A DNA stretch of 64,000 bases from Arthrobacter methylotrophus (GTDB taxonomy: Bacteria > Actinomycetota > Actinomycetes > Actinomycetales > Micrococcaceae): the NCBI RefSeq assembly GCF_039539965.1, contig NZ_BAABED010000001.1, positions 1,550,001 to 1,614,000 of the forward strand, given 5' to 3'. A model generated the notes under the pieces. The model was not told the origin of the DNA and did not search any database. It was given only the letters and a program-made list of their open reading frames with translations. Positions 1 through 64,000 of this stretch are shown here, in pieces; within the stretch, counting starts at the first letter, position 1; each line of letters opens with the position of its first letter. The position numbers and the translations under genes were made by a program.

Positions 1-875
1 AAGAAGCGCCGTCCCGGGCTGGCAATCGGGGAGGTGTACTCGCCTTCGGGGGAGACATTGCCGTAGCGGTTGAGCAGGTGTGTGCGTGGTACCCGGACAT
101 CGCTGAAGTGCAGGCGGCCATTGTCGATGCCGTTGAGGCCACCTTTGAGGCCGTCGTCCTCGCCGCCGATGCCGGGCATGAACTCTTTCGTGTCCGGGTC
201 TCTCAGCTGGACATAGAACGCGTGCACGCCGTGGTTGACGTTGCGGGTCACCAATTGGGCGAACACGACGGCGGCGAGGCCATCCACAGCTGCGTTGCCG
301 ATGTAGTCCTTCCATGCGGCACGGAACGGCGTGTTGATGACGAACTCCTGGGTGGCCTCGTCATAGCTTGCCGTGGTGGCGATGCTGGCGACATCGGAAC
401 CATGGCCGGTTTCGGTCATGGCAAAGCAACCGGGGATCTCGAGGTTCATGATTCCGGGCAGCCACCGGTCCTGGTGTTCTTCCGTGCCGAGGTGCATGAC
501 GGCCGAACCGAAGAGCCCCCACTGGACGCCGGCTTTGATTTGGAGTGAAGGATCGGCGGTGACGAGTTCCTCGAAGCCTGCGATGTTGCCGCCGTGGTCA
601 TCCGAGCCCCCTAGGCTTGCGGGGAAAGCCCGGTGCACAGCGTTGTTTTCGACGAGGTACTTGAGCTGCCCGAACACACGCTTGCGATGTTCGCTATGCG
701 TCAGGCCTTCGATCTTGTGTACCTCGGGGCGGCCGGCGAGGTCGCGCGCGGTGCGCCTGATGTGGGCCCACTTGCCCAGCAGCAATTCGCCAAGTGCCGT
801 TACGTCAACAACGGGCGCGGCGGCCGTTGCGGCAGCTTCCCGGCTGGAGGAGGCGCGGTCCACTACTTCAGTCAT
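1..875 (-). CDS. acyl-CoA dehydrogenase/oxidase (3' end outside window)
   Basis: Flavoprotein that would introduce the first double bond in acyl-CoA beta-oxidation in the cytoplasm. Read on the minus strand from the ATG at 875, preceded by AGAAGGAATC as ribosome site; 291 codons are in the window and the frame is open to base 1. The stretch FAMTETGHGSDV is the classic acyl-CoA dehydrogenase/oxidase flavin-substrate loop, and the region after it reads like the middle beta domain. It lies in the same direction as the TetR gene and next to thiolase, reductase and hydratase genes, which fits one degradation pathway. The exact substrate cannot be told. Confidence 0.85.
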   Translation of the reverse strand, partial: MTEVVDRASSSREAAATAAAPVVDVTALGELLLGKWAHIRRTARDLAGRPEVHKIEGLTHSEHRKRVFGQLKYLVENNAVHRAFPASLGGSDDHGGNIAGFEELVTADPSLQIKAGVQWGLFGSAVMHLGTEEHQDRWLPGIMNLEIPGCFAMTETGHGSDVASIATTASYDEATQEFVINTPFRAAWKDYIGNAAVDGLAAVVFAQLVTRNVNHGVHAFYVQLRDPDTKEFMPGIGGEDDGLKGGLNGIDNGRLHFSDVRVPRTHLLNRYGNVSPEGEYTSPIASPGRRF

Positions 876-923
876 GGTGATTCCTTCTTTGGTTCCGAAC
901 AACTGATGTGTCATTGCTGATAT

Positions 924-1640
924 TCAGCGGGAGTTGGTCTTGAGTTCCGGGGCGATTCCCACACACAGCCAGTCCGTGATCCGGGCCGCCATGGTTTGCT
1001 GTTCGGGTCTCGCGGGGGAGGGAGGGCTGGAGAGCCATTTTTCGCCGGCATTGCGGACGAGCCCGATAGCGGCAGCGGGCCAGTAATCGATCAGGGCTTC
1101 TTTTTCAGCCCCGAGGTGTTCCCGCATGGGTTGGGCGATCATGGCGCTGATTGATTCGAAGAAGTGGCCCAAAGCGCCGGATGCGGCGATGGCGTCCTGC
1201 GCCGAAGGTTCTCCCGGGGAGAGCCGGGTGATGAACGCGTAGACGTTGGGGCTGGATTCGGCCATTTGGAGGTAAGCCGAGACCATGGCGAACAATCCCT
1301 CACGCGGAGTCTGCGCGCTTTCGGCTGCTTCCTTCATCCGCCGTTGCATTTGTCCGAGCACTACTTCACCCATGGCCTGTTGCAGGCCTGCTTTGTCCCC
1401 GAAATACCGGTAGTACACAGACTTGGAGGTGCTAGCGGCGGCGGCGATGTCTTCCATCGAGGCGTCGCTGCCCAATGTGTGGACAGCCTTGCGGGCGGCT
1501 TTGATGAGCTCGCGGCGGCGTTCTTCGCGGTGGCTCTGCCAGCGGGCGGCACGGCCGTCGACGGCGGGAGCCTCGCCGCCTGCGGGGGGCGGCGTCCCGG
1601 CGTCGTGGTCGGCGGAAAGCGATAGGCTCGGGATGTTCAC
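924..1640 (-). CDS. TetR family transcriptional repressor
   Basis: 238 aa. The HTH lies at about residues 38-85, with the typical order of an RRELIKAA helix, then SMEDIAAAAS and SKSVYYRYFGDK (recognition helix); the C-terminal half is the helical ligand domain. The start is taken as the GTG at 1640, directly against the operator-like inverted repeat 1641-1671, so the mRNA may be leaderless. It diverges from the thiolase operon and precedes the acyl-CoA dehydrogenase. Role inferred: acyl-CoA-responsive repressor of both transcription units. Confidence 0.85.
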   Translation of the reverse strand: MNIPSLSLSADHDAGTPPPAGGEAPAVDGRAARWQSHREERRRELIKAARKAVHTLGSDASMEDIAAAASTSKSVYYRYFGDKAGLQQAMGEVVLGQMQRRMKEAAESAQTPREGLFAMVSAYLQMAESSPNVYAFITRLSPGEPSAQDAIAASGALGHFFESISAMIAQPMREHLGAEKEALIDYWPAAAIGLVRNAGEKWLSSPPSPARPEQQTMAARITDWLCVGIAPELKTNSR

Positions 1641-1671
1641 GATACCCAGCGTATCAGGTACGCTGGGTATC
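1641..1671. promoter_or_regulatory. operator: perfect 13-bp inverted repeat
   Basis: GATACCCAGCGTA, a 5-nt spacer, then TACGCTGGGTATC, a perfect inverted repeat lying between the divergent TetR (start 1640) and thiolase (start 1703) genes. It directly abuts the TetR start codon, so a bound repressor would block its own transcription and probably the thiolase promoter. Confidence 0.8.
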
Positions 1672-1702
1672 AGTAACCAGATGTGATCAAAAGGAGAAAC
1701 GC

Positions 1703-3073
1703 ATGCCTGAAGCAGCACATTCCGCGAACGCACCACAGGAAACCCCCGACGGACAGGGTGCATTCCGCAAAGCCGTGGTGATTGGCGGCAACCGGATCCC
1801 CTTCGCCCGCACCGGCGGCGCCTACACCAAGTCGTCCAACCAGGACATGCTGACGGCGGCGCTGGACGGGCTGATCGCACGTTTCGGGCTCCAGGAGGAG
1901 CGGATCGGTGAAGTGGCAGCCGGTGCTGTCTTGAAACACTCCCGCGACTTCAACCTGACCCGCGAAGCCGTGCTTGGATCGGCCCTTTCCGCGGAGACTC
2001 CCGCCTACGATCTCCAGCAGGCATGTGCCACCGGGCTCGAGACCGTCCTAGGCCTCGCCAATAAGATCAAGCTCGGCCAGATCGACTCGGCTATCGCTGG
2101 GGGTGTCGACTCTGCATCGGATGCCCCCATTGCCGTGAGCGAGGGCCTCCGAGAAATCCTGCTTGACCTCAATCGCGCCAAATCGCTGCCTGAGCGGCTC
2201 AAAGTCCTTTCGCGACTGCGTCCCAAGGACCTCGCTCCGGATGCCCCGAACACCGGCGAACCACGGACCGGCCTGTCCATGGGTGAACACCAGGCGCTCA
2301 CCACGGCCCACTGGAAAATCAGCCGAGAGGCCCAGGATGAGCTTGCCTTCAGCAGCCACCACAACCTCGCCGCAGCCTACGAACGTGGCTTCTTTGATGA
2401 CTTGGTGACTCCGTACCGCGGGCTGAGCCGCGATTCGAACCTCCGGCCCGATACGTCCATGGAGAAGCTGGCCACCCTCAAACCCGTCTTCGGCAAGAGT
2501 CTGGGGGCGGACGCCACCATGACGGCCGGTAACTCCACTCCGCTCACGGATGGCGCCTCCACGGTGCTCCTCGGCACGGCGGAATGGGCCGGCGCCCGGG
2601 GCCTGCCCAAACTGGCCGTCGTCGTCGACGGCGAAGCGGCCGCTGTCGATTTCGTCCACGGCAAGGACGGACTCCTCATGGCCCCTGTCTTCGCCGTGCC
2701 ACGCCTCCTCGCCCGCAACAGGCTGTCCTTCGAGGACATCGACTTCTTCGAAATCCACGAAGCCTTTGCCGGCACGGTTCTGAGCACGCTCGCCGCGTGG
2801 GAAGACGAGGAATTCGGCCGTACCCGTCTGGGATTGGAGGGCGCTCTCGGCAAGATCGACCGAGCCAAGCTCAACGTCAACGGTTCATCCCTCGCCGCCG
2901 GCCATCCCTTTGCTGCCACCGGTGGACGGATCGTCGCGTCCCTGGCGAAAATTCTCCACGAGAACGGCCCGGTGGACGGCCGCCCCGCCCGCGGACTCAT
3001 TTCCATTTGCGCAGCCGGGGGACAAGGCGTTGTGGCGATCCTCGAGGCCTACTCCGCTCCGGAAGGGCGGTAG
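1703..3073 (+). CDS. acetyl-CoA C-acyltransferase (thiolase, FadI-like)
   Basis: 456 aa. Catalyses the thiolytic cleavage that ends each beta-oxidation cycle. The nucleophilic Cys is in QQACATGLE (about residue 107), the catalytic His in HEAFAGT (about 352) and in GHPFAATGGR (about 401), and the second catalytic Cys in CAAGGQG (about 436). All thiolase motifs are intact and the length is slightly above the usual 390-430. The ATG has a good AAAGGAG site 6-7 nt upstream. First gene of a three-gene rightward operon facing the TetR gene across the operator. Confidence 0.93.
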   Translation: MPEAAHSANAPQETPDGQGAFRKAVVIGGNRIPFARTGGAYTKSSNQDMLTAALDGLIARFGLQEERIGEVAAGAVLKHSRDFNLTREAVLGSALSAETPAYDLQQACATGLETVLGLANKIKLGQIDSAIAGGVDSASDAPIAVSEGLREILLDLNRAKSLPERLKVLSRLRPKDLAPDAPNTGEPRTGLSMGEHQALTTAHWKISREAQDELAFSSHHNLAAAYERGFFDDLVTPYRGLSRDSNLRPDTSMEKLATLKPVFGKSLGADATMTAGNSTPLTDGASTVLLGTAEWAGARGLPKLAVVVDGEAAAVDFVHGKDGLLMAPVFAVPRLLARNRLSFEDIDFFEIHEAFAGTVLSTLAAWEDEEFGRTRLGLEGALGKIDRAKLNVNGSSLAAGHPFAATGGRIVASLAKILHENGPVDGRPARGLISICAAGGQGVVAILEAYSAPEGR

Positions 3074-3078
3074 CCGGC

Positions 3079-4431
3079 ATGACGGACAAGTACACCCAGT
3101 TCGTTAGTCACGGGCTCGGCAAGGACCTGGCCAAGAGACTCGGGCTGCCCCGACCCGCTGTGCTCCGCCGGTACAAAGCGGGAGACCCCCTGGTTCCCGG
3201 GCCGATCCTCTTGCTGGGGAGCGGAAACGGCGACACCGCCGGCACAGAGGAATTGGCTGCGGCACTCGTGGGCTGGGGCCTCGACGTTCGGCGTGCGGCC
3301 CTGCCTAAGGAAAAGCTCGGAGCGATCATTCTGGTACTTGACGCCGTCGAGCACCCCGATGAGCTTGCAGGACCCGTTCTGACTGCGGCTCCCTCACTCC
3401 GCGACCTTGCCCCGGGCGCAAGGGTCGTCACGATTTCCCGTACCTCCGCGTCGGCGGGCAGCCCGGCCGTTGCCGCGGCCCGTCAGGGCGTCGACGGACT
3501 GCTGCGTTCGGTGGCAAGGGAACTGAGGACGGGTGCCACGGCGAACGGCATCCTCCTTGCGGACGGCGTGCAGACCACCAGCCCCAGCACACTCGGCGCG
3601 TTGCGCTTCTTCCTGTCCGGGCGGTCAGCCTTTGTCGATGGACAGTTTTTGACCGTCACGAACAATGCGGGTCAGCTTCCCGCCGACGCCGACAAACCTT
3701 TGGCAGGGAAAGTTGCTGTAGTCACCGGGGCTGCCCGTGGCATCGGGGCGGCGATAGCCAGGACTTTGCATAGGGACGGCGCCACGCTTGTGGTGGTGGA
3801 CATTCCCGCCGCGGGAGACCAACTGGCTTCCGTCGCCAACGAGGTCCATGGCACCGCCCTGCAGCTGGACATCACGGCCGAGAACGCCGGGAAGCGCATC
3901 ATCGACCACGCCATGGAACGCCATGGGGGCCTCGATATTGTCATCCACAATGCCGGCATCACCCGGGACAAGCTGCTGGCCAACATGGACGAGGGCCGGT
4001 GGAACGCCGTCATAGGCGTAAACATCGCCTCGCAGTTGCGAATCAACGAAACACTTCTGGGCGCGGATCTGTTTGGCAAGTCCCCGCGGATCGTTTCGGT
4101 GGCTTCCACGAGCGGCATTGCCGGAAATCGGGGGCAGAGCAATTACGCCGCTTCCAAAGGCGGAGTCATCGGCATGGTCAGGGCAACGGCGCCTTTGCTG
4201 GCAGAACGCGGGGGATCGATCAACGCGGTCGCGCCCGGTTTCATCGAAACCGACATGACCTCACGGATGCCCTTCGCTACCCGTGAGGTGGCGCGCAGGC
4301 TGAATTCGCTCCAACAAGGCGGCCGGCCTGGGGATGTCGCGGAAGCCATTGCGTTCCTGGCATCGGATGCTGCCGCGGGAATCTCGGGTGAAGTCCTCAG
4401 GGTCTGCGGACAGAGCCTGGTGGGTGCATGA
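3079..4431 (+). CDS. high-molecular-weight 3-oxoacyl-ACP/CoA reductase (FabG4-like SDR)
   Basis: 450 aa, about twice a normal FabG. The first ~205 residues are a degenerate Rossmann-like domain, followed by a full short-chain dehydrogenase domain with the TGAARGIG cofactor loop (about residue 215), an NAGITRD stretch and the catalytic YAASK (about 356). Actinobacterial HMW FabG proteins with this build reduce 3-oxoacyl-CoA/ACP with NADH. It starts 5 nt after the thiolase stop with an AGGGCGG site, and its stop overlaps the next ATG (ATGA), so it is translationally coupled. Confidence 0.9.
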   Translation: MTDKYTQFVSHGLGKDLAKRLGLPRPAVLRRYKAGDPLVPGPILLLGSGNGDTAGTEELAAALVGWGLDVRRAALPKEKLGAIILVLDAVEHPDELAGPVLTAAPSLRDLAPGARVVTISRTSASAGSPAVAAARQGVDGLLRSVARELRTGATANGILLADGVQTTSPSTLGALRFFLSGRSAFVDGQFLTVTNNAGQLPADADKPLAGKVAVVTGAARGIGAAIARTLHRDGATLVVVDIPAAGDQLASVANEVHGTALQLDITAENAGKRIIDHAMERHGGLDIVIHNAGITRDKLLANMDEGRWNAVIGVNIASQLRINETLLGADLFGKSPRIVSVASTSGIAGNRGQSNYAASKGGVIGMVRATAPLLAERGGSINAVAPGFIETDMTSRMPFATREVARRLNSLQQGGRPGDVAEAIAFLASDAAAGISGEVLRVCGQSLVGA

Positions 4432-5339
4432 GTCCGGAACCACCGCTCATCCTGGGCGAGCTGCCGTCCCTGCCGAAACTGTACGTGAATGCGGCGGCCA
4501 TGGCGGCACGGAGAAGGGTGCTCGGGTCCCATGCTGCCAATATGCTGCCCCAAGGGAGCCACGAGGTCCGCGGGATCCGGGCGGACGTCGAAAACCTCAC
4601 TGCCTACCAACACTTGATCGGTGAGACAGCGAGTGACGTGCTGCCGGCGGGCTTCATCCACGCGCTCGCCTTCCCGGTCGCCATGAGCGTGCTGAACCGG
4701 GATGACTTCCCGCTTCCGCTGCTCGGGATGATCCACTTGAAGAATCGCGTAGAGCAGTTTCGGCCGGTGCAGTTCAGCGAGGCGCTCGACATCCAGTGCT
4801 GGGCTGAGGACATGCGCGGCCACAGGGCGGGCACCCAGCTGGACGTTGTCGCCGAAGTCCGGTCAAGCGGCGACGGGAAACTGCTCTGGCGAGGCGTCTC
4901 CAACTACTTGGCTAAAGGAGTGTTCTTGCCGGGGGTCGATAAGGCGGCTACGGCCGGCGTGCCAACGGAGTTCACGGCACCGCTGCCCACGGCCGTCTGG
5001 CAGCTCGGCGTCGATACGGGGCGCCTTTATGCCGCCGTCTCCGGAGACTTCAATCCGATCCACCTGAGCGTTCTCTCTGCCAAGGCGCTGGGCTTGCCGC
5101 GGTCGATTGCGCACGGCATGTACCTTGCTTCCCGGGCTTTGGCTGACGTCGGCTCGGTGAAGTCCGAGGCGTTCGGCTGGGACGTGACCTTCGAAGCGCC
5201 GGTGTTCCTCCCGGCGCGGGTGGCCCTGGAAATCAGCACGGCGCAGTCCTCGTCGGGTGCCTGGCAGCGTTCTGACTATGTCGCCTGGAATCCGAGGAGC
5301 GGCAGGAGGCACTTCAGCGGATCCGTGGCGACGTTGTAG
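4428..5339 (+). CDS. MaoC-like enoyl-CoA hydratase (hot-dog fold)
   Basis: 303 aa, a double hot-dog protein. The C-terminal MaoC motif SGDFNPIHL followed by GLPRSIAHGMY begins near residue 205 and supplies the Asp/His dyad of R-specific hydratases. It overlaps the reductase stop by 4 nt. Hydratase, reductase and thiolase together make a near-complete beta-oxidation module; the missing first step is the dehydrogenase at 1-875. Ends at a strong hairpin (5380-5422). Confidence 0.88.
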   Translation: MSPEPPLILGELPSLPKLYVNAAAMAARRRVLGSHAANMLPQGSHEVRGIRADVENLTAYQHLIGETASDVLPAGFIHALAFPVAMSVLNRDDFPLPLLGMIHLKNRVEQFRPVQFSEALDIQCWAEDMRGHRAGTQLDVVAEVRSSGDGKLLWRGVSNYLAKGVFLPGVDKAATAGVPTEFTAPLPTAVWQLGVDTGRLYAAVSGDFNPIHLSVLSAKALGLPRSIAHGMYLASRALADVGSVKSEAFGWDVTFEAPVFLPARVALEISTAQSSSGAWQRSDYVAWNPRSGRRHFSGSVATL

Positions 5340-5379
5340 GGCGCCGGGACTGCGGTTCCAGCTCACAGGAACAGCTACG

Positions 5380-5452
5380 ACGACGGCGGCGGCCACCCCG
5401 TGTGGGTGGCCGCCGCCGTCGTCCCCCACGAAGCCCGGCTCGCCTTCGTGGG
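5380..5452 (+). terminator. double hairpin after the MaoC operon
   Basis: A perfect 19-bp stem (5380-5398 with 5404-5422, 5-nt loop) is followed by a 9-bp stem (5425-5433 with 5444-5452). Both lie downstream of the MaoC stop. This is the last chromosomal signal before the integration junction. Confidence 0.8.
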
Positions 5453-5530
5453 GAAATTGCCGGTAATGCAATTTAATAAATGTGATGAACGCGGCAGAAT
5501 TGTTGAAACGCAAATTCATATTAAACAAAG

Positions 5531-5560
5531 AAGGCCCGAAATCTTCTGATTTCGGGCCTT
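5531..5560 (-). terminator. terminator of the interrupted tRNA gene
   Basis: Perfect 12-bp stem (5531-5542 with 5549-5560, loop 6 nt). On the minus strand it is followed by the T-rich CTTTGTTT. It lies 8 bases beyond the tRNA 3' fragment, as expected for the terminator of the original minus-strand tRNA gene. Confidence 0.8.
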
Positions 5561-5568
5561 GCAATTGT

Positions 5569-5592
5569 GCGCGGAGGGGGACTTGAACCCCC
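5569..5592 (-). other. attachment site: displaced tRNA 3' end
   Basis: On the minus strand a canonical T arm (GGGGG, TTCAAGT, CCCCC) is followed by the acceptor strand TCCGCGC. No matching acceptor GCGCGGA, D arm or anticodon arm exists 50-80 nt upstream, so this is only the 3' end of a tRNA. This is what an integrase leaves at one end when an element inserts into a tRNA 3' end. The intact tRNA and probably the integrase should lie at the other end, right of the window. I cannot name the isoacceptor. Confidence 0.75.
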
Positions 5593-5864
5593 TTCGCGGC
5601 GTGTCGACAGGTACAACAATGCCTAGATTCCGGGCTTTTTGATACTCCTTGTTCCAATGAACAACGTGCCGGCCCCCGTGTTCCAACCACGCCAACCACG
5701 CCATCCACACAGGATTGCATGGATGAGGGAGTGCTCCAGATCTCACATGTCCGGCCGTGTAGCTACTCCTTGTAACGCGTACTTACACCCGTCGGCAAAG
5801 TTGATGCATAGGGGTATCGGTAAGAGCGATTTATTCCTAGAATCACACGATGAGGGGCATCCCG

Positions 5865-6137
5865 ATGACGGCCACGGAACACAGAAATGAACTGATGTCA
5901 CCAGAACAGCTCGCGGAGCGACTTGGTGTTTCCTTGCGTATGGTGCGTGAGATGTACTACACGAACACGTGGCCGCATCTGCGGCTGAATAAGCGCACCG
6001 TGCGCTTCACGGAACACCATTACGAGCAGATCCTCGAACTCAGCGAGAAAAGGCCAGCTACTCTCGTGCGCAAGACCACTTCAGCGCAGAAGGCATCCGA
6101 ACTGGCCGAACTGTTGAGTCAAAAGAGGCTTGCATAA
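5865..6137 (+). CDS. excisionase-like winged-helix DNA-binding protein
   Basis: 90 aa. MSPEQLAERLGVSLRMVREM at about residues 11-30 is the helix-turn-helix of the MerR/excisionase (HTH_17) fold, followed by the wing NKRTVRFTEHH. Start set at the second ATG (5865), which has AGGGGC 7 nt upstream; 5850 is the alternative. Being the first gene inside the tRNA junction suggests a recombination directionality factor for the element. Size and fold fit; a simple regulator is the other option. Confidence 0.6.
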   Translation: MTATEHRNELMSPEQLAERLGVSLRMVREMYYTNTWPHLRLNKRTVRFTEHHYEQILELSEKRPATLVRKTTSAQKASELAELLSQKRLA

Positions 6138-6678
6138 ACCGCATCCAATGGCGCCTCGAAGCCCTCAGGAGCCAGGTGCCTCTGCAAAAAGGTCGAAAAC
6201 ACACGTGAGGCAGAAGGCTCTAATCGGGGCCGATGCGTGTCTGCCATTGCCAACCTGGCGTGGTCCAGGTCTCGTTAGCGATGGTGATCCTTTCCAGTTG
6301 CCCTCGCCTAGCGGTTCGTCGTGTAGCGTGCTCGTTATTTGGATTGAGTCGGCAGCGGGTGAGGAATCCAAGTAAGGGTGAAAGCTCGGGCCAAGTGCTG
6401 ACGGAACCGTTTCGTGGCCCTGCAGTGAACCCTGTGCTTTTCGCATCTGGTCATCGGACTGCAGCGGTCAATCGAAATTGGGTTTTTCGATTGGTATCGA
6501 CGTCAGCCACCGAATTGGCTGCGACGATTACCGCGGCCGCAACGATCCTTGCAGTGGTGCGGTCCGGCATTAGGTGAGCCGCCCCTTCTGCAGATACGCA
6601 CAGGCGGTTCTGCAGCACTCGCGGTGAAAGCTTGCTGTAGGAGCCTGAGAGGCGCCTGTGGCCAGGACCGACAAAAGA
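6138..6678. other. 540 nt without a recognisable gene
   Basis: Only short open frames with no ribosome site or recognisable family on either strand. It separates the excisionase-like gene from the terminator of the long leftward array. Confidence 0.5.
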
Positions 6679-6703
6679 AGGCCCTAGGAAATTCCCAGGG
6701 CCT
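6679..6703 (-). terminator. terminator of the leftward tagged-gene array
   Basis: AGGCCCTAGG pairs with CCCAGGGCCT (one mismatch, 5-nt AAATT loop). On the minus strand it is followed by CTTCTTTTG. It lies 30 nt past the stop of the last gene (6734). Confidence 0.75.
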
Positions 6704-6733
6704 CCTGTGGGCACACAGCGCCTCTGCGATGAT

Positions 6734-7606
6734 CTACCAGACACCCTCGTCGAACGTCTCGCCGATGATCGTGTTGATGTTCGTTTCGCCTTCGGCCAGG
6801 AGCCGGGTGAAACGCTTCTCGGGGTAGCTGTCCTCGCTGTGGGGAAGACCGCCGGCGAAGCGGACAGCAGCTAAGGAGTAGGCGAGCAGGGCACCCTGCT
6901 TCGTCCACTCGGCCGTACCCCAGTCACGCTGGGGAATGGATCCGTTGTGCTTCTGCATTTCGGCGGCCCGGACCGTGAAGTAACCGGTCAAGCGGCGGGC
7001 CCGCAGCGCAGTCAATGGAGCAGCGGTCAGCTGCTTGATCGCAGCGGGGGAGAGCGCCTCATGGTCGGCGCCGATTGGCAGGCCGAGCTTAAGCAGCTCG
7101 TTGCGGACATTCCCGATCATTTCCGGGTCGGAGTCCGCGTCCCGCAGAGAGGCTGCGACCTCGGCCTCACCGAAGGCAATGCCGTGATAGTAGGTGTCGC
7201 CGGTACGTCCTGCCGATTCGAGCGCGTTGCGCATCCGGACGAAGCTGCCTCGCAGAGTCCGGTCTGCCTGGGTCTGGTCGATCATGTCCGTCTCCGGGTC
7301 GGGGTCGTAGTCCACAGCCGGCATGACGGTGTCCAGATGTGCCTCCCAGGGTACGAGCCTGCTGGCTTTCATGTACAGGGAGCCGCCGCCGTCCAGGGTG
7401 ACCGTGACGTTGCCGTTCTTGTCTTTGCCGGGCTCCGCGATGGTGCCGAACTCGTTGCCGGCCATGACGCGGGTACCCGGGGTGAAGGCGAAGGTCTCTT
7501 CCGCCTGCTTCAGCATCTGTAGCTGGATGGAAGGGGCGGCGTGGGTGGTCGCGGCGAACTGACCGCCGACCGGAACTCCTTTGGGCTGGCGCGCTGTGGC
7601 GGTCAT
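6734..7606 (-). CDS. GGQF-tagged protein, SH3/KOW-like domain
   Basis: 290 aa. Residues 5-25 carry the tag shared by 28 proteins of this element: ARQPKG, then PVGGQFA, then H and AP. After a short linker, residues ~40-85 (TPGTRV..FGTIAEPG..VTVTLDGG..VPW) look like a small SH3/KOW beta-barrel; the rest is helical and unknown. Start ATG overlaps the stop of the preceding gene (ATGA), so it has no box of its own and depends on translational coupling. Last gene of the array. Confidence 0.75.
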   Translation of the reverse strand: MTATARQPKGVPVGGQFAATTHAAPSIQLQMLKQAEETFAFTPGTRVMAGNEFGTIAEPGKDKNGNVTVTLDGGGSLYMKASRLVPWEAHLDTVMPAVDYDPDPETDMIDQTQADRTLRGSFVRMRNALESAGRTGDTYYHGIAFGEAEVAASLRDADSDPEMIGNVRNELLKLGLPIGADHEALSPAAIKQLTAAPLTALRARRLTGYFTVRAAEMQKHNGSIPQRDWGTAEWTKQGALLAYSLAAVRFAGGLPHSEDSYPEKRFTRLLAEGETNINTIIGETFDEGVW

Positions 7607-8022
7607 TCGCGGCCGTCCTTGAGAGCGTAGACGGCTTCCTCAATGTCTTCGTCCTGCAGATCCATGAGGAGACGGCCCAGGCGGTGCCCTGTCACTTCAG
7701 GGTCCGCGGAGCCGGGTTCCTGGTGCTCGGACACCACGTAGCGGTCGACCGCGAGGCGGACGAGGCGGTCATCGTTGCGGAGAGCGCGGACCTGGGCACC
7801 TGCGTCGCCGAATTCGCCACGGACTAGGGCGTCGTAGATCGCAGACCGGGCGACCCGTGCTTCGACCAAGGGGTTCAGCCGGTCGCTGAGGAGTTCTGCA
7901 TGGGAGTGTGCTTGGAACGAGGGCTGTGTCGTCAGGACGGCTGCCGGTTCGGCATGGGCGGTGGCGGCGAACTGACCGCCTACAGGAATGCCTTTGGGCT
8001 GGCGGGCCGTAATTGTCGTCAT
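7603..8022 (-). CDS. GGQF-tagged protein, small helical
   Basis: 139 aa. Tag at residues 5-26 (ARQPKGIPVGGQFA, H, EP), then a mostly alpha-helical body with acidic C-terminus (LQDEDIEEAVYALKDG). Not recognised. Start ATG 8022 is preceded by the box GCCGCACACG at 8031-8040, exactly 8 nt before the start. Stops inside the next start (ATGA). Confidence 0.75.
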   Translation of the reverse strand: MTTITARQPKGIPVGGQFAATAHAEPAAVLTTQPSFQAHSHAELLSDRLNPLVEARVARSAIYDALVRGEFGDAGAQVRALRNDDRLVRLAVDRYVVSEHQEPGSADPEVTGHRLGRLLMDLQDEDIEEAVYALKDGRE

Positions 8023-8245
8023 GCCTGGTACGTGTGCGGCTGGGCATATTTCCGCCAACCGTGCCACGATCACCACTTCTCTGGACCTGTTCAGGGAGGG
8101 CGAAGCGGAGCTTGTCGTTGCTGCGGAACTGTTCTCCTCAGGTGGTGCCGCGGGGCACCCGGGCCTGTGGAGGTTCTGCGTGAGGCGCCCCGCATAGGCG
8201 TCAGGGCCGTGCACTAAATACCCGCATGCCGTACACATGGAGTTG

Positions 8246-9028
8246 ATGACGACGAATATCGCGCAACCAGAAACCGGAGGGAATCCGGAAATCCTCATCG
8301 CGGGGGACTGGCACGGCCGCACCTCCTGGATGGTAATGGTGCTGCGCAAGGCAGCCCGCAGCGGACACAGGACGGTCATCCATGTCGGTGACCTGGCAGT
8401 GCTGTGGCCGGCAGCGAACGACAAGGACAAGTTCACGAAAGCCCTCGCCCGCAGGCTCGAAGAGCATGGCCTGACGCTTATCTTCATCGACGGAAACCAC
8501 GACGTGCACCCGAAACTGCGCGCGTTGCCGGTCAACGAAGAGGGATTCGGCGTCATCACCGACCGGTTGTTGTACGCGCCGCGGGGTCACCGGTGGCAAT
8601 TGGGCGGGGTCCGGTTCGGGGCACTGGGCGGGGCCTATTCGGTTGACCGGCGAACCCGGAAGCTGAATTCGTCATGGTGGATCGGGGAGGAGACCAGCGA
8701 AGCGGATGTGCTCCGGCTCGGACACGGATCGTTGGATGTCCTCATTACCCATGAGGTCCCTGCAGGGATCGACGTCGTTCCGCAGATTTTCGGAGAACTG
8801 CCTGAGTTCATCGAACGCGAGGCGTATGCGAACCGGCTCCTGGTCCGTGACGCGGTCCGGAACACCGAACCGAAGCTTGTCTTCTCCGGGCACTGGCATC
8901 AGCGCCGCACCGGCCTGATGCCGAACATGGACACACGGGTTCATGTCCTGCATCGGGACCTGTTCGAAGGGAATGTAGTTGCCTTGGACCTGGACACCTT
9001 GACCGTCCGGGAGTACCCATTGGGCTGA
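8246..9028 (+). CDS. calcineurin-like metallophosphoesterase
   Basis: 260 aa. All dinuclear-metal motifs are present in order: GDWHG (D-x-H, residue ~20), HVGDL (GD), DGNHD, THE and SGHWH (G-H-x-H). No signal peptide, so cytoplasmic; substrate unknown. It is one of few rightward genes in the array, yet TACACA sits 8 nt before the ATG at 8246 on this strand, so the start box is strand-independent. That spacing is why 8246 is preferred over the in-frame ATG at 8237. It carries no GGQF tag and converges on the 9080-9814 gene through a shared hairpin. Confidence 0.85.
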   Translation: MTTNIAQPETGGNPEILIAGDWHGRTSWMVMVLRKAARSGHRTVIHVGDLAVLWPAANDKDKFTKALARRLEEHGLTLIFIDGNHDVHPKLRALPVNEEGFGVITDRLLYAPRGHRWQLGGVRFGALGGAYSVDRRTRKLNSSWWIGEETSEADVLRLGHGSLDVLITHEVPAGIDVVPQIFGELPEFIEREAYANRLLVRDAVRNTEPKLVFSGHWHQRRTGLMPNMDTRVHVLHRDLFEGNVVALDLDTLTVREYPLG

Positions 9029-9038
9029 CCAGGGCATG

Positions 9039-9075
9039 CGAAGACCCCGCACCGTTGATCGATGCGGGGTCTTCG
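9039..9075. terminator. bidirectional terminator
   Basis: Perfect 13-bp stem (9039-9051 with 9063-9075) between the convergent phosphoesterase (ends 9028) and tagged gene (ends 9080). Confidence 0.8.
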
Positions 9076-9079
9076 TGTT

Positions 9080-9814
9080 CTAGCGGTTTTTGTTCGTCAG
9101 CAGGGTGTTGACCCTGTCCCTGAGTTCTTCCAGATCCTCTTTCTTGTCGGAGTCGTAGTGCTCCTCGTCCAGGCAATCCTGGATCGTGATGATTCCGAAG
9201 TTTGCCGACTCGATGAGATCCTTTTGCTCCTGGGCCGCGAACGCACGGGTGAGCGGGTCGTTTTGCGGACTCACGTCAGGCAGGGGCGCCTGGGTTGCGG
9301 CCTTGAGGTTGATGTCTGCCATCCGGGTGTATTTCCGTCCGCCGTGGAATTCCGCAACACCCTCGGCCCAGGAGTCGTCCTTCGGGTTCAACGCCCAGGC
9401 GAGTTCCCGCAGATCCGGCCCGGTGAGGTAGGGCTCCTCCATCGTCCAGCTGTCATCGTCCAGGGAGAGCTCCAGCAGGGCACCGTCGGCATCGGCAAGG
9501 GAGATCAGGTCGAACTGGTTTTCGCCGTCCTCGCTTTCCCGGATCCTCAGCACTGCTGCGTCCGGGTATTTGGCCAGGATCGCCGATGACAGACAGCGCA
9601 GGGACTGGATCTGGTGCATGTGGTCCAGGACTTCGGCTTGTTCACGGTGCCGGCGCAGGAGTTCCTGGTGGGCGAAATACACGCCAAAGTGCTCCGAGGC
9701 TGATTGAGGCTCTGAGGAGACGAGTCCGATGGCCGGTTCGGTGTGGGCGGTGGCGGCGAACTGGCCGCCCGCGGGGATGCCCTTGGGCTGGCGAGCTGCT
9801 GTGTCTGTGGTCAT
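9080..9814 (-). CDS. GGQF-tagged protein, KYPDAA-domain paralog
   Basis: 244 aa. Tag at residues 6-29. A coiled helix rich in Glu/Gln/Arg (about 45-75) leads to LAKYPDAAVLRIRESEDGENQF and then a DSW/GG/DI-L-AA-APLP tract. The gene at 9886-10431 shares this block closely, so the two are paralogs. A C-terminal extra ~60-residue acidic helical part (DLEELRDRVNTLL) is unique to this copy. Box GCCGCACACA at 9823-9832. Function unknown. Confidence 0.75.
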   Translation of the reverse strand: MTTDTAARQPKGIPAGGQFAATAHTEPAIGLVSSEPQSASEHFGVYFAHQELLRRHREQAEVLDHMHQIQSLRCLSSAILAKYPDAAVLRIRESEDGENQFDLISLADADGALLELSLDDDSWTMEEPYLTGPDLRELAWALNPKDDSWAEGVAEFHGGRKYTRMADINLKAATQAPLPDVSPQNDPLTRAFAAQEQKDLIESANFGIITIQDCLDEEHYDSDKKEDLEELRDRVNTLLTNKNR

Positions 9815-9843
9815 GCCCAGGATGTGTGCGGCGGACATGCGAA

Positions 9844-9873
9844 AGCGCCGGGGCAAGAGGGTGCCCCGGCGCT
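9844..9873 (-). terminator. intercistronic hairpin
   Basis: Perfect 12-bp stem AGCGCCGGGGCA / TGCCCCGGCGCT with a 6-nt loop, after the stop of 9886-10431 and only 30 nt before the next start (9814). Confidence 0.7.
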
Positions 9874-9885
9874 CTGTCAACGCCG

Positions 9886-10431
9886 TCAGGCCTCCGGGTC
9901 CTCGGGGAGCGGGGCGTTCAGGGCCGCCTGCAGGTCGATGTCGACGATCTTGGAGGTCCGCTTGCCGCCGGTGACGACACCGACACCGTCGTGGGTCCAG
10001 CTGTCATAGTGCCGGTCCAGGTCGTAGACGAATTCCTGGACGTAGGGGCCATTAGGCGTCATCTCTTCGTAGGCCCACTCATCGCCATCGTCCACGTGCG
10101 CGAGCACCCGCCCGTCGGTTGCGGTGATGGAGACGACGTCGTACTGGTTCTCGCCATCTTCGTTCTCTATGATCCGGAGGGTGGCTGCCTCCGGGTACTT
10201 GGACAGAAGCGAGGAGGCCACGCCCCGGACTGCGACGCGCTGGGCGAGGCGGTCGAGGGCTGCGGCGTTTTCCTGGGCCTGGTCGCGGCGTTCCCGGATG
10301 GCGTCCCGTTCTGCCACGAATTCTTCCGCGGTGGCGGAGCCCGGCGGCAGGGTGATCTGGGGTTCCGCGTGGGTGGTCGCGGCGAACTGGCCGCCGGCGG
10401 GGATGCCCTGGGGCTGGCGTGCGGTGTTCAT
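9886..10431 (-). CDS. GGQF-tagged protein, KYPDAA-domain paralog
   Basis: 181 aa. Tag at residues 4-26, helix with AERDAIRERRDQAQ, then LSKYPEAATLRI and ENEDGENQYDVVSI, ending APLPEDPEA. Near-duplicate in order and spacing of the 9080-9814 protein. Instead of the usual box, the start is preceded by CACCACAGAAAGCAGAACC, a ribosome-site-like leader, so it is probably read from the upstream gene 24 nt away. Confidence 0.75.
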   Translation of the reverse strand: MNTARQPQGIPAGGQFAATTHAEPQITLPPGSATAEEFVAERDAIRERRDQAQENAAALDRLAQRVAVRGVASSLLSKYPEAATLRIIENEDGENQYDVVSITATDGRVLAHVDDGDEWAYEEMTPNGPYVQEFVYDLDRHYDSWTHDGVGVVTGGKRTSKIVDIDLQAALNAPLPEDPEA

Positions 10432-10454
10432 GGTTCTGCTTTCTGTGGTGGTGG

Positions 10455-10976
10455 TCAGGCGGAGAACTGGTGGTCCATGTCGATGACGTAGGTGCTGGTT
10501 TCGGGGTCGTAGCCAATCCCTTCGTGCTCGTAGCCGAAGAAGCCGGTGCCGAGCCGGGACAGGTGGACGGACACGCCGGGATCAATCTGGTCATCGTCCT
10601 TGTCCCGGCGGTAGAACCAGTGCTTGTCTTTGGGGGTGATGTCGTGGCCGTCCTTGTCCCGGATGCTCACCGGGGAGAACTCGTCCAAGGGCTCTCCGGT
10701 CCAGCCGTGCCGGGAACGGGTCACGTGCAGCTTGGCGGCGTCCGGGAAGTGCCGGCGGACGGAGCCGATGGCAGCGTCGACATTCATCAGGTCCATCTGC
10801 TCCTGCAGCCGGTAGATTTCCTGGCGCTTCTCGAAGAGTGCGTCCAGCAGCTGCCGCTGCTCGGCCGGGGTGATAGCCGTCGATGTCAGGCTCACGGCGG
10901 GCTCGGCATGGGTGGTAGCGGCGAACTGGCCGCCGGTGGGGATGCCCGCGGGCTGCCGGGCGGTCGTCTCGGTCAT
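10455..10976 (-). CDS. GGQF-tagged protein, distant KYPDAA-domain paralog
   Basis: 173 aa. Tag at residues 6-28. A coiled helix (EKRQEIYRLQEQM) is followed by RRHFPDAAKLHV, a VSIRDKDG turn and GFFGYEHEGIGYDPETSTYVIDMD. The same order occurs in the 12124-12651 protein. Starts 2 nt after the preceding stop (10979), so coupled; no box. Confidence 0.7.
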   Translation of the reverse strand: MTETTARQPAGIPTGGQFAATTHAEPAVSLTSTAITPAEQRQLLDALFEKRQEIYRLQEQMDLMNVDAAIGSVRRHFPDAAKLHVTRSRHGWTGEPLDEFSPVSIRDKDGHDITPKDKHWFYRRDKDDDQIDPGVSVHLSRLGTGFFGYEHEGIGYDPETSTYVIDMDHQFSA

Positions 10977-10978
10977 GG

Positions 10979-11494
10979 TCAGTGTCCTTCGGGGGAGCCG
11001 GGGGAGAGGAAGACTTCGAACCGGGCCAGCACCTCGTCGGCGCTCCGGAAGACGGGCTCCCGGCCGGAGGGGTGCATCATGTCCAGCATTGATCCGGCGC
11101 GGCGAAGGCGGCTCCTGGCATCCGTCACCGCCTGGCGGGCCGCGGCCTGGTCACCGCCGGCTTCGTGGATCCGCAGCGGGAGGTGCTGCAGCGAGCTGTG
11201 TGCGATCACGAGCATGGCGGCGTGGGTCTCGTAGCCCTGGGCCAGGGCCGCTTTGCCGTTCTCCAGATAGGACGTGGCCAGCTGGTTGCTCAGGACCAGG
11301 GCCATAGCGGTGCGGGCTTCGGCCGGTGTCCTGCCTCCTTCTTCCAGGGAGGCCGCGGCGTCGTGCCAGTCCTGATCGGGCCGGGCCGCCGACGGCGGCG
11401 GGGTTAGGGTCATGGATGGCTCAGCGTGGGCAGTGGCGGCGAACTGGCCGCCGGCAGGGATGCCCGCCGGTTGGCGGGTGTTGTTTGGGCTCAT
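10979..11494 (-). CDS. GGQF-tagged protein, all-helical
   Basis: 171 aa. Tag at residues 5-28 (TRQPAGIPAGGQFA), then a Pro-rich linker and at least four amphipathic helices with Ala-rich faces, TPR-like in look but without a clear repeat. Unknown function. The box GCCGCACACA (11503-11512) lies inside the last codons of the upstream gene, whose TGA overlaps this ATG. Confidence 0.7.
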   Translation of the reverse strand: MSPNNTRQPAGIPAGGQFAATAHAEPSMTLTPPPSAARPDQDWHDAAASLEEGGRTPAEARTAMALVLSNQLATSYLENGKAALAQGYETHAAMLVIAHSSLQHLPLRIHEAGGDQAAARQAVTDARSRLRRAGSMLDMMHPSGREPVFRSADEVLARFEVFLSPGSPEGH

Positions 11495-12048
11495 GCCTGG
11501 TTTGTGTGCGGCTGCGGCCCTTTTCGGCACAGGGTGGCCGGTGGTTCGCTGGGGAAAACGCCGGCGCTGGTGCGGACGGCAACAAACCTGGTCTCGGCGT
11601 TTCCGTCACCGTTGAGCATCAGGGTGAACAGGACGTAGAGGAACCAGCCAACCGCGCGCAGGCCGGCGGCCAGGAACCCGGCATAGGCTCCGTCGTCGAT
11701 GGTGACGATACGCATCCGGGCCACGGCTTCCCCGATGGTGCCGATCGTGCCGGCGGCTCCGCCATAGAGGAACACGGTGGCGAACAGGAAGACGCCGAAG
11801 ACGGCGATGGGCGCCCATTCCGGGGACATGATCGTCGTGGACAGCAGGAGTGTATCCGTGGCCTTCGTCAGCCCGAAGGCTGCAGCTGCCACGAGGATGA
11901 TGTCGAGGATCCGTCCCATAAGGTAGGCGGTGACGCTCTGGGGGACGTAATACCGGCCGGTGCCCGCATGGGGCCAGACCTTCTTTCCGAGGACCGGGTC
12001 GATGAGGTCGTTGGCGGCGTGGCGGGCAGGCATGGTGGTTGTGCTCAT
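11491..12048 (-). CDS. RDD-family-like membrane protein
   Basis: 185 aa, no GGQF tag. Four hydrophobic segments (about 45-65, 78-98, 103-120 and 138-155). The core LMGRILDIILVAAA followed later by GEAVARMRIV is the RDD pattern (an R/D-containing first helix and a T-I-G-x-x-x-R signature before helix 3). RDD proteins sit in the membrane; some exchange ions, most are unassigned. GAAGG ribosome site before ATG 12048. Its last codons encode the box of the next gene. Confidence 0.65.
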   Translation of the reverse strand: MSTTTMPARHAANDLIDPVLGKKVWPHAGTGRYYVPQSVTAYLMGRILDIILVAAAAFGLTKATDTLLLSTTIMSPEWAPIAVFGVFLFATVFLYGGAAGTIGTIGEAVARMRIVTIDDGAYAGFLAAGLRAVGWFLYVLFTLMLNGDGNAETRFVAVRTSAGVFPSEPPATLCRKGPQPHTNQA

Positions 12049-12087
12049 TTCGGGCCTTCAGGTTGATGGTCGGTGAAGAGGAGGCGT

Positions 12088-12115
12088 GCGGCCGCCGCTG
12101 GTCGGCGGCGGCCGC
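12088..12115 (-). terminator. intercistronic hairpin
   Basis: Perfect 11-bp stem GCGGCCGCCGC / GCGGCGGCCGC with a 6-nt loop, between the 12124-12651 gene and the RDD-like gene. Confidence 0.65.
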
Positions 12116-12123
12116 GTCCGCTA

Positions 12124-12651
12124 CTAGATGAGGTCGATGCCCTCGGCGTAGTCGCGGTCCAGCGGGACGATGATCTCGCCGGTCTCCGTGTCGTAGGTGA
12201 GGTCGTTCTCGTAGTCGAAGAACCTGTTGCGGATCTCGTTGAACGAATTGCTGATGGACCGGCCGCCGTCCGGGGCGGCCTTGTAGTCCCAGTTGGAGAT
12301 ACCCTCGGCCGGGTTGTTGCCGTCCTTGTCGCGGATCCCCTCCAGGGTGGACCTGAACTGGCTGCCGCGGTCGCCGAAGTGCTGCTTGACGCGCATTTCG
12401 GTGGCGGTCGGGTAGTCCCGGAGGATGCCTGACTTGACCGCCTCCATGCTCAGCCGGTCCTGTTCCTTGAGCATCTTGTCGACAGCGTGCAGGCGCCGGT
12501 CCGCCTGGCTCAGCAGCAGAGCGTGCCGGTCCGGGTGGTACGGCTGCCGGACTGCCGCCGCAGTCTCAAGGGTTACGTCCGGTTCGGCGTGGGCTGTCGC
12601 GGCGAACTGGCCGCCGGTAGGGATGCCGGCCGGCTGGCGTGCAGCGTCCAT
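12124..12651 (-). CDS. GGQF-tagged protein, distant KYPDAA-domain paralog
   Basis: 175 aa. Tag at residues 3-26. Coiled helix, then ILRDYPTATEMRV, GIRDKDGNNP and RFFDYENDLTYDTETGEIIVPLD. This matches 10455-10976 block for block. ATG shares one base with the TGA of the preceding gene (TGATG). Unknown function. Confidence 0.72.
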   Translation of the reverse strand: MDAARQPAGIPTGGQFAATAHAEPDVTLETAAAVRQPYHPDRHALLLSQADRRLHAVDKMLKEQDRLSMEAVKSGILRDYPTATEMRVKQHFGDRGSQFRSTLEGIRDKDGNNPAEGISNWDYKAAPDGGRSISNSFNEIRNRFFDYENDLTYDTETGEIIVPLDRDYAEGIDLI

Positions 12652-13385
12652 CAGTAACCTTCCTTGAACGCCTGGTCCGTCTTCTCGTGTTGGTAGACCT
12701 TGAGAGAGGCGTCCATGGCCTGGTAGATGTCGATGCTGTGCGCGTCGGCGTAGTGGCGCAGGTCGGTGAACAGGTCGCGCATCGTGATGTCTGCGCCCTG
12801 TCCTTCTTCGCAGACCGCCATGACCGCGGCCGCCCGCTTGGCGGATTCCTGCTGCGGGGTCAGCTTCGCTGCCGGTGCGCCGTGCCCGGTGGCGAAAGCG
12901 ATGATCGCCTTGTTGGTTTCAGTGGACGCGGTGGCGTCGGCGAGCACACCGAACGTGGCGCCGTCGATGCGTTCGTGCACTGATTCGGCCCAGGTGCGGG
13001 TCTTCTCGAAGTCGTCGTAACTGGCGATGGTCGACCAGGGTGCGATCTCATCTTCGCCGCTGTGGCCGGACTCGATGGTGTTGGTGATCTCGTCGGCCAT
13101 GGGGTCGTTCAAGAACGCCATCGTGCTGCCATCGACGGTGACGCGGGTTTCGAGGTTGCCGTCGATGTCGAAGCCGAACGTGACCTCCGGAGTGCCGACG
13201 CTGGCCGGCAGTTCCGGCAGGCGGCCGAACTCTGATTCCTTCAGGTCGATGCTGCCCTTGAATTCCACCGGGACGGCAGGGGACGTGTTGCCTGGCAGCC
13301 CGATAGCTGGCTCGGAATGGAAGGTGGGTGCGAACTGGCCGCCGGCAGGGATGCCCTGCGGTTGGCGTGCAATGGTATCGGTCAT
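12651..13385 (-). CDS. GGQF-tagged protein, paralog of 18070-18900
   Basis: 244 aa. Tag at residues 6-28. Residues ~45-80 read ESEFGRLPELPAS then PEVTFGFDIDG and LETRVTVDG; ~110-150 read WAESVHERIDGATFGVLADATAST. Both blocks recur in the 18070-18900 protein, so the pair arose by duplication. Box at 13394-13403; here the 8-nt spacer contains AGAAGG. Body unknown; no catalytic motif seen. Confidence 0.75.
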   Translation of the reverse strand: MTDTIARQPQGIPAGGQFAPTFHSEPAIGLPGNTSPAVPVEFKGSIDLKESEFGRLPELPASVGTPEVTFGFDIDGNLETRVTVDGSTMAFLNDPMADEITNTIESGHSGEDEIAPWSTIASYDDFEKTRTWAESVHERIDGATFGVLADATASTETNKAIIAFATGHGAPAAKLTPQQESAKRAAAVMAVCEEGQGADITMRDLFTDLRHYADAHSIDIYQAMDASLKVYQHEKTDQAFKEGY

Positions 13386-13418
13386 ACCTTCTCTGTGTGC
13401 GGCCAGTTCGTCCCGTGG

Positions 13419-14057
13419 TTAGAAGGGCTCGTAGACCGGCCGCCCGTACGGGATGCGGTCGGTGTCCGTGCCGGTGGAGAGGAGGATCTCGCCGTAGCCG
13501 AAGGGCCGGAACCGGTTCTTCTCGGTCGGGCACACGAAGGTGACCTTTCCACCTTTATCGCACCGCGTAGTGATCTTGTAGCCTGCTGAGCTGACGATGA
13601 CCGCTTCGGCGCCCGTGCCGATGTCCATAGAGTTGCCCCAGTTCGAGCGGGCCCGGATGATCGCCGTGCCGGAGACCACCTTGAGGTTGGGAATGCCGGA
13701 GCAGACGTCGACGATGATGGGCCGGCCGTCCTTGGGGCCCACGATTTCGATGTGCTCTCCGGGCTCCGTGTCCGGGGAGCAGTACGCTTCCAGGCGCACC
13801 ATACGGATCTTGCCGTCTGCCTCGCCTCGGGTGTTCTTTAGTAGGCGGCGCGCCTCGGACCCGGTCCTCGGGTACTTTTCTTCGATCACAGCGTCGGGGC
13901 CGGCCAGGGCTTCCAGTTCGCGTTCGTAGAGGTGCTGTTCGTTGACGAATTCTGCACGGCTGCCGGTGAGGACAATGCCGGGCTCGGAGTGTGCGGTGGC
14001 GGCGAACTGGCCGCCGGAGGAGATGCCCTTGGGCTGGCGTGCTGTGGTTGTAGTCAT
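13419..14057 (-). CDS. GGQF-tagged protein, beta-helix-like
   Basis: 212 aa. Tag at residues 6-28 (ARQPKGISSGGQFA). After a helical segment, the C-terminal half is a run of short beta strands with regular V/I and G (SGIPNLKVVSGTAII, then GTGAEAVIVSSAGYKITT), as in a small beta-helix or stacked-turn fold. The 16782-17501 protein shows the same order. Box at 14066-14075. Function unknown; a ligand- or carbohydrate-binding role would be a guess. Confidence 0.72.
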   Translation of the reverse strand: MTTTTARQPKGISSGGQFAATAHSEPGIVLTGSRAEFVNEQHLYERELEALAGPDAVIEEKYPRTGSEARRLLKNTRGEADGKIRMVRLEAYCSPDTEPGEHIEIVGPKDGRPIIVDVCSGIPNLKVVSGTAIIRARSNWGNSMDIGTGAEAVIVSSAGYKITTRCDKGGKVTFVCPTEKNRFRPFGYGEILLSTGTDTDRIPYGRPVYEPF

Positions 14058-14267
14058 GCTCTTGATGTGTGCGGCGGTGGCGGACTTGTGCGGGTTTCTG
14101 ATGTGTTAGCCCGCGACCGTTGTATTCCCTGGTCTCCTTGTCACCGTGTCGGAGGTCCACTCGGCCGCTACCCGCTTTGAAGGCATACCGTCGGCGTGCG
14201 GCTGTCAGGGCCACGGCGCAGATATGATTCCCCTCGTCATCATCTGCGCAACCCCTTGGGGGACATC

Positions 14268-14720
14268 TTGTCTGAAATCAAACAACCGAAACGCCATGCC
14301 TGGGGCCGCGGCTGGGTCTGGCTCGTCGTACTCGGCCTCCTCACCGCTGTCATCGGGATCATCACCGGGTCCGTGAAAGCCGGCGACATGTGCGGCAGCG
14401 TCTTCAGTCCCACGAGCAACGTCGCGGCAATCTACGACACGCTGGGTGGCTCGCCCGGCGGGGCAGTTGCGGACTGCAAGGAGTCCATCGCCGCGCAGAC
14501 CGTGCCGACTTGGATCCTGATCGTCCTGGGCATCATCCTGGTCCTGGCGGGCATCATCGTCCGGTCCATCGGCAACAATCGTCCGACGGTGGTTGCCGCG
14601 GCGCCGGCACCTCCGTCCGCCGCAACCCAGATCGAAGAGCTGTCCCGGCTCAAGGAGAAAGGGCTGGTCAGTGATGAGGAGTTCGAAAAGAAACGGGTCG
14701 AATTGCTCGGCCGGCTCTAA
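14268..14720 (+). CDS. two-helix membrane protein with C-terminal SHOCT domain
   Basis: 150 aa. Transmembrane segments at about 18-37 and 78-100, then a Pro/Ala linker and IEELSRLKEKGLVSDEEFEKK, the SHOCT signature (short C-terminal domain found on many membrane proteins). Start chosen at TTG 14268 because GGGGGA lies 5 nt upstream and the first residues (SEIKQPKR) lead straight into the membrane segment. Rightward, untagged and without box; ends at a hairpin. Confidence 0.75.
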   Translation: MSEIKQPKRHAWGRGWVWLVVLGLLTAVIGIITGSVKAGDMCGSVFSPTSNVAAIYDTLGGSPGGAVADCKESIAAQTVPTWILIVLGIILVLAGIIVRSIGNNRPTVVAAAPAPPSAATQIEELSRLKEKGLVSDEEFEKKRVELLGRL

Positions 14721-14734
14721 CCCAAGGCGGTAAC

Positions 14735-14777
14735 GCACAGAAGGACCACGGCGATAATAGCCGGGGTCCTTCTGTGC
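14735..14777 (+). terminator. terminator of the SHOCT gene
   Basis: Perfect 13-bp stem GCACAGAAGGACC / GGTCCTTCTGTGC with a 17-nt loop, 15 nt past the SHOCT stop and converging with the 14820 gene. Confidence 0.75.
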
Positions 14778-14819
14778 TGAAGGATCAGGAGATCCTGGTG
14801 TCGTCGATGATCCCGCGGG

Positions 14820-15476
14820 TCATCCCTCTGCCACATCCCCGGTTGGGCCCAGGACGGTGGCGTCCGGGTCTTCCCGCATCCCCCAGTAGCCGTCAGACCC
14901 GGAGAGCACCAGCCCGGCTCCGAGGTGGCCGCGATGCCAGGCCTCGGACGGGGTGAGCTTGAGTAACTTGCGCCAGTGTTCCCGGTCCTCGAATGACGCA
15001 CGCTTGGTGCCGGAGATCTGCAGGGCGTGGTCGGTGACGTAGACCGGGGTGCCGCCGGGCTTGAACCGGTCCAGGGACGGGTCGTAGTGGTCCATGCTGC
15101 GCTCGTACAGCGCGGCGGCCCCGGTGCGCAGGCCCATGACGAAGTCGTCGTAGGCGGGGTCCTTGGTCTCGAGCGCCCGGGTCATCGCCCAGTCGTGCCA
15201 GGCGTGGAACGCGTTGCGGCGCTGGGCGTTGACGACGCCGCGGGAAAGGGGGCCGTCCATGACGGTGCCGACGGCCGCGTCGATGGATGCATCTTCACCG
15301 AACACCCAGTCATCAGGGCGGGGTTCCGGGCACCTGGCGTGCCGGCCCAGGAAAGTGTCCTCCGGCAGGTTCAGTTCTGTTGACGCTTTGGCGCGGAGGT
15401 TGACGCCGGGCTCGGTGTGGGTGGTGGCGGCGAACTGGCCGCCTGCTGGGATGCCCTTGGGTTGGCGGTTGCTCAT
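14820..15476 (-). CDS. GGQF-tagged protein, unknown
   Basis: 218 aa. Tag at residues 4-25 (RQPKGIPAGGQFA). The body has aromatic-rich helices (NAFHAWHDWAMTRALETK) and a central KPGGTPVYVTDHALQISGT stretch. No family recognised. ATG overlaps the upstream stop (ATGA), no box. Confidence 0.72.
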   Translation of the reverse strand: MSNRQPKGIPAGGQFAATTHTEPGVNLRAKASTELNLPEDTFLGRHARCPEPRPDDWVFGEDASIDAAVGTVMDGPLSRGVVNAQRRNAFHAWHDWAMTRALETKDPAYDDFVMGLRTGAAALYERSMDHYDPSLDRFKPGGTPVYVTDHALQISGTKRASFEDREHWRKLLKLTPSEAWHRGHLGAGLVLSGSDGYWGMREDPDATVLGPTGDVAEG

Positions 15477-15805
15477 CGCTGGCCTTCTGTCTCGCCCAGC
15501 TGGGAAGTCTCGACAGCAGGGGTCAGCGCCTTCGGGCCAAGAATCATCCATCCGTCGCGATCTCCGGTCCTGCACCAAATTTTCAGTACAGGAAGCCCCG
15601 TGACATCAGTGTGTGGTTCCGGAGCTTTCAGGACCTCCACGTTGTAGACCGTGTCGTGGTGGCTGTACGCGAAAAGGTCGCCGGGTTGTAGGTCCTGTGG
15701 TGTGCGATCAGTGGTGGCTTCCAAGGTGATGCTTGGCTCGGAGTGCGACGTTGCGGCGAACTGGCCCCCTTCGGGGACGCCCTGGGGTTGGCGTGCTGTG
15801 CTCAT
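15473..15805 (-). CDS. GGQF-tagged small SH3-like protein
   Basis: 110 aa, one of the smallest tagged proteins. Tag at residues 4-26 (ARQPQGVPEGGQFA). Residues ~37-85 (LQPGDLFAYSHHDTVYNVEVLKA ... GWMILGPKAL) are consistent with one small beta-barrel. Being tag plus one small domain, it shows the tag is an independent module. Coupled on both sides by ATGA overlaps. Confidence 0.7.
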   Translation of the reverse strand: MSTARQPQGVPEGGQFAATSHSEPSITLEATTDRTPQDLQPGDLFAYSHHDTVYNVEVLKAPEPHTDVTGLPVLKIWCRTGDRDGWMILGPKALTPAVETSQLGETEGQR

Positions 15806-16764
15806 TCAGATTCCTTCTCGATGTATTCGCTGGATTGGTCGGTTTCGAGGATGGCGACGACCCGGTTGAACCGGAGATATTCCTGGCGGCCGTCGATGTG
15901 CAGGAAGTCCATGGAGGCATCGCGGCCGGAGAAGACGTTGCGGATCTTCCCAAAGACCGGCTTCGGTGCGCCGTATTCGCAGTTGTGCAGGTAGACGGCG
16001 GCGATCCCGTTCAGCAGTGGACGTTCTCCTGCCGTGGCGCGCATGAAGCGCAAGGCCATGGCCTGGGGGTTTTGTTCTGCACCGTCGAGGGCCTTCATCA
16101 GAGAGCCCATATACTCGTAGACGGCTTCGCGGCCGTCACATTTGACGGTGATCTCTGTGGACAATTCCCGGGTCCAGTCGGTGCCGGACTCGTAATCTTC
16201 CTGAATGATCTCGACCGGAGCGTCGGCCGGGGCTTTGAACATGCGCCGGATGGCTGCCTCGAACTTCTCGTCACCAGTCATCCTGCTCGTGGTCTGTTCG
16301 ACCCTGGTGTCCCCGTCGTAGTCCGACCTGAGCTCTTGCCGGATCAAATGGTGTTGCTGCGGCGGTCCAGGGACGACACCGCGCGGGGAAGGCAACGGCT
16401 TGGGGTTGGTGCGGGCCTCCACCATGAAGGCAACATGGCAGTCGTGGCAGTAACGCTCGGGGGAGTGGTCAGAACTTTGTTCGTGGAACGCGCACCGGCC
16501 GCTGTGGTTTTTGGCTATGAGCCCGTCTAGGAACTTCTCGAAAGTCGTCTCGCCGGCGCGGATGGCTTTGTGGGTGCCGTAGTAAAGCTCGCCGGTCCAC
16601 CTCTCCGGGATGTCGCGCAGGTCGTTGAGGATGCCTGTCACGACCTTCTCAGGGTCGTAGCGGCGGGGTTCACCGAGGGAGATCCCCGGCTCGGAATGGG
16701 CGGAAGCTGCGAACTGCCCGCCGGCGGGGATGCCGGCGGGCTGCCGCGAGATGTTTTCGGTCAT
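15802..16764 (-). CDS. GGQF-tagged protein with a Cys/His cluster
   Basis: 320 aa. Tag at residues 6-28. Residues ~89-108 hold CAFH ... YCHDCH, a likely zinc-binding knuckle, followed by a long charged region and a C-terminal mixed alpha/beta part ending in acidic ESE. Not recognised. Box GCCGCACACA at 16773-16782, touching the end of the upstream gene; the 8-nt spacer is GGTAAGAC. Confidence 0.72.
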   Translation of the reverse strand: MTENISRQPAGIPAGGQFAASAHSEPGISLGEPRRYDPEKVVTGILNDLRDIPERWTGELYYGTHKAIRAGETTFEKFLDGLIAKNHSGRCAFHEQSSDHSPERYCHDCHVAFMVEARTNPKPLPSPRGVVPGPPQQHHLIRQELRSDYDGDTRVEQTTSRMTGDEKFEAAIRRMFKAPADAPVEIIQEDYESGTDWTRELSTEITVKCDGREAVYEYMGSLMKALDGAEQNPQAMALRFMRATAGERPLLNGIAAVYLHNCEYGAPKPVFGKIRNVFSGRDASMDFLHIDGRQEYLRFNRVVAILETDQSSEYIEKESE

Positions 16765-16781
16765 GTCTTACCTGTGTGCGG

Positions 16782-17501
16782 CTACCACCAGATGGCGGGG
16801 CGGGTGACGGGCAGCCAGTCCTCTTCGGGTCCGTCCTGGTGAACGACAGCTCCGTCCTTGGCGTTGATTTCGCAATCGCGGCCGCCGCCTATGACGTGCA
16901 CGGCGCCCGTGCCGGTCACCCGGACATCGACGTTGGATTCCTTGGAGAGTGCCACCCGGGCGTTCGCGGAACTGCGGGTCTCTACGGTGTACCTGTTGTC
17001 GCCGTCCACGACTACGCCGGCGCGGGCGCCGTCTTCGATGACCGTGCGGCCGGATATGCCTTTGAAGCCGCCGAGGACCTCGATGTGGACGTTCCCGGAG
17101 GTGACGTGCAGGGCGTGGAAGCCGTCCTGGACCCGGATGACCAGCGGGGCGCCGGATTCCGGGCCTGCGACCTCATAGATGTCATCCCTGGGGGAGTTGC
17201 GGCGGCCGGGGACCCGGCCGAGGTCCACGACCCGGCCCTGGCTGCGCGGGCAGCGGAGCGCGCGGCGGATCTCCGTGCGGGTCACGGGCTCCTTGTGTTC
17301 GAGCACAATCCGGCCGCCGGCCTCGTCGTAGGTGAACGTGCCATCACTGTTCTCAGTCAGTTCGTATGCTCGACACGGCCTGGTAGGTGTGACTTCAGGT
17401 GCCACGGGCGCAAGGCTGAGAGACGGTTCGGCGTGGGCGGTGGTGGCGAACTGGCCGCCGGCAGGGACACCCCTGGGCTGTCGGGCTATGTTTGTGCTCA
17501 T
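16782..17501 (-). CDS. GGQF-tagged protein, beta-helix-like
   Basis: 239 aa. Tag at residues 6-28 (ARQPRGVPAGGQFA). From ~residue 115 onward short strand repeats dominate (LHVTSGNVHIEVLGGFKG, RTVIEDGARAGVVVDG, VDVRVTGTGAVHVIGG), a beta-helix-like pattern. The order GP-G-PLVI-V-DG-L-V-SG matches 13419-14057. Box variant GCCGTACACA at 17510-17519 lies in the end of the upstream reading frame. Confidence 0.72.
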   Translation of the reverse strand: MSTNIARQPRGVPAGGQFATTAHAEPSLSLAPVAPEVTPTRPCRAYELTENSDGTFTYDEAGGRIVLEHKEPVTRTEIRRALRCPRSQGRVVDLGRVPGRRNSPRDDIYEVAGPESGAPLVIRVQDGFHALHVTSGNVHIEVLGGFKGISGRTVIEDGARAGVVVDGDNRYTVETRSSANARVALSKESNVDVRVTGTGAVHVIGGGRDCEINAKDGAVVHQDGPEEDWLPVTRPAIWW

Positions 17502-18001
17502 ACCGGGGTTGTGTACGGCTGCGCGGCAGTAACGACGGCTGCGACATCGACCCGAAGAAATGCTCCGGCCGCCTCGACTCCCTCCAAGCCCGTGAGGTCT
17601 ACGGCGCGTTCCTGCCGGACCTCGGCCATGACGGTGTCCGCCCAGTCACCGGTGCGGTGCGCAGGCAGGAACCGGCCTGAGCTGTCCAGGACGCTGGCGA
17701 GCATGGTGAGGCGGTCATCCTTCACGGTGAAGACCAGGGTGGCTGCATCAGAGTGCTGCTGCAGGACGTGGTGTGCTGCGGCGGCGCATGAGAGCGCCCG
17801 CTGCCTGTTTCCCACGAGGATGAGTTGTTCTTCCAGGACGGCGCGCTGGCGCATCAGGGCCGGCGTGGCGGCCGCGGCCCGAGCTGCGAGATCTGCGGTG
17901 GAGTGCGGTTCCAGGGTGAACCGGGGTTCGGTGTGGCTGGTGGGGGCGAACTGGCCGCCGGCGGGAATGCCCTGGGGCTGGCGGACTGCGGAGATGGTCA
18001 T
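17498..18001 (-). CDS. GGQF-tagged protein, distant KYPDAA-domain paralog
   Basis: 167 aa. Tag at residues 6-28 (VRQPQGIPAGGQFA). Long Ala-rich helix (AAATPALMRQRAVLEEQL), then LQQHSDAATLVFTVKDDR and LDSSGRFLP, matching the helix, hydrophobic-x-DAA-x-L strand and DG turn of the other members. Box at 18010-18019. Ends AAQPYTTPV, residues encoded by the next gene's box. Confidence 0.7.
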   Translation of the reverse strand: MTISAVRQPQGIPAGGQFAPTSHTEPRFTLEPHSTADLAARAAAATPALMRQRAVLEEQLILVGNRQRALSCAAAAHHVLQQHSDAATLVFTVKDDRLTMLASVLDSSGRFLPAHRTGDWADTVMAEVRQERAVDLTGLEGVEAAGAFLRVDVAAVVTAAQPYTTPV

Positions 18002-18069
18002 ACCGGGGTTGTGTGCGGCGGCGGCCGGACGCAACAGAGGACCCCGCCGAAGCGAGACCCTCTGAGTGA

Positions 18070-18900
18070 TCAGCCGGCGGGCCGGAAGTTGATCGCGTCC
18101 TCGACGGTGATGGTCTTTTGGTCCGTGAAGGTGTTGAAATCGTCTTCCTCCCGGTACCGGAACACCGCCTGGGTAGCCGCTCCGAGGGTTTCGTCGCTGA
18201 CGGGGTTGCCGTCGGCGTCCCACGCCTCGGAGATCACCATGTGCTTGTCGCCGACGACCAGGTTGAACGAGTCGATGACCGGGAAATCTTCTCGCAGTTC
18301 CTGCGCGGCCCCGATCATGTAGATGTTCTGGATCTCGTCGCGGGCGGCGGCCAGGCGGGCCTCGGCCTTGGTCAGATAGGCGTCCCGGACACTGCAGTGG
18401 GTCAGGTCCGGCGCCGGGGAGGGGTCTTTGCCGAGGGAGTGGGCGAGGATGATGCTGTTGACTTCGGGGGTGCAGCTGGCCTCGATCATGATCCCGTACG
18501 TGGAGGAGTCGATGCGTTGGTGGACGCGCTTGCCCCATTCGAGGGCCATCTCCTGGTCTTCCTCGTCGAAGTCTTCCCACGGGTTGTTGCCGTTGTCGGT
18601 GTCGTTGATCGTTCCGTCGCTGTCGGAGTCCCAGAACGTCATCATCTTGTCGTCGACGGTGATGTTCGTTTCGCATTTGCCGTCGCTGAAGTCGAAGGAT
18701 ACTTCCGGCTGCGGCAGAGTTGCCGGCCACTCCGGCAACTGGTCGAAGTCCGCGTTGCGCAGCTCGATCGTCTTGCGGAGCTCGGCGGTATGGATCTTGT
18801 CCCCGGCGGGGGAGAGGTTGATCGACGGCTCGGCTCGGGCGTCGGGGGCGAACTGGCCGCCGGTCGGAATGCCCTGGGGCTGGCGTGCGGGTGTGTTCAT
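18070..18900 (-). CDS. GGQF-tagged protein, paralog of 12651-13385
   Basis: 276 aa. Tag at residues 5-27 (ARQPQGIPTGGQFA). The first half repeats the 12651 protein: NADFDQLPEWPATLPQPEVSF, then W-KRVHQRIDSSTYGI. The second half adds a coiled helix and QELREDFPVIDSFNLVVG, which resembles the KYPDAA domain, so this may be a fusion of two of the array's modules. Leader CACCAAGGAACC gives an AAGGA ribosome site instead of the box. Confidence 0.72.
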   Translation of the reverse strand: MNTPARQPQGIPTGGQFAPDARAEPSINLSPAGDKIHTAELRKTIELRNADFDQLPEWPATLPQPEVSFDFSDGKCETNITVDDKMMTFWDSDSDGTINDTDNGNNPWEDFDEEDQEMALEWGKRVHQRIDSSTYGIMIEASCTPEVNSIILAHSLGKDPSPAPDLTHCSVRDAYLTKAEARLAAARDEIQNIYMIGAAQELREDFPVIDSFNLVVGDKHMVISEAWDADGNPVSDETLGAATQAVFRYREEDDFNTFTDQKTITVEDAINFRPAG

Positions 18901-19559
18901 GGTCTGGTTCCTTGGTGTGCTTTGTCATCTGCGATCAGTCGTCTGGCGAGTTTGATGGCGAACTCCTCGGGCGGGAATGATCGCTTGCTGGGTTCGAGTG
19001 CGTCGACCGCACTGTTCGTCGTTTCCTGATTCCAGGCGCAGCCGACGATAGTCCCACGATCGTGTTCACTGAATGTGTCGAAGGACCCGCTCATGAGCCC
19101 GTGGTTGAGTGCGCGCCGGGCGAAGTCGTACTTCTGCTCGGGCCTGTTTCGCTGCTTGTAGATGCGGTCGTAGGCTTCGGCCGGATCCATCTGCGACCGG
19201 GTATTGAACTCGCGGACTGCCTGGTCGAGCCGGATTTGTGTCGCCAGCTGCTGTCCGATGTCTTCCGGTTCGAAATGGCGTCGTGTATGGCTTTTTGCTA
19301 CCGCGGCGATGGCCTGGTCGAGGTGTTCGTCAGATACTGTTCCTACCCGTTCGCCCATTGCGGCCCGGGCGTAGGTGCGTGTTTCTTCGGGGGTACTGTC
19401 GCCTTCGACCACGGCATCAAAAGCTTCCGCGTCCCGGAAGAAGTCCTCTGCCTCCTGGGTAGTGATAGGCCGGGTCAGCGCTACGTCCGGTTCCCGGTGC
19501 GCCGTCGGGGAGAACTGACCGCCTGCAGGGGTGCCCCTGGGCTGGCGTGCATCGTTCAT
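18897..19559 (-). CDS. GGQF-tagged protein, helical
   Basis: 220 aa. Tag at residues 4-26 (ARQPRGTPAGGQFS). Body almost wholly helical and charged; DPAEAYDRIYKQRNRPEQKYDF and SEHDRGTIVGCAWNQET are its distinctive stretches. Not recognised. Coupled to both neighbours by ATGA overlaps. Confidence 0.7.
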   Translation of the reverse strand: MNDARQPRGTPAGGQFSPTAHREPDVALTRPITTQEAEDFFRDAEAFDAVVEGDSTPEETRTYARAAMGERVGTVSDEHLDQAIAAVAKSHTRRHFEPEDIGQQLATQIRLDQAVREFNTRSQMDPAEAYDRIYKQRNRPEQKYDFARRALNHGLMSGSFDTFSEHDRGTIVGCAWNQETTNSAVDALEPSKRSFPPEEFAIKLARRLIADDKAHQGTRP

Positions 19560-20536
19560 CGGCTCGTCTTTTTCTCTGCAAGTTTCGCAGCCCAGGGTCG
19601 TGCGTCCGGATCCTTGCTGGCCTCGGCGAGCAGGGCGCCGAAGACATTCCTGGCGTGGGCGTGGAAATCGCCGTTGGCCGGTTCGCTGTGCAGGCCTTCG
19701 AAGACGGCGGCCATTTCCCAGTCGGCCGCCATACCGTCGAGGCGTTCGTTGTCCCGGTCCACGGTGGTGGTGCCGGTCTTGAAGTCGTGCCGGAGCCGGG
19801 TCCACATGCCGTCATCGTTGCTGGTCATGATTTCGCCGAAAGGGTCGCCGTTGACGTCCTGGTCCAGGGTGAGTTCACGGAGTTCGTAGAAGTCTCCGGA
19901 GCGCAGGCCGCCGGGCATGTTGTAGTTCGCGTCGACGACCGCCACGGTCCACAGCGCGTCCTGGACGGATTCGAAGCACGCTGCAGGAGTGGCGTAGTCG
20001 GGGCTGGTTTCCAGGTGGAAGGAGTAGTCCTCGTCGCGGTCCTCGTTCCAGACGAAGAAGCTGCCGTCTTCGGTGCGGCTGAGCACCAGTTCCCGGCCGG
20101 TGTCGGATTTGTATGTCCAGGCGCCGTCGGCGATGTCCGGGTTCGAGCCGGCGTAGGGGGTGAGTTCCCCGGTGAGGCCTGCCGCGGCGAGCTCATCGGG
20201 GAGTCCGTCCCCGGTTCCGGTGACGCGCAGTGGCCGTTCGCTGTGGTTGAAGACTGCGTCGATGCCGCGGATGTCCTCGACCGTGCACCCGTTGGCGGCG
20301 GCCAGCGTGGCGGCGTTCTCTTCGTAGACCGCTTCGGGACTGTTCTTCATCAGGGTGGCGACGTAGCCGGCTGAGGAATGGGCCATGCCCGCCCTGGCTG
20401 CGGCACCCATCTCGGCCAGGATGGCCTGGTGTTCCCCGGCTACTGCCAGGCGGGCGTCTGGTTCAGAATGGGTGGTTGCGGCGAACTGGCCGCCCACAGG
20501 AATGCCTTTGGGTTGGCGCGCGATGTTATCGGTCAT
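19556..20536 (-). CDS. GGQF-tagged protein, mixed alpha/beta
   Basis: 326 aa. Tag at residues 6-28. A helical N-terminal part (to ~70) is followed by beta-rich acidic sequence with many D/N/G turns (GAWTYKSDTGRELVLSR, FFVWNEDRDEDYSFHLE). No family recognised. Box at 20545-20554 is itself one arm of a perfect hairpin (20544-20583). First gene of a coupled pair with 18897-19559. Confidence 0.7.
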   Translation of the reverse strand: MTDNIARQPKGIPVGGQFAATTHSEPDARLAVAGEHQAILAEMGAAARAGMAHSSAGYVATLMKNSPEAVYEENAATLAAANGCTVEDIRGIDAVFNHSERPLRVTGTGDGLPDELAAAGLTGELTPYAGSNPDIADGAWTYKSDTGRELVLSRTEDGSFFVWNEDRDEDYSFHLETSPDYATPAACFESVQDALWTVAVVDANYNMPGGLRSGDFYELRELTLDQDVNGDPFGEIMTSNDDGMWTRLRHDFKTGTTTVDRDNERLDGMAADWEMAAVFEGLHSEPANGDFHAHARNVFGALLAEASKDPDARPWAAKLAEKKTSR

Positions 20537-20543
20537 GCTCTAC

Positions 20544-20583
20544 CTGTGTGCGGCCGCAGCGGAATCCGTGCGGCCGCACACAG
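20544..20583 (-). terminator. hairpin built from the start box, ends the oxygenase operon
   Basis: Perfect 15-bp inverted repeat CTGTGTGCGGCCGCA / TGCGGCCGCACACAG with a 10-nt loop, beginning one base after the oxygenase stop and reaching to 8 nt before the next start. One arm is the start box of 19556-20536, the other an inverted copy. Confidence 0.7.
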
Positions 20584-20584
20584 A

Positions 20585-21439
20585 TCAGCTTGCTTTGGGG
20601 CCGATCTGATCCAGCGTGTATCCGCCCGGGTAGACCGACACTGCGATCTTTCCTGGAACAAAAGCAGGGTTGGTCGGCAGAGGCTGCATCCGTGCCCGGA
20701 TCGCCCGGCACCGGACGACGGCGTTGAAGATCACCTGCAACCACCTTGGTGAACGCTTGAGACCCAGTGCAGTCGTGACCTGCGGCTTGTCCATCATGAG
20801 CGCCAGCACCCTGAGAGTCATCGGCTGCAAAGGCTTGGGAAGCCGGATTTTGATGGCCTCGACCGTGGAATCCAGCAGCATGGCGCCCTCCGGGCTCGGG
20901 GCAAGTTTGCGGTCCTCGTACTCGTCAAGGAAACGACCCGCCTCCTCCAAGGTCTCCGGCGCGGCGTCCGCCAGGCCCATCCTGCGGCCGAGCTCGGCGT
21001 AGAACGCCACCGCAGCCTGCTCCTCCAACGAGGTGAGCTTGCGCCACCCATGCTTCTCGATCCAGCGCAGCGGCAACACCAGGAGGGTCATGAGGACGTA
21101 CATGAAATCTTCGCTGGTGCCCGGAACGCCCTTGTGGACCCGGCGCAAGAGCTCGATCATGGCTTGGCCGCGTTCACTGTCGAAGCCGCCAGTGATGATT
21201 TCGTGGATGACGATGGCGGTGTCGTAGGACCGCTTCATGGGCCGGTGCTGCATCTCGCCGCGCTCGGCCAGGACTTTGGCCGTCGAAGGGATGGTGAAGT
21301 TCCGGTAGTACGAGACGAAGAACCCGGAGTGGAATTCCTTCTGGAAGTCGTACAAGACCATGTTCCGGTAGATGCCGAAAAGGTCATCCCCTTCGGGCAC
21401 GGACTGACGTGTCGGGTGGGTGGGCATGCTCAGCTTCAT
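20585..21439 (-). CDS. MpaB/latex-clearing-type oxygenase (DUF2236)
   Basis: 284 aa, soluble and all-helical. The block ELLRRVHKGVPG followed by DFMYVLMTLLVLPLRWIEKHGWRKLTSLEEQ fits the DUF2236 'ER-bound oxygenase MpaB' family, in which conserved His/Arg residues hold a heme. Substrate unknown. ATG overlaps the membrane gene's stop. Last gene of a four-gene operon (regulator, ImmA/IrrE, membrane, oxygenase), a set I recall as recurring in actinobacteria. Confidence 0.68.
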   Translation of the reverse strand: MKLSMPTHPTRQSVPEGDDLFGIYRNMVLYDFQKEFHSGFFVSYYRNFTIPSTAKVLAERGEMQHRPMKRSYDTAIVIHEIITGGFDSERGQAMIELLRRVHKGVPGTSEDFMYVLMTLLVLPLRWIEKHGWRKLTSLEEQAAVAFYAELGRRMGLADAAPETLEEAGRFLDEYEDRKLAPSPEGAMLLDSTVEAIKIRLPKPLQPMTLRVLALMMDKPQVTTALGLKRSPRWLQVIFNAVVRCRAIRARMQPLPTNPAFVPGKIAVSVYPGGYTLDQIGPKAS

Positions 21440-22401
21440 GAACTTCGTTCCAGATCGAGGTCGGTTTCCAGGGAGAGCAGATAGCTCCTCTCCCGCTCGG
21501 TCAAAACGGTAGCGCCCGTTCCGGCGGCCAGCTCGGCGTCCCAGATTTCCACGATCATCCGGTGCAGACGGTCCTGCTCACTGGCGTTGGCATCGGTCTC
21601 CAGAAGCCGGTCCATCCGGGCACCTTTCAGGACCCTATTCCGGATGGGCTCAACGCTTTCGATCATCTCCTGAATTCGAGCCTTGTGTTTCTTACGTGCT
21701 GCACGCCCGGCGACGGCAGGGATGGTCAACCCGACGCCGACCAGGACAATCGCGAAAAGCTCGTACACGGCAAAGGGCTGCGACTTAAACGACCGGGACC
21801 CGAGAACAGGGAAGAGATCGGAAGAACGCAAGACTTCATCGGCCATGCTGACGGCCGTGTAAACGCTGATGAGGCATCCCAATCCCACCATGGAGAACCC
21901 GACCTTGAAGGCCTTGCGCATCCTCGGGATGAAGCGGATGCACGCCCAGGCGATCTCCCCGCAGGACCATCCCACGAAGGCAATGACCATGAGGGAGAAA
22001 AAGGCGGCCGTCAGAAGGTAGTGGTATTGGCCCCAGGTTGCCGTGGATGGCAGCAAGCCCGTCAGGAAGAAGAACAGAAACTGCAGGGCCACGGTGGCCA
22101 GGAGCGGCAGCCGGCGTACCCAGACGTTTCGCTTGCCGTAGTCCGGCGAGATGGCGTTCAGGACAGCCGCGCGCAGAAACCATAGACCCAGGACCATCAG
22201 GATGCTGTTGATCAGCTTGACCAGGTTGACCCCGCCCAGGAGGGAGTCGGTGGTGCTGTAGACATCCGGGTCGATAAGGACCATGGCGCCTGCTTCAAAG
22301 ACGGCTGCGTAAAAGACCGTGTCCTTGCCGTTCCTGGTCATTGCAGGCACACGAGCGACGGCCAGAAGCAGCAAAGCTCCGGCCATGACGATCTGGATCA
22401 T
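21436..22401 (-). CDS. multi-pass membrane protein, MAB_1171c type
   Basis: 321 aa. About seven transmembrane helices in the first ~230 residues (starting IVMAGALLLLAVARVP), then a cytoplasmic charged tail with ARKKHKARIQEMIESVEP and a C-terminal helix. This build matches the actinobacterial MAB_1171c family ('putative transporter' by annotation only). Coupled by 4-nt overlaps to the ImmA/IrrE gene upstream and the oxygenase downstream. Confidence 0.65.
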   Translation of the reverse strand: MIQIVMAGALLLLAVARVPAMTRNGKDTVFYAAVFEAGAMVLIDPDVYSTTDSLLGGVNLVKLINSILMVLGLWFLRAAVLNAISPDYGKRNVWVRRLPLLATVALQFLFFFLTGLLPSTATWGQYHYLLTAAFFSLMVIAFVGWSCGEIAWACIRFIPRMRKAFKVGFSMVGLGCLISVYTAVSMADEVLRSSDLFPVLGSRSFKSQPFAVYELFAIVLVGVGLTIPAVAGRAARKKHKARIQEMIESVEPIRNRVLKGARMDRLLETDANASEQDRLHRMIVEIWDAELAAGTGATVLTERERSYLLSLETDLDLERSS

Positions 22402-22877
22402 CCGAAAACCGCACCGAAATTGGACGGTTGGCGGTCGGCCTGCCGGGAACGACGGATCCTCGCCGCCAATCGGTCAGCGAGAAGCTCGGCCGTCACTTCG
22501 AACTCGTCGAAGAAATCAGTTCTCTTCAAGGCCAAGACCACACGGTCCGGATCAAGGTCCGGGAAGAACTTCCTGGCGTCCTCCGGGGAAAGCTCTTCCT
22601 GCGTGTGCCGCAGGATCATGTGGGCGAATTCGTGAAGCACGATCTGCTGGCGATGCATCTCCGATGCGGCCCGGGCATGAAGGATCAGGTCCATGTCATC
22701 CAGCCCGAACCAGAGGCCGCAGACTTGATCCTCGGGCCCATCCATGGGCTGAATGACGACCTTCCGACCCCGGAGCTTTTCGATATGTCGAAGGGTTGAC
22801 GTCAGCGTCACCGGTTCTACGAGGTTGAGGCTTTCTTCGGCAGCCTGTGCCCGCGCGCGGGCAGCAGTGTAATCCAT
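22398..22877 (-). CDS. ImmA/IrrE-type zinc peptidase
   Basis: 159 aa. HEFAHMILRH at about residues 85-94 is the HExxH zinc site of ImmA/IrrE proteases, with downstream Glu residues (EFEVTAELLADRLA) as third ligand candidates. In ICEBs1 and Deinococcus this family cleaves a cognate HTH repressor; here the HTH gene is directly upstream, so the same pairing is inferred. Start at ATG 22877; a weak AAGGA lies ~12 nt upstream. Confidence 0.8.
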   Translation of the reverse strand: MDYTAARARAQAAEESLNLVEPVTLTSTLRHIEKLRGRKVVIQPMDGPEDQVCGLWFGLDDMDLILHARAASEMHRQQIVLHEFAHMILRHTQEELSPEDARKFFPDLDPDRVVLALKRTDFFDEFEVTAELLADRLAARIRRSRQADRQPSNFGAVFG

Positions 22878-22955
22878 GACGAGACCGGTCCTTGAGGCTG
22901 TATCCAATTAGAGGCAGACCCCCGTCCACCAGTGACCGAGGATACCAGCAGGAGG

Positions 22956-23423
22956 TTACGAGGTGGTGCCGGCTTCGCGGTGGTCAGGTTTCGGGTCTGC
23001 TTCACCGAGTCGCTGGTCGATGAGATCCCGGATTTGAAGCAGCGTCTCGGGAGAGAGCCCATCGAGCTGGCGTGCAGCGAAAACCCTCACCTTATTGGCG
23101 CGCATAGTGGTCAAGAGCTCCATCTGAGCTTCAACCCGGGCCGGGAGATCTCCACCCTCCTCAAGGAGGTAATCCTCATTCACACCAAAGAACCCGGCCA
23201 GGTTCTGGAGCAGCTCCACCTTCTTGACGACCGGGCCGGTGCCGGCGCGCATGTAATGCCAGCGGGCACGCGAAAGCGGTGTTCCGGATTGTTCCATTGC
23301 TTCGCTGAGGTCGCTGTAGGTGACCTTACGTCCTTCGGCTTCCGCTGTGTCCATGAGCAGATTCAGCTTCCTGGACAGTGCAGCTCCCGGTGAAAGTTTG
23401 TCGGATGATGCTGCTGCAGACAT
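22956..23423 (-). CDS. HTH transcriptional regulator (EspR/XRE-like)
   Basis: 155 aa. The N-terminal half has an XRE-like HTH (TYSDLSEAMEQSGTPLSRARWHYM) and VNEDYLLEEGG, typical of EspR-type regulators with an early domain linking to 'NEDYLL'; the C-terminal part is a dimerising helix pair (LSPETLLQIRDLIDQRL). ATG 23423 is chosen because GGAG lies 5 nt upstream. Longer starts (TTG near 23507) would fall inside the operator palindrome. Probably autoregulated and the ImmA/IrrE target. Confidence 0.75.
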   Translation of the reverse strand: MSAAASSDKLSPGAALSRKLNLLMDTAEAEGRKVTYSDLSEAMEQSGTPLSRARWHYMRAGTGPVVKKVELLQNLAGFFGVNEDYLLEEGGDLPARVEAQMELLTTMRANKVRVFAARQLDGLSPETLLQIRDLIDQRLGEADPKPDHREAGTTS

Positions 23424-23496
23424 GAGTACTCCATTCTTGCCCGGTTTTCGCCGTGGCACTGTTCCCCCATACAGATTCAGAGAAGAGCCTATCAGG

Positions 23497-23510
23497 TTGG
23501 ACATGTCCAA
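23497..23510. promoter_or_regulatory. operator 1, perfect palindrome
   Basis: TTGGACATGTCCAA is a perfect 14-bp palindrome in the divergent region between the HTH regulator (start 23423) and the small zinc-ribbon gene (start 23623). Likely site for the regulator. Confidence 0.65.
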
Positions 23511-23540
23511 AACTTCCGTCTAGTCTTCAGGGGCAGAGGA

Positions 23541-23556
23541 ATTGGACGTGTCCAAT
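23541..23556. promoter_or_regulatory. operator 2, near-perfect palindrome
   Basis: ATTGGACGTGTCCAAT, the same palindrome as operator 1 with a single change near the centre, 44 bp away (about four helical turns), so two dimers would bind the same DNA face. Confidence 0.65.
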
Positions 23557-23622
23557 TCTTTGGTCCGGGACGGCCCGGGCGGACGGTGTCAATGCGTCGT
23601 GAGAGCCAGAGAAGGGAAACAG

Positions 23623-23886
23623 TTGGGGGTCCAGACATCTTGGAAAGTGCAAATTTCATGCGACGGAAACCCGCAGAACTGCCCGTCCGGCACTACGTTC
23701 AGCACTGAGCTCCCCATGGCTGCGAGCATAAGTCTGGCCGGCAGGTCAGGATGGGAACTGACAGACCTCATCCTGTGCCCAAATTGCTCTCAGTCGGAGC
23801 CCCGCGCCACCAACACAGTAGAACCGTCCTGTCCCGGTCGTGGGAAGACGCGACGTCGTTTGAAACGTACCCGCACCGTCGCCTAG
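23623..23886 (+). CDS. small Cys-rich (zinc-ribbon-like) protein
   Basis: 87 aa. Cys pattern: SCDGNPQNC near residues 11-19, then GW and CPNC near 50, then a final SC and a basic tail (RRRLKRTR). This is the layout of small zinc-ribbon proteins common in phages and mobile elements. Start at TTG 23623 because AGAAGG lies 7 nt upstream. Divergent from the HTH regulator with both operators upstream, so probably under its control. Confidence 0.55.
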   Translation: MGVQTSWKVQISCDGNPQNCPSGTTFSTELPMAASISLAGRSGWELTDLILCPNCSQSEPRATNTVEPSCPGRGKTRRRLKRTRTVA

Positions 23887-23898
23887 GCGGCAATGTCC

Positions 23899-23937
23899 AC
23901 TGCCCGGCCGGGGTTCTTGGGGGACCGGCCGGGCAGT
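23899..23937. terminator. bidirectional terminator
   Basis: Perfect 13-bp stem ACTGCCCGGCCGG / CCGGCCGGGCAGT between the convergent 23623-23886 and 23945-25159 genes. Confidence 0.75.
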
Positions 23938-23944
23938 TGGGTGG

Positions 23945-25159
23945 TCAAGCCTGTGCCGGGCGCGGCGGGCAATCTGTTGCGTCCCCCGGGAAGCTGGCAG
24001 CCCAGTCGAAGTCTTTCAATTTCGCTTCCGCCGCGTCGGCCGAGACGTCGGCCTTGTCGGCGCGCTCCTTGAGCGTCCAGGCCCACGTCCGCATGACACC
24101 GCCGGTGAATTCAATCTTCGCCCGATTCTCGGCTGCCTGCTGTTCGTGCTTGGTGGCGTCGTTGTCTAGCTTCTCGAACTCCCTTTCCACCAAGGCGGCG
24201 ATCGCCGGCGGGAGCGGCTGCTTCATCTCGGCAGCCAGTGTGTCTGCAGCCTGCCGCGCCGCGCGGGCTTCACGGTCGTGAAGGTCACGGTACTTCAGTG
24301 CTGTGTTGTAGCTGTAGTACTCGTTGGGAACCCGCCAGATCTTGGTGTCCGGCATGGCGGTTTCGTTCTCCAAGGCAGCGAACACCGCTTCCGAGGTGCG
24401 TCTGCCCTGGGCATTCTGGGTGGCCTCGCGTCGTTTTTCGAGCAGTTCGGCGTAGACCTTCTGCCGCTCATCCTGTCCACGGACGGGTGAAAGGACAGCC
24501 CACGGCGGTTGCTTGCCGGAGGCGATCGCCCCGCGGAGATACCGGAGCCGGTGCAGCGTTTCGCGCTTCTCCTGGGCTTCGAGAGCGGCGAGACCCGCGG
24601 CCGGGTCCATGGGCCGGAAGTAATTGTTGGCGTAGGTGAAGTCGCCTTCATCGTCCTCGTCGCGGAGGTAGGTCGGCAGGGCCGGGATGACGTCAGTCTG
24701 GATGCAGCCGGTGCAGGTGCCGTCGCAGTCGTCCTGCCAACATTCCCGGTTGCCGCCACCGTTGCGGGTGTGGACCACGATGACCGGCTCCCCGGTGTTC
24801 TCGTCGCGTTCCAGGTAGGTGCCGCGGTGACGGCCCAGGTTCACGCCTCCTATCCCGGCGAGGTCCAGGATCTCCCCTTCCGAGAGGGGCGGCTGGACCG
24901 TGTACGGCCCGTGGACCGCTTCGTGTTCATCGAGAAGGTGGAAGAACGCCTTGTAGGAGTCCTCGAACGTAGCTGCCGCCGGTTCGCCGGTCTCCAGGGT
25001 CTGGTCTTCCAGCGGTGCGGGGATCTCACCGTAGAGTGCAAGTTCGGGCAGGGAACTGACCGGAGCGGTCAGCGTGAGCGAGGGCTCATCGTGGGTGGTC
25101 GCGGCGAATTGGCCGCCGACGGGGACGCCCTTAGGTTGGCGCGCGGTGTTTGTGGTCAT
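23945..25159 (-). CDS. GGQF-tagged protein with Cys cluster and coiled C-terminus
   Basis: 404 aa, the longest tagged protein. Tag at residues 6-28 (ARQPKGVPVGGQFA). Residues ~134-147 hold CWQDDCDGTCTGC, a four-Cys metal or disulfide cluster. From ~230 on it is highly charged and helical (QKVYAELLEKRREA, FEKLDNDATKHEQQAAENRAK), probably coiled coil. Not recognised. Box at 25168-25177. Confidence 0.72.
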   Translation of the reverse strand: MTTNTARQPKGVPVGGQFAATTHDEPSLTLTAPVSSLPELALYGEIPAPLEDQTLETGEPAAATFEDSYKAFFHLLDEHEAVHGPYTVQPPLSEGEILDLAGIGGVNLGRHRGTYLERDENTGEPVIVVHTRNGGGNRECWQDDCDGTCTGCIQTDVIPALPTYLRDEDDEGDFTYANNYFRPMDPAAGLAALEAQEKRETLHRLRYLRGAIASGKQPPWAVLSPVRGQDERQKVYAELLEKRREATQNAQGRRTSEAVFAALENETAMPDTKIWRVPNEYYSYNTALKYRDLHDREARAARQAADTLAAEMKQPLPPAIAALVEREFEKLDNDATKHEQQAAENRAKIEFTGGVMRTWAWTLKERADKADVSADAAEAKLKDFDWAASFPGDATDCPPRPAQA

Positions 25160-25191
25160 GCCAAGGATGTGTGCGGCCGGCCGGGAAATGT

Positions 25192-25219
25192 CGCAGCCCC
25201 GGACGGATCCGGGGCTGCG
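25192..25219 (-). terminator. intercistronic hairpin
   Basis: Perfect 12-bp stem CGCAGCCCCGGA / TCCGGGGCTGCG with a 4-nt loop, 33 nt before the 25159 start. Confidence 0.7.
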
Positions 25220-25229
25220 TTTGATCGGA

Positions 25230-26252
25230 TCAGTTGTTGCGGGTGACGTGGGTGAGGTTGCCCTGAGAGAAGTAGCAGTCGCGTTCGACGACACGGAAAC
25301 CGCCCAGGTTGACCGCTTCGAGTTCCCGCAGGTCAACGTAGCCCCAGGAGCCGCGGCCGCGGCCGGAGGGGTCCATGAGGCCGAACGCGCGCCCGGTGGC
25401 CGGGTCAACTTCGGCGATGTACCAGTTGGCGGCGCCGCCGGCGAAGTAGTGCAGATGGAATTTCTTCTCCTCCAGCGGGACGTTCTCGGTGGCACCTAAA
25501 GCCGGGACCTTGGACATGATGGCCTTCGGGGCGAAGAAGTTGTGACCGCGGATCCTCCGCTGCGTTTCGACGAGCTTCACCGGGGGAACCGGCGCGGCCT
25601 TGGGTGCCAGTTCGAGCTCGTGGGCCTTGGCGACGCCGAAGCCCCTCTTTCCAGGGATCTGGAACGCGAAGTTGTCCCCGCCGATGGTGCCGAGCGAGCG
25701 GCCGTGAACCTTCTCGCCAGTGGTCGGGTCTGTCCAGATGACCGGGGTGTCGGTCGGGGAGATGGCTTCCCGGTGCAGCTTGGTGGCGGCCTCGTCGATG
25801 ACGAGTTCGTCGACGAACACCTTCTCTTCGTTGCTGTGGAGAAGCGCGACAGTGATGACCTCCCCCTTGGCGCTCACTACCTTGCCATGGTATTTCTGGC
25901 CGCCGTCCGGGTCCGTCCAGATCACGCGGGTTCCAGGAGTGGAGACTGCGCCGATCCTGGTTTGCTGCTCGGTTAGTGCTTTGGTCGCAGCTGCTTCGAG
26001 GCCGGCACCGTCAGCGGGGTTCCCGTCGAAGCTGAAGGAGGCTATTTCGACGCCTATGCTGTCGTCGGAGTAAATCGTGTATCGGCCGTCTCCGTCGCAT
26101 TCGATCTCAAACGATTCGTCGTTGTAGTCGAAGTTCATGTTCTCGATGACCGGGTGCTGCAGCGGTTCAACAGCATCCGAGTGGGTGGTGGCGGCGAACT
26201 GCCCGCCGACGGGGATGCCTTTCGGCTGACGTGCAGTGGTATCTGTGCTCAT
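25230..26252 (-). CDS. GGQF-tagged protein with two SH3-like repeats and DUF2958
   Basis: 340 aa. Tag at residues 7-25 (ARQPKGIPVGGQFA; the H-x-E-P end is changed to HSDAVEP). Two SH3-like repeats follow, each with VIWTDP and a glycine-rich strand (about 105-155 and 165-215). The C-terminal ~85 residues (FFAPKAIMSKVPAL, FHLHYFAGGAANWYIAEVDP, GYVDLRELEAV) match DUF2958, a family seen mostly on plasmids and conjugative elements. Function unknown. Box at 26261-26270. Confidence 0.75.
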   Translation of the reverse strand: MSTDTTARQPKGIPVGGQFAATTHSDAVEPLQHPVIENMNFDYNDESFEIECDGDGRYTIYSDDSIGVEIASFSFDGNPADGAGLEAAATKALTEQQTRIGAVSTPGTRVIWTDPDGGQKYHGKVVSAKGEVITVALLHSNEEKVFVDELVIDEAATKLHREAISPTDTPVIWTDPTTGEKVHGRSLGTIGGDNFAFQIPGKRGFGVAKAHELELAPKAAPVPPVKLVETQRRIRGHNFFAPKAIMSKVPALGATENVPLEEKKFHLHYFAGGAANWYIAEVDPATGRAFGLMDPSGRGRGSWGYVDLRELEAVNLGGFRVVERDCYFSQGNLTHVTRNN

Positions 26253-26284
26253 GCTCTGTTTGTGTGCGGCTGCCCGGAAACGTG

Positions 26285-26313
26285 GCAGGCCCCGGCGAGA
26301 TGCCGGGGCCTGC
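26285..26313 (-). terminator. intercistronic hairpin
   Basis: Perfect 12-bp stem GCAGGCCCCGGC / GCCGGGGCCTGC with a 5-nt loop, 33 nt before the 26252 start; same geometry as at 25192. Confidence 0.7.
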
Positions 26314-26325
26314 GGACCGTCTGTG

Positions 26326-27060
26326 TTATTGGTCGATGGGTGTGACGGTGGCGCGGCGGGTCCAGCCGGCGTACTGCCGCGAAGCCTTCTCGGCCAGGTC
26401 GGGACGGCTGGCCCAGTCCGAGACACGGTAGTTTCCGAGGTTGTAGGTGCCGTTTTTTACCGACTCGATGTCGGCTTCGTAGCTGGCGATGTTCTTACGG
26501 GCCTGTCTGATGTGCTCCAGGGTGTGCAGTTTCAGTTCGGGAACAACCCGACCAACCTTTTTGACGTCGTACTCGAAGGTTTCAGGGTCGTAGCAGCCCT
26601 TGGTGTCACCTTTGGAGTTGCCCCACATGGTCTCGAGCGGCTCCCTGCCGCCTCCGGCCGGCATGAGGTAGTACTCGAAACCGTTGTAGGTGGGCTCGCC
26701 CTTGTAGTCGACGTCCGGGTCGCGGTCGTCGCGGAAGCGCTGCTTCTTGGCGAACTTCGGGTCCTTCAAGGCTTCTTCCCGGGCGGCGATGCTTGCCTGG
26801 GCGCGGATAATCGAAGCCTCACGGTCTTTGATGACCAATTCAGGAACTTCAGGGGAGAGGACAACCACGTGGCTGTACTCCTTGGTTTTGGAGGTGCGGG
26901 TGGCAACCCTACCGTCAGGGAGGGTGACAGAGGTGGTCCGGCCCTTGGAGGTGACCTTCGGTGCGGTGAGGCTGAGCTCGGGCTCGGCGTGGGTTGTGGC
27001 GGCGAACTGGCCGCCGGCGGGAACGCCCTTGGGTTGGCGTGCAGGGGTGTCTGTGCTCAT
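26326..27060 (-). CDS. GGQF-tagged protein, unknown
   Basis: 244 aa. Tag at residues 7-30 (ARQPKGVPAGGQFA). A Lys/Arg/Thr-rich segment (TSKGRTTSVTLPDGRVATRTS) precedes a helical region; YNGFEYYLMPAGGG and ETMWGNSKGDTKGCYDPETFEYDVK are its distinctive stretches. Box at 27069-27078. Not recognised. Confidence 0.72.
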   Translation of the reverse strand: MSTDTPARQPKGVPAGGQFAATTHAEPELSLTAPKVTSKGRTTSVTLPDGRVATRTSKTKEYSHVVVLSPEVPELVIKDREASIIRAQASIAAREEALKDPKFAKKQRFRDDRDPDVDYKGEPTYNGFEYYLMPAGGGREPLETMWGNSKGDTKGCYDPETFEYDVKKVGRVVPELKLHTLEHIRQARKNIASYEADIESVKNGTYNLGNYRVSDWASRPDLAEKASRQYAGWTRRATVTPIDQ

Positions 27061-27115
27061 GACTTGTCTGTGTGCGGCTGCGTGTCAAAACACCGATGAG
27101 GCATAGTCTTCACCT

Positions 27116-27388
27116 GTGGGAAATTTCGGGAACGATGGACAGGCGGCCACGATCGCTGAGATCAAGGCGCAGATGGACGTTCTGGGCTGGAAGCAACCCG
27201 ACCTGGTGGCGGCTTCCGGCGTCCCCACCAGCTCATTGCACCGCTATCTGGCCGGCACCCGCGACATCCCCCTTCCGGTAGTGGTGGAGATCGCCCGCGC
27301 ACTGGGCCTCACCCACATTGAACTGTTCAAGCGCGCACAACGCCAGCTAGACGCCGGGAGCTCCGAAAGCCGGACCAGGCGCAAATAG
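27116..27388 (+). CDS. XRE/Cro-type HTH regulator
   Basis: 90 aa, essentially one HTH domain: QMDVLGWKQPDLVAASGVPTSS then LHRYLAGTRDIPLPVVVEIAR. GTG start; TAGTCT lies 7 nt before it and no ribosome site is seen, so a leaderless transcript is plausible. It diverges from the tagged gene starting at 27060, so it could regulate that promoter or the array. Confidence 0.8.
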   Translation: MGNFGNDGQAATIAEIKAQMDVLGWKQPDLVAASGVPTSSLHRYLAGTRDIPLPVVVEIARALGLTHIELFKRAQRQLDAGSSESRTRRK

Positions 27389-27423
27389 GACCGCCCAGCA
27401 CTGGGCAGGACACCCCTCGGCAC

Positions 27424-28107
27424 TCAGTCGAGAGCGGTCAGCCCGTACTTGGCCGGGTTCTTGCCGACAATCTCGGCGTACTCCTTCGGGTAGTATTTGC
27501 GGGCCTCCTTGTGCGCGTGCTCGACATCGAAGGGCAAAAATTCCTGGTGGTGCGTGATGAACGCCTTGGCCCAGGCGCAGTCCTGCCCGTACCAGCCGGC
27601 CGGTTCACGCCACGCCGGGTCGATCTCTTCGGCACGCTCGGGGGACAGCTTGAAGCCGCCGTGCCCGGCAGTCCAGACAGCGTCAATGCCGACGGCGATC
27701 GGGGTGTGGCCCTGCAGCTTGCCCCACGGTGAAAGAGAACCTTCGGAGATGTGGTTGTGCTCGTACCGGGAAGCTCGTTCCCTGACCGCCTTGGCGTGGG
27801 CTTTGGCCTCGTCCAGGGAATCGTGGTGGGTCTGGTCACTGATGACCAGCGGCCGGGTGCCTCGGTGGTCGATGACCTTTACCCGGGCGCCTTCTTCACG
27901 GACGTCGGTGGTGACGCCGGCGGCGATGCCGCCGACGTGGCTGGTGTACACGTCGGTGTATTCGTCCCCGCCAAATTCCCAGTCGGTGCCGTCGGCATCG
28001 TGGAACGGGGTTACCGGTTTAGCGAGAGCAACTTGTGGTTCGGAATGGGTAGTCGGGGCGAATTGGCCGCCGACGGGGATTCCAGCGGGCTGGCGTTCGG
28101 TGCTCAT
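27424..28107 (-). CDS. GGQF-tagged DUF7007 protein
   Basis: 227 aa. Tag at residues 4-26 (RQPAGIPVGGQFA). Residues ~120-180 (LSPWGKLQGHTPIAVGI, TAGHGGFKLSPERAEEID, YGQDCAWAKAFITHH) match DUF7007, a family of mobile elements. Ends KYYPKEYAEIVGKNPAKYGLT, also kept in the next gene's product. Start overlaps that gene's stop. Function unknown. Confidence 0.75.
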   Translation of the reverse strand: MSTERQPAGIPVGGQFAPTTHSEPQVALAKPVTPFHDADGTDWEFGGDEYTDVYTSHVGGIAAGVTTDVREEGARVKVIDHRGTRPLVISDQTHHDSLDEAKAHAKAVRERASRYEHNHISEGSLSPWGKLQGHTPIAVGIDAVWTAGHGGFKLSPERAEEIDPAWREPAGWYGQDCAWAKAFITHHQEFLPFDVEHAHKEARKYYPKEYAEIVGKNPAKYGLTALD

Positions 28108-29069
28108 GGCTTGGTCCTGTCGGTGCCGGGCTTGACCTGGTAGTCAGCGTCCTTGGGGATGGTGTGGAAGTTGCGGATACGGTCGTACTCGCTGCTGGGA
28201 ACCAGGATGGTTCTCGGTTCGCCGGTGCGGGTGCCGGTGGAGGTGACGTCGGAGACGATCACCTCGGTCATGCCCTCGTGGTCTTTGGAGTAGGAGGCGG
28301 ACCAGATGCGCTGTACCTTGTCGTGGTTTTCGGCGAAGAAGACCTTCTCGTCCCGAACGCTGGATTCACCCGGGGCGATCGGCTTGTAGTCCGTGACGCC
28401 GTACCGGGCCGGGTCCTTGCCGACGGCCTTTTCGTACTCGTCCGGGAACCAGCGGCGGGCGCACTCGTGGGCGTACTTCTGGTGTTCCTCGGAGTAGGCC
28501 TCGCGGTGCGTGATCGCGGCGATACTCCATTCGCAGTCCTCCTCGTAGAACGAGTTTGAGTTTCTCCAGACGGGATCGACTTCCTTGTTCCGCTCCGGGG
28601 AGAGCTTCACGCCGCCATGGCCGGGGGTGAAGACGTTCGCGATACCTGGGGCGAGGTGGGTGACCCCGTCCGCGGTGCCCCACGGCGTCCGGGAGCCTTC
28701 ATGGATGCTGAACCGAGACGCGTACTTGGCCATCTTGTAGCGGTCGTCTTTCGCCGCTTCCTTGGCGTCGTGCAGGGTGCCGGCGCTGCCGTGCCCGACC
28801 TTCTTGTTGGTCCGGTAGTCGATGATGTCGTAGTCGTAGACACCCTCGGCGGCTTTGCTGGTGTCGATCCAGATTCCGACTTCGTTCACGGATCCGGCCT
28901 CGAGGATGGTCGCCTCCGGGTTGGCCCAGTCCCATTCGGTGTTGTCGGCGTCGAAGAAGATGTCCTTCTCCGGCAGGCCGACGGCGAGATCCGGTTCGGA
29001 GTGGGTGGTGGCGGCGAACTGGCCGCCGACGGGGATGCCTTTGGGCTGGCGGGACGCGTTATCAGTCAT
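28104..29069 (-). CDS. GGQF-tagged DUF7007 protein with C-terminal extension
   Basis: 321 aa. Tag at residues 6-28 (SRQPKGIPVGGQFA). The DUF7007 core (RTPWGTADGVTHLAPGI, TPGHGGVKLSPERNKEVD, YEEDCEWSIAAITHRE) is a tandem paralog of 27424-28107, plus ~95 extra C-terminal residues. Box at 29078-29087. Operon order 28104 then 27424 by ATGA overlap. Confidence 0.75.
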   Translation of the reverse strand: MTDNASRQPKGIPVGGQFAATTHSEPDLAVGLPEKDIFFDADNTEWDWANPEATILEAGSVNEVGIWIDTSKAAEGVYDYDIIDYRTNKKVGHGSAGTLHDAKEAAKDDRYKMAKYASRFSIHEGSRTPWGTADGVTHLAPGIANVFTPGHGGVKLSPERNKEVDPVWRNSNSFYEEDCEWSIAAITHREAYSEEHQKYAHECARRWFPDEYEKAVGKDPARYGVTDYKPIAPGESSVRDEKVFFAENHDKVQRIWSASYSKDHEGMTEVIVSDVTSTGTRTGEPRTILVPSSEYDRIRNFHTIPKDADYQVKPGTDRTKP

Positions 29070-29124
29070 GCCTTTGATGTGTGCGGCCCGATGCCGGATT
29101 GCGCAACAGGCCGGTCCCGGACTG

Positions 29125-29694
29125 CTAGCAGAGCTTCCCGGAGGCGAAGCCGATACCCAGGGCCGCCAGAGTGACGCCGGCGGAGATCCGTCCCTCGACC
29201 ATCATCCGTCGGACCTCCTCGACGGTGTACCACTCGGTGATGCAGCCGGATTCGCCTTCGATGTGGGCAAGGTCCATGGCGGCGGCGGGGACGCGGGCGA
29301 GCCAGGCCGATCCGGTGATCGGTGACAGGCCGGGGTTCTCGTAGAACGTGGCGAGCAGCTCGATGCTGTCCGCGATGATGGCGGTTTCCTCGGTGAGTTC
29401 CCGCAGAGCCTCGGTGGTTTCGATGGCGCTGGCGCCGCCGCCTGGAAGCTCGAGGACCCAGTCTTTCACCGGGTAGCGGTGCTGGCGGATCAGGCCGATC
29501 CAGGGAAAACCGTCCCGGAAGGCGATGGGGATGACGGTGACACCGAACTTGACGCCCATGTCCACGAGCGCGTATTCACCGCGGCTCCCGTCCGGCAGCA
29601 CGACCTGGTCGACCGTGACGGTGATTCGGCCGCGTTCGTAGACGGGTTCCCCGTCGAGGCGGCGGAACGGGGCGGGCAGCAGAGCAGTGGTCAT
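29125..29694 (-). CDS. Nudix hydrolase (ADP-ribose pyrophosphatase-like)
   Basis: 189 aa. The Nudix box GGGASAIETTEALRELTEET gives G-x5-E-x7-R-E-x2-E-E with T/A where G is usual at the end. Preceding strands (GVTVIPIAFRDG, LIRQHRYPVKDWVLELPGG) follow the ADP-ribose/NDP-sugar pyrophosphatase order. No GGQF tag, but box GCCGCACACA at 29703-29712 gives it the array's start signal. Possible NAD/ADP-ribose metabolism. Confidence 0.85.
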   Translation of the reverse strand: MTTALLPAPFRRLDGEPVYERGRITVTVDQVVLPDGSRGEYALVDMGVKFGVTVIPIAFRDGFPWIGLIRQHRYPVKDWVLELPGGGASAIETTEALRELTEETAIIADSIELLATFYENPGLSPITGSAWLARVPAAAMDLAHIEGESGCITEWYTVEEVRRMMVEGRISAGVTLAALGIGFASGKLC

Positions 29695-29734
29695 GCCGGC
29701 TATGTGTGCGGCAACAGTGCCAGACGACACCGGG

Positions 29735-30247
29735 TCAGTCGTCCATGACCCAGCGGGTACCGGAAGCGCGCTCCACGGCAGCGTGCCACTCGTCGACACC
29801 GGCGACGTACGGGAACGGCAGTTCGGGGTGGAACTGCCGTGCGGTGTAGTCGATGACATAGTCCCCGTCCCGGTCGCCTGCCAGGATGGCGATGTGCTGT
29901 CCGCCCAGGCGGTTCCGGCGGATCGTGATCTCATCCAGCCAGTCGGCCCCGAACTCGGAAGCACCGACCTCTTCGATGACTTCGTTCGTGGCGGCCCAGC
30001 AGTTGCCCAGGGCCAGGCGCGGGTCCCCCAGCTCCTGGAGAGTGACGGTTCCCTGCCGGGCAGGGGAGTGGTCGATGATTTCCAGATCGGGGAACTCGGC
30101 GAGAACGTACCGGGCGGCGTCCAGCCGGCGGGCCTGGATGGCGTCCGGGGATTCAGGGGAGGCCAGGGTGGTCCCGGGGTCAGCATGGGTGGTCGGGATG
30201 AACAGGCCGCCGGCGCCCCGCGGATGTTTTGTCGCCGTGAAGGTCAT
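29735..30247 (-). CDS. papain-fold-like protein with divergent GGQF tag
   Basis: 170 aa. The N-terminus KHPRGAGGLFIPTTHADP is the tag with GGQF changed to GGLF. The body has GNCWAATNEVIEEV (candidate nucleophile Cys at ~82), GQHIAIL (His ~115) and DYVIDYTARQFHPELPFP (Asp ~127). This Cys-His-Asp order with a TARQF strand is typical of papain-fold toxins/peptidases of polymorphic and mobile systems. Box variant at 30256-30265 (CCCGTACACA). Activity inferred only. Confidence 0.6.
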   Translation of the reverse strand: MTFTATKHPRGAGGLFIPTTHADPGTTLASPESPDAIQARRLDAARYVLAEFPDLEIIDHSPARQGTVTLQELGDPRLALGNCWAATNEVIEEVGASEFGADWLDEITIRRNRLGGQHIAILAGDRDGDYVIDYTARQFHPELPFPYVAGVDEWHAAVERASGTRWVMDD

Positions 30248-30281
30248 GCACGCTTTGTGTACGGGCAGGTCCGGGGTACGA

Positions 30282-30316
30282 CAGAGCCCGCCGTCTGGTA
30301 GGTCGGCGGGGCTCTG
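30282..30316 (-). terminator. intercistronic hairpin
   Basis: CAGAGCCCGCCG pairs with CGGCGGGGCTCTG with one bulged G, 35 nt before the 30247 start. Confidence 0.6.
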
Positions 30317-30327
30317 GTGCGATTTCT

Positions 30328-30801
30328 CTAACGGCGGTTACGGCGGAGGAATTTCGGGATCATCTGGTCCCAGCTGACGTAGGTGCCTTCGGTTTCGGGC
30401 GCCGGAGCATCGCCGCGGTGCACGTCGACCATATGGCTTGCCGTTTCGCTGATCGCGTCGACGGTCTCACTGATGTCATCTCCGAGCTTTTCAGCTCTGC
30501 TCCAGAGTCCCCTGCGCGGTCGTGGATCCGGGCGGCCTTCCTCCTTGGCCATTTTCCGCATCCTGGCCCGCTCAGCAGAGGTGAGGCTGTCGTAGTCGAC
30601 CAGGGAGTTGTTCGTGTGGTCGAAGATGTGCTCGTACCAGAAACCCAGCTGGCGTTCCTCGGTCGGATCCGGCGCTTCAGCTCGGCTGTCGATGCTTGGG
30701 CTGGAGTGGTCGTGGTTGAGCGAAATGGTCGGCTCGGATCGCGGAGAGGAGACGAACTGACCTCCGGCGTGGGTGCCCTTCGGGGCCCTATCAATGCTCA
30801 T
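30328..30801 (-). CDS. GGQF-tagged protein (variant tag), small helical
   Basis: 157 aa. Tag variant DRAPKGTHAGGQFVSSPRSEP at residues 4-24: GGQF kept, flanks changed. Body charged and helical with LGDDISETVDAISETASHMVDVH and a basic end (KFLRRNRR). Not recognised. Box at 30810-30819. Confidence 0.68.
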   Translation of the reverse strand: MSIDRAPKGTHAGGQFVSSPRSEPTISLNHDHSSPSIDSRAEAPDPTEERQLGFWYEHIFDHTNNSLVDYDSLTSAERARMRKMAKEEGRPDPRPRRGLWSRAEKLGDDISETVDAISETASHMVDVHRGDAPAPETEGTYVSWDQMIPKFLRRNRR

Positions 30802-30858
30802 GAACTGTTTGTGTGCGGCTCCTTTCGAGGACGCTCAGCTCGAGAACCTGCGGGCAGT

Positions 30859-31230
30859 TTAGTCAGCGGCACGGCGAAAGAGGTAGACCCCGATCACCTC
30901 GCCCTTGGTGGTGGTGTTGTTGATGGTGCCCATGGTGTTGATTGTGGAACCGGTCTCGACGAAAACGTAGCCCGCATGCTCCAACTTCCAGCCGATCAAT
31001 TCAATCTTTCCGAGAAGATCGGCTGGGGGTTCAGAACGTCGGATTTCGCTTCCCCGACGCGACGGGACCGCTTTGCGAACCAGTTCGCTGAGTTTGAGTT
31101 CGATCTGGAAGAACCTGTCGTTGTTCTCAAAAGCAGCGGTCGCCTGGCCCAAGGGAGTCGCCGCGAACTCCTCCTGGGCGCGACTCGCGGCTTCAGCCCG
31201 CTTCTGTTCCTCGGTTTTGCCCCAAACCAT
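30859..31230 (-). CDS. untagged hypothetical protein
   Basis: 123 aa. Starts MVWGKTEEQKRAEAASRAQEEF, a charged helix, followed by a C-terminal beta-rich part (IELIGWKLEHAGYVFVETG, EVIGVYLFRRA). This is the form of actinobacterial DUF4177-like small proteins, but I do not claim the family. Start 31230 preferred to 31236 because GGGAAGG then sits 7 nt upstream. No tag and no box. Confidence 0.6.
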   Translation of the reverse strand: MVWGKTEEQKRAEAASRAQEEFAATPLGQATAAFENNDRFFQIELKLSELVRKAVPSRRGSEIRRSEPPADLLGKIELIGWKLEHAGYVFVETGSTINTMGTINNTTTKGEVIGVYLFRRAAD

Positions 31231-31323
31231 TGTCATGCCTTCCCGTCGGGTACTGTGCGGACAGCCTTGCATCTAGTGCGAACGCTGTTCAAGATCTTCG
31301 GCAGTGAGAAGCATGAGAGTGCG

Positions 31324-31719
31324 CTATGCGTTCCGGTGCGCGTTGAGCAGGCTCCGGCACAACTGGAATGCGATGGTCTCCGAAGCCACGACGCCGGGGT
31401 TGCGCTGCTCGTGGGTGACGACCGCATGGATAGCCGCATCCAACTTCTCGTCATCCTGCGCGGATGCCAGAACGTCGCCGACGTCGCTGATGTTCCGGGT
31501 GCCGGCCATCCTGTGCAGGAGCTTGGAGTCGTAAGCTCCCCGGACCAGGCGGCGGGAAAGGTTCCGCTGTTCGGTCTTGTCCATTTCATTCTCGGTGTAC
31601 CGGCGGTAAACCTCGGCAGAGGCGATGCCGGGGGTGAGGGTCAGGGACGGTTCGGGCCGGACTTCGGGGGCGAACCGGCCTCCGGCCCGGGTGCCGCGGG
31701 GATGGCGGGTGATGCTCAT
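31324..31719 (-). CDS. GGQF-tagged protein (GGRF variant)
   Basis: 131 aa. Tag RHPRGTRAGGRFAPEVRPEP at residues 5-24: Q replaced by R and H lost. Body helical (NEMDKTEQRNLSRRLVRGAY ... AIHAVVTHEQRNP). ATG overlaps the upstream stop. Unknown function. Confidence 0.68.
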   Translation of the reverse strand: MSITRHPRGTRAGGRFAPEVRPEPSLTLTPGIASAEVYRRYTENEMDKTEQRNLSRRLVRGAYDSKLLHRMAGTRNISDVGDVLASAQDDEKLDAAIHAVVTHEQRNPGVVASETIAFQLCRSLLNAHRNA

Positions 31720-32612
31720 GCGTTGTCGCCGCCGTCCCGCATCCAGGTCCGCATCGCTTCGATCCGACGGGCGAGCTGCCGGTCCGGATAGAAGGACTGC
31801 TGGTTCGCCGTCGTCGCGCGGCCGAGTTCGAGATCCACTGCGGCGTTGTCGACGTAGCCGCGGGTGGTGAGCCGGCCGATGGCCGGGTAGGCGAGGACGC
31901 CGCGGGTGGTGCGTATTGCGTTGATCTCCTTGGCGATCGCCACGGCTGCCATGTCGCTGACGGGACGCTTGCCGTGCCGGTCATCGACCATGCGGGCCAC
32001 CTCGTCTGTGCCCAGGCGCAGGCCGGCTGCGCGGGCCGCGTACGGGTCGGTCAGGACGGTGGCGCCCTCGACGCGTTCGATGATGAGCCGGCCCAGGTTT
32101 TCGGAGCCGAAGGAGCCGTGGTCGGATTCGTTGTGCAGTTGAACGACCTTGGTTCCGTTCCAGGAAGCGTCCACGACCTGGTCTTCGGTGAGGGATCCGT
32201 CAGGGAGCTGGGCGGTGCATTCGATGCCGACCTCGTCCCAGCCGTCGTCGGAGCGGACGTCGGCGTCGTAGCGTTCGGCGAGGAAGTCTTCGATGACGGG
32301 GCTGTTGTGTTCCAGCCACGCGTCCAGTGCGTCCCCGTGCAGGCGCGGGTCCGTGTCTGTGATGAGGTCTTTGATGTTCACGGTCTTGGCAGGGGAGACC
32401 CAGTAGCCGGAGCCGTCATCGGAGCGGGACACGGTCAGGGCCTCGATGACTTCCCCGTCGGCGAGTTCCGGGAAGGTGTCGCCGTCGCCGGGGGAGAGGG
32501 TTATGGGGCGTTGGACCGGGTCAAGCAGGAGAGTGGCTTCTGCGTGGGTGTCGGGGGCGAACTGCCCCCCGGCGGTGATGCCCTTGGGCTGCCGGTTCTG
32601 AGATGTCGTCAT
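31716..32612 (-). CDS. GGQF-tagged protein at the head of the array
   Basis: 298 aa. Tag at residues 6-27 (NRQPKGITAGGQFA, HAEA). Mixed alpha/beta body; EHNSPVIEDFLAERYDADV and a C-terminal helical part (SDMAAVAIAKEINAIRTTRG) stand out. No family recognised. Box at 32621-32630. Directly downstream of the AT-rich gap. Confidence 0.72.
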   Translation of the reverse strand: MTTSQNRQPKGITAGGQFAPDTHAEATLLLDPVQRPITLSPGDGDTFPELADGEVIEALTVSRSDDGSGYWVSPAKTVNIKDLITDTDPRLHGDALDAWLEHNSPVIEDFLAERYDADVRSDDGWDEVGIECTAQLPDGSLTEDQVVDASWNGTKVVQLHNESDHGSFGSENLGRLIIERVEGATVLTDPYAARAAGLRLGTDEVARMVDDRHGKRPVSDMAAVAIAKEINAIRTTRGVLAYPAIGRLTTRGYVDNAAVDLELGRATTANQQSFYPDRQLARRIEAMRTWMRDGGDNA

Positions 32613-33279
32613 GCCAGCTATGTGTGCGGCCGTCGCCAAAAGGGGCTGAAGTGGCCCCGGGCAAAGGTTTGGAGGGGAATTGGCCGCCCTACCGCCGGAT
32701 CCCACCAATCGGCCCGGAACCCACCGCCCGGCGGAGTGGGAAAATCCCCGGAATGGCGGGGAATATAGGGCCCCCTACTACTACTACTCTACTTAAACGA
32801 CCTTAAATAGAGATATATATATAGGGGCCCCTATTCTCTTCCCTAGAGACCCCTTAGAGACTCCCTCCCTTTAGTAAGAGAATACTTTTCCTCTCTATAG
32901 ACGCCCTATACGTACCGCCGAGTTGGTCGAGTGAGGGCCTGTTCCGACACGAAAATCCCGCCAACACTGGGATGCAGGGGCATAAACCCGTACTACCAGG
33001 GATAGGTTGACCGGTGTTTGAGGGGGTCATTACGGTGGAGTCGGGGTAATTGTGAGAGACCGTTGATTTCTCCTCATGTGATAACCTGAGGAACGAATCC
33101 GGTCACTAGAGACGAGGGTTATCACATGGCTCCCAAATGGGGGCCATTTCGTGTTTCAGGGGTCTTCTCAAAATCATCGTTCGGACATATCAACCAGGCT
33201 TCCCTTGACGAATCCGGAGGCACATATCTGTGAAATCCGGGCATCGCCGGAGGCTGCTTTCATCCCGGAAACGCGAAAA
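32613..33279. other. AT-rich gap with palindromes
   Basis: No convincing gene. 32760-32910 is far richer in A/T than its surroundings, with ATATATATA and a perfect palindrome ATAGGGGCCCCTAT near 32820-32836, plus a related copy TATAGGGCCCCCTA near 32764. TGTGATAACC (about 33076) and GGTTATCACA (about 33117) form a 10-bp inverted repeat. Candidates: promoter region, replication origin or regulator site. Confidence 0.55.
33126..33233 (+). CDS. possible 35-aa peptide
   Basis: ATG 33126 with GAGG 9 nt upstream opens a 35-codon frame (MAPKWGPFRVSG...). The first codons also form a hairpin (ATGGCTCCCA / TGGGGGCCAT, one mismatch), so this may instead be a structured RNA. Low support. Confidence 0.2.
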   Translation: MAPKWGPFRVSGVFSKSSFGHINQASLDESGGTYL

Positions 33280-33305
33280 GGGCCGCATCGGAAGCGATGC
33301 GGCCC
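33280..33305 (-). terminator. terminator of the 5'-nucleotidase-like gene
   Basis: Perfect 11-bp stem GGGCCGCATCG / CGATGCGGCCC with a GAAG loop, followed on the minus strand by CTTTTCG. Confidence 0.8.
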
Positions 33306-33315
33306 CTGCAGTGTC

Positions 33316-33897
33316 TTAGACGCTGACGGCTCCAAGAAGCGGGTACACGTGCCCGCGCCATTCCCGCCAGTCGGTCATCCGGGGTTTTCCGGTGACGGAC
33401 CGGTTGTGGGACTGGTCGTGGATCAGGTGCTTCCAGGTCGGCACGACGGCGCCGGTGATGATCCCTTTGTCGTCGATCAGGACGTCCCCGAGGACCACGG
33501 TTTTGTCATGGGTAAGGATGAGCTTGTCAACCCATTTCGGCCCGAAATGCTGGTCGATGGCGTCCAGCTTCCCCGGCACGCACCCCGGATTGGACCACGT
33601 CGGGGTCGAGCAGTGGAACACGTCCCAGCCCTCGTCGGCCATCTCCAGGATGGCGTCGACCGAGTGCGGGACCGGCTCCAGGCCGTTGTACAGATCCGGG
33701 TGGTTCATTGCCTCCCTCAGCACCGCCGGGTCGGCTCCGGGGCCGGCCAGGTCATCCCATCCGGTGCGCCGGTCATCGGCGACGATCGGGAAGGACGGGT
33801 CCAGGCGCAGCAGGATCTCGTTGAGCCGGACACCCCACTGCAGCCAGTTTCCGTCCATGTCGATGAGGGCGATGGGCTTGTCAGGATTTTCTCTCAT
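33316..33897 (-). CDS. 5'(3')-deoxyribonucleotidase-like HAD phosphatase
   Basis: 193 aa. IALIDMDGNWLQW at residues ~8-20 gives the HAD nucleophile D-x-D; HCSTP is motif II, KLILTHDK carries the motif III Lys and VLGDVLIDDKG the motif IV acids, in the order of the NT5C family. It would dephosphorylate dNMPs or a related substrate. Start 33897 is chosen because CACACA lies exactly 8 nt upstream. Untagged. Confidence 0.78.
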   Translation of the reverse strand: MRENPDKPIALIDMDGNWLQWGVRLNEILLRLDPSFPIVADDRRTGWDDLAGPGADPAVLREAMNHPDLYNGLEPVPHSVDAILEMADEGWDVFHCSTPTWSNPGCVPGKLDAIDQHFGPKWVDKLILTHDKTVVLGDVLIDDKGIITGAVVPTWKHLIHDQSHNRSVTGKPRMTDWREWRGHVYPLLGAVSV

Positions 33898-33995
33898 GTG
33901 TCTCATGTGTGGGGAACATGCGTAGACGCTCCCCGGCACAAAGGAAAGGACCGCCCCGTGACGGGACGGCCCCTTGGGGTTCGGCTAACGACGGG

Positions 33996-34592
33996 TCATG
34001 CGACGGCGCCCTGCTGGACGGAGCTGGAGTTGTCGGCGGCCACGGCGTAGAAGGCGGCCGTGTTGGCCAGCAGCTCCCAGCGTTCCCGGTTCTCCTCCTG
34101 GCCGTTCTCGAGCAGGTCATCTTCGTCGGTGTAGTCGGATTCCTCGATCAGCAGCTCGTACTTGTGCTCCGGGTTCAGGACATGTCCGCGGTCCTCCCAA
34201 TGCTTCATTTCCTCATGAACGGCGAAGCGGATGAGTTCGATGTGGTGCTCGCGCTTGTCCCGGGGCAGGTGGCGCAGGGCGTCCTCGAGGTTCTTCACGG
34301 CCTCGGCCCGGGTCTGCGGTGCGCCGTCCTCCCCGGTCCAATACACCGAGTAGGAGTCCCGGATCAGGTCCGCGACCTTCCCGGCGTTGATGGCCGACTT
34401 CGCCGGGATCCGGGGCAGTGCCTGAAGTTCTTTGCGGAGACCCGGTCCGCGGTCGGCTTCGAAATCGTAGTCGAAGTCAGGGCCGTCGACCGGGGCCGGG
34501 ACGAGGGTGAGGGTGGGTTCGGTGTGCGGAACGGGAGCGAACTGCCCCCCGGTGACGACGCCTGCAGGGACCCGAGCTGTGATGTTCTCCAT
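33996..34592 (-). CDS. GGQF-tagged protein (ARVPAG variant)
   Basis: 198 aa. Tag ARVPAGVVTGGQFAPVPHTEP at residues 6-26. Body helical and acidic, with REHHIELIRFAVHEEMKHWE and a C-terminal ELLANTAAFYAVAAD. Not recognised. Box at 34601-34610. Confidence 0.72.
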   Translation of the reverse strand: MENITARVPAGVVTGGQFAPVPHTEPTLTLVPAPVDGPDFDYDFEADRGPGLRKELQALPRIPAKSAINAGKVADLIRDSYSVYWTGEDGAPQTRAEAVKNLEDALRHLPRDKREHHIELIRFAVHEEMKHWEDRGHVLNPEHKYELLIEESDYTDEDDLLENGQEENRERWELLANTAAFYAVAADNSSSVQQGAVA

Positions 34593-34974
34593 GCCCGATA
34601 TGTGTGCGGCAGCGTGGGTGGACGTCGACGGCCGGTCCCTCTGTAGATCATCAATGAAGAAGGTCCGCGCTCAGGTCGCAATTCTCTGGGACGATCAGCT
34701 CAACGACAAGGGCACCGTCACCTTCCGCGGAGTCGAGATCGGCCGCTCTGAGGTCAACTGAGCCCATTCTCAAGCCCTAGATGGGCACACAGGGCCGCCC
34801 ATGTACTGACCGCAGCCTCTTGAATTCGATGGCAGATCCGAGGACCATGACCTACATTGTTTGATACTTTTCCGGTACGTCACGTGTTGAGCGGAACCCA
34901 CCCGACGCGCGAACATTTCGACAACGCATGTCGAGATTCCTCACCCCCCTTGTGTCAAGTATTTGGAACGGGTC
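34593..34974. other. 380 nt with at most one tiny reading frame
   Basis: A rightward 35-codon frame (34654-34761, MKKVRAQVAILWDDQ...) has no ribosome site; it may be a remnant. The rest, to 34974, is less GC-rich and shows no gene. Confidence 0.4.
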
Positions 34975-36138
34975 ATGGACAAGGCTCACGACGACTCACG
35001 CGAATCCCAGCAAGACCGTTCAACACCCAATGACCTGAAGAGATTGGCTGGCCAATGGCATCTGCCGAATATCCATCCACCAGACAATGTGTCCGCGGAT
35101 GGATATATCGATCCGCTGCCCGGTTGGCCAACTACGGGCTTTTCCGCGCATACTGGCGAAGTTATCGCCCATGTCCGGGTGTTCAACATTTTCTGGGGAC
35201 GCGATTACGGACATCCCAACACAGGAATTACGACCGCAGCGAGAGACCTCGACAACTTCACCACCATCGTTGTCAATTCGTCATACATGGATCATCTGAA
35301 CGAATACGGCGTTCAGAGGGGCGTTTCTCTGGGTTCAACGTGGATCGATCGTCAGCCTGGTGCGAAGACGTACTCTGAAGATGACATGGGTGCACTGCTG
35401 GTTCAGTGGCTCGATGCAGGTATTGCACCGGAGGTCCCTGGCCCCGACGATTATTCGCACCTCTACTTCATCTATCCCTCGGCAGACGTGAATCTCACGC
35501 TTGGTGGAAAGCCCGGCGGGTTCTGCGGGTATCACTCGTATGGTTATTACAACCAGTGGTGGCCGCAGAAGAATAACTTGTTCTTTGGTGTCATGTGCTA
35601 TCCGGCATCACCCAATGTCATTTCTCACGAACTGGCGGAGGCCTGCACGGACAGGAGCCTAAACGCGTGGTACACAACCGATGGGAAAGGCGCTGAGATC
35701 GGTGACGTGTGTGACTCTTGTGGAGGGCCGCCCCTAGGGTTTGGTCCCTGGCAGGTTGGCTCGTACTGGCTCGACAGCAAGTCAAGATGTCTTCAGGAAG
35801 ACGACCTATTCCCACCCCCTAGATTGAATGTAGCCTTGAATCCGCGGCGGGTGCCTTTGGGGAGGCCGGTGGATGTGACGATCACGATCACTGACGCTCG
35901 TGGAGGTTGGCCGGTCAAATCGTCGGCCGTTATCCATAATTTCACCCCACGACCGGGCGGCTACCCGGTGGATCAGCCGGTGCCAGGCGTGGGCTCGCCG
36001 TTGAGGACTACGGAGACGTTTTACGCGGGGAAAGAGAACACCGACCGCCTGCCGCCTCCTCCTGTATACGACGTGGCGCCGTCTGTGACGGTACAAGCGC
36101 CAGGTTACCCGCCGGAATCTGCCTCCTTTTTGTTGTGA
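34975..36138 (+). CDS. EXORDIUM-like/HExxH-containing protein
   Basis: 387 aa, no signal peptide seen. VISHELAEACTDRSLNAWY at ~220-238 followed by GAEIGDVC resembles the bacterial relatives of plant EXORDIUM (Phi-1) proteins and has an HELxE metal-site pattern. The C-terminal ~100 residues (LNVALNPRRVPLGRPVDVTITITDARGG) form an Ig-like domain. The sequence is less GC-rich than its neighbours, which suggests later transfer. ATG 34975 has GGAACGG upstream. Untagged cargo. Confidence 0.5.
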   Translation: MDKAHDDSRESQQDRSTPNDLKRLAGQWHLPNIHPPDNVSADGYIDPLPGWPTTGFSAHTGEVIAHVRVFNIFWGRDYGHPNTGITTAARDLDNFTTIVVNSSYMDHLNEYGVQRGVSLGSTWIDRQPGAKTYSEDDMGALLVQWLDAGIAPEVPGPDDYSHLYFIYPSADVNLTLGGKPGGFCGYHSYGYYNQWWPQKNNLFFGVMCYPASPNVISHELAEACTDRSLNAWYTTDGKGAEIGDVCDSCGGPPLGFGPWQVGSYWLDSKSRCLQEDDLFPPPRLNVALNPRRVPLGRPVDVTITITDARGGWPVKSSAVIHNFTPRPGGYPVDQPVPGVGSPLRTTETFYAGKENTDRLPPPPVYDVAPSVTVQAPGYPPESASFLL

Positions 36139-36299
36139 AGGGGGCGCGCCGGGTTCTTTTGTTGTCTGGTTCCGTTGCTTGTTGCCCCTAGCGGTGTCTT
36201 CCGGGGCTGTCGGCCGGGATTCTCGATTTTGGCCCCGGCGGCTCTTCGACCGCTTGTCCAACGCATGTGACAAGATCCGGGCGCCGGGATCGTGCCTTC

Positions 36300-36507
36300 G
36301 AGCCCCCGAGTCGGACCACTCTGGCCCCGATACAACTATCGGTGAAGAAGAGGATGCAGGCGTCGTGCTTACCGCTATGGGTACACCTGGCGATGAAGGA
36401 CTAGCCGCCCCCAGCAGCAGGTCCGATGCATGGCCACCAACGCCGGAGCAAGCCGTCAGGGCGAGCACCAAGCCCGCGGATGCCAACTCAACCAACGCAC
36501 GCCGCAT
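36300..36507 (-). pseudogene. lipoprotein N-terminal fragment
   Basis: On the minus strand from ATG 36507: MRRALVELASAGLVLALTACSG, a clear lipoprotein signal with lipobox LTAC, then a Ser/Pro/Val linker that decays into low-complexity, Arg-rich sequence antisense to the flanking genes. Probably a truncated lipoprotein gene; a very short real one cannot be excluded. Confidence 0.35.
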
Positions 36508-36592
36508 CACAGGGCCGCCCCTGCCGGTCTCCTCCCTATCTGCAGCGGCAGTCGATAGTCTTGTCCGTGTCGGTCGTACTGAAGGGGATCCC

Positions 36593-38071
36593 ATGGTCAA
36601 CACGAAGCAACCGCCCGCCTGGGATGATCCTCTGTACCAGGACATCAGGCACCTCGCCGGCGACCTCGCATACGTCTGCGACGAGGTCATCTTCGAGCCC
36701 CTTCATGGACGGCACACCAAGGTACTCTCGGTCAATGGCGTGATCCCTGGATTCGGCAACCCGGAAGTGAATCTGACCCTGTGGGAGGGTTACCGTGACG
36801 GCACCGGCAAGGACGGCAGCGAGCATGGTTGGTGGATTCAGAACGGGGGCGCAGATCCGGTCCCTTTGAACGTGGATGCTCCCGGGGAAGGTCTGGACTA
36901 TCCAGAAGACCTGGAAGACAAGGTATCTGTCGCGGTTCCGGTCCTGCACAGGCTCATGATGCTCGCAAGCAAAGCCCACGCGGGCCTGGTCGGCCTGGCG
37001 CGGAGCAGAAGCTTCCGGCAGCTCAACGACGCCGTGGACGTTGGTATGTCCGCTGCACGGGCCGACAGCGGCGGCAGTTATGAAGAGGACGAGGAGTTCT
37101 CCACAATTGAACGCCTGCAGGAGATGTGTGCGGAAAGCGTCTTCGAGTTCATCGACTTCACCTCGCTCCCACCGAACACGGACGACCTCGCCACCAGCGC
37201 CACTCTTCTGATCGGGGACGTGCCGGTATCCATGTCGGTGTGGTCCGGGCACGATCGAGGCAGTGAGGTGACATATCTGGAGCTCGGCGGCCGGACCCAG
37301 CGCCTGCCCCGCGCAGGAACTGACGACCCGGCCGTGCAATGGCCGGACGAGGACGGCGAGGTCAACGACCTGCTAGCGGCAGCCTGCGATGAGCTTCTGG
37401 GAATCCACCGCGCAGCCGAGGCGGTCTTCGGCGAAGCCACGGCCGGGGACCGGGACACCATCCGCTTGCTCATGTCAGCCGCCGCCCAGGCTCCCGTGGA
37501 CGACGGCATGGACGTGGAAGGCCCCCTTCCCGATGTGGGTGCGGCCTGGCATGAACAGCTTCAGGAGTTTACCCGGCAGTGCCGACTCGGGCTGCTGGTC
37601 GGGGTGGTGGTGGACGAGAGCCCCCAAGGACCCGGTCTCAATGTGCGCGCCCAAACCCTTGACCCGGTCACCAACAAGCCGGTCCGGCTCCAGGTGTTCT
37701 GGAAGGCACCGGAACACCCGGAGGATGAGCCGGTGCACTGGCTCGCCACCGACCTGGCGGAGTCTCCCGCGCATGGCGGGGACCCTCTTCACCCGGAGCT
37801 TCTCGCCGGCTTCCCACAGGACAGCCGCCTCCATATCCGGCACGCGATTGACCACCTCCACGACATCGCAGACCTTGCGACCGACGTTGTTGTCGCGCGG
37901 GAGATGGAGATGTCGGCCATGCTGGAGCGGACGGGCCTGACCGGGGGCGACGTGCCGGAGCTTGTCGCGGGGGAGATGCTTGTGGAATCCGTCGAGGATG
38001 CGCTGGCGGCCCTGAACGGCATCGCCCGGCTTTACACCGGGTCCACCGACCGCGAGATCAGGAACTCCTAG
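36593..38071 (+). CDS. triple-repeat protein of unknown function
   Basis: 492 aa. Three divergent repeats of ~150 residues, each with a beta segment around an aromatic (VNLTLWEGYRDG, VSMSVWSGHDRG, VRLQVFWKAPEH), then a P-E/D-D linker and a long helix (AVPVLHRLMMLASKAHAGL, LLAAACDELLGIHRAAEAV, HIRHAIDHLHDIADLATDV). Start at ATG 36593 with GAAGGGG upstream. Ends tail to tail with the membrane hydrolase (4-nt overlap). Not recognised. Confidence 0.65.
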   Translation: MVNTKQPPAWDDPLYQDIRHLAGDLAYVCDEVIFEPLHGRHTKVLSVNGVIPGFGNPEVNLTLWEGYRDGTGKDGSEHGWWIQNGGADPVPLNVDAPGEGLDYPEDLEDKVSVAVPVLHRLMMLASKAHAGLVGLARSRSFRQLNDAVDVGMSAARADSGGSYEEDEEFSTIERLQEMCAESVFEFIDFTSLPPNTDDLATSATLLIGDVPVSMSVWSGHDRGSEVTYLELGGRTQRLPRAGTDDPAVQWPDEDGEVNDLLAAACDELLGIHRAAEAVFGEATAGDRDTIRLLMSAAAQAPVDDGMDVEGPLPDVGAAWHEQLQEFTRQCRLGLLVGVVVDESPQGPGLNVRAQTLDPVTNKPVRLQVFWKAPEHPEDEPVHWLATDLAESPAHGGDPLHPELLAGFPQDSRLHIRHAIDHLHDIADLATDVVVAREMEMSAMLERTGLTGGDVPELVAGEMLVESVEDALAALNGIARLYTGSTDREIRNS

Positions 38072-38949
38072 CGGCCGAGAGCGGCAGCCTGGACAATTTC
38101 GTGCAGCCCTGACTGACCCATGCCGACCAGGGTGGAGCCGACACCGAAGATCGCATACGCGACGATCGGGACCAGCAGCAGCCATTCGCGGATGGACCCG
38201 GCGTGTCCGAGGACCGGGATAGTCATGTAGCCGTTGGAGTGCCAGCACTGCTTGAGGATGGGCAGGTTGGCAATCACCTTGGGCGGCTTGATGGCGAACG
38301 GCCAGGCCAGGTTGCAGCCCTCGGTGGTCATCATGTCCCCGAGGATGTGGACGATCACGCCGATGCCCATGGCGATCGGGAACCAACCCTGTTCCTGCGG
38401 GGCGAAGAAGGTGATGAACGCCCCGATAGTGAGCCCGACGGCCCACGGTGATTTACGCATCCGGTCCGGGATGATCTTCAACGCCTTCGCGGCGAAGGCG
38501 ACCAGCAGGACCGAGAGGATCCCTGCGCCCGGGTATATGGTGCCGAACCCTTGAAGACTGTAGGTCCAAAGCCCGGCGAGCCAGGCAACGAACACGAACG
38601 CGGCGATACCTACCACGGAGTGTGTGCCGTGCCGGTGACCGCCGGAGACCTTGCCGATTCCGGCGCACATTGCGTTGGAGAGCGGCGGCAGGGAATGGGC
38701 GATGGTGGCGTTGTGGTGGTCCGCGTCCGGGAGCATCGCGGCGCCCGCGGTGACGAGGGCGCCGGTGACGATGCCGACCGGACTGACGTTCAGCAGCCCG
38801 AACCCAAGGTCCAGAGTGTGCGGGAGGAAGGCGACTTTTTCGGCGAGGGCCGAGATGTCGGTGTGGATGTTGGTGGTCAGTGCAACCCAGGCGGCGGCGC
38901 CGCAGGCTGCGTGGTGGGCTCCCATCATGGCGGCGGGCAGTCCTTTCAC
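38068..38949 (-). CDS. membrane-bound metal-dependent hydrolase (YdjM/DUF457 type)
   Basis: 293 aa. GAHHAACGAAAW at the N-terminus, LPDADHHNATIAHSLPP, GGHRHGTHS and HILGDMMT supply the His/Asp pattern of the LexA-regulated YdjM/DUF457 membrane hydrolase family; about six transmembrane helices. Start GTG 38949 overlaps the stop of a 10-codon leader (GTGA); ATG 38928 is the alternative. The box at 38978-38987 is not at the usual spacing. Confidence 0.75.
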   Translation of the reverse strand: MKGLPAAMMGAHHAACGAAAWVALTTNIHTDISALAEKVAFLPHTLDLGFGLLNVSPVGIVTGALVTAGAAMLPDADHHNATIAHSLPPLSNAMCAGIGKVSGGHRHGTHSVVGIAAFVFVAWLAGLWTYSLQGFGTIYPGAGILSVLLVAFAAKALKIIPDRMRKSPWAVGLTIGAFITFFAPQEQGWFPIAMGIGVIVHILGDMMTTEGCNLAWPFAIKPPKVIANLPILKQCWHSNGYMTIPVLGHAGSIREWLLLVPIVAYAIFGVGSTLVGMGQSGLHEIVQAAALGR

Positions 38950-39040
38950 GGTCGGAAGAATCGCTTTCTCTTCCTCATGTGTGCGGCCAGACGACAAAGG
39001 GTCCCCGCCGAGACGGGGGCCCGTGGGGATTGTCGGGGTA

Positions 39041-39337
39041 TCAGGCGCGCCCGTTGAGGCGGCCCTGGATGGAGCGGATCCGCTCGTCCGTCTCCTGCAT
39101 GGACGGCATGTCGGTGACACCCCGGCTGGCCATGGCGTTCCGGAGCGGGGTCTTCTTGCTGCGCAGCCGCGACACCTGGTCCGGTGTCAGGTCCGGAAGC
39201 GCGGGCAAGGACCTGGAGAGGTTCTCGGCAAGGGAGCCTCCGGCGGCGATGTTGATGGACGGTTCAGCGTGGATGTCGGCAGCGAACTGGCCGCCGGCGG
39301 GGATACCGCGGGCAACGCGGGCCTGGGATGTCGTCAT
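39041..39337 (-). CDS. GGQF-tagged protein, small
   Basis: 98 aa, far from the main array. Tag ARVARGIPAGGQFAADIHAEP at residues 6-26, followed by one helical domain (LAENLSRSLPALPDLTPDQVSRLR). The smallest complete carrier, nearly tag alone. Box at 39346-39355. Unknown. Confidence 0.72.
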   Translation of the reverse strand: MTTSQARVARGIPAGGQFAADIHAEPSINIAAGGSLAENLSRSLPALPDLTPDQVSRLRSKKTPLRNAMASRGVTDMPSMQETDERIRSIQGRLNGRA

Positions 39338-39462
39338 GTCCTGTCTGTGTGCGGCTGCCGCCGTCCGCCGCAGGTCGTTGCGGCCACGGGGAGCCCCAGC
39401 CGCCCGGCGGAACCGGAACCTCCCAGACTTCGCGCGTGTCGACCACAGAAGCCGTGCCCGGC

Positions 39463-40152
39463 TCAGACAAGGAGGAGCTCGCTGATGACGCGCTGCCCGG
39501 CGCTGCGTTCCCGGGTGGCCAGGGAGCTCATCAAGTCCACGGCGATCGCCGCGACCGGCGCCCGACCCTCGACGAAGGGCTCGGCTATCTCGACTTCGTG
39601 GATGATGGCGTTGCCCTCGGGGTCTTCGACCAGGCCGAACGCTTCGGCGAGGGCCTGAGCGTCGCCGGCCATGACGTAGCCTTCGGCGATCCCGCCGCCG
39701 CCGGACATGCCGAAGGTGTCTGCGGTGGCTTCGTCACGCATTGCGGACGCGCCGCTGGCGATCAGGTGGTCGTTGAGCGCGGTCAGCCCGTCCGGGGTGG
39801 CCCGGTAGCGGAGGGTCTTGTCTTTGTTCCTGGCTAGGACGGCGACGGCTGCAGCGTCCAGGGTGCGGAGTCTGGTCTTCAGTCGGGATTTCTCCGATGC
39901 GGAGATCCATGTCGGGTTCCGGCCGGAGAGCAGCGCCAGCGCAGCCCAGGCGACTTTGGCGGTCCAGGGGCGGCCCCGTCGTGTTCCGGCTGCCGCGAGA
40001 CGCTCCACGGATGACCGGGTCACAAGCTTGGTTCTGCCGGCTGTACCCTCGACGCTTAGTTGGCCGTTGTTGATGAGCTGGCGCACCGATTGCTGGGTGA
40101 TGCCGAGGCGTTCCGAAGCCTCGCGGGTGGTCATCGTGGTAGTCGCAGACAT
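39463..40152 (-). CDS. helix-turn-helix (excisionase/MerR-fold) protein
   Basis: 229 aa. N-terminal MTTREASERLGITQQSVRQLINNGQL with wing TAGRTKLVTRSSVERL is an HTH_17-type DNA-binding domain; the remainder (ALLSGRNPTWISASEKSRLKTRL and on) is a larger unknown domain. Upstream lies an AT-rich inverted repeat (40152-40190). No ribosome site; TATTAG ends 3 nt before the ATG, so it may be leaderless. Likely local regulator. Confidence 0.7.
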   Translation of the reverse strand: MSATTTMTTREASERLGITQQSVRQLINNGQLSVEGTAGRTKLVTRSSVERLAAAGTRRGRPWTAKVAWAALALLSGRNPTWISASEKSRLKTRLRTLDAAAVAVLARNKDKTLRYRATPDGLTALNDHLIASGASAMRDEATADTFGMSGGGGIAEGYVMAGDAQALAEAFGLVEDPEGNAIIHEVEIAEPFVEGRAPVAAIAVDLMSSLATRERSAGQRVISELLLV

Positions 40153-40190
40153 GCACTAATACTTTCTTGTCAAAGTAATAGTGTCAATAC
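40153..40190. promoter_or_regulatory. AT-rich operator/promoter of the 39463-40152 gene
   Basis: On the + strand ACTAATACTTT and AAAGTAATAGT form an 11-bp inverted repeat (one mismatch) around a 6-nt spacer. On the minus strand TTGACA and TATTAG promoter-like hexamers overlap it, so an autoregulatory operator is likely. Confidence 0.5.
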
Positions 40191-40272
40191 GCTAATATTT
40201 GCTTATCGAAGCATTAGTGCACTTCTAGTGGCGGGCCGTCGTGAGCGTAGCACTGCTTTTGGCCCCCGCGGC

Positions 40273-41565
40273 CTACGGTTTGCGCTGATAGAAGCGGCCG
40301 GCGTGTGCTTGGAGGTTTGCAGTGGCTGCCTCGTCGATCGTGAGTCCCAGTCGGTATTCCAGGGCCTCCGCCTCATCGAACCAGTCGACAAGCTCGACAT
40401 CGTGTTTTCGCAGGACGTCCAGTACCTCCTCCGGGCTGACGCGGAAGAATTCCTTGCGGCGGTTCACGCGGTTCACGCGCCGATCGTCGAAGTGTCCGTG
40501 GAGCATCGTCTCGATACTGACAGCGTCTCTGGAGAAAAAGAGCGCGTGGACGTCGTACCTGTAGGGAACGGAGGCGCTGCTCAACTCTCTTATTCGGTCG
40601 AGGGGCTCCAGTCGTCGGGTTAGTCCGATTTTTACGACGTCGGGTCCGAACGCACCAAGGTTCGAGATCACGTAGACGTAGCCGGCTCTGATGTTGGCGG
40701 CACGGAAATCGATCTCCTTTAGCTCGGCTTCGAGAACCAGGATCTGTTCTTCCACACGAGCGATTCCATCGGCGTCGCCTTGTGCTTCAAGTGCCACCAT
40801 CACGTTGTAATAGTGGTCTAGTTCCTTTTGAAGTTTCGCCCGTTCTGCCTCGAGTTCAGCTTGAGCCTGAGCTTCTTCGCGTAGCTGTGCTCTCCGCTCC
40901 CGTTCCTCTTCCTTCTCCCTGAGGACGCTGCTGCGATGAACCTCCAAAAGGCGAAGCTCCTCCGCGCGTAACGAGTAGTAGTTGGCGTCAAGGGTGGTCC
41001 CGAATTCGAATCCGATGTAGGCGAGCTTGTTCCAGGTTTTACTCAGTCGCCGGACACCGTCGAGAAAGTAGCCGGTCTTCCTTGTCGCTTCAATCTCGAC
41101 CTGAAGGTTGAAGATCTGGAGGAGGAGAGGTGCGATGCTTACGCCAAACTTCTTCGGCATCTCGACAATTGACCCGTCCGTCGATGTCATCCAGAGCCCC
41201 CGAGATGACGCCGCAGTCTTGTTGCGGAGCATCGCTTTCGCCTGGGACCGGAGCCCCTTGATTTCATTCATGACCGATTCGGAATGGTCCGCGATGGTCC
41301 GGTAGTCGACAAGGCCGAGGGCCACGGGAAGATTCTGCGTCGACGCCGCCTCTTCAGCTTCCCGCAGATTCTTCAATTCCTCCTCGGCAGCATCAATCTC
41401 GTCCTGCAGCCTGGTGAGTTCGGCTTTCCGCTCTTCCATTTCAGAGTCATTAATGACGTGGCCGAGGCCGACCGCCCAGCGGTCCCCATCCCACCATTGC
41501 AAGAGATTGGCAAGATGTTCGTGTCCGGGCACGGGATACCAGCCAGCTGGCTTTGACACGGCCAA
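40273..41565 (-). CDS. DUF2510-DUF4041-GIY-YIG (T5orf172) protein
   Basis: 430 aa. The N-terminus PAGWYPVPGHEHLANLLQWWDG is a DUF2510 motif. Then a long coiled coil (ERKAELTRLQDEIDAAEEEL), a DUF4041-like middle and another coiled coil; the C-terminal ~95 residues (GYVYVISNLGAFGPDVVKIGLTRR, LDRIRELSSASVPYRYDVHALFF, KEFFRVSPEEV) are the T5orf172/MUG113 branch of GIY-YIG nucleases. DUF4041 with GIY-YIG is often near defence genes. Start TTG 41565, GGGAG 7 nt upstream. Confidence 0.78.
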   Translation of the reverse strand: MAVSKPAGWYPVPGHEHLANLLQWWDGDRWAVGLGHVINDSEMEERKAELTRLQDEIDAAEEELKNLREAEEAASTQNLPVALGLVDYRTIADHSESVMNEIKGLRSQAKAMLRNKTAASSRGLWMTSTDGSIVEMPKKFGVSIAPLLLQIFNLQVEIEATRKTGYFLDGVRRLSKTWNKLAYIGFEFGTTLDANYYSLRAEELRLLEVHRSSVLREKEEERERRAQLREEAQAQAELEAERAKLQKELDHYYNVMVALEAQGDADGIARVEEQILVLEAELKEIDFRAANIRAGYVYVISNLGAFGPDVVKIGLTRRLEPLDRIRELSSASVPYRYDVHALFFSRDAVSIETMLHGHFDDRRVNRVNRRKEFFRVSPEEVLDVLRKHDVELVDWFDEAEALEYRLGLTIDEAATANLQAHAGRFYQRKP

Positions 41566-41802
41566 AACGACACTCCCTTCAGCAGCGCGTGGATGCGCTC
41601 GTGTTGAGGGTACCAAGTACTTGTCCTGGCGGATTCTGTTGCGGCGGCCCTTGCTCCGTAGCTTTGTGGGGTTCGACTGTGTCGCGAAGCTCACGGCCCA
41701 GCCTGAGACCAGCCAGGCACGATCGGGACTCAGCTGGTCACTCGGGTTCGTCAAAGCAATAGCGTCAAGAATCGAAAACCTGACAGATCGCTTCTGTGGC
41801 AA

Positions 41803-43296
41803 GTGAACGCCGCAGCCAACGACACAGTTGCTGTACAGCGTAGTGGGTCTTTGAAACAGGGCATCGCTCGGGCGATGATTCAGACCATGGGCATCATGGA
41901 TCGGGCCGTCGGCGGCATGTTCAACAGGCTCTTGCCTGCAGGCTTCACTCCGTGGGAGGCCTTCTGCATTGGCCAGGCGGCCTATATCGCACCCGACAAA
42001 CGCGATTCGATAGTCCCGCCCTCCAACGTCGGCGGCCATGACGTCACCTGGGAGGTCGACAAAACGCTACGGCAACTCGGAGCCTACCCGATGGGCACCG
42101 AGGCGTATCGCCAGAGAGTTTTGCTGTGGGAGAAGATCTTTGGATACGGGACCTGGCACGAGCCCATCGACCCGGCCGAGGTCTACCTGCCGGGAACACC
42201 TAAGCCCCCGCCGCCCAGGCGCCGGACGGCGTACAACCCCCCGCCCGGTTGGCCGGAGATGCCGTCGTACTGGACCCATCCGGCGTGGGATCCGGAAGCT
42301 CCCTCGGAACCAGCCCCGCCGCCTGGGTGGCGTTTCATCGTCGAGCCTGAACTGCTCATCTCCCCGCTCTCGCTCGATACCGACATCGATTTTGGTTCAC
42401 CGGCGTCCGCTACTCCGGCACGCATCGACCACTTCGTCAAAGGTGCGGCTGATGCCCTGGCCTGGAATATCTGCAAGGCGGCGTCCGAAAGACACAGGCG
42501 CCCCGTCGATGTCTTTGCCGAATCAAGGGAGCACCTGGATAAAGCCATCGACATGGCAAAGGAACGAGTCTTCTCTCGGCTCGTTGCCCAGACCGGCATC
42601 TGGGTACAGAGGTTTCCCGAGGAATCCGACGAATGGCATTCTGCGATCAGGCATTCCCGACTGATCCTTGGGAGACGCGACGATTTCAAGTCGAGCGTCA
42701 TCGCCCGGATCCGTGATGTCCTGACCGCGGCTACGGCAGCCCCGGCACGCGAGCCCGGTCCCAATCCGCAGCCTTCTCGGTCCGCCGGCCCTGCCGAGGC
42801 AGGACCGCGTCAACCGTCGAGCCGGACCCCGGGCCCCGTTCCGTCAGCACCGGGTCCCGCCCTCAAACGCAAGGTTGAGGCGTGGGTATCTACAGTGCTT
42901 GTTGTTGGGGCAGTGCTGTTGATTATTGGGATCGGAATGGCCACGACGAACACCCACGCCGGAGAGGACTCTCAGCTCGCAGGGAGCCTCACAAAGGCCG
43001 GGTGGATCCAGGACAGCGGGTCCGGGCTGTACTGGAAATGGGTCGACGGGGCCTACGCATGCACTGCAACTTCGGTTGGAACATGCACCCAGGTCCACGT
43101 TGAATCAGCCGGGCCGGTGTGCCAGGCCGGCGTGACCGCAACTCTGAACCTCCTGGTTTCGGGGTCCGTTGCCGGAACCGCGGACGGGACGGAGTACCAG
43201 ACACTCCGTGTGGGGCAGGATATGACCATCGAAGTGCCAAACATCAGGCCCGATGCCAAAAAGGTGCAGATGAAGGGACTCTTCTGCCGCAATTGA
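41803..43296 (+). CDS. single-pass membrane protein of unknown function
   Basis: 497 aa. A soluble N-terminal ~310 residues with Pro-rich insert (GTPKPPPPRRR), an Ala/Pro/Ser linker (~310-350), one transmembrane helix (VSTVLVVGAVLLIIGIGMA, ~362-380) and a ~110-residue beta-rich extracellular part with paired Cys (YACTATSVGTC, PVC, FC). Start (GTG 41803) is uncertain; ATG 41875 is possible. Not recognised. Confidence 0.55.
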   Translation: MNAAANDTVAVQRSGSLKQGIARAMIQTMGIMDRAVGGMFNRLLPAGFTPWEAFCIGQAAYIAPDKRDSIVPPSNVGGHDVTWEVDKTLRQLGAYPMGTEAYRQRVLLWEKIFGYGTWHEPIDPAEVYLPGTPKPPPPRRRTAYNPPPGWPEMPSYWTHPAWDPEAPSEPAPPPGWRFIVEPELLISPLSLDTDIDFGSPASATPARIDHFVKGAADALAWNICKAASERHRRPVDVFAESREHLDKAIDMAKERVFSRLVAQTGIWVQRFPEESDEWHSAIRHSRLILGRRDDFKSSVIARIRDVLTAATAAPAREPGPNPQPSRSAGPAEAGPRQPSSRTPGPVPSAPGPALKRKVEAWVSTVLVVGAVLLIIGIGMATTNTHAGEDSQLAGSLTKAGWIQDSGSGLYWKWVDGAYACTATSVGTCTQVHVESAGPVCQAGVTATLNLLVSGSVAGTADGTEYQTLRVGQDMTIEVPNIRPDAKKVQMKGLFCRN

Positions 43297-43373
43297 GCCC
43301 CGGCTCGACGATGATGCGAGGCAGCTCGAAGTTGACCGACACGGTTGGTATTTCGAACCGATGTGGAGGTGGA

Positions 43374-46300
43374 CTAGGCGAACGGGTCGTCGTCGTCTGG
43401 AACGAACCGCTTCCGCGGGACGGGCTCCGCGAAGGGATCCTCGTGCAGGTCCGGGGCCTCGGCGGCCAGCGCCGGAACCGCGAACGGATCCTCGATGTCG
43501 GTCTGCGGGGCTTGTGCCGGCGCGGCGACGTCGGCTTCCATGGCGGCCCAGTCCAGCGCTTCCGGTACCGCAGCGATCACGGGTTCAGGCTCCAGTTCCT
43601 CGACCGGTTCCTCGGCAGGTGCGGCCGGGGTCGCCGGGGCGGAGACTTCAGCGGTTGCCGCGCCGAAGAACGCCTCGACCTCATCCAGCTCGGCGTCGGT
43701 GACGCCCTGATCCGCGTTGGGGACCACCAGCAGCGCGTCGACGCCGGCCGCCTCGAACGCGTCCTCGGCGATGTCCCGGTAGGTCAGGCCGAGGATGAGG
43801 TCTTCGGAGGCGAGCTCGTCGTCGATCCACACCAGCCGGCGGATCTGCGGGTTCTCCTTGATCCAGTCCAGGGCCGCGTCGATCTTCCACCAGCCTGTGT
43901 TCTCGGTGTCGGCTACGAGAACCTCGGTGGCCCGCGGGAAAAGGTGCCCGAAGTTGTCCGGTGCGTCATCCTCCCAGGAGGTCAGCCACGCCTGGGTGAC
44001 GGGGACGGCCGCCATGCGCTTGAGGATGGTCGGGTCGAACATGATGGTTCCGTGCCCTGGCGCCGCGATGTGATCCAGTCCGTCGCGGAAGGTGAACGGA
44101 GCCATGGCGCCGTCGACGTCCAGGAGCATCGCCGCTTCGGTGTCCACTTCGGATTCCGCCTCGTCGTCGGGCCAGTCCAAGTCTGCGCCGGAGACCTCGG
44201 TGGCTGTCTCTTCCGGTGCAGTAGCCACGACGGGAACGTCCGTGGCGCCTTCGTCGCTGTCCAGGTCCATGTCGGACCAGTCCAGGTCATCGAGGTCCAG
44301 TTCGATCTCGCCCAGGTCCACGACGGCGGCCGGGGTCATCTGGCGTGTGGCGGGTGCCGGGGTCGCTGCCGATGACGCCTCCTCAGCCTGGGGCCGGCGA
44401 AGGTACTGGGAAATGTCGGGCTTGCTTTCGTCAGCGATCACCGGGATGCGTTCCGCGAGGGCGGCCGTCATCTGGTCCTGGGTGGCGAACCACGTCTGGA
44501 TGACGACTGCGCTGTGATCCAGTGGCTCCCACAAGCCACGGCCCTTGGGGATGGGGTTGCCAACGGATGGTGCGGCGTCGAAGTCACGCAGGGCCGACAT
44601 CCGGTCTCCGCTCGAGGCCTGGCCAAGCAGCGTTCGGGCCAGGTTCGTGTTGTGGGTCGGGATGAATCCCTCGGCGAGGAACAGGTGACCCTCATCGGCG
44701 ACACCAATGCAGCGAGTCGGCTCCGTCTCGATTTGTTCAATGGAAACGATCAGGCGGCGGGTAGTTGAACCGTCGGCGATCGGAGCGGCTTGCTTGGCCT
44801 GTTTGCGGGGGAGCCGGAACACCGGCAGCGCGGTGCGGAAAGAGACGTTGTGGGTGGTGCCGGTCATATTCTTTTCTGTTGAGCCCTCCGGCACGTAGCC
44901 GGACGCCCATTCCGTCCAGCGCGCCTTGATTCCGAGTGAACGCGTGAGCTCCAGGATTCCCTCGGCCATGCGCCGGCTGTTTTGCGGCAGGGTGCACTGT
45001 CCGGAGGCCATCAGCGACCCGTCCGTATCCATCAGGCCCTGCAGGAGCGCGAGGCGCTGGCTCTTTGATGCCCGAAGGTACATAGCGGGGATGTGCTTGT
45101 CGTGGAGGACACCGGCTTCGCGCAGCTTGACCTTCAGCCCACGGGTGCCGATGAGAATGTCACTGCACGCAAGCACCCGGGGTTCGTAGCCGGCAGCTTC
45201 CAGCTGCTCCAGCATGTGCTGCTGGTCGCTGAGTCCATTCTTGTCGGTGCAGGAAGTGGCCGCCGATGACACTACGTTGCCAGAACCTTTGCAGCCGTCG
45301 CCCAGCCATGCTCCCAGCACATACGGGTCAACTGGAAGGTCAGCGTCCGGTCCGTCGATAGGATCGGCGACGCGGATGGCCCAATTGAGACCGCCACGAC
45401 TGTCGGTGACGGACGCTGCCATCTCCTCCGTGGTGACGATCCGCTCCAATTCTTGGATGTCTCCGGTGCGGGGGTCCCGGCCGAGGATGTCTGTGCGGTG
45501 CTCGCCAAGGGCGGCCATGAAGTCGCGCGCGTTGTAGAGAAATGCAGGGTGCTCAATTGGCTTCCAGGGGCATTCGCCCACGCGCAGTGCTGTCCCGATG
45601 TTGCCGGCACGCATCCGGTTCACAGTGCGCCCGTCCATCGCCTCGGCGATGTCCCGTGATGACAGCCACTGTCCGGCGAATTTCGTAAGACTGCTTGAAC
45701 CCCGGTGGGTAGCGAGGACCTCGATGGCGGAATCCAGAGAGTAGAGCCGACCTGCCCCGCCGCGGCGGAGGTCCCTGTCGTAGGTCATAAGTGTGCCGGT
45801 CGAAGAGTGGCGGGTGAACCTGCCCAAGCCGAATTCGGTCGCCAGATGGTGGATCCGTGCTGTCGTTTCGTAGCCGGTCAGCCGAGCCAGGTCGGCAGCG
45901 GTGACGTAGAGGTCAGACGGCATGGATTCGACAGCCTTGCGCATCCACATGACATCTTCCGCTCTGACACCGCGGGGGTAGTCCGTTCGCGAATTGTTCT
46001 TGCGGGACCTGCAATCCGAGGCCTGCCACAGGTGGCCGGCGCCGGCTTTGATGACCTGGCCGTCGTCGAAGGTGACGGCGTAGACCTTGTTGTCGGTGAA
46101 CACGTCGGAGAACTTGATGATCGGCGTGGTGGTTCCGTTCGGTGTGTAGACATCATCGCCGAGTTCGAGCTCGTCATTGCGGGCCCATCCCGTAGGAAAC
46201 TTCTCCGAGACAGGGACGGGCAGCCGTGTGTCCAGGGTCAGGTCTTTGAGGTCACCACCGCCAGGCAGTGTATCCAGCATCTTCGCGGACAGTTTCTGCG

Positions 46301-49256
46301 TTCCGAGCAGCAGGTTAACGCCGGCGGAGGCAGCCTCGCGTGCCAGCTTCCCGGTGAACGTGCCGATCTCCTGCTTGGCACGGTTGATGGCGATGATCTC
46401 TTCGCGGAGGACTTCTTCCTCAGGATCATCCGAGGCTGGAGGAACAATTTCCTTCTGCATCAGCGAGGTGAATTCGTCGATGAGCACGACCAGCGGCGGA
46501 GGCGGGTCGGCGAGCTCGTGGTAGGAACCGACTCCCATGGCGGAGTTGATCTTGCGGCGCTCGACCACGATGGCGTAGACCGCTTTCAGTGTCGCAGCCG
46601 CCTCGTACAGATCCACGGCGAAACCTGCCGCGTAGTCCTTGGCGAATTTGAAGTCCGCTGCCGCTTTCATCGGGTCGATGATGAACACCAGAGCACCCTT
46701 GACCAGCATGCCGTAGACGAACCCCTGGGCGAGCACGGACTTGCCGGAGCGGGTCACGCCGGCCAGAAGGGCGTGAGGCGAGGTGATCGGGTCGAACATG
46801 ATCGGTTCACCCTCAATGCCGGTGGCGAAGGGGATGTAGTGTCCGGAGTTGTCGACCGCGTCAAAGTCGAATGAGACCCGGTCCGGCATCGGGTTTTCCG
46901 GGCAGCTGAGAATGCGGATGCTGCTGGCCGATGCCGTCCGTTGGACGTCGATGAAGATGTTGTCGGTTGCGGACTTGAGCTTTTCGGTGACAGCGCGGAC
47001 CATCGTGTAGTCGAGCCCGGCCGGCAGGTTGAAGTCGGTGACGGTGACCTTTTCGTTGTTGGGCAAGGAACCGACGCTGGTCAAGGTTGGGAGGAGGCCG
47101 CCGGTGCCGGAAACGCCGGAGTCCAGGAATGCCTGCTCCCAATCCAAGGACGCCAGATACTGCTCGTGTCGAGGACTGGCGAGCTGGACTTTGGAGGGAC
47201 GGGCACCAACAACGATGGTGCAGCCGTCTTGGGCGGCGGCGACACGCAGCCACTCGGATGCCCAGTGCTGGCGAATGGTCTGAGCGGCGGTCCGGACCTG
47301 GGCGAGGGTGACGCCGCCGTACAGGCGCAGTTCGATCTTCCAGATGTGCTGGCGTGATTCCGGCTTGGTCAGGCAGGTGACGGCAGCGATCTCGGGTCGA
47401 TCGGCCAGACGCGCGGCCTTGAACGCCTGATTGACGAGGCCGGCAAGTACCCACTTGGGTGCATCTGAGCGGGGGACCGGCGCCAGGTCATCCGGCTTGG
47501 CCGGTACAGCCTCGGAGGACCACCGGACGCAGAACGCCTGCGGGTGCCGTTCGCCCGGACGCTTGCCGGTTCCCTGGAAGCCAGTCATGGAGACGAACGG
47601 TGCGGCGTTCAGGGTGGAGTTCAGCTTGTCTTCAAAGACGAAGAAGTCATGCGGCGTCATGCCCTGACGGGTAATGAAGGCCAGGTTGTGGACGGTGACC
47701 CCGTTCTTCAACCGGGCGGTCGCCGCAGTGGAGGCTTCCATGATCGGCGGGTTGGCCTTGTGCTTCGGGGCGGCTTCAGCCCAGCGGTTGTTCCAGGCGT
47801 CTTCGTCGGCGAGCTTCTTCATGTCCTTCGTCGTCAGCCCGCAGGACGGATCCCAGTTGGTGTTGGCATCGAGCAACGCACCGGCGTAGGCGCAGCCGAC
47901 ACCGTTCTGTGCGCGGTGGTCAACGAGGACCAGGGCGTTGAGCACTTCGGCCATTTCGTTGCGGCCGTTGGCGCGGATGTAGGAGGCGGGCGGCCCGTCG
48001 GGCAGGTACCAGGTGATGGCCCAGGCGGCGCCCCCTGCGGCAGGCGCGGGCTGTGCTTCCTCACCGTCTTCAGGTTCCTCTGCCGGCGCGGGCGGGGCGG
48101 TGAGCAGGTGCACCTCGTCGATGACGGGGCGGGAGTAGACGCCGTCGGCGGCCCAGGCGATCGCGCAGCGGGCCAGCTGGTAGACGACCTCTTTCGGGGT
48201 TTCCGGGTCGGTGATGTCCGGCATCTGGTCGGAGGGCCAGCGGACGATCTCGAACCGCAGCGGGTGCTTGGTACCGGGGACCGGGGAGTTATTGGAGTCC
48301 AGGTTGGGGACGTCCAGGACGGCGAACTTCGCGCCGGTGCCCAGGGTCGGGTTGATCTTCTCGGCCATGACGAAGTACGGGGCTGCGCCGGTGCCGGACG
48401 GGGCGTCGAAAGTGTCGATGATGGCGGAACCGACTTCCTGCCGGTCGATAAGCCGCGGGGCCGGGTCCTGCTTGAGCATCTCCCAGCGGCCCTTCCATTC
48501 CTCGCGCGCAGCAACCACGACGCGCCAGTGCTCGAGCGCCTCGGCGATCCACGCTTTGGAGAGCAGGGCGAGGGGGCCGCCGGTGAGGACCAGCGCCCAG
48601 ATCGCGGGTTCCGGGATGGCCGGGACCTTGGCGGCTGTGGTGGCGATCGGCAGCAGGACAGTTGCGATGGTGCCGACAACGCCTCCGACGACGATCCCGC
48701 CGATGGTCAGTCCGATGACCTTGGGCCGGTTCTTCTTGACCAAGGCGATGAGCGAGTCGACGCGCGCCCCGGGGTTCTCATCGTCGGCGACCTGGGTGCG
48801 GCGACGGGAGGCGGCGTACTGCGCGACCGCGATGAAAGCTGCGGCCGCATCGATCCATGGACCGTACCCGGCGGTGTACTTGATGTCGGTGACGGGGATC
48901 AGGTACGCGGCGGCACCGGCCCACACGGCAGCCAGGAAGGACAGGCGCGGCTTGAGTCCGGGGAGCCAGTCCAGGTTGGGCAGAACCAGTTTGAATTTCA
49001 GGTCTTCCCAGAGCCGGTACTTGTTCATGGCGGCCTGCTCACCTGGGCTTGCCGGGGACGGGTAGCCGCGGGCGTCCTTCTTGCCGGTGAACATCGCAGG
49101 CGGGTACGTCCACGCCGAGACGAGCAGACCGGCCCAGATGGCGGCGATGCCGGGGTAGCCCTGGTAGATGAGGTAGCCTGCCGCGGCGGCCGCGCCGACC
49201 ATCACGAGTCCGGTGATCGGCTTGCCTGGTGCCTGGTTCCTGCGTGGTGCCGCCAT
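43374..49256 (-). CDS. FtsK/SpoIIIE-like conjugation ATPase, intein-containing
   Basis: 1960 aa precursor, 1428 aa after splicing. N-terminal hydrophobic helices (~12-45, ~105-120, ~175-200, ~215-235), large middle domain, then the motor: Walker A AGVTRSGKS (~832) and Walker B LVVLIDEF (~920). The intein splits TQKLSAKMLDTLPGGGDLK from TNLARTLLG. The acidic C-terminal tail has three DPFA motifs, the last at the very end. This is the best candidate for the DNA translocase of the element. Start 49256 fits an AGAAAGG site; a longer in-frame start (49409) is unlikely. Confidence 0.85.
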   Translation of the reverse strand: MAAPRRNQAPGKPITGLVMVGAAAAAGYLIYQGYPGIAAIWAGLLVSAWTYPPAMFTGKKDARGYPSPASPGEQAAMNKYRLWEDLKFKLVLPNLDWLPGLKPRLSFLAAVWAGAAAYLIPVTDIKYTAGYGPWIDAAAAFIAVAQYAASRRRTQVADDENPGARVDSLIALVKKNRPKVIGLTIGGIVVGGVVGTIATVLLPIATTAAKVPAIPEPAIWALVLTGGPLALLSKAWIAEALEHWRVVVAAREEWKGRWEMLKQDPAPRLIDRQEVGSAIIDTFDAPSGTGAAPYFVMAEKINPTLGTGAKFAVLDVPNLDSNNSPVPGTKHPLRFEIVRWPSDQMPDITDPETPKEVVYQLARCAIAWAADGVYSRPVIDEVHLLTAPPAPAEEPEDGEEAQPAPAAGGAAWAITWYLPDGPPASYIRANGRNEMAEVLNALVLVDHRAQNGVGCAYAGALLDANTNWDPSCGLTTKDMKKLADEDAWNNRWAEAAPKHKANPPIMEASTAATARLKNGVTVHNLAFITRQGMTPHDFFVFEDKLNSTLNAAPFVSMTGFQGTGKRPGERHPQAFCVRWSSEAVPAKPDDLAPVPRSDAPKWVLAGLVNQAFKAARLADRPEIAAVTCLTKPESRQHIWKIELRLYGGVTLAQVRTAAQTIRQHWASEWLRVAAAQDGCTIVVGARPSKVQLASPRHEQYLASLDWEQAFLDSGVSGTGGLLPTLTSVGSLPNNEKVTVTDFNLPAGLDYTMVRAVTEKLKSATDNIFIDVQRTASASSIRILSCPENPMPDRVSFDFDAVDNSGHYIPFATGIEGEPIMFDPITSPHALLAGVTRSGKSVLAQGFVYGMLVKGALVFIIDPMKAAADFKFAKDYAAGFAVDLYEAAATLKAVYAIVVERRKINSAMGVGSYHELADPPPPLVVLIDEFTSLMQKEIVPPASDDPEEEVLREEIIAINRAKQEIGTFTGKLAREAASAGVNLLLGTQKLSAKMLDTLPGGGDLKDLTLDTRLPVPVSEKFPTGWARNDELELGDDVYTPNGTTTPIIKFSDVFTDNKVYAVTFDDGQVIKAGAGHLWQASDCRSRKNNSRTDYPRGVRAEDVMWMRKAVESMPSDLYVTAADLARLTGYETTARIHHLATEFGLGRFTRHSSTGTLMTYDRDLRRGGAGRLYSLDSAIEVLATHRGSSSLTKFAGQWLSSRDIAEAMDGRTVNRMRAGNIGTALRVGECPWKPIEHPAFLYNARDFMAALGEHRTDILGRDPRTGDIQELERIVTTEEMAASVTDSRGGLNWAIRVADPIDGPDADLPVDPYVLGAWLGDGCKGSGNVVSSAATSCTDKNGLSDQQHMLEQLEAAGYEPRVLACSDILIGTRGLKVKLREAGVLHDKHIPAMYLRASKSQRLALLQGLMDTDGSLMASGQCTLPQNSRRMAEGILELTRSLGIKARWTEWASGYVPEGSTEKNMTGTTHNVSFRTALPVFRLPRKQAKQAAPIADGSTTRRLIVSIEQIETEPTRCIGVADEGHLFLAEGFIPTHNTNLARTLLGQASSGDRMSALRDFDAAPSVGNPIPKGRGLWEPLDHSAVVIQTWFATQDQMTAALAERIPVIADESKPDISQYLRRPQAEEASSAATPAPATRQMTPAAVVDLGEIELDLDDLDWSDMDLDSDEGATDVPVVATAPEETATEVSGADLDWPDDEAESEVDTEAAMLLDVDGAMAPFTFRDGLDHIAAPGHGTIMFDPTILKRMAAVPVTQAWLTSWEDDAPDNFGHLFPRATEVLVADTENTGWWKIDAALDWIKENPQIRRLVWIDDELASEDLILGLTYRDIAEDAFEAAGVDALLVVPNADQGVTDAELDEVEAFFGAATAEVSAPATPAAPAEEPVEELEPEPVIAAVPEALDWAAMEADVAAPAQAPQTDIEDPFAVPALAAEAPDLHEDPFAEPVPRKRFVPDDDDPFA
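44649..46244 (-). mobile_element. intein with LAGLIDADG endonuclease (class 3 features)
   Basis: 532 aa inside the FtsK-like motor. It begins DLTLDTRLPVP without a Cys/Ser first residue and ends PTHN with Thr as first C-extein residue. Block B has GHLW, block F RCIGVADEGHLFL. The Trp in block B, Cys in block F and Thr in block G are the WCT signature of class 3 inteins. A two-motif homing endonuclease lies inside (VLGAWLGDG and LLQGLMDTDG), so the intein is probably mobile. Confidence 0.8.
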
Positions 49257-49317
49257 GGTGGCCTTTCTAGGGGAAAGCTTTTCTGGGTTCTCTATGCGCC
49301 GACGGGTACGGCGGCTG

Positions 49318-49971
49318 TCAGACGAACGGGTCAGCGTCGGCGTACACGTCGAGCCGTGCCGGCCGGGGCGGAACACTGAGCCGATCGGCCGCGGGCTGCC
49401 GTGTTGCACGCGGCGCCTTCACGAGCAGCTCCTGGAGCCGGCGGACGATGGCCGGGTCGGCGGAGCCGCCGCGGACGAAGGACCTCATGAACGGAACGAT
49501 GCGCAGCCCGTTGACCACTTCGGCGCCCGGGACGTTGAGCATCCAAGTGCTGAGTGGCTGCCCGTCGCGGGAGGACCAGACGACCAGGCGCGGGGTGAGG
49601 ACCTTCGCGCCGGTGCCTTGCAGGAATGCGTTCATCGCGTTGGAGACGTACTCCTGGGACTTACCAATGTGCGGTGTCTTTTCCCAGCCGCGGCGGTAGC
49701 CGAGCATCGACCAGTAGAAGCCCGGCTTCCACATCTTCGAATCGATCAGCAGCACCGACTTGCCCGACACGACGGCGTGGTCGATGTTGGCTTTGAAGCC
49801 GGGGAGCGGGATCCGCAGGTCGTGCAGGACGGCAGCCTTTTTCGCGAAGCCGTTCAGCAACCCCTCAGTCTTCTGCTCGCCCTTGGCGCCGATCCTCGCG
49901 ACGTTCTCGTTCACCGCCCAGGACGTGTCCTGCAGGCCGGTGGCGGCTCGGCCGTAGATGCCGTTGCTCAT
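49318..49971 (-). CDS. NERD-domain nuclease-related protein
   Basis: 217 aa. GFKANIDHAVVSGKSVLLIDSKMWKPG at ~65-92 is the NERD signature (N-I-D-H ... I-D-x-K), a restriction-endonuclease-fold domain common on conjugative elements. The protein ends LDVYADADPFV, echoing the DPFA end of the FtsK-like protein. Its ATG shares a base with the upstream TGA, so it is translated with the small membrane protein at 49971-50126. Confidence 0.8.
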   Translation of the reverse strand: MSNGIYGRAATGLQDTSWAVNENVARIGAKGEQKTEGLLNGFAKKAAVLHDLRIPLPGFKANIDHAVVSGKSVLLIDSKMWKPGFYWSMLGYRRGWEKTPHIGKSQEYVSNAMNAFLQGTGAKVLTPRLVVWSSRDGQPLSTWMLNVPGAEVVNGLRIVPFMRSFVRGGSADPAIVRRLQELLVKAPRATRQPAADRLSVPPRPARLDVYADADPFV

Positions 49972-50126
49972 CAGGACCAGAAGAAACGGACGACGGTCCA
50001 GATGCCGAGAAGGACCACGATGGTGCCGAGGACCTTGGCCCCGGACCCGAACATCCAGTCCTCGATGTCTTTCTTGTCCTTGGCACTCTGATCCAGGACG
50101 CGTTCTTTCAGATTCTTTTCGCTCAT
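49971..50126 (-). CDS. small single-pass membrane protein
   Basis: 51 aa: charged N-terminal half (EKNLKERVLDQSAKDKKDIED), then one transmembrane helix (VLGTIVVLLGIWTVVRFFW). GCATGT lies at the box position, 8 nt before ATG 50126 (CCTACGCATGT). First gene of the NERD/FtsK-like operon, so a conjugation membrane component is inferred. Confidence 0.7.
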   Translation of the reverse strand: MSEKNLKERVLDQSAKDKKDIEDWMFGSGAKVLGTIVVLLGIWTVVRFFWS

Positions 50127-50225
50127 ACCCTGAAACATGCGTAGGCAATGAGGCCACGGGTGTCTGATCATTGACCTGACGTGACCCCTCGCGTACACCT
50201 TGAGAAGGCTAAAAAGGAGGACAGT

Positions 50226-50564
50226 ATGGGACTGTTGGCAAAGGTCTACCGCAACGAGGCGCTGTGCTCTGTTCCTGCGGCCTTGAATCGGTGGTGTGAA
50301 GGATGGGGCGCGGATCCTGTGGAGGACTACACCATCACAAAAGAGTGGGCTGGTGGTGAGGACGGGGCTGATTACTACATCTTCGGAATCGAATTTGCGA
50401 CCAGTGGTCACAGGTTCGAAGGTGAAGTGCACTACCGCGACGGGACGAGCACACTTCACTCATGGCCTGGCCATGATCCGGATGCGCTCAGCGACCCAGA
50501 TGCCACGACTCAGCAGGTGCCGGTGGTGGTGGCGCCTGTCCCTGACCCTGGTGACCGACGCTAG
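50226..50564 (+). CDS. hypothetical protein
   Basis: 112 aa with a textbook AAGGAGG site before ATG 50226. Compact N-terminal part with EALCSVPAALNRWCEGWG, beta strands around DYYIFGIEFATSGHRFEGEVHYRDG, and a Pro/Val/Asp-rich tail. No family recognised. Rightward gene between two leftward conjugation operons; may be a regulator or exclusion factor (guess). Confidence 0.6.
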   Translation: MGLLAKVYRNEALCSVPAALNRWCEGWGADPVEDYTITKEWAGGEDGADYYIFGIEFATSGHRFEGEVHYRDGTSTLHSWPGHDPDALSDPDATTQQVPVVVAPVPDPGDRR

Positions 50565-50576
50565 TCCGCACCTGGA

Positions 50577-51974
50577 TCACCATTCGATGCGCAGTCTGGC
50601 CGGAAGTTTCGCGTCGCCGCCGTTGCCGACCGCGCCGCCGAGTGGCCGGCCCTTGGTCAGGTGCGGTTTGGCCGGGGCCGGGTGCGGGACCTCGACGCCG
50701 GCCCGGTCCATCGGGGAGCCGATCATCGACGTGTGGTCACCTTTCCGCATCCAGTGCGGGGTGGCGGCGAGCAGCTTGGAGTTCTCCAGGACCGCGGTGG
50801 CGTCGAAGGTGTGCCACGGCGTGAAGGCGTAGTCGGTGAGGAGTCCACGGGTTGCCCAACGGTCCGGTCCGGTGGCGTCGTTGATGGCGAAGTCTGCTTC
50901 GAGGTTGAGGAAGGATTCGCTCATCAGGTGCCGGTCCGGGAACCATTCCTCCCAATGGGCGACACCGATCCGGGCGGCAGGGGAGTCCTGGCCGCGGCCG
51001 GGGAACTCGCGCAGGACCTGGGCCATCTTGCGGTAGATCTCGTGCCGCGGGTCTGTGCTCGTGTGCCGGGGTCGGTCCGGGTGCGGGGCGGCGATGAACA
51101 CCACGGTCAGTCCCGAGGTCTCCAGCGGGCGCTCGGAAATGATCTGCGCCCAGCGCCGGACCTTGTTCTCGAACGCCGCCGATGCGGTCGCCGTCAGCTC
51201 GAACACGATGCGCATCCCGTCGGTGCGGATGATGGTCCCATCGGCCCGCCGGCTGTCGGCGCTGGCCAGCTTCTTGCCGAGTCCGGCGCCGGCGAGCAGG
51301 TCGAGGGAGGACAGCTTCTCGCCCAAGACGGCACCGACGGGCAGGTACTCCGCGGCGCGCAGCGCGAGCTCGGTGGAGAGGACGTTGTGCCGGTCGTACT
51401 GGCCGCCGGTGGACCATGGATGTCCTGCGGTAACGGTCAGCCATTCCGGGTTGGTTAGTGTCGGCTCGATGGCTTTGGTGAACGAATCCGAGTTGGAGGT
51501 CCGGAGAACAACGTTGCGGTTCATACCAGGGGTGGGCCGACTCTTGTTCGGGTAGGTGCCGATGTCGATGATGTCCAGGGCGAAGGACGCAGCGAGGCTC
51601 GAGTAGTTCGGGTCCAGGAAGTACCGGCACCCGGTGAACGCGGCCAGCTGCTCAGAGGAGACGGTCCTCCAGGAATCGAGCACCCCCCACGCGGCGAGCC
51701 GGTCGGTGCGTCCGCGGTTGGCGGTCAGGATCCGCATGGCCTCGCCGGGGTCAAGGTTGAGCTTGGCGTTGCCGGAGTTGATGCCTTCTGCCTTTTCGTA
51801 ACGGGCGATGGCGCCGGTCATCCAGTTCGCCTGCGAACCCGGGGCCCACAACCGGTCCCAGTACGGGTCCCGGCGGCTGTGCATCGCCAGGTCATCGTCC
51901 GGGTTGGCCGAGGGCATCATCTCGGCGTGGATGCCGTCTTCAACGATGCGGCGGTCGGGGGCAACGGCTACCAC
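50577..51974 (-). CDS. replication-relaxation-like protein
   Basis: 465 aa. RTDRLAAWGVLDSWRTVSSEQLAAFTGC (~85-112) is a winged-helix start as in the 'replication-relaxation' family of conjugative plasmids; the middle carries a possible nuclease-like core (GMRIVFELTATASAAFENKVRRW). GTG 51974 overlaps the ATPase stop (GTGGTAG) with AGGAG 7 nt upstream, so coupled. Could be the mobilisation accessory or relaxase-like protein. Confidence 0.6.
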   Translation of the reverse strand: MVAVAPDRRIVEDGIHAEMMPSANPDDDLAMHSRRDPYWDRLWAPGSQANWMTGAIARYEKAEGINSGNAKLNLDPGEAMRILTANRGRTDRLAAWGVLDSWRTVSSEQLAAFTGCRYFLDPNYSSLAASFALDIIDIGTYPNKSRPTPGMNRNVVLRTSNSDSFTKAIEPTLTNPEWLTVTAGHPWSTGGQYDRHNVLSTELALRAAEYLPVGAVLGEKLSSLDLLAGAGLGKKLASADSRRADGTIIRTDGMRIVFELTATASAAFENKVRRWAQIISERPLETSGLTVVFIAAPHPDRPRHTSTDPRHEIYRKMAQVLREFPGRGQDSPAARIGVAHWEEWFPDRHLMSESFLNLEADFAINDATGPDRWATRGLLTDYAFTPWHTFDATAVLENSKLLAATPHWMRKGDHTSMIGSPMDRAGVEVPHPAPAKPHLTKGRPLGGAVGNGGDAKLPARLRIEW

Positions 51975-54433
51975 GGGTATGCTCCTGCGGGTTCGTGGGT
52001 GTATCCCTGCGCGGTGGCGTAGGAGGACATGTCGGCTTCGAAGTTGGGCAGCTTGACGATGAACGCGGACTGCCGGCGCTGGTCCACTTCGGAGCGGACC
52101 ACAACGTGGTATGGCTCGAGGTGTTGGATGTCTTCGGCGGTCCACTCGGCACTGGAGCCGACGTTCGCGGCGACCTCGGATGCGGTCAGCGGGTCCGTCT
52201 GGGCGAAAGAGATCAGCGTCGAGTAGGTGAGGATGTTGTTGCGCAAGGAAGGCGTGAGCTGCTCGGGCCGCTGCGTGGCGAGGATGGCCCGGATGCCGTA
52301 GGACCGGCCCTGGTCGCGGATCCACGCGATGATCTCCGGGGAGGTGCCGGCGAGGAGGGAGAGCTCGTCGGCGAAGATCGACACGGAGCGGCGGTCCTCC
52401 AGCCAGCCGGAGCAGGTGCGCTTGAGCGCGTTCTGCAGCGAGTACATCAGCAGCGAGGAGATCTGCTGGTTCTGTTCGTCATCAAGGAGGATGCCCGAGG
52501 GGGAGGACCCGGTGTTGATGACGACGGAGCGGTGGCCTTCCAGAATGTCAGCCCAGCTGACCTTCCTGCGCGACGGGGACCACCAGTCTTCCAGGATGAG
52601 CAGCTGTTCGAACTTGTTCCGGGGCGGTTCCAGGAACGGCCGGCGTGCGGATTCGGACCTGTCCTCGAAGAGGGAGGAGATGGCGATGTACGCGTGCTCC
52701 AGAACCTCGTCGGGCTCGCCGCGTTCGCGCAGTTTGATGCCGAGCGCCTTGATCCCGTTGGCGAGCTGTACAGCGATTTTGTCGGAGGTGCCGGCGAGCA
52801 GCTGGTACGCGTAGTAGAGCGGGGACATGCCGTGCTTGAGGATCCGGTCATCGCGGTCTTCGATGGAATCCAGGACGCGGGCGTCCACGGACAGGGCTGC
52901 GGTAAGGACCGAGACGATTGTCGGGAAGGACCGGACGCCGATCGCCTCGGCGCCGAAGGTGTACTTGAGCGCGTTGGTGAAGAAGACGGCCTTGGCCGCG
53001 TTGTCACCCGGGATGCCGAACAGATCGATCGCCGGGGTGCGGGCATCGGCGACGTCGATGGCGAGAACCTTGTCGCCCAGGGCGTGCGCCCATTGGATGT
53101 ACTTGGCGACGCCGTCGCCCTTGGACTCGAACGCGATGAGCGTGTTGTCCGTGCCGGGGTAGCCGGGCTTGCCGGCCGGGTTGACCCTTTCGAGGCAGTG
53201 CCAGCCGAACAGGGACCGGACCAGTTGGCTTTTTCCGCTGCCGGGTTTTCCGACCACTGCCACTCCGAAGAGCATGGCGGCCGCGGACAGGTGGGGTGAT
53301 CCGTCGTCGTTGCTGCCCAGCAGCGGGCCGATCTCCTGCAGCATCACCGGAGGCGTGGCGCGGGCCCGGGTCGCGGCAACACCGGAGACGGCGCCAGCGT
53401 GCGGGGAGACCATGCCGACGACCACATTGGGTCCGACCAGGAAGGTATCCGGCGCCAGGGGGTAGTCACCATCAGAGGCCGGCACGAACTTTTCGAACGG
53501 AACCTTCTCGCCGTTAATTGTCCGGCTGCCGCGGATGGTCTGCTCTTTCCTCGGCGGCCGGGGTTTCCCGCGGCGGGCCGCCGGCAGGGCAAACACCGGG
53601 GCGGCCAGGCGGTTGCGGAGCTTCGTTTCGGGGGAGGGGATGCGCCCGGTCAGGGAGGCCAGGCCGAGGACGGCGGCGACGCCGGAGAGCACGAACAGAA
53701 GCGGGGCCGCCATAGCCGGAATGTACTGGGCGTAAGCGGCGGGGATCATCGGCAGGCCGAACATGGTCGCCGCTGCGAGCAGCAGGCCGGCCGGAAGACC
53801 GAGCAGGAGACCGTGATGTTTCGGGGCGAACCGCACACCCGAGTCCAGGTCAAAACCGGGCAGGCCGGCGGTGACCTGGGAGAGCAGGGACGTCACTTCC
53901 TCCTTGGAGGAACCGCCCGCGGTGATGGAGACAGCGACCGCGGTCGGGGAGGTCGAGTGGTGCGTCGGAACCGCGGTGCCGAGACGGTTTCCCAGCCACG
54001 GCGTGTAGTGCTTCCGCTCCTTGTTGGAGGGCTTGCGCATCGTGACGGACACCCAGGAACCTTCCGGCATCGCGTTGGCCAGTAGCCGCGGAAGTTCGGT
54101 CGGGTCAATGCCGGCCTGGGTCTCTCGCAGCGCGGGGGAGGGCTTGTAGTTTAGCGTCCCGATGGCCGGGGTGTCGCCTAGATCCTCGGGCATCTGCGCT
54201 TCCTCGGCGCGTGCACCGACGGTGTGGGCCAGGTGCAGCGGGGCGTTCGTTCCGAGCGCGGCGGCCGGCAGGATCAGGTAACCGTTCAGCCCGGTCTTCT
54301 CGCGGCGGGTCAGGAGGGTCGCCTGGCCGTTGTTGGTCGCGGCGGACGCGAAGGTTCCGGCCCGCTGTGTGAAGGTTGTGGGGTTTGTGTCGATGCCGCC
54401 GGCTCGTGCCAGCCGGAAAATGCGTTGCTCCAT
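51968..54433 (-). CDS. VirD4/TraD-type coupling ATPase
   Basis: 821 aa. Two transmembrane helices (~230-275, GLPAGLLLAAATMFGLP and AAPLLFVLSGVAAVLG), then Walker A VGKPGSGKSQL (~393), Walker B SIFADELSLL (~686) and the ATQRPEQL sensor (~718) of type IV coupling/VirB4-like ATPases. Start 54433 because GCATGT (of CTACGCATGT) lies 8 nt upstream, as in the NERD operon. First gene of an operon with the replication-relaxation-like gene. Confidence 0.82.
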   Translation of the reverse strand: MEQRIFRLARAGGIDTNPTTFTQRAGTFASAATNNGQATLLTRREKTGLNGYLILPAAALGTNAPLHLAHTVGARAEEAQMPEDLGDTPAIGTLNYKPSPALRETQAGIDPTELPRLLANAMPEGSWVSVTMRKPSNKERKHYTPWLGNRLGTAVPTHHSTSPTAVAVSITAGGSSKEEVTSLLSQVTAGLPGFDLDSGVRFAPKHHGLLLGLPAGLLLAAATMFGLPMIPAAYAQYIPAMAAPLLFVLSGVAAVLGLASLTGRIPSPETKLRNRLAAPVFALPAARRGKPRPPRKEQTIRGSRTINGEKVPFEKFVPASDGDYPLAPDTFLVGPNVVVGMVSPHAGAVSGVAATRARATPPVMLQEIGPLLGSNDDGSPHLSAAAMLFGVAVVGKPGSGKSQLVRSLFGWHCLERVNPAGKPGYPGTDNTLIAFESKGDGVAKYIQWAHALGDKVLAIDVADARTPAIDLFGIPGDNAAKAVFFTNALKYTFGAEAIGVRSFPTIVSVLTAALSVDARVLDSIEDRDDRILKHGMSPLYYAYQLLAGTSDKIAVQLANGIKALGIKLRERGEPDEVLEHAYIAISSLFEDRSESARRPFLEPPRNKFEQLLILEDWWSPSRRKVSWADILEGHRSVVINTGSSPSGILLDDEQNQQISSLLMYSLQNALKRTCSGWLEDRRSVSIFADELSLLAGTSPEIIAWIRDQGRSYGIRAILATQRPEQLTPSLRNNILTYSTLISFAQTDPLTASEVAANVGSSAEWTAEDIQHLEPYHVVVRSEVDQRRQSAFIVKLPNFEADMSSYATAQGYTHEPAGAYPW

Positions 54434-54457
54434 ACCCTGGAACATGCGTAGTTTCAT

Positions 54458-56143
54458 GGGCGACGGCCCTACAGACCCGAATAGGCGGATTTAGGGCTTT
54501 TCACCGACTTTGACTCGCTGTAGAAATCCCCGAATCGCCCCGCGGGGCGGGAGGAACCGCGCGCCCGCTTCTGGCCTATAAAACTTGTGGTCGGCTGCGA
54601 ACATGTCTGACCGTCATGCGCAAGCGTTTTGGTATCTTCGAGGCGGCCTCGTGGCTTTGCTGCTTGTACTTCTTCTGTGTGCGGCTGCTTCTCGGAAGTG
54701 ACAGGCCTTTTCCGAATTTTCCCCAAAAACTTTTGGGGCCTCCCGTGTCGTCGTGTCCTCGCCAGTGTGTCGCCTGCGGCGGGCCTTTAACACGCCTGCG
54801 GCGGGCAGCGGGTGCCTGGTGGCTTTGGTTTGTTGGAAGCCGAATGTTTGTGGCGGGGTTTGGCCTGCGGCCGGCGGGTGGGTGTCTGGCACACATAGAG
54901 GGTGGGTGGAAGTTGTTGGCGTGGTGGGGGCTGCGCCCCGGTGGTGTGGGTGGCTGGGTTCCGGTGTTGGCTGACGGTGGGTGATGCCTGCGGCGCGGGG
55001 AATCGGACCGTCACGTTGTCCATGTTGGTGCACCGTAGCGGTGGACATATTGCTTCGCAATGGTTGATCCGCTGGACGATTTGTAACGCCGGTCCGCTTC
55101 TTCGCCGTGACAGCCGCTGGCGCGGGGCGCTGATGTCCACGACGTGCATCATGCCGTGAACAATTCGTCCACATGACGGGGCGCAGCCCTGAGATTCTCA
55201 GCGAGAAGCACGACGGAAACCCATCCGTTCACCGTCCGCCGCAGGCGCCATCACCGCCGGAACAAGACACCACGGATGGACCACCGTCCCGGGGCGAAGC
55301 CCCCGTGAAACACATCGTTGACCGCGCTGGAAGACGAATCGAAAAGCAAGGGGCGAAGCCCCTCGGGAAACATCACGACACCATACCGACAGGACCGACG
55401 CCGGCGAAGCATCTGCGCCGCAGGAGCAGGGGAAGTGGCGCAGCCACTGACAACGAACAACAATCCGTGAACCAGCACGCCAAACAATCCGGGCACCTGA
55501 CCGCCCGCCGCAGGCGCCACCACGGTGAACCAACAAACCAAGGAGGGACCACCCGGCCCAGGGCGGAGCCCTGAGAAAACCATGAAGTGCAACGGAACGA
55601 GGAACAGGTGACGCAGGAACCAGTCCGGCGCAGCGAAACGGGGACGCGGCGGAGCGCAGCGACAACGAAGGCCCCGGGGAGCGGGGAATGGACAAGGCCC
55701 CGCCGCGCAGCGGCAGAACCCCAGAAAGAACAACGAGTCGGGAGACGAGGTGGACAACACGGGCCGTGCGCAGCACGGGCGCGGAGCGAAGCGAAGCACG
55801 AACAACAGTAAGAGACGAAAAGATCAGCCGCGGCGAAAAACGTGCCGCGGAGCTCACGGCCGCCAGGCCGGGGGCTCGGGCCGCCAGGCCCAGAAGAACA
55901 CAAAGAAGAAACACAACGCGGAGAACACAACGATGGACTGGACGATGAACGAACCGGATCACGCCAAGGGCGAGGGGCGCAGCCCCGAGTCCTCTTAATA
56001 TGCCTGTCCAGCCGCTGCCACCAAAACTTTTCACACCGGGTCCACGGCTATCGCCGGCCCATCACACCGCACCACCTGACGGCGACGCGGGCAGGGAAGC
56101 CGAGAGGGCTATCGCCTGGGCGGCTGGGGCGGTGCGGATTTGG
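54458..56143. other. non-coding mini-hairpin region, candidate origin
   Basis: No frame here has a ribosome site or recognisable product; long minus-strand frames exist only because stops are rare. The right part (55180-56000) is strongly purine-rich on the + strand. Contains the mini-hairpin array and nested inverted repeats GTGGACAT/ATGTCCAC (55041-55048/55133-55140) and TGGACGATTTGT/ACAATTCGTCCA (55073-55084/55160-55171, 11 of 12). Position upstream of the coupling ATPase suits oriT. Confidence 0.6.
54771..55986. repeat. array of mini-hairpins with GNA triloops
   Basis: At least 15 short stems of 4-6 bp closed by C-G around a 3-nt loop. Left of 55062 the loop reads GNA on the minus strand (54771, 54793, 54862, 54927, 55049). 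Right of 55178 it reads GNA on the plus strand (55179, 55237, 55291, 55349, 55434, 55506, 55559, 55702, 55764, 55974). Loops are GCA, GAA or GGA; stems such as GGGGC-GCCCC and AGTGGC-GCCACT differ, so the structure, not the sequence, is kept. Confidence 0.8.
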
Positions 56144-56560
56144 TCAAAGGACCTTCACCGGGACGAGGTCATAGCTGTTGTCGCAGCCTCCGCGCGGCGG
56201 GGTGTGCTCGATGCCGTACAGATGATCCGAGATGGATCGGTCGGGCTTGGCGGCGACAACCCGGATCCGGAAGAGCGGCACGGCAGCGTTCTCGGGCTGG
56301 ACGAACGGCGTCGCCTGCGGAACCATCCACCGTCCGTTGCTGTCTCGGACGACCTTCACCTGATCGCAGCGGTCGTTGACTCCGAAGCAGGCGGACACGC
56401 TCGTGCCGGCTGGGAGCCCGGAGAGGTCAAGCTCGACCGGGCCCAGGTTGACGAAGCCGACGGCGGGGCAGACCGCCGGGGTGCAGCCGGACGCAGAAAG
56501 AGCCACCACCAGCGCCGGAAGCATCGCCAGCATTAGTCCTCGAAGTCCCCTCGTCTTCAT
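56144..56560 (-). CDS. small lipoprotein
   Basis: 138 aa. Signal MKTRGLRGLMLAMLPALVVALSASGC with lipid-anchored Cys ~26, then ~110 exported residues with three more Cys (PAVC, ACFG, DRC) and ending GGCDNSYDLVPVKVL. Function unknown. No clear ribosome site before ATG 56560. Confidence 0.7.
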   Translation of the reverse strand: MKTRGLRGLMLAMLPALVVALSASGCTPAVCPAVGFVNLGPVELDLSGLPAGTSVSACFGVNDRCDQVKVVRDSNGRWMVPQATPFVQPENAAVPLFRIRVVAAKPDRSISDHLYGIEHTPPRGGCDNSYDLVPVKVL

Positions 56561-56596
56561 GGCGTCAGAGTAACGCCGTCGGAAAGAAAACAGCAG

Positions 56597-56624
56597 AGCC
56601 CCGGCCATGGGCGTGACCGGGGCT
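56597..56624 (-). terminator. terminator after the 56-aa membrane gene
   Basis: AGCCCCGG pairs with CCGGGGCT around a 12-nt loop, 36 nt before the lipoprotein start and after the 56670 stop. Confidence 0.65.
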
Positions 56625-56669
56625 TTGTTTAGAAGTAGGGACGAGTGCGAGTTGGGCCTGGCGGAACGC

Positions 56670-56840
56670 TCAGACGCGGGGGGCGTCCTCCGCGGGGCTG
56701 GAGGTGTCGGGACATGGATCGGCAAGGGCTTCACGCCGGGTCGCGGACGTGCGCGCGAGAATCACGAACCTGATCAAGCGATAGGAGGCGACTCCAAGGA
56801 GAATCCCGACGAGAAAGTTGATGGCGAGGGTGATGGTCAT
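56670..56840 (-). CDS. 56-aa membrane protein
   Basis: Starts MTITLAINFLVGILLGVASYRL, one transmembrane helix, then a basic stretch (RFVILARTSATRR) and an acidic C-terminus ending APRV. The box CCGCACACA lies exactly 8 nt before ATG 56840, which is the main evidence that this short frame is a gene. Untagged; function unknown. Confidence 0.65.
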   Translation of the reverse strand: MTITLAINFLVGILLGVASYRLIRFVILARTSATRREALADPCPDTSSPAEDAPRV

Positions 56841-56919
56841 GCCACTCATGTGTGCGGACCGAGATGCTTCCGTCCCCGGTGCCTTCCGGTCGGAGACTTC
56901 ATGGCGGATGCCAGGCAGG

Positions 56920-57111
56920 TCAGCGGCCGGCGCGGTCCAGGGCTTCTTTGGCTTGGGCTATCGCCTGACGGGCCTGGCGCAGAGCTTCGGCCTGCTCGCG
57001 ATTCGGACCGGCGCCGTCGCGCCAGTCGGAACGGAGTTCATCCTCGACGTCGCCGAGCATGGCGAACGCGTTAGAGCGCATTTCATCGAAGGTCGGAAGC
57101 GTAGAAGACAT
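56920..57111 (-). CDS. small helical protein
   Basis: 63 aa, wholly helical: FDEMRSNAFAMLGDVEDELRSD then EQAEALRQARQAIAQAKEAL. AAAGGA lies 6 nt before ATG 57111. No tag, no box. Function unknown. Confidence 0.6.
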   Translation of the reverse strand: MSSTLPTFDEMRSNAFAMLGDVEDELRSDWRDGAGPNREQAEALRQARQAIAQAKEALDRAGR

Positions 57112-57215
57112 CAGGATCCTTTCATCGGTCACCGTACAGCGCCGGCTTTGGCCACCAGAGTACCGGCTCGGTGTCTTCCGTCGGGAGGTACGGGCTTTCG
57201 GCGACCTATCCTTAC

Positions 57216-57407
57216 TCAGGGATGCTCGGCGGTTTCCCGTTCGTCGGCGGTGTCTCCTTCGAGGGGGCACTCGGCGTCGCCTCGACTGCCGGGGTTACTT
57301 GCCGTGTCCTTGTTGCGTCTGGCAATCAATGTGGTCCACGCCAGCAGCACCAACAGCATGCCGGCGGTGATGGGGAGGGCGATCACGGATGAGCCGATGT
57401 TTGTCAT
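57216..57407 (-). CDS. small single-pass membrane protein
   Basis: 63 aa. One helix (SVIALPITAGMLLVLLAWTTLI), a basic stop-transfer (ARRNK) and an acidic tail ending TAEHP. GGAAGG lies 6 nt before ATG 57407. Unknown. Confidence 0.6.
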   Translation of the reverse strand: MTNIGSSVIALPITAGMLLVLLAWTTLIARRNKDTASNPGSRGDAECPLEGDTADERETAEHP

Positions 57408-57471
57408 TGCATGCCTTCCGGGAAAGAGAATGGCGGGCTCCACGGCAGGCCGGGTGCGGAGTCGATTGTCG

Positions 57472-58380
57472 TCATGTCCTTGAGCTGCTTTCGGCAAGGT
57501 GAAGGGTCGGGGTTACAACGCGGGACATGATGCTGACGCCGGTGTACTCGACGGCGCGGCCCAGGATGCGGTCCCTGCCGCTGGAGTCTTTGCCGTACAG
57601 CTCCTGCACGTGCGGGACGAGAATGCGGATCTTCACGCTCACACCCTGGACGCGCGTGAAGTCCTCGGCAGCGGCGAAGGCATCAGCGTAGGAGGTGAAC
57701 CGGGACCATGAATCGAAGCGGTTTCCTGGAAGTGGGATGCCGACGTCGAAGAACTCCCCGTCGCTGAGTTGCAACGGGAACGGGGCGATGTCCTGATTCG
57801 GATGGGCGGTCTGTGCGGTGGCAAGGTCCGGGTAGATCTTGCCACCGTTCTTGAAGACGGACTTGCCGACCGGCAAGTACACATCGCAGGTGCGTGCGGC
57901 GGTCGGGGACGGCACCGGGGTGGATTCGCGGATGGCGGCGTGGACCTTTGCGTCGGTGATGCCGAGCCGCGCCAGGACTCTCCCTGCAGTGGAGTCTTCG
58001 GCGCGGGTCAGTCCGGCGAGCAGGTGCTCGGGGCCGATGTGGTTGTCGCCGAGCATCATGGAGGCCCGCAGTGCGTACTCGAGGACCAGCTTCAAGTCCG
58101 GGGTGAATGGTACGTGGCCGGGGTTCGTGCCGGAGCCACGCTCCAGCTCGGGCATGGTCTGGTCGATGATGACCTCCGGGGTGGTGCCCAGGGCGGCGAT
58201 CACCGCAGCTGCCTTCGGGGAGATGCCTTGCCAGTTCTTCCAGTGCGGTTTCGGAGCTGGGTGGCCGGCGACTGCGAGGAGCAAGTGGCCTGTGCTGATG
58301 TGGTCCAGGCCGCGGTAGTCGGCGATGTCCTTGGACATCATGATGGCAGCACGTGCGGCGCCGTCGAATTTCTCAAACAC
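57472..58380 (-). CDS. Clp N-domain protein without ATPase, fused to a second domain
   Basis: 302 aa. Two Clp-N repeats (~1-145) with HISTGHLLLAV and NHIGPEHLLAGLTR, as at the front of ClpC/ClpA. No Walker motifs follow. The C-terminal ~130 residues (LSDGEFFDVGIPLPG, FTSYADAFAAAEDF, VKIRILVP) share a domain with 58941-59765 and 61893-62333. GTG start 58380 with AAAGGAG upstream, overlapping the previous stop. Confidence 0.82.
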   Translation of the reverse strand: MFEKFDGAARAAIMMSKDIADYRGLDHISTGHLLLAVAGHPAPKPHWKNWQGISPKAAAVIAALGTTPEVIIDQTMPELERGSGTNPGHVPFTPDLKLVLEYALRASMMLGDNHIGPEHLLAGLTRAEDSTAGRVLARLGITDAKVHAAIRESTPVPSPTAARTCDVYLPVGKSVFKNGGKIYPDLATAQTAHPNQDIAPFPLQLSDGEFFDVGIPLPGNRFDSWSRFTSYADAFAAAEDFTRVQGVSVKIRILVPHVQELYGKDSSGRDRILGRAVEYTGVSIMSRVVTPTLHLAESSSRT

Positions 58381-58870
58381 TGGTGGACTCCTTTACGGGT
58401 ACGGCACTGCGGACCTTCGCGGGGAACAGGTCGTCACCGAGGTCGGCGGTGCGGACCGGGGCTTCCAGGAACCGGGTCCAGATGGTGCCGGCTTCGTCGG
58501 TGTCTTTGCGGAGCGAGTACCCGGCGCGGGTGAGGATGACGGTGCCGTCCGGGAGGGTGTCGGCTTCGTCGCTGTCCTGGACGGATCGGACCGGTACAGG
58601 TTCGCCCAAGGAGAGTTCGATGGCGGTTTCCGCTTCCGCGTCGCCGATGACCAGGTGGTGTCCGCCGACCGGGTAGGACCCGAAGCCTTCGACAACGGCG
58701 ACGGTCCAGCCGCCGCCTTTGCGTTCCTCGAATGGAACAACGACGAGGCCGCTGGAGGGCAGCAGCAGCATGAGGCCGCGGGCTTCGTGCGAGTAGCGCT
58801 GCTTCGGGAGCAGGGCGCAGTAGTCGTTGGTGGAGATGCCGTTGGCGCGGGGATCAGGTGTGTGACTCAT
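58373..58870 (-). CDS. hypothetical protein, box-preceded
   Basis: 165 aa. Beta-rich middle (GLMLLLPSSGLVVVPFEERKGGGWTVAVV, GSYPVGGHHLVIGDAEAET), no recognised family and no GGQF tag. The box CCGCACACA is 8 nt before ATG 58870. Its stop overlaps the GTG of the Clp-N gene, so the two are co-translated; may work with that protein. Confidence 0.65.
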   Translation of the reverse strand: MSHTPDPRANGISTNDYCALLPKQRYSHEARGLMLLLPSSGLVVVPFEERKGGGWTVAVVEGFGSYPVGGHHLVIGDAEAETAIELSLGEPVPVRSVQDSDEADTLPDGTVILTRAGYSLRKDTDEAGTIWTRFLEAPVRTADLGDDLFPAKVRSAVPVKESTSV

Positions 58871-58895
58871 GTTCCCAATGTGTGCGGAACACAGC

Positions 58896-58924
58896 GACGC
58901 CCTCACCACAACGGCAAGGGCGTC
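58896..58924 (-). terminator. intercistronic hairpin
   Basis: GACGCCCT pairs with AGGGCGTC around a 13-nt loop, 26 nt before the 58870 start. Confidence 0.5.
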
Positions 58925-58940
58925 GGATCTGTGAGTCGTG

Positions 58941-59765
58941 CTAGTCCAAGACGGTGATGCGGGATTCAAGCGAGACGGGTTCCCAGACGATGGTCTCTGC
59001 GAGGGTCACCTCGATGCCCTCTGCGGTCTCGGCGGTGACGGCTTTGACCAGCGGGGCGACGATGCAGACGTTGGCGCCGGCGGCGGCCGCTGCATTCCGC
59101 GCACGGTTGTAGTCCAGGTGTCGGCCGGCCTCGGTCACGGGAAGCCTGCCGCCGTTGACGGCGATGAAGTATTCGCCGCGTTCGAGTCCGAAGCGGATCT
59201 CGTGAACTTCCTGGTGGAAGGCGGTGGTCGCGTCGGCGACGGCTTCCTCCGCGGTTTCCCGGAGCGGGTTCGCGTCGTACTGTCCGTCTTTTGAGACGGC
59301 GGTGAAGCCGTGGAAGATTGTCCCGCCCGTGTAAGTCCTGGCGAAGTGGGCGCCGACGCGCCGGCGGACGTCAGAGGGTTCGACGCCGAGCGCAGCCAAG
59401 GCGCGGGAACCGACGCTTTTCTCCTCCGCGATGAGCGCCAGGACGAGGTGCTCAGGGCCAATGTAATCATGGCCGGCTTCCAACGAGACGCGCAGTGCGG
59501 ACTGCAGGACTTCTTTGGCGCGGGGCGTGAACGGACTGTGCCCGGAGGGTGTGACCTGGCCGCGGCCGATGATCTCGACGATCCTGTCGGTGGCCGCCTC
59601 ATAGGTGACCCCCAGCTCAGCGAGGGCCTTGCCGACGACGCCGCGGTCAAGAATCAGCGCCTGGAGCAGGTGCTCGGAGCCGATGTAGTTGTGGTTGAGC
59701 GCACGCGACTCGCGCTGGGCGAGGACGACAATGTTGCGGGCGGCCTCGGTGAAGCGTTCAAACAT
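58941..59765 (-). CDS. Clp N-domain protein without ATPase, fused to a second domain
   Basis: 274 aa. Clp-N repeats: FTEAARNIVVLAQRESRALNH with YIGSEHLLQALIL, then HDYIGPEHLVLALIAEE. This is the closest copy to a host ClpC N-terminus. The C-terminal domain (LERGEYFIAVNGGRLP, RNAAAAAGANVCIVAP, IVWEPVSLESRITVLD) is the same as in 57472-58380. AGGAGG site before ATG 59765, overlapping the previous stop. Confidence 0.82.
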   Translation of the reverse strand: MFERFTEAARNIVVLAQRESRALNHNYIGSEHLLQALILDRGVVGKALAELGVTYEAATDRIVEIIGRGQVTPSGHSPFTPRAKEVLQSALRVSLEAGHDYIGPEHLVLALIAEEKSVGSRALAALGVEPSDVRRRVGAHFARTYTGGTIFHGFTAVSKDGQYDANPLRETAEEAVADATTAFHQEVHEIRFGLERGEYFIAVNGGRLPVTEAGRHLDYNRARNAAAAAGANVCIVAPLVKAVTAETAEGIEVTLAETIVWEPVSLESRITVLD

Positions 59766-59988
59766 CTGCTTCCTCCTGAATCTGGTCTTCTGTGTGTTCG
59801 AGCCAGTCGCGGATGGCTTGCTCGGTGTGCCAGCCGCCGGTGTAGCTTTCGTCGTTGCCGCGCACGTAGTCGTAGAGCTTGGGGTAGCCGGCTGGGCCGT
59901 CGAACTCCACCAGATACAGGGTGGTGTTCCCACAGGATTTGTACGCGGAGCAGCACCAGCGCTTGATGGTTTTGGGAAGGTCAGCCAT
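59758..59988 (-). CDS. small Cys-containing protein
   Basis: 76 aa. RWCCSAYKSCGNTTLYLVEF near the N-terminus (CC...C), then YDYVRGNDESYTGGWHTEQAIRDWLEH. AAAGGA lies 9 nt before ATG 59988. Co-translated with the Clp-N gene 58941-59765 by overlap. Possible small zinc-binding partner; function unknown. Confidence 0.6.
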   Translation of the reverse strand: MADLPKTIKRWCCSAYKSCGNTTLYLVEFDGPAGYPKLYDYVRGNDESYTGGWHTEQAIRDWLEHTEDQIQEEADV

Positions 59989-60006
59989 GCCGTTTTCCTT
60001 TCCGGG

Positions 60007-60495
60007 TCAGGCGGAGAGCACGAAGCGCGGCTCAGGTCCGGCCTCCGGCGCGTCCGGTGCGGTCATCAGCTCGGTGAGGCTCTGGTTGATCGCTTCCAGG
60101 GTCGCACCGCAGGCGGTGATGGACTCGTGGGCGACCGGCACTGTGGACGTGTCGCCCGCGAGCAGGGCGTGGAGGATGTGCCCGGGGTTGATGTAGTTCA
60201 CTCCGTAGCCCAGGGCGCTGCGAAGAGCGTTCTGCAGGACGAGCCGGGACGCGGGCAGGAACGGGATGTGTCCGGGGACAGGGGCGAACCCTTCGCCGAT
60301 GAGTTCGACGATGTGTCCGCGGGCTGCATCGCGTGTGACGTCGTGTCCCGTGAGGGCCTGGCCGGCCGGTCCCTTGTCGCCGGTGAGGGCGAGCAGCAGG
60401 TGCTCGGTGCCGACAAAGTCGTGATTGAGCATCCGTGCCTCTTCCTGGGCGAGGACGACGGTGCGGCGGGCTGAGTCAGTGAAGCGTTCAAACAT
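60007..60495 (-). CDS. Clp N-domain-only protein
   Basis: 162 aa, Clp-N pair alone (DSARRTVVLAQEEARMLNH with FVGTEHLLLALTG, then NYINPGHILHALLAG), with short helical tail. ATG 60495 has GAAGGA 6 nt upstream. An in-frame ATG 42 nt upstream (60537) lies within a box whose start-position codon is AAC, so the upstream start may be relic. Confidence 0.8.
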   Translation of the reverse strand: MFERFTDSARRTVVLAQEEARMLNHDFVGTEHLLLALTGDKGPAGQALTGHDVTRDAARGHIVELIGEGFAPVPGHIPFLPASRLVLQNALRSALGYGVNYINPGHILHALLAGDTSTVPVAHESITACGATLEAINQSLTELMTAPDAPEAGPEPRFVLSA

Positions 60496-60573
60496 GGCGG
60501 ATCCTTCGGGCCGGAGGGTGTCTTCGTTGCCTGCCATGTGTGCGGCACCGACGGAAGCCCTGCCCGCGGCCGC

Positions 60574-60987
60574 TTACGCGGCGCGGGTCCCGGTGCGGAG
60601 CTCCAAATCAGCAGCTTCCAGTTTCACAACGGTGGCGATAAGGATCTCCATCGCCTCGGTGGCCCAGGCGGTGTGCGAGTCGAACCGGTCGTAGGCGCCG
60701 GCGACGTTGGCACGCAGGTCGCTTGCCCGCAGGACGAGCCCGTCCATGTCCTGGATCATCCGGGCGGACGCGACAAGGCCGCGGGGTTCAGGGGTGTCGA
60801 TGAGGTCCTGCAGGTCGGTGGCCAGCTCGAAAACTTCGGTTGCCAGCCCGGTGTGACCGTCCGTTTCGGCGTCCTGACCCAGCCGGTCGTAGCTGACCTT
60901 GGCCGCGCCCAGGGCGACGGTGTCCGGGCGCAGCTCGAGGCGGCGGGAGATGGTTTCGGCGTTGACGGGTCGCAGGCGAGGTGGCAT
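60574..60987 (-). CDS. hypothetical helical protein
   Basis: 137 aa, all-helical: ELATDLQDLIDTPEP and RFDSHTAWATEAMEILIATVVKLEAADLEL. GGAG lies 8 nt before ATG 60987. A box with AAG in place of ATG sits 50 nt upstream (61045-61054). The ATDLQD motif recurs in the broken gene at 63487-63722, so the two may be related. Function unknown. Confidence 0.6.
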   Translation of the reverse strand: MPPRLRPVNAETISRRLELRPDTVALGAAKVSYDRLGQDAETDGHTGLATEVFELATDLQDLIDTPEPRGLVASARMIQDMDGLVLRASDLRANVAGAYDRFDSHTAWATEAMEILIATVVKLEAADLELRTGTRAA

Positions 60988-61120
60988 GTCGGGTCTCCGG
61001 ATCAGGGGTGGAAGGGCGCTGTATATGTGCGTCCTTGCCCCTGATGTGTGCGGCGAGAACCACAGCGCTCACCCCTTTACGCGTTGACCGACATGAGTGG
61101 AGGCCCGGTACGCGGTGAGT

Positions 61121-61483
61121 TTATTTCGCTGCCTGACAGGCCACCTGGATGCGCTTGGCCGCTTCTGGATTATCTTTCGCATCCGGGCTCTTCGAAAAGA
61201 GGAGGTAGATGCTATTCATATCGGCCTTCACCGAATCGGGTGCTTTGTCGACGACGCCCTTCAGCTGGTCCTCGTACTTGTGGTGCAGATCCGGATCATT
61301 GGAAGAGTCGATCAGTAATTGCACCGCCACGTTATATTCAGAGCATGCCTGGGCTGTGGTCATGGTTGGTGTGCAACCCGTCAGACCCAACAAGGCAGCC
61401 ACCGGTATGGCGATCGACAAGAGCTTCAACTGTCCCCCAGAATTTGATGATCTCTTTGAGCCGATCTTATGTGCCGCGTGCAT
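61121..61483 (-). CDS. small lipoprotein
   Basis: 120 aa as drawn. KLLSIAIPVAALLGLTGC is a lipoprotein signal with lipobox LTGC; the mature part is helical and charged (HHKYEDQLKGVVDKAPDSVK). The real start may be the TTG at 61429 directly before it (GGGGGA upstream). Less GC-rich than neighbours. Function unknown. Confidence 0.65.
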   Translation of the reverse strand: MHAAHKIGSKRSSNSGGQLKLLSIAIPVAALLGLTGCTPTMTTAQACSEYNVAVQLLIDSSNDPDLHHKYEDQLKGVVDKAPDSVKADMNSIYLLFSKSPDAKDNPEAAKRIQVACQAAK

Positions 61484-61551
61484 CTTGACCCTGCATTGCG
61501 CTGCGTCTCACTGGACGGCTGCCATGAGCCCCGGAGCGCTTCAGGTGATCA

Positions 61552-61881
61552 TCAGCTGACCGCGCCGAGGATCGTTGCGGCGCGGCGCAGCAGGTCGTTC
61601 GCGACATCTTCCAGAGCCTCGCTCATCGTCTCCTCCATGGGGGCGTCGACTCCGACGGACCACTCCGCGGCGGGGAGATCCAGCAGCACCGCCCAGGTGA
61701 AGTCGTCGGCGAGGACGCTGACCCGGGCGACGGAGTCCTTGGCGAGCGGGGTGTGGATCAGGACAGCCTGCAGGACGCTGGGCCGGCCGGGGCGCCGGTC
61801 AACCGGCACGAGCAAGTGCGCGGTCATAGTGAGCCGCCAGTCCAAGTGGTGCCGGCCAAACGACCTATCGACGATGTTCAC
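61552..61881 (-). CDS. hypothetical protein
   Basis: 109 aa. Two-part beta/helix protein (DWRLTMTAHLLVPVD, VARVSVLADDFTWAVLLDLP, then EALEDVANDLLRRAATIL). GTG 61881 has AGAAGGAA 6 nt upstream and lies 11 nt after the previous stop. Not recognised. Confidence 0.6.
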   Translation of the reverse strand: MNIVDRSFGRHHLDWRLTMTAHLLVPVDRRPGRPSVLQAVLIHTPLAKDSVARVSVLADDFTWAVLLDLPAAEWSVGVDAPMEETMSEALEDVANDLLRRAATILGAVS

Positions 61882-61892
61882 GGAAGTTCCTT

Positions 61893-62333
61893 CTACTCGG
61901 AGATATTCGGGTCGGTGGCGGGACGGTTCAGGAACCGGACCCGGCGGGGCAGGGAGATGGTCCGCCATTGCGTGTTGTGGCCCGTGACGACCTCCGTTCC
62001 GTCGGCGGCCAGGGCCGTCACGATCCTGGGATCGGCCGGGGCGACGATGACGATGTCGGCGAGACTGCCTTGCTCCCCGCCGCCGATGGCTTTCCGGTAG
62101 GCGTCACGGTAGTTGAGGAAGTTCCCGCCGTCGCTGGCGCGATAGAAGCCGGAGACCTGGAAGTACTCGCCGTCGTTGAGGACGAGTTCGACATCGTTGA
62201 TGCCGGTGCCTGGTCCGGCATCGGGGTGGACGGCGCCGTAGGCGTTGTTGAACGGCGCGAACTTGAGCTCGCGGTCAGGGCCGTAGGAGAAGAACATCTC
62301 AAGGGTGTTGACGTGACCGTAGAAGGTTTCCAT
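61893..62333 (-). CDS. standalone copy of the Clp-N C-terminal domain
   Basis: 146 aa. LNDGEYFQVSGFY, FLNYRDAYRKAI, ADIVIVAPADPRIVTAL and TQWRTISLPRRVRF align in order with the C-terminal halves of 57472-58380 and 58941-59765, without the Clp-N repeats. Start 62333 because CACACA lies 8 nt before it (box 62342-62351). Function unknown. Confidence 0.68.
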   Translation of the reverse strand: METFYGHVNTLEMFFSYGPDRELKFAPFNNAYGAVHPDAGPGTGINDVELVLNDGEYFQVSGFYRASDGGNFLNYRDAYRKAIGGGEQGSLADIVIVAPADPRIVTALAADGTEVVTGHNTQWRTISLPRRVRFLNRPATDPNISE

Positions 62334-62410
62334 GCCGGTCATGTGTGCGGACTCCGGGATCGGGGTCTTCACAGTCATCGCTCCGGAGGGGCCGATCTGT
62401 CGAGTCGACG

Positions 62411-62875
62411 CTACTTCAGGGTGTGACCTCCGCCGGGCCATTCGACCCTGGCCAGCGGAGTCGCCCGGATGAGCTTCCAGCACCCGTCGCACGGTTTCTT
62501 CGTGGTGGAGAGTGTGGAGCCATCCATGTCCGCCCAACTGGCGCGGATGATGGCGTTGGCCTCGGCGTGGATGCTGATGCAGGCACCCGGACCGGTGTCG
62601 TAGGAGCTGCCGTAATCTTTGCCGACAGTGGCCCGCGGACAGGCGCCGCTGGTAAGGCAGCCGGCCATTCCTGACGGAGCCCCGTTATAGCCGGTGGCTA
62701 CGATGCGCATGTCAGCAGTCATGATGACGGCCCCGACCTGCGCACGGGAGCAGTCGGCGCGGGCAGCAACCGCCGCCGCGATGCTCAACGCCCATTCGCT
62801 CCAGTCAGGTCGAGGATCCGAGCCGGGGGCGCCGCGGTCTGCCAAGGTGGTTACCTGTTCAGTCATGGCGCTCAC
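62411..62875 (-). CDS. dCMP/cytidine-type deaminase
   Basis: 154 aa. CISIHAEANAIIRA supplies the zinc His and catalytic Glu (H-A-E); KPCDGCWKLI is the P-C-x-x-C zinc pair. NGAPSGMAGC is the substrate loop typical of deoxycytidylate deaminases of phages and bacteria. It would make dUMP for dTTP supply. Start GTG 62875 (GGAA 6 nt upstream) or ATG 62866. Confidence 0.82.
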   Translation of the reverse strand: MSAMTEQVTTLADRGAPGSDPRPDWSEWALSIAAAVAARADCSRAQVGAVIMTADMRIVATGYNGAPSGMAGCLTSGACPRATVGKDYGSSYDTGPGACISIHAEANAIIRASWADMDGSTLSTTKKPCDGCWKLIRATPLARVEWPGGGHTLK

Positions 62876-63207
62876 ATCACGTTCCAGGACTTGTCTGTAT
62901 CTTCGAGGTCGTCGAAAAGTTCCAGGTGTCCGGTGTAGCCGGTGATCTCGCGGAAGTGGGCGATGACGGCGTCATGGCTGCGGTGGGCGAACACCTCGGT
63001 CCCGTCGGCGTACAGGATGTGGACTTGCCGGTCGTCGTCGAGCCCGATCATGTAGTCGGGCTCATGCCGGTGGCCGATGATTTCCCGGACGACCGTCTTG
63101 GTGTTGTCTGCGTCGAGGTGGCTCAGATGGCTGAAGTCGCCCTTCTCCCATCCTTCAAGGACAACGGTGTATTCGATGGTTTCGCGGACGGTGACGTGCT
63201 CAGGCAT
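62872..63207 (-). CDS. hypothetical protein, paralog of the right-edge gene
   Basis: 111 aa. GHRHEPDYMIGLDDDRQVHILYADGTEVFAHRSHDAVIAHF then LFDDLEDTDKSWNVM. The same sequence order is seen in 63719-64000. AAGGAGG before ATG 63207. Stop overlaps the deaminase start, so one operon. Unknown fold and role. Confidence 0.65.
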   Translation of the reverse strand: MPEHVTVRETIEYTVVLEGWEKGDFSHLSHLDADNTKTVVREIIGHRHEPDYMIGLDDDRQVHILYADGTEVFAHRSHDAVIAHFREITGYTGHLELFDDLEDTDKSWNVM

Positions 63208-63475
63208 CGGTGGCCTCCTTCGGTGTAGCCTTGGGGGCCAGCGCTTCGCTCAGCGTGGCTTTGCGGGCGTCGAAAGTCTTCTTCAGATCCTCGGTCAACC
63301 ACTGGTGGCTCATGGCCTGGTTGTGGGCGTCCTTGTGCCCGGCGGCGTACGCCTGCGCGAGGGCTTCGCGGATGACGAAGACGGTGTTGCCGGCGTCGGC
63401 CTGAGCGCTGCTGATTTCCCGCACGACGTTCTGCAGCTGCTGGTCGAGATGGGCGGGCATCGGGGTGTATGCCAT
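63200..63475 (-). CDS. small helical protein
   Basis: 91 aa. HLDQQLQNVVREISSAQADAGNTVFVIREAL, KDAHNQAMSHQWLTEDLKKTF and an Ala/Pro/Lys tail. Helical, charged. AAAGAGGAA before ATG 63475. Overlaps the next gene by 8 nt. Function unknown. Confidence 0.62.
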   Translation of the reverse strand: MAYTPMPAHLDQQLQNVVREISSAQADAGNTVFVIREALAQAYAAGHKDAHNQAMSHQWLTEDLKKTFDARKATLSEALAPKATPKEATDA

Positions 63476-63486
63476 GGTTTCCTCTT

Positions 63487-63722
63487 TCACGGGTTGGCGG
63501 CGCGGATCTGACTCGGATGATGTCGATCGCGTCCTGCAGGTCGGTGGCGGCGTAGGAGAGTGCCTGGGCCGCGATGTGCGGGGCGGCTGCGGCGATGGCC
63601 CCGGCAAACAGCGCCCAGCTACCGTGCTCGGCAAGCCAGTCAGCCTTGCTCACTCCGGGAGGCGGGGTGACTTCCCGCATCGCTTCCTTCGCGGCGTCGA
63701 GCGCGTCGGCCGTGAGGTTCAT
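63487..63722 (-). pseudogene. small helical protein gene with probable frameshift
   Basis: From ATG 63722 the frame reads a sensible helical protein (LTADALDAAKEAMREVTPPPG ... AAQALSYAATDLQDAIDIIR), then runs out of frame through the next two genes. A one-base indel near 63505-63515 would restore an end QIRAANP-stop at 63487, just before the next ribosome site. Sequencing error or true decay cannot be told apart here. Confidence 0.5.
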
Positions 63723-64000
63723 GCGTCCGCTGCTTTCCGGGCCTCAGCAGTGGCCATGTTTTCCGCCTTGATCCGCCAGGACTTGTCCGGGTTGTCAAGA
63801 TCGCCGAACAGGAAGACCCGGGAAACATCGTCTCCGAAAGAGGCGGCGTGCTTCACGACAGCGTCGTGGCTACGGGATTCGAAGATCCGGACTCCGTCTT
63901 TGAGGAGGAAGTACAACTCGGCGTTCAGGTCGCAATCCCAGGAGTAGTCGGGCTCGCGGCGGCGGCCGATCTCCTCCTTGGAGATCACGGTCTCATTCAG
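63719..64000 (-). CDS. hypothetical protein, 5' end outside window
   Basis: The frame is open to the edge. GRRREPDYSWDCDLNAELYFLLKDGVRIFESRSHDAVVKHAA and LFGDLDNPDKSWRIK align with 62872-63207 (E-P-D-Y, S-H-D-A-V, D-K-S-W). A Met at 63988 exists, but the paralog extends further upstream, so the start probably lies past 64000. Stop overlaps the 63722 ATG. Confidence 0.6.
   Translation of the reverse strand: MNETVISKEEIGRRREPDYSWDCDLNAELYFLLKDGVRIFESRSHDAVVKHAASFGDDVSRVFLFGDLDNPDKSWRIKAENMATAEARKAADA

Follow-up and report, generated by a model that had tools for sequence, protein, structure and literature searches.

A shared N-terminal tag on the varied proteins of a 464.5-kb integrated actinomycete element, and its possible role as an address signal

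The F plasmid pED208 co-transfers ParA, ParB, SSB, PsiA, PsiB and other proteins (PMC8406263, PMC11288057), guided by conjugative signals that are C-terminal or internal (PMC11288057). The tagged proteins described here resemble this cargo, as both comprise many plasmid proteins of unrelated fold with roles in maintenance or stress relief, which in F leave through a VirD4-type receptor; the sections of these papers on transfer signals, however, give C-terminal or internal signals with no common consensus, whereas the tag is a strict N-terminal peptide on 27-50 proteins per element (PMC8406263, PMC11288057). Delivery is demonstrated for F co-transfer (PMC8406263, PMC11288057), while for the tagged proteins we infer it. 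Polyvalent proteins, whose establishment and conflict functions are thought to travel with DNA, share LPD29 and ArdC-like domains with the tag carriers, but fuse their activities in one chain, whereas the carriers are separate proteins with a common leader (PMC5512222). Among carriers with Pfam matches over the cut-off, none was seen to combine disparate functions in a single chain, and most carriers have no match at all. Establishment genes of plasmid leading regions likewise form one-orientation arrays with special promoters adjoining transfer genes, but their effect comes from being expressed early in the recipient, and the parts of that account concerning them describe no common protein leader, whereas the tag is a shared peptide (PMC11541004).

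To define the tag, stop-to-stop ORFs of at least 40 aa from the window, the 64,000-nt stretch of DNA analysed here, were searched with a tag profile. The search yields 28 matches (E 1.3e-17 to 1.4e-4; next-best candidate E 0.14), all on the minus strand within 6734-39337 and 98 to 404 aa long, in agreement with the sequence-only reading on number, position and size. Its description of a 28-member family holds for the window and falls short for the genome, which has 52 tag matches. The consensus, R-x-P-x-G-x-x-x-G-G-Q-F-A-x-x-x-H-x-E-P-x-V-x-L, spans about 25 residues and begins some 4-9 residues after the start; among window carriers both glycines and the F are invariant (28/28), with R in 27, and P, Q and the L at +15 in 26 each. 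A literature search for the motif, judged by title, found nothing relevant. The sequence GCCGCACACA lies exactly 8 nt 5' of the start codon in 15 of the 28, with 1-2 mismatches in three more, and is lacking in 10; this motif was absent from the sequence-only reading. The carriers are as follows.

6734..7606, minus: carrier, 290 aa; tag E 2.3e-16; motif absent before start
7603..8022, minus: carrier, 139 aa; tag E 2.5e-16; motif with 1 mismatch
9080..9814, minus: carrier, 244 aa, paralogue of 9886..10431; tag E 1e-16; exact motif; cluster 0
9886..10431, minus: carrier, 181 aa; tag E 2.5e-16; cluster 0
10455..10976, minus: carrier, 173 aa, paralogue of 12124-12651; tag E 1.1e-16; cluster 19
10979..11494, minus: carrier, 171 aa, clusters with 19556-20536; tag E 1.5e-17; exact motif; cluster 3
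12124..12651, minus: carrier, 175 aa; tag E 8.2e-17; cluster 19
12651..13385, minus: carrier, 244 aa, paralogue of 18070-18900; tag E 9.6e-15; exact motif; cluster 1
13419..14057, minus: carrier, 212 aa, paralogue of 16782-17501; tag E 5.9e-16; exact motif; cluster 4
14820..15476, minus: carrier, 218 aa; tag E 4.8e-17
15473..15805, minus: carrier, 110 aa; tag E 8.2e-17
15802..16764, minus: carrier, 320 aa; tag E 6.8e-16; exact motif
16782..17501, minus: carrier, 239 aa; tag E 1.6e-15; motif with 1 mismatch
17498..18001, minus: carrier, 167 aa; tag E 1.7e-15; exact motif
18070..18900, minus: carrier, 276 aa; tag E 8.4e-16
18897..19559, minus: carrier, 220 aa; tag E 7.5e-15
19556..20536, minus: carrier, 326 aa; tag E 1.2e-16; exact motif
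23945..25159, minus: carrier, 404 aa, the window's longest; tag E 1.7e-17; exact motif
25230..26252, minus: carrier, 340 aa, DUF2958 (PF11171 E 1.1e-7); tag E 6.9e-15; exact motif
26326..27060, minus: carrier, 244 aa; tag E 1.3e-17; exact motif
27424..28107, minus: carrier, 227 aa, DUF7007 (PF22653 E 4.3e-29); tag E 1.1e-16; tag disordered in model
28104..29069, minus: carrier, 321 aa, DUF7007 (PF22653 E 1.7e-33); tag E 2.2e-16; exact motif
29735..30247, minus: GGLF variant-tag carrier, 170 aa; tag E 1.4e-4; motif with 2 mismatches; weak papain-like match (PF15645 E 0.0052, below cut-off)
30328..30801, minus: carrier, 157 aa; tag E 3.3e-13; exact motif
31324..31719, minus: GGRF variant-tag carrier, 131 aa; tag E 1.1e-12
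31716..32612, minus: carrier, 298 aa; tag E 5.4e-15; exact motif
33996..34592, minus: carrier, 198 aa; tag E 9.2e-13; exact motif
39041..39337, minus: carrier, 98 aa, the window's shortest; tag E 4.6e-12; exact motif

Clustering of 27 window carriers gives 21 clusters, 12 carriers falling into six paralogue pairs; with the 29735-30247 carrier, which fell below the threshold used in that analysis and is counted apart, this makes about 22 body families. The earlier description of all 28 bodies as unrelated is therefore not supported. Pfam confirms the earlier DUF2958 (one carrier) and DUF7007 (two carriers) assignments, while the papain-like body amounts to a sub-threshold match to Tox-PLDMTX (PF15645). 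About 67 residues follow the tag in the 98-aa carrier, which thus is not the nearly tag-only protein it was taken for.

The window includes one end of a 464.5-kb integrated element bounded by 28-bp repeats, and it encloses every one of the genome's 52 tag matches. Direct repeats at both ends, one of them in a tRNA gene, and an integrase at one end mark this as an integrative element:

5565..5592, no strand: left 28-bp end repeat
C1:2020100: right 28-bp repeat copy, in tRNA-Leu(gag)
C1:2018912-2019418: integrase (PF00589 match) beside the repeat in tRNA-Leu

Its kin are circular plasmids of Arthrobacter-group soil bacteria, 375-440 kb in size and with 27-50 tags each; a first form of the tag matches 5 of 72,556 plasmid records, and tagged homologues occur in several actinomycete families. 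At the sensitivity used, the tags thus sit on large mobile elements rather than being spread evenly over chromosomes. Four relatives have one lone tag match each in genomes without a recognised element, which we count against the explanation favoured below.

Allowing up to 2 mismatches, the GCCGCACACA pattern at its spacing from a start codon has 43 matches in the window, compared to a mean of 8.8 after shuffling, and the bare motif has 112 copies in the genome against 6 for a reversed control. Across 237 tagged genes, the exact motif stands at leaderless spacing in 80, and with 1-2 mismatches in 22 more, which would suit a model in which the tag codons help leaderless mRNAs to be translated, with the peptide a mere side effect. 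Against it, 81 of these genes have only a Shine-Dalgarno-like stretch, 389 leaderless starts carry no tag, and the tag codons vary nearly freely; start-type counts and codon diversity already contradict this model, which we consider barely credible. Tagged genes use a promoter type of their own and untagged genes of the same elements another, and since this is so, the tag is not a by-product of location, as had been argued from untagged neighbours.

Selection acts on the tag peptide. In 152 same-cluster pairs from different elements whose bodies are below 30% identity, tag identity is 0.55 compared to 0.07 for the next 20 residues. Where the bodies of a pair exceed 75% identity, tag conservation does not surpass that of the body (0.76 versus 0.81), which we count against the explanation favoured below. 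Only two columns are invariant among 59 aligned sigma-like homologues, both in the tag, while tag codon diversity is 0.45 against 0.48 expected, almost free variation. These data bear on whether the tag might be a functionless leader shuffled by recombination at gene 5' ends: one common leader does head 75 body clusters (252 proteins), and the DUF7007 body exists without it in more distant homologues, but the tag is retained relative to its flank, its columns remain invariant in a diverged family, its genes have their own promoter type, and its near-neutral codon diversity argues against recent copying. We regard such shuffling as very improbable.

The tag is predicted to be disordered in both modelled carriers (pLDDT 40-57 and 44-53), lying outside the fold rather than forming part of one domain common to all bodies. 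Hydrophilic and without the hydrophobic N-terminal stretch of a Sec/Tat signal peptide, it heads proteins of which 1 in 237 has a membrane-like stretch, compared to 44 of 367 untagged leaderless proteins. This supports a linear N-terminal signal on differing soluble proteins. In two tag-bearing groups, G338 and G442, tags of unrelated proteins resemble one another (0.66 over 36 pairs and 0.61 over 10) more than they do their orthologues' tags in other groups (0.32-0.58, few pairs), which fits a separate reader for each element; such coherence was not seen in two of five groups (0.50, 0.52).

Our leading explanation, for which we put the chances at nearly even, is that the tag is a disordered N-terminal address on co-regulated soluble proteins, read by one receptor that the element family encodes and probably serving delivery with DNA. 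Tagged proteins would be handed to the element's transfer ATPases and enter the recipient along with DNA, where they would mend it, shield it and start its expression. The earlier proposal of a common address signal is upheld in part, as to a linear signal on soluble, varied proteins of mobile elements, while one receptor and delivery are the parts we infer; nothing in the data speaks for proteolytic maturation, another of the options offered earlier. Candidate ATPases lie in the window:

43374..49409, minus: FtsK/SpoIIIE-like ATPase with LAGLIDADG insert (intein-like), candidate transfer ATPase (PF01580 E 7.8e-7, PF14528 E 1.3e-6)
51968..54457, minus: VirD4/TraG-like coupling ATPase, putative tag reader (Pfam matches to TraG-D_C and TrwB are weak and sub-threshold)

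The orthologue of the latter on the plasmid pYJN5-1 bears the RefSeq name 'type IV secretory system conjugative DNA transfer family protein', and this VirD4-like protein is our candidate receptor. A VirB4-like protein, with AAA_10 above cut-off, is matched at 94% identity in this element outside the window, and the tag-carrying contigs of G338 and G442 also hold VirB4-like relatives. Co-encoded ATPases, part of the earlier reading, are supported: an FtsK-like one, a VirD4/TraG-like one by a sub-threshold match and, beyond the window, the VirB4-like one. That tag-bearing elements have ATPases in common does not discriminate, because they also share further core genes, DnaE among them. No relaxase was recognised in the parts examined, and PLSDB types five tag-bearing plasmids as non-mobilizable, a typing that covers known relaxases only. 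The lack of a recognised relaxase, the PLSDB result, the sub-threshold VirD4-like match and the C-terminal or internal position of the known F signals we count against delivery.

The cargo is of the establishment type, which we count in favour of delivery: the tag heads a DNA ligase, a CCA-adding-type enzyme, Fic, an LPD29 domain and a sigma-like protein, and a Curtobacterium relative has an ArdC-like carrier. Transfer has been reported for the ArdC of pSa (PMC5512222). The ligase and CCA-type enzyme could be equally useful to a donor, which we count against delivery. For the sigma-like carrier (C1:1731068-1732093), Sigma70_r2 scores E 0.0041, below cut-off; when E values up to 0.1 are allowed, 19 of the 59 members of its family show this domain (best 2.3e-5), and a sigma factor of solved structure, 7qh5, is matched at E 0.0015. 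The best 50 of 113 Foldseek matches to its model are, by title, sigma factors or initiation complexes (best E 0.053, low TM-scores); the other modelled carrier retrieves unrelated proteins.

The tag could instead act in the donor, gathering its carriers at a single assembly in the cytoplasm, for instance a replication factory, a nucleoid factory or a protein shell. Tag conservation, free codons and disorder speak equally for this, and the ligase and the large share of its own replication set that the element family encodes would suit a factory; DnaE, replicative helicase and SSB of pYJN5-1, however, are absent from its tag hits, which counts against a factory because it would need them first. 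Encapsulation and cargo-loading peptides bring proteins into microcompartments and encapsulins, and like the tag they place a single short peptide on unrelated enzymes, but their sequence differs, the cargo set of the tag is far larger and no shell protein was recognised. We consider donor-side docking rather unlikely.

Phage heads inject MuF-type proteins with DNA, and the tag might similarly load proteins into a virus-like particle. There is a second form of the tag, F-[DN]-E-x-x-H-P-R-x-x-x-G-x-F, and a short HPR..G.F stretch close to the N-terminus of Gordonia phage Sixama gp73 is similar to it (E 2 and 0.5 in two queries). The gp73 gene lies between a portal and an ADP-ribosyltransferase gene, and IMG/VR classes the relative record G442 as viral. 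These E-values are at chance level, though, and the first tag form matches 0 of 50,697 phage records; no capsid, portal or terminase was seen among the genes annotated on pYJN5-1, seven proteins scanned against PHROGs gave no head gene, and none was seen on the element kin examined, in contrast to MuF-type systems. Particle packaging therefore seems improbable. We judge it comparably improbable that the tag is a proteolysis handle by which the element's Clp_N-domain proteins set carrier lifetime. Three Clp N-terminal domain proteins are encoded near the VirD4-like gene of pYJN5-1 (one Pfam-confirmed, E 1.4e-12), with counterparts in this element, but nothing was found that connects the tag with Clp_N, and the strictly patterned 25-residue tag exceeds known N-degrons, all of them shorter to our knowledge.

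Returning to the delivered address, a bolder form of it, which we hold doubtful, is that the tag serves as the passport of a shipped proteome: dozens of proteins would enter the recipient under one code, including enzymes for repair and anti-defence and a sigma-like factor that immediately switches on private, largely leaderless promoters, and the sequences of tag and promoter would change in step between elements. If so, the element would reach the recipient already equipped with a transcription programme and staff of its own. Known co-transfer signals are varied and poorly defined. As a strict code, about 25 residues long and carried by 27-50 proteins of each element, the tag would allow the cargo list of such a system to be read from sequence alone and would flag many proteins of no known function as probable factors of establishment or anti-defence. 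Irrespective of where the proteins go, a leader shared by dozens of them, with their own promoter type, makes the question testable through the partner of a single peptide. Separate from the tag, the promoter set found across the element is a further finding: CCGCACACAT is present in about 100-140 copies per Arthrobacter-group element, and in an altered version in Agromyces.

The sequence-only reading had described 28 proteins at 6734-39337 that share an N-terminal peptide of about 25 residues on otherwise unrelated bodies. This peptide, R-x-P-x-G-x-x-x-G-G-Q-F-A-x-x-x-H-x-E-P-x-V-x-L, is here called the tag (first form), and proteins bearing it are carriers. Searched with a tag profile made from the carriers themselves, the window gives these 28 ORFs (E = 1.3e-17 to 1.4e-4), all encoded on the minus strand from 6734 to 39337, and the next-best ORF reaches only E = 0.14. 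Both glycines and the phenylalanine are present in 28 of 28 carriers, the arginine in 27, and the proline, the glutamine and a leucine at +15 in 26 each. The bodies are diverse, as had been claimed, but not all unrelated: 12 of the 27 clustered carriers form six pairs, giving 21 clusters in all, besides which the gene at 29735-30247, below the clustering threshold, is counted. An untagged MpaB/Lcp-type oxygenase gene sits within the tagged array (20585-21439) and is also annotated close to the corresponding genes in three of the plasmids listed below.

All 52 tag matches of the 5.08-Mb genome fall within positions 1557517-1965648 of the contig (C1), in an element that has a 28-bp direct repeat at its two ends, one copy at window 5565-5592 and the second 464,535 bp further on. 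The right copy forms the 3' end of a tRNA-Leu(gag) gene, and ~0.7 kb inward from this end of the element is a match to a phage-type integrase. To our knowledge, this 464.5-kb element is among the largest integrated elements. Its DNA relatives are circular plasmids, and a close phage relative was rejected, as window 6500-31400 gave no near match at DNA level in the phage collection.

The integrated element and its plasmid kin (the six elements).
G000 (the genome), C1:1555565-2020127 (window 5565 onwards): integrated element in tRNA-Leu(gag), 464.5 kb, kin of circular megaplasmids
pYJN5-1: 440 kb, 38 tag matches
pACHL01: 427 kb, 50 tag matches
pPA-B-2242: 418 kb, 42 tag matches
Arthrobacter caoxuetaonis plasmid: 375 kb, 27 tag matches
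Arthrobacter sp. zg-Y1110 plasmid: 401 kb, 34 tag matches

Genes annotated on plasmid pYJN5-1 encode a DnaE, a replicative helicase, an SSB, ligases, a ribonucleotide reductase, a thymidylate synthase and SecY/E/G of its own, as well as a 989-aa sigma-70 protein (45591-48560). When 17 of its proteins were compared, the element matched DnaE, LigA, SecY, SecE, SecG, the VirD4-like and FtsK-like ATPases, Clp_N proteins, a penicillin-binding protein and part of the sigma-70 protein. The N-terminal half of the latter is helicase-like by eye, and the element strongly matches its C-terminal part only. Thirty-nine tRNA genes and a tmRNA of the element lie within ~12 kb (C1:1805296-1817597). The FtsK-like gene of the window (43374-49409, minus strand) contains a LAGLIDADG insert, which is probably an intein.

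The tag is very probably a peptide signal. Among 152 between-element, same-cluster pairs whose bodies share <30% identity, tag identity is 0.55 versus 0.07 for the next 20 residues (ungapped), while in close pairs (bodies >75% identical) tag and body are alike (0.76 versus 0.81). Identical residues across 235 tags use differing codons in 45% of comparisons, where body usage would give 48%. Neither a DNA function nor recent copying therefore explains the tag, and a DNA-level cassette or recombination site was rejected, as codons vary almost without constraint. In 59 sequences of a sigma-like carrier family (C1:1731068-1732093 in the element), the only two invariant columns both lie within the tag, and the tag has the highest mean information, at 2.6 bits, ahead of the body (2.1) and the linker (1.6). 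Two AlphaFold2 models place the tag in disorder (pLDDT 40-57 and 44-53), followed by a body that is for the most part predicted well. Of 237 tagged proteins, 1 has a membrane-like stretch, versus 44 of 367 untagged leaderless proteins (those of at least 40 aa, with tagged ends taken out). The tag as a translation helper was rejected, and a double-glycine (bacteriocin-type) leader was dropped after inspection by eye. The tag is real, strongly conserved, N-terminal and address-like, and belongs to a family of giant actinobacterial elements; that it carries a common linear signal is highly probable.

Tagged genes also have a promoter type of their own. The motif CCGCACACAT is present in 97-141 copies per element in the six elements, where its reverse is absent, and has no copy in a 120-kb control, of which ~110 kb is chromosome and ~10 kb of the right piece still lies within the element. 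Many genes have their start codon exactly 8 nt downstream of GCCGCACACA, and in genes without a start codon there the position is mostly a purine even so; this spacing would fit a promoter that starts transcription at the A of ATG. The motif CCGCACACA is element-wide with fixed start-codon spacing in all six elements (window examples at 9812-9832 and 29692-29712), and its sites are probably leaderless promoters.

Two promoter types around CCGCACACA separate tagged from untagged genes. Untagged leaderless-type genes carry CGG[GT]GA at a fixed upstream place in 174 of 389 cases and a T after the motif in 375 of 389, whereas tagged genes with the exact motif do so in 0 of 80 and 24 of 80 (Fisher 1e-18 and 8e-40, respectively); these statistics fix the exact CCGCACACA, conservation within the motif being by construction. 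Tagged genes tend instead to CTG at that upstream place and to a GGC context preceding ATG. The exact motif precedes 80 of the 237 tagged genes, 22 have it with 1-2 mismatches, 81 have a Shine-Dalgarno-like stretch alone and the remainder neither, where starts were put at the motif if an in-frame start was present, which biases the leaderless count upward. In the relative G338, probably an Agromyces (contigs C20 and C8), the motif is replaced by GCCGC[CG]CTTAT, with unchanged spacing, in 6 of 9 tagged genes; compared with the Arthrobacter-group motif, the last part is altered while tag and geometry are kept, as if the motif-recognising factor had switched specificity. The DNA-binding regions of the long pYJN5-1 sigma-70/helicase protein are canonical by eye, and the CCGCACACA promoters are therefore not assigned to it.

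Recognisable carriers comprise an NAD-dependent DNA ligase, a PolyA_pol+HD protein of the CCA-adding type (split across two ORFs in G000), DUF2958, DUF7007, a weak LPD29 and, in relatives, Fic. An ArdC-like protein of Curtobacterium D40 (ArdcN over cut-off) bears a tag judged degenerate by eye; its gene has a related motif 8 nt upstream of the start, and ~13 kb separate it from FtsK and nuclease-related genes resembling those adjoining the window's array. The pYJN5-1 tag matches do not include DnaE, the replicative helicase, SSB, SecY or the transfer ATPases. The sigma-like carrier is present in all six elements and in G338, and the evidence for its assignment is concordant if weak: Sigma70_r2 matched 19 of 59 family members (weakly), a sigma factor of solved structure is matched by the family (E = 0.0015), and the 50 listed of 113 Foldseek matches to its model are by title sigma factors or initiation complexes (E = 0.053 or worse). 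The same search with the second modelled carrier, DUF7007, returned unrelated proteins, none credible (best E = 0.26). On the DUF7007 alignment, NCBIfam matched only glutamate dehydrogenase, in 2 of 35 members, which was put down to chance.

A single linear code common to proteins that are soluble, co-regulated and of scattered function implies a reader. Within G338 (0.66) and within G442, a record classed viral by IMG/VR (0.61), the tags of unrelated proteins are more alike than orthologue tags are in other groups (0.32-0.58 over few pairs), which would suit a separate reader for each element; the main Arthrobacter group fits this too (0.62 within the group versus 0.55-0.57), and two further groups are without such coherence (0.50 and 0.52). 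Genes for FtsK-, VirD4- and VirB4-like ATPases are present on the element, and G338 and G442 have VirB4-like relatives on contigs that bear tags, but because DnaE is shared too, ATPases shared among tag-bearing elements are not discriminating. In the favoured reading, tagged proteins would enter the recipient together with the DNA; an arriving plasmid's first needs would be served by a sigma factor, Fic, ArdC, ligase and tRNA repair. Against such delivery, the kin plasmids are typed non-mobilizable, no reader was found for the tag, and the signals of F-type systems, which co-transfer many proteins, are C-terminal or internal in the sections cited (PMC8406263, PMC11288057). The main rival would have the tagged proteins dock within the donor; we nevertheless favour delivery with DNA, tentatively and with a little less than even confidence.

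Polyvalent proteins join such activities in one chain (PMC5512222), and leading-region genes provide early expression in the recipient (PMC11541004). Within the sections cited, neither these nor F-type co-transfer is described with a shared N-terminal peptide, whereas the element's carriers have one. Open-licence literature on the motif (judged by title), the plasmids and translocation signals gave no description of the tag. Targeting peptides are already known; the literature searched describes neither this signal nor its scale nor its link with a private set of promoters.

By tblastn, a first-form composite matches 5 of 72,556 plasmid records, the five kin plasmids, and 0 of 50,697 phage records. 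Among 59 relatives, five have a tag match, G000 included, the other four with one each. Two tag profiles each matched 4 of 394 class genomes, G000 included, with more than one match only in G000 and G338, although these searches scored only ~20 candidates per genome and the counts may be too low. On viral contigs the pattern matched 56 stretches, of which 4 loci on 3 records were confirmed. A set of 252 tag proteins (E threshold 1e-4, one row per ORF end) holds 49 matches of the element, without the 29735-30247 carrier, and 5 of the 8 G442 matches to tag profile A1 (E up to 0.1), that record having been fetched by half. One element match, C1:1720569-1720643, is not N-terminal and lies at the very end of an open frame, with no body after it.

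Protein searches show an apparently wider reach than these element and genome searches. A looser form, F-[DN]-E-x-x-H-P-R-x-x-x-G-x-F (the HPR form), takes the place of the first form on homologous bodies and matches 8 plasmid records, among them three Curtobacterium plasmids of 546-608 kb, two of which gave 6 and 5 tag matches by profile (E up to 0.01). By profile, 89 of 108 homologues of the sigma-like carrier are tagged, and by profile or pattern 96; the other 12 were judged to be six with a GAG[ER]W variant, four truncated or wrongly started and two untagged. A scan of named genomes for this family found at least one locus, in Arthrobacter sp. ISL-65, among the matches listed. For a second carrier family, 98 of 120 homologues among the matches listed (272 found) have a strict or loose tag and 22 neither, with named members, again among the matches listed, from Nakamurella, Nocardioides, Pseudactinotalea and an Acidimicrobiales bacterium. 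The 35 closest DUF7007 homologues have the tag by profile in 31 cases, the HPR form in 3 and a truncation in 1, and the next 40 include one tagged member (P0172) and named members that are mostly alphaproteobacteria, these groups being set by similarity rank and few members bearing names. A lone tagged Fic gene lies in genome G034 (C22:25728-27002), which has no other tag match. Gordonia phage Sixama gp73, encoded between the portal and ADP-ribosyltransferase genes, has a stretch like the HPR form at residues ~22-45, with E-values at chance level.
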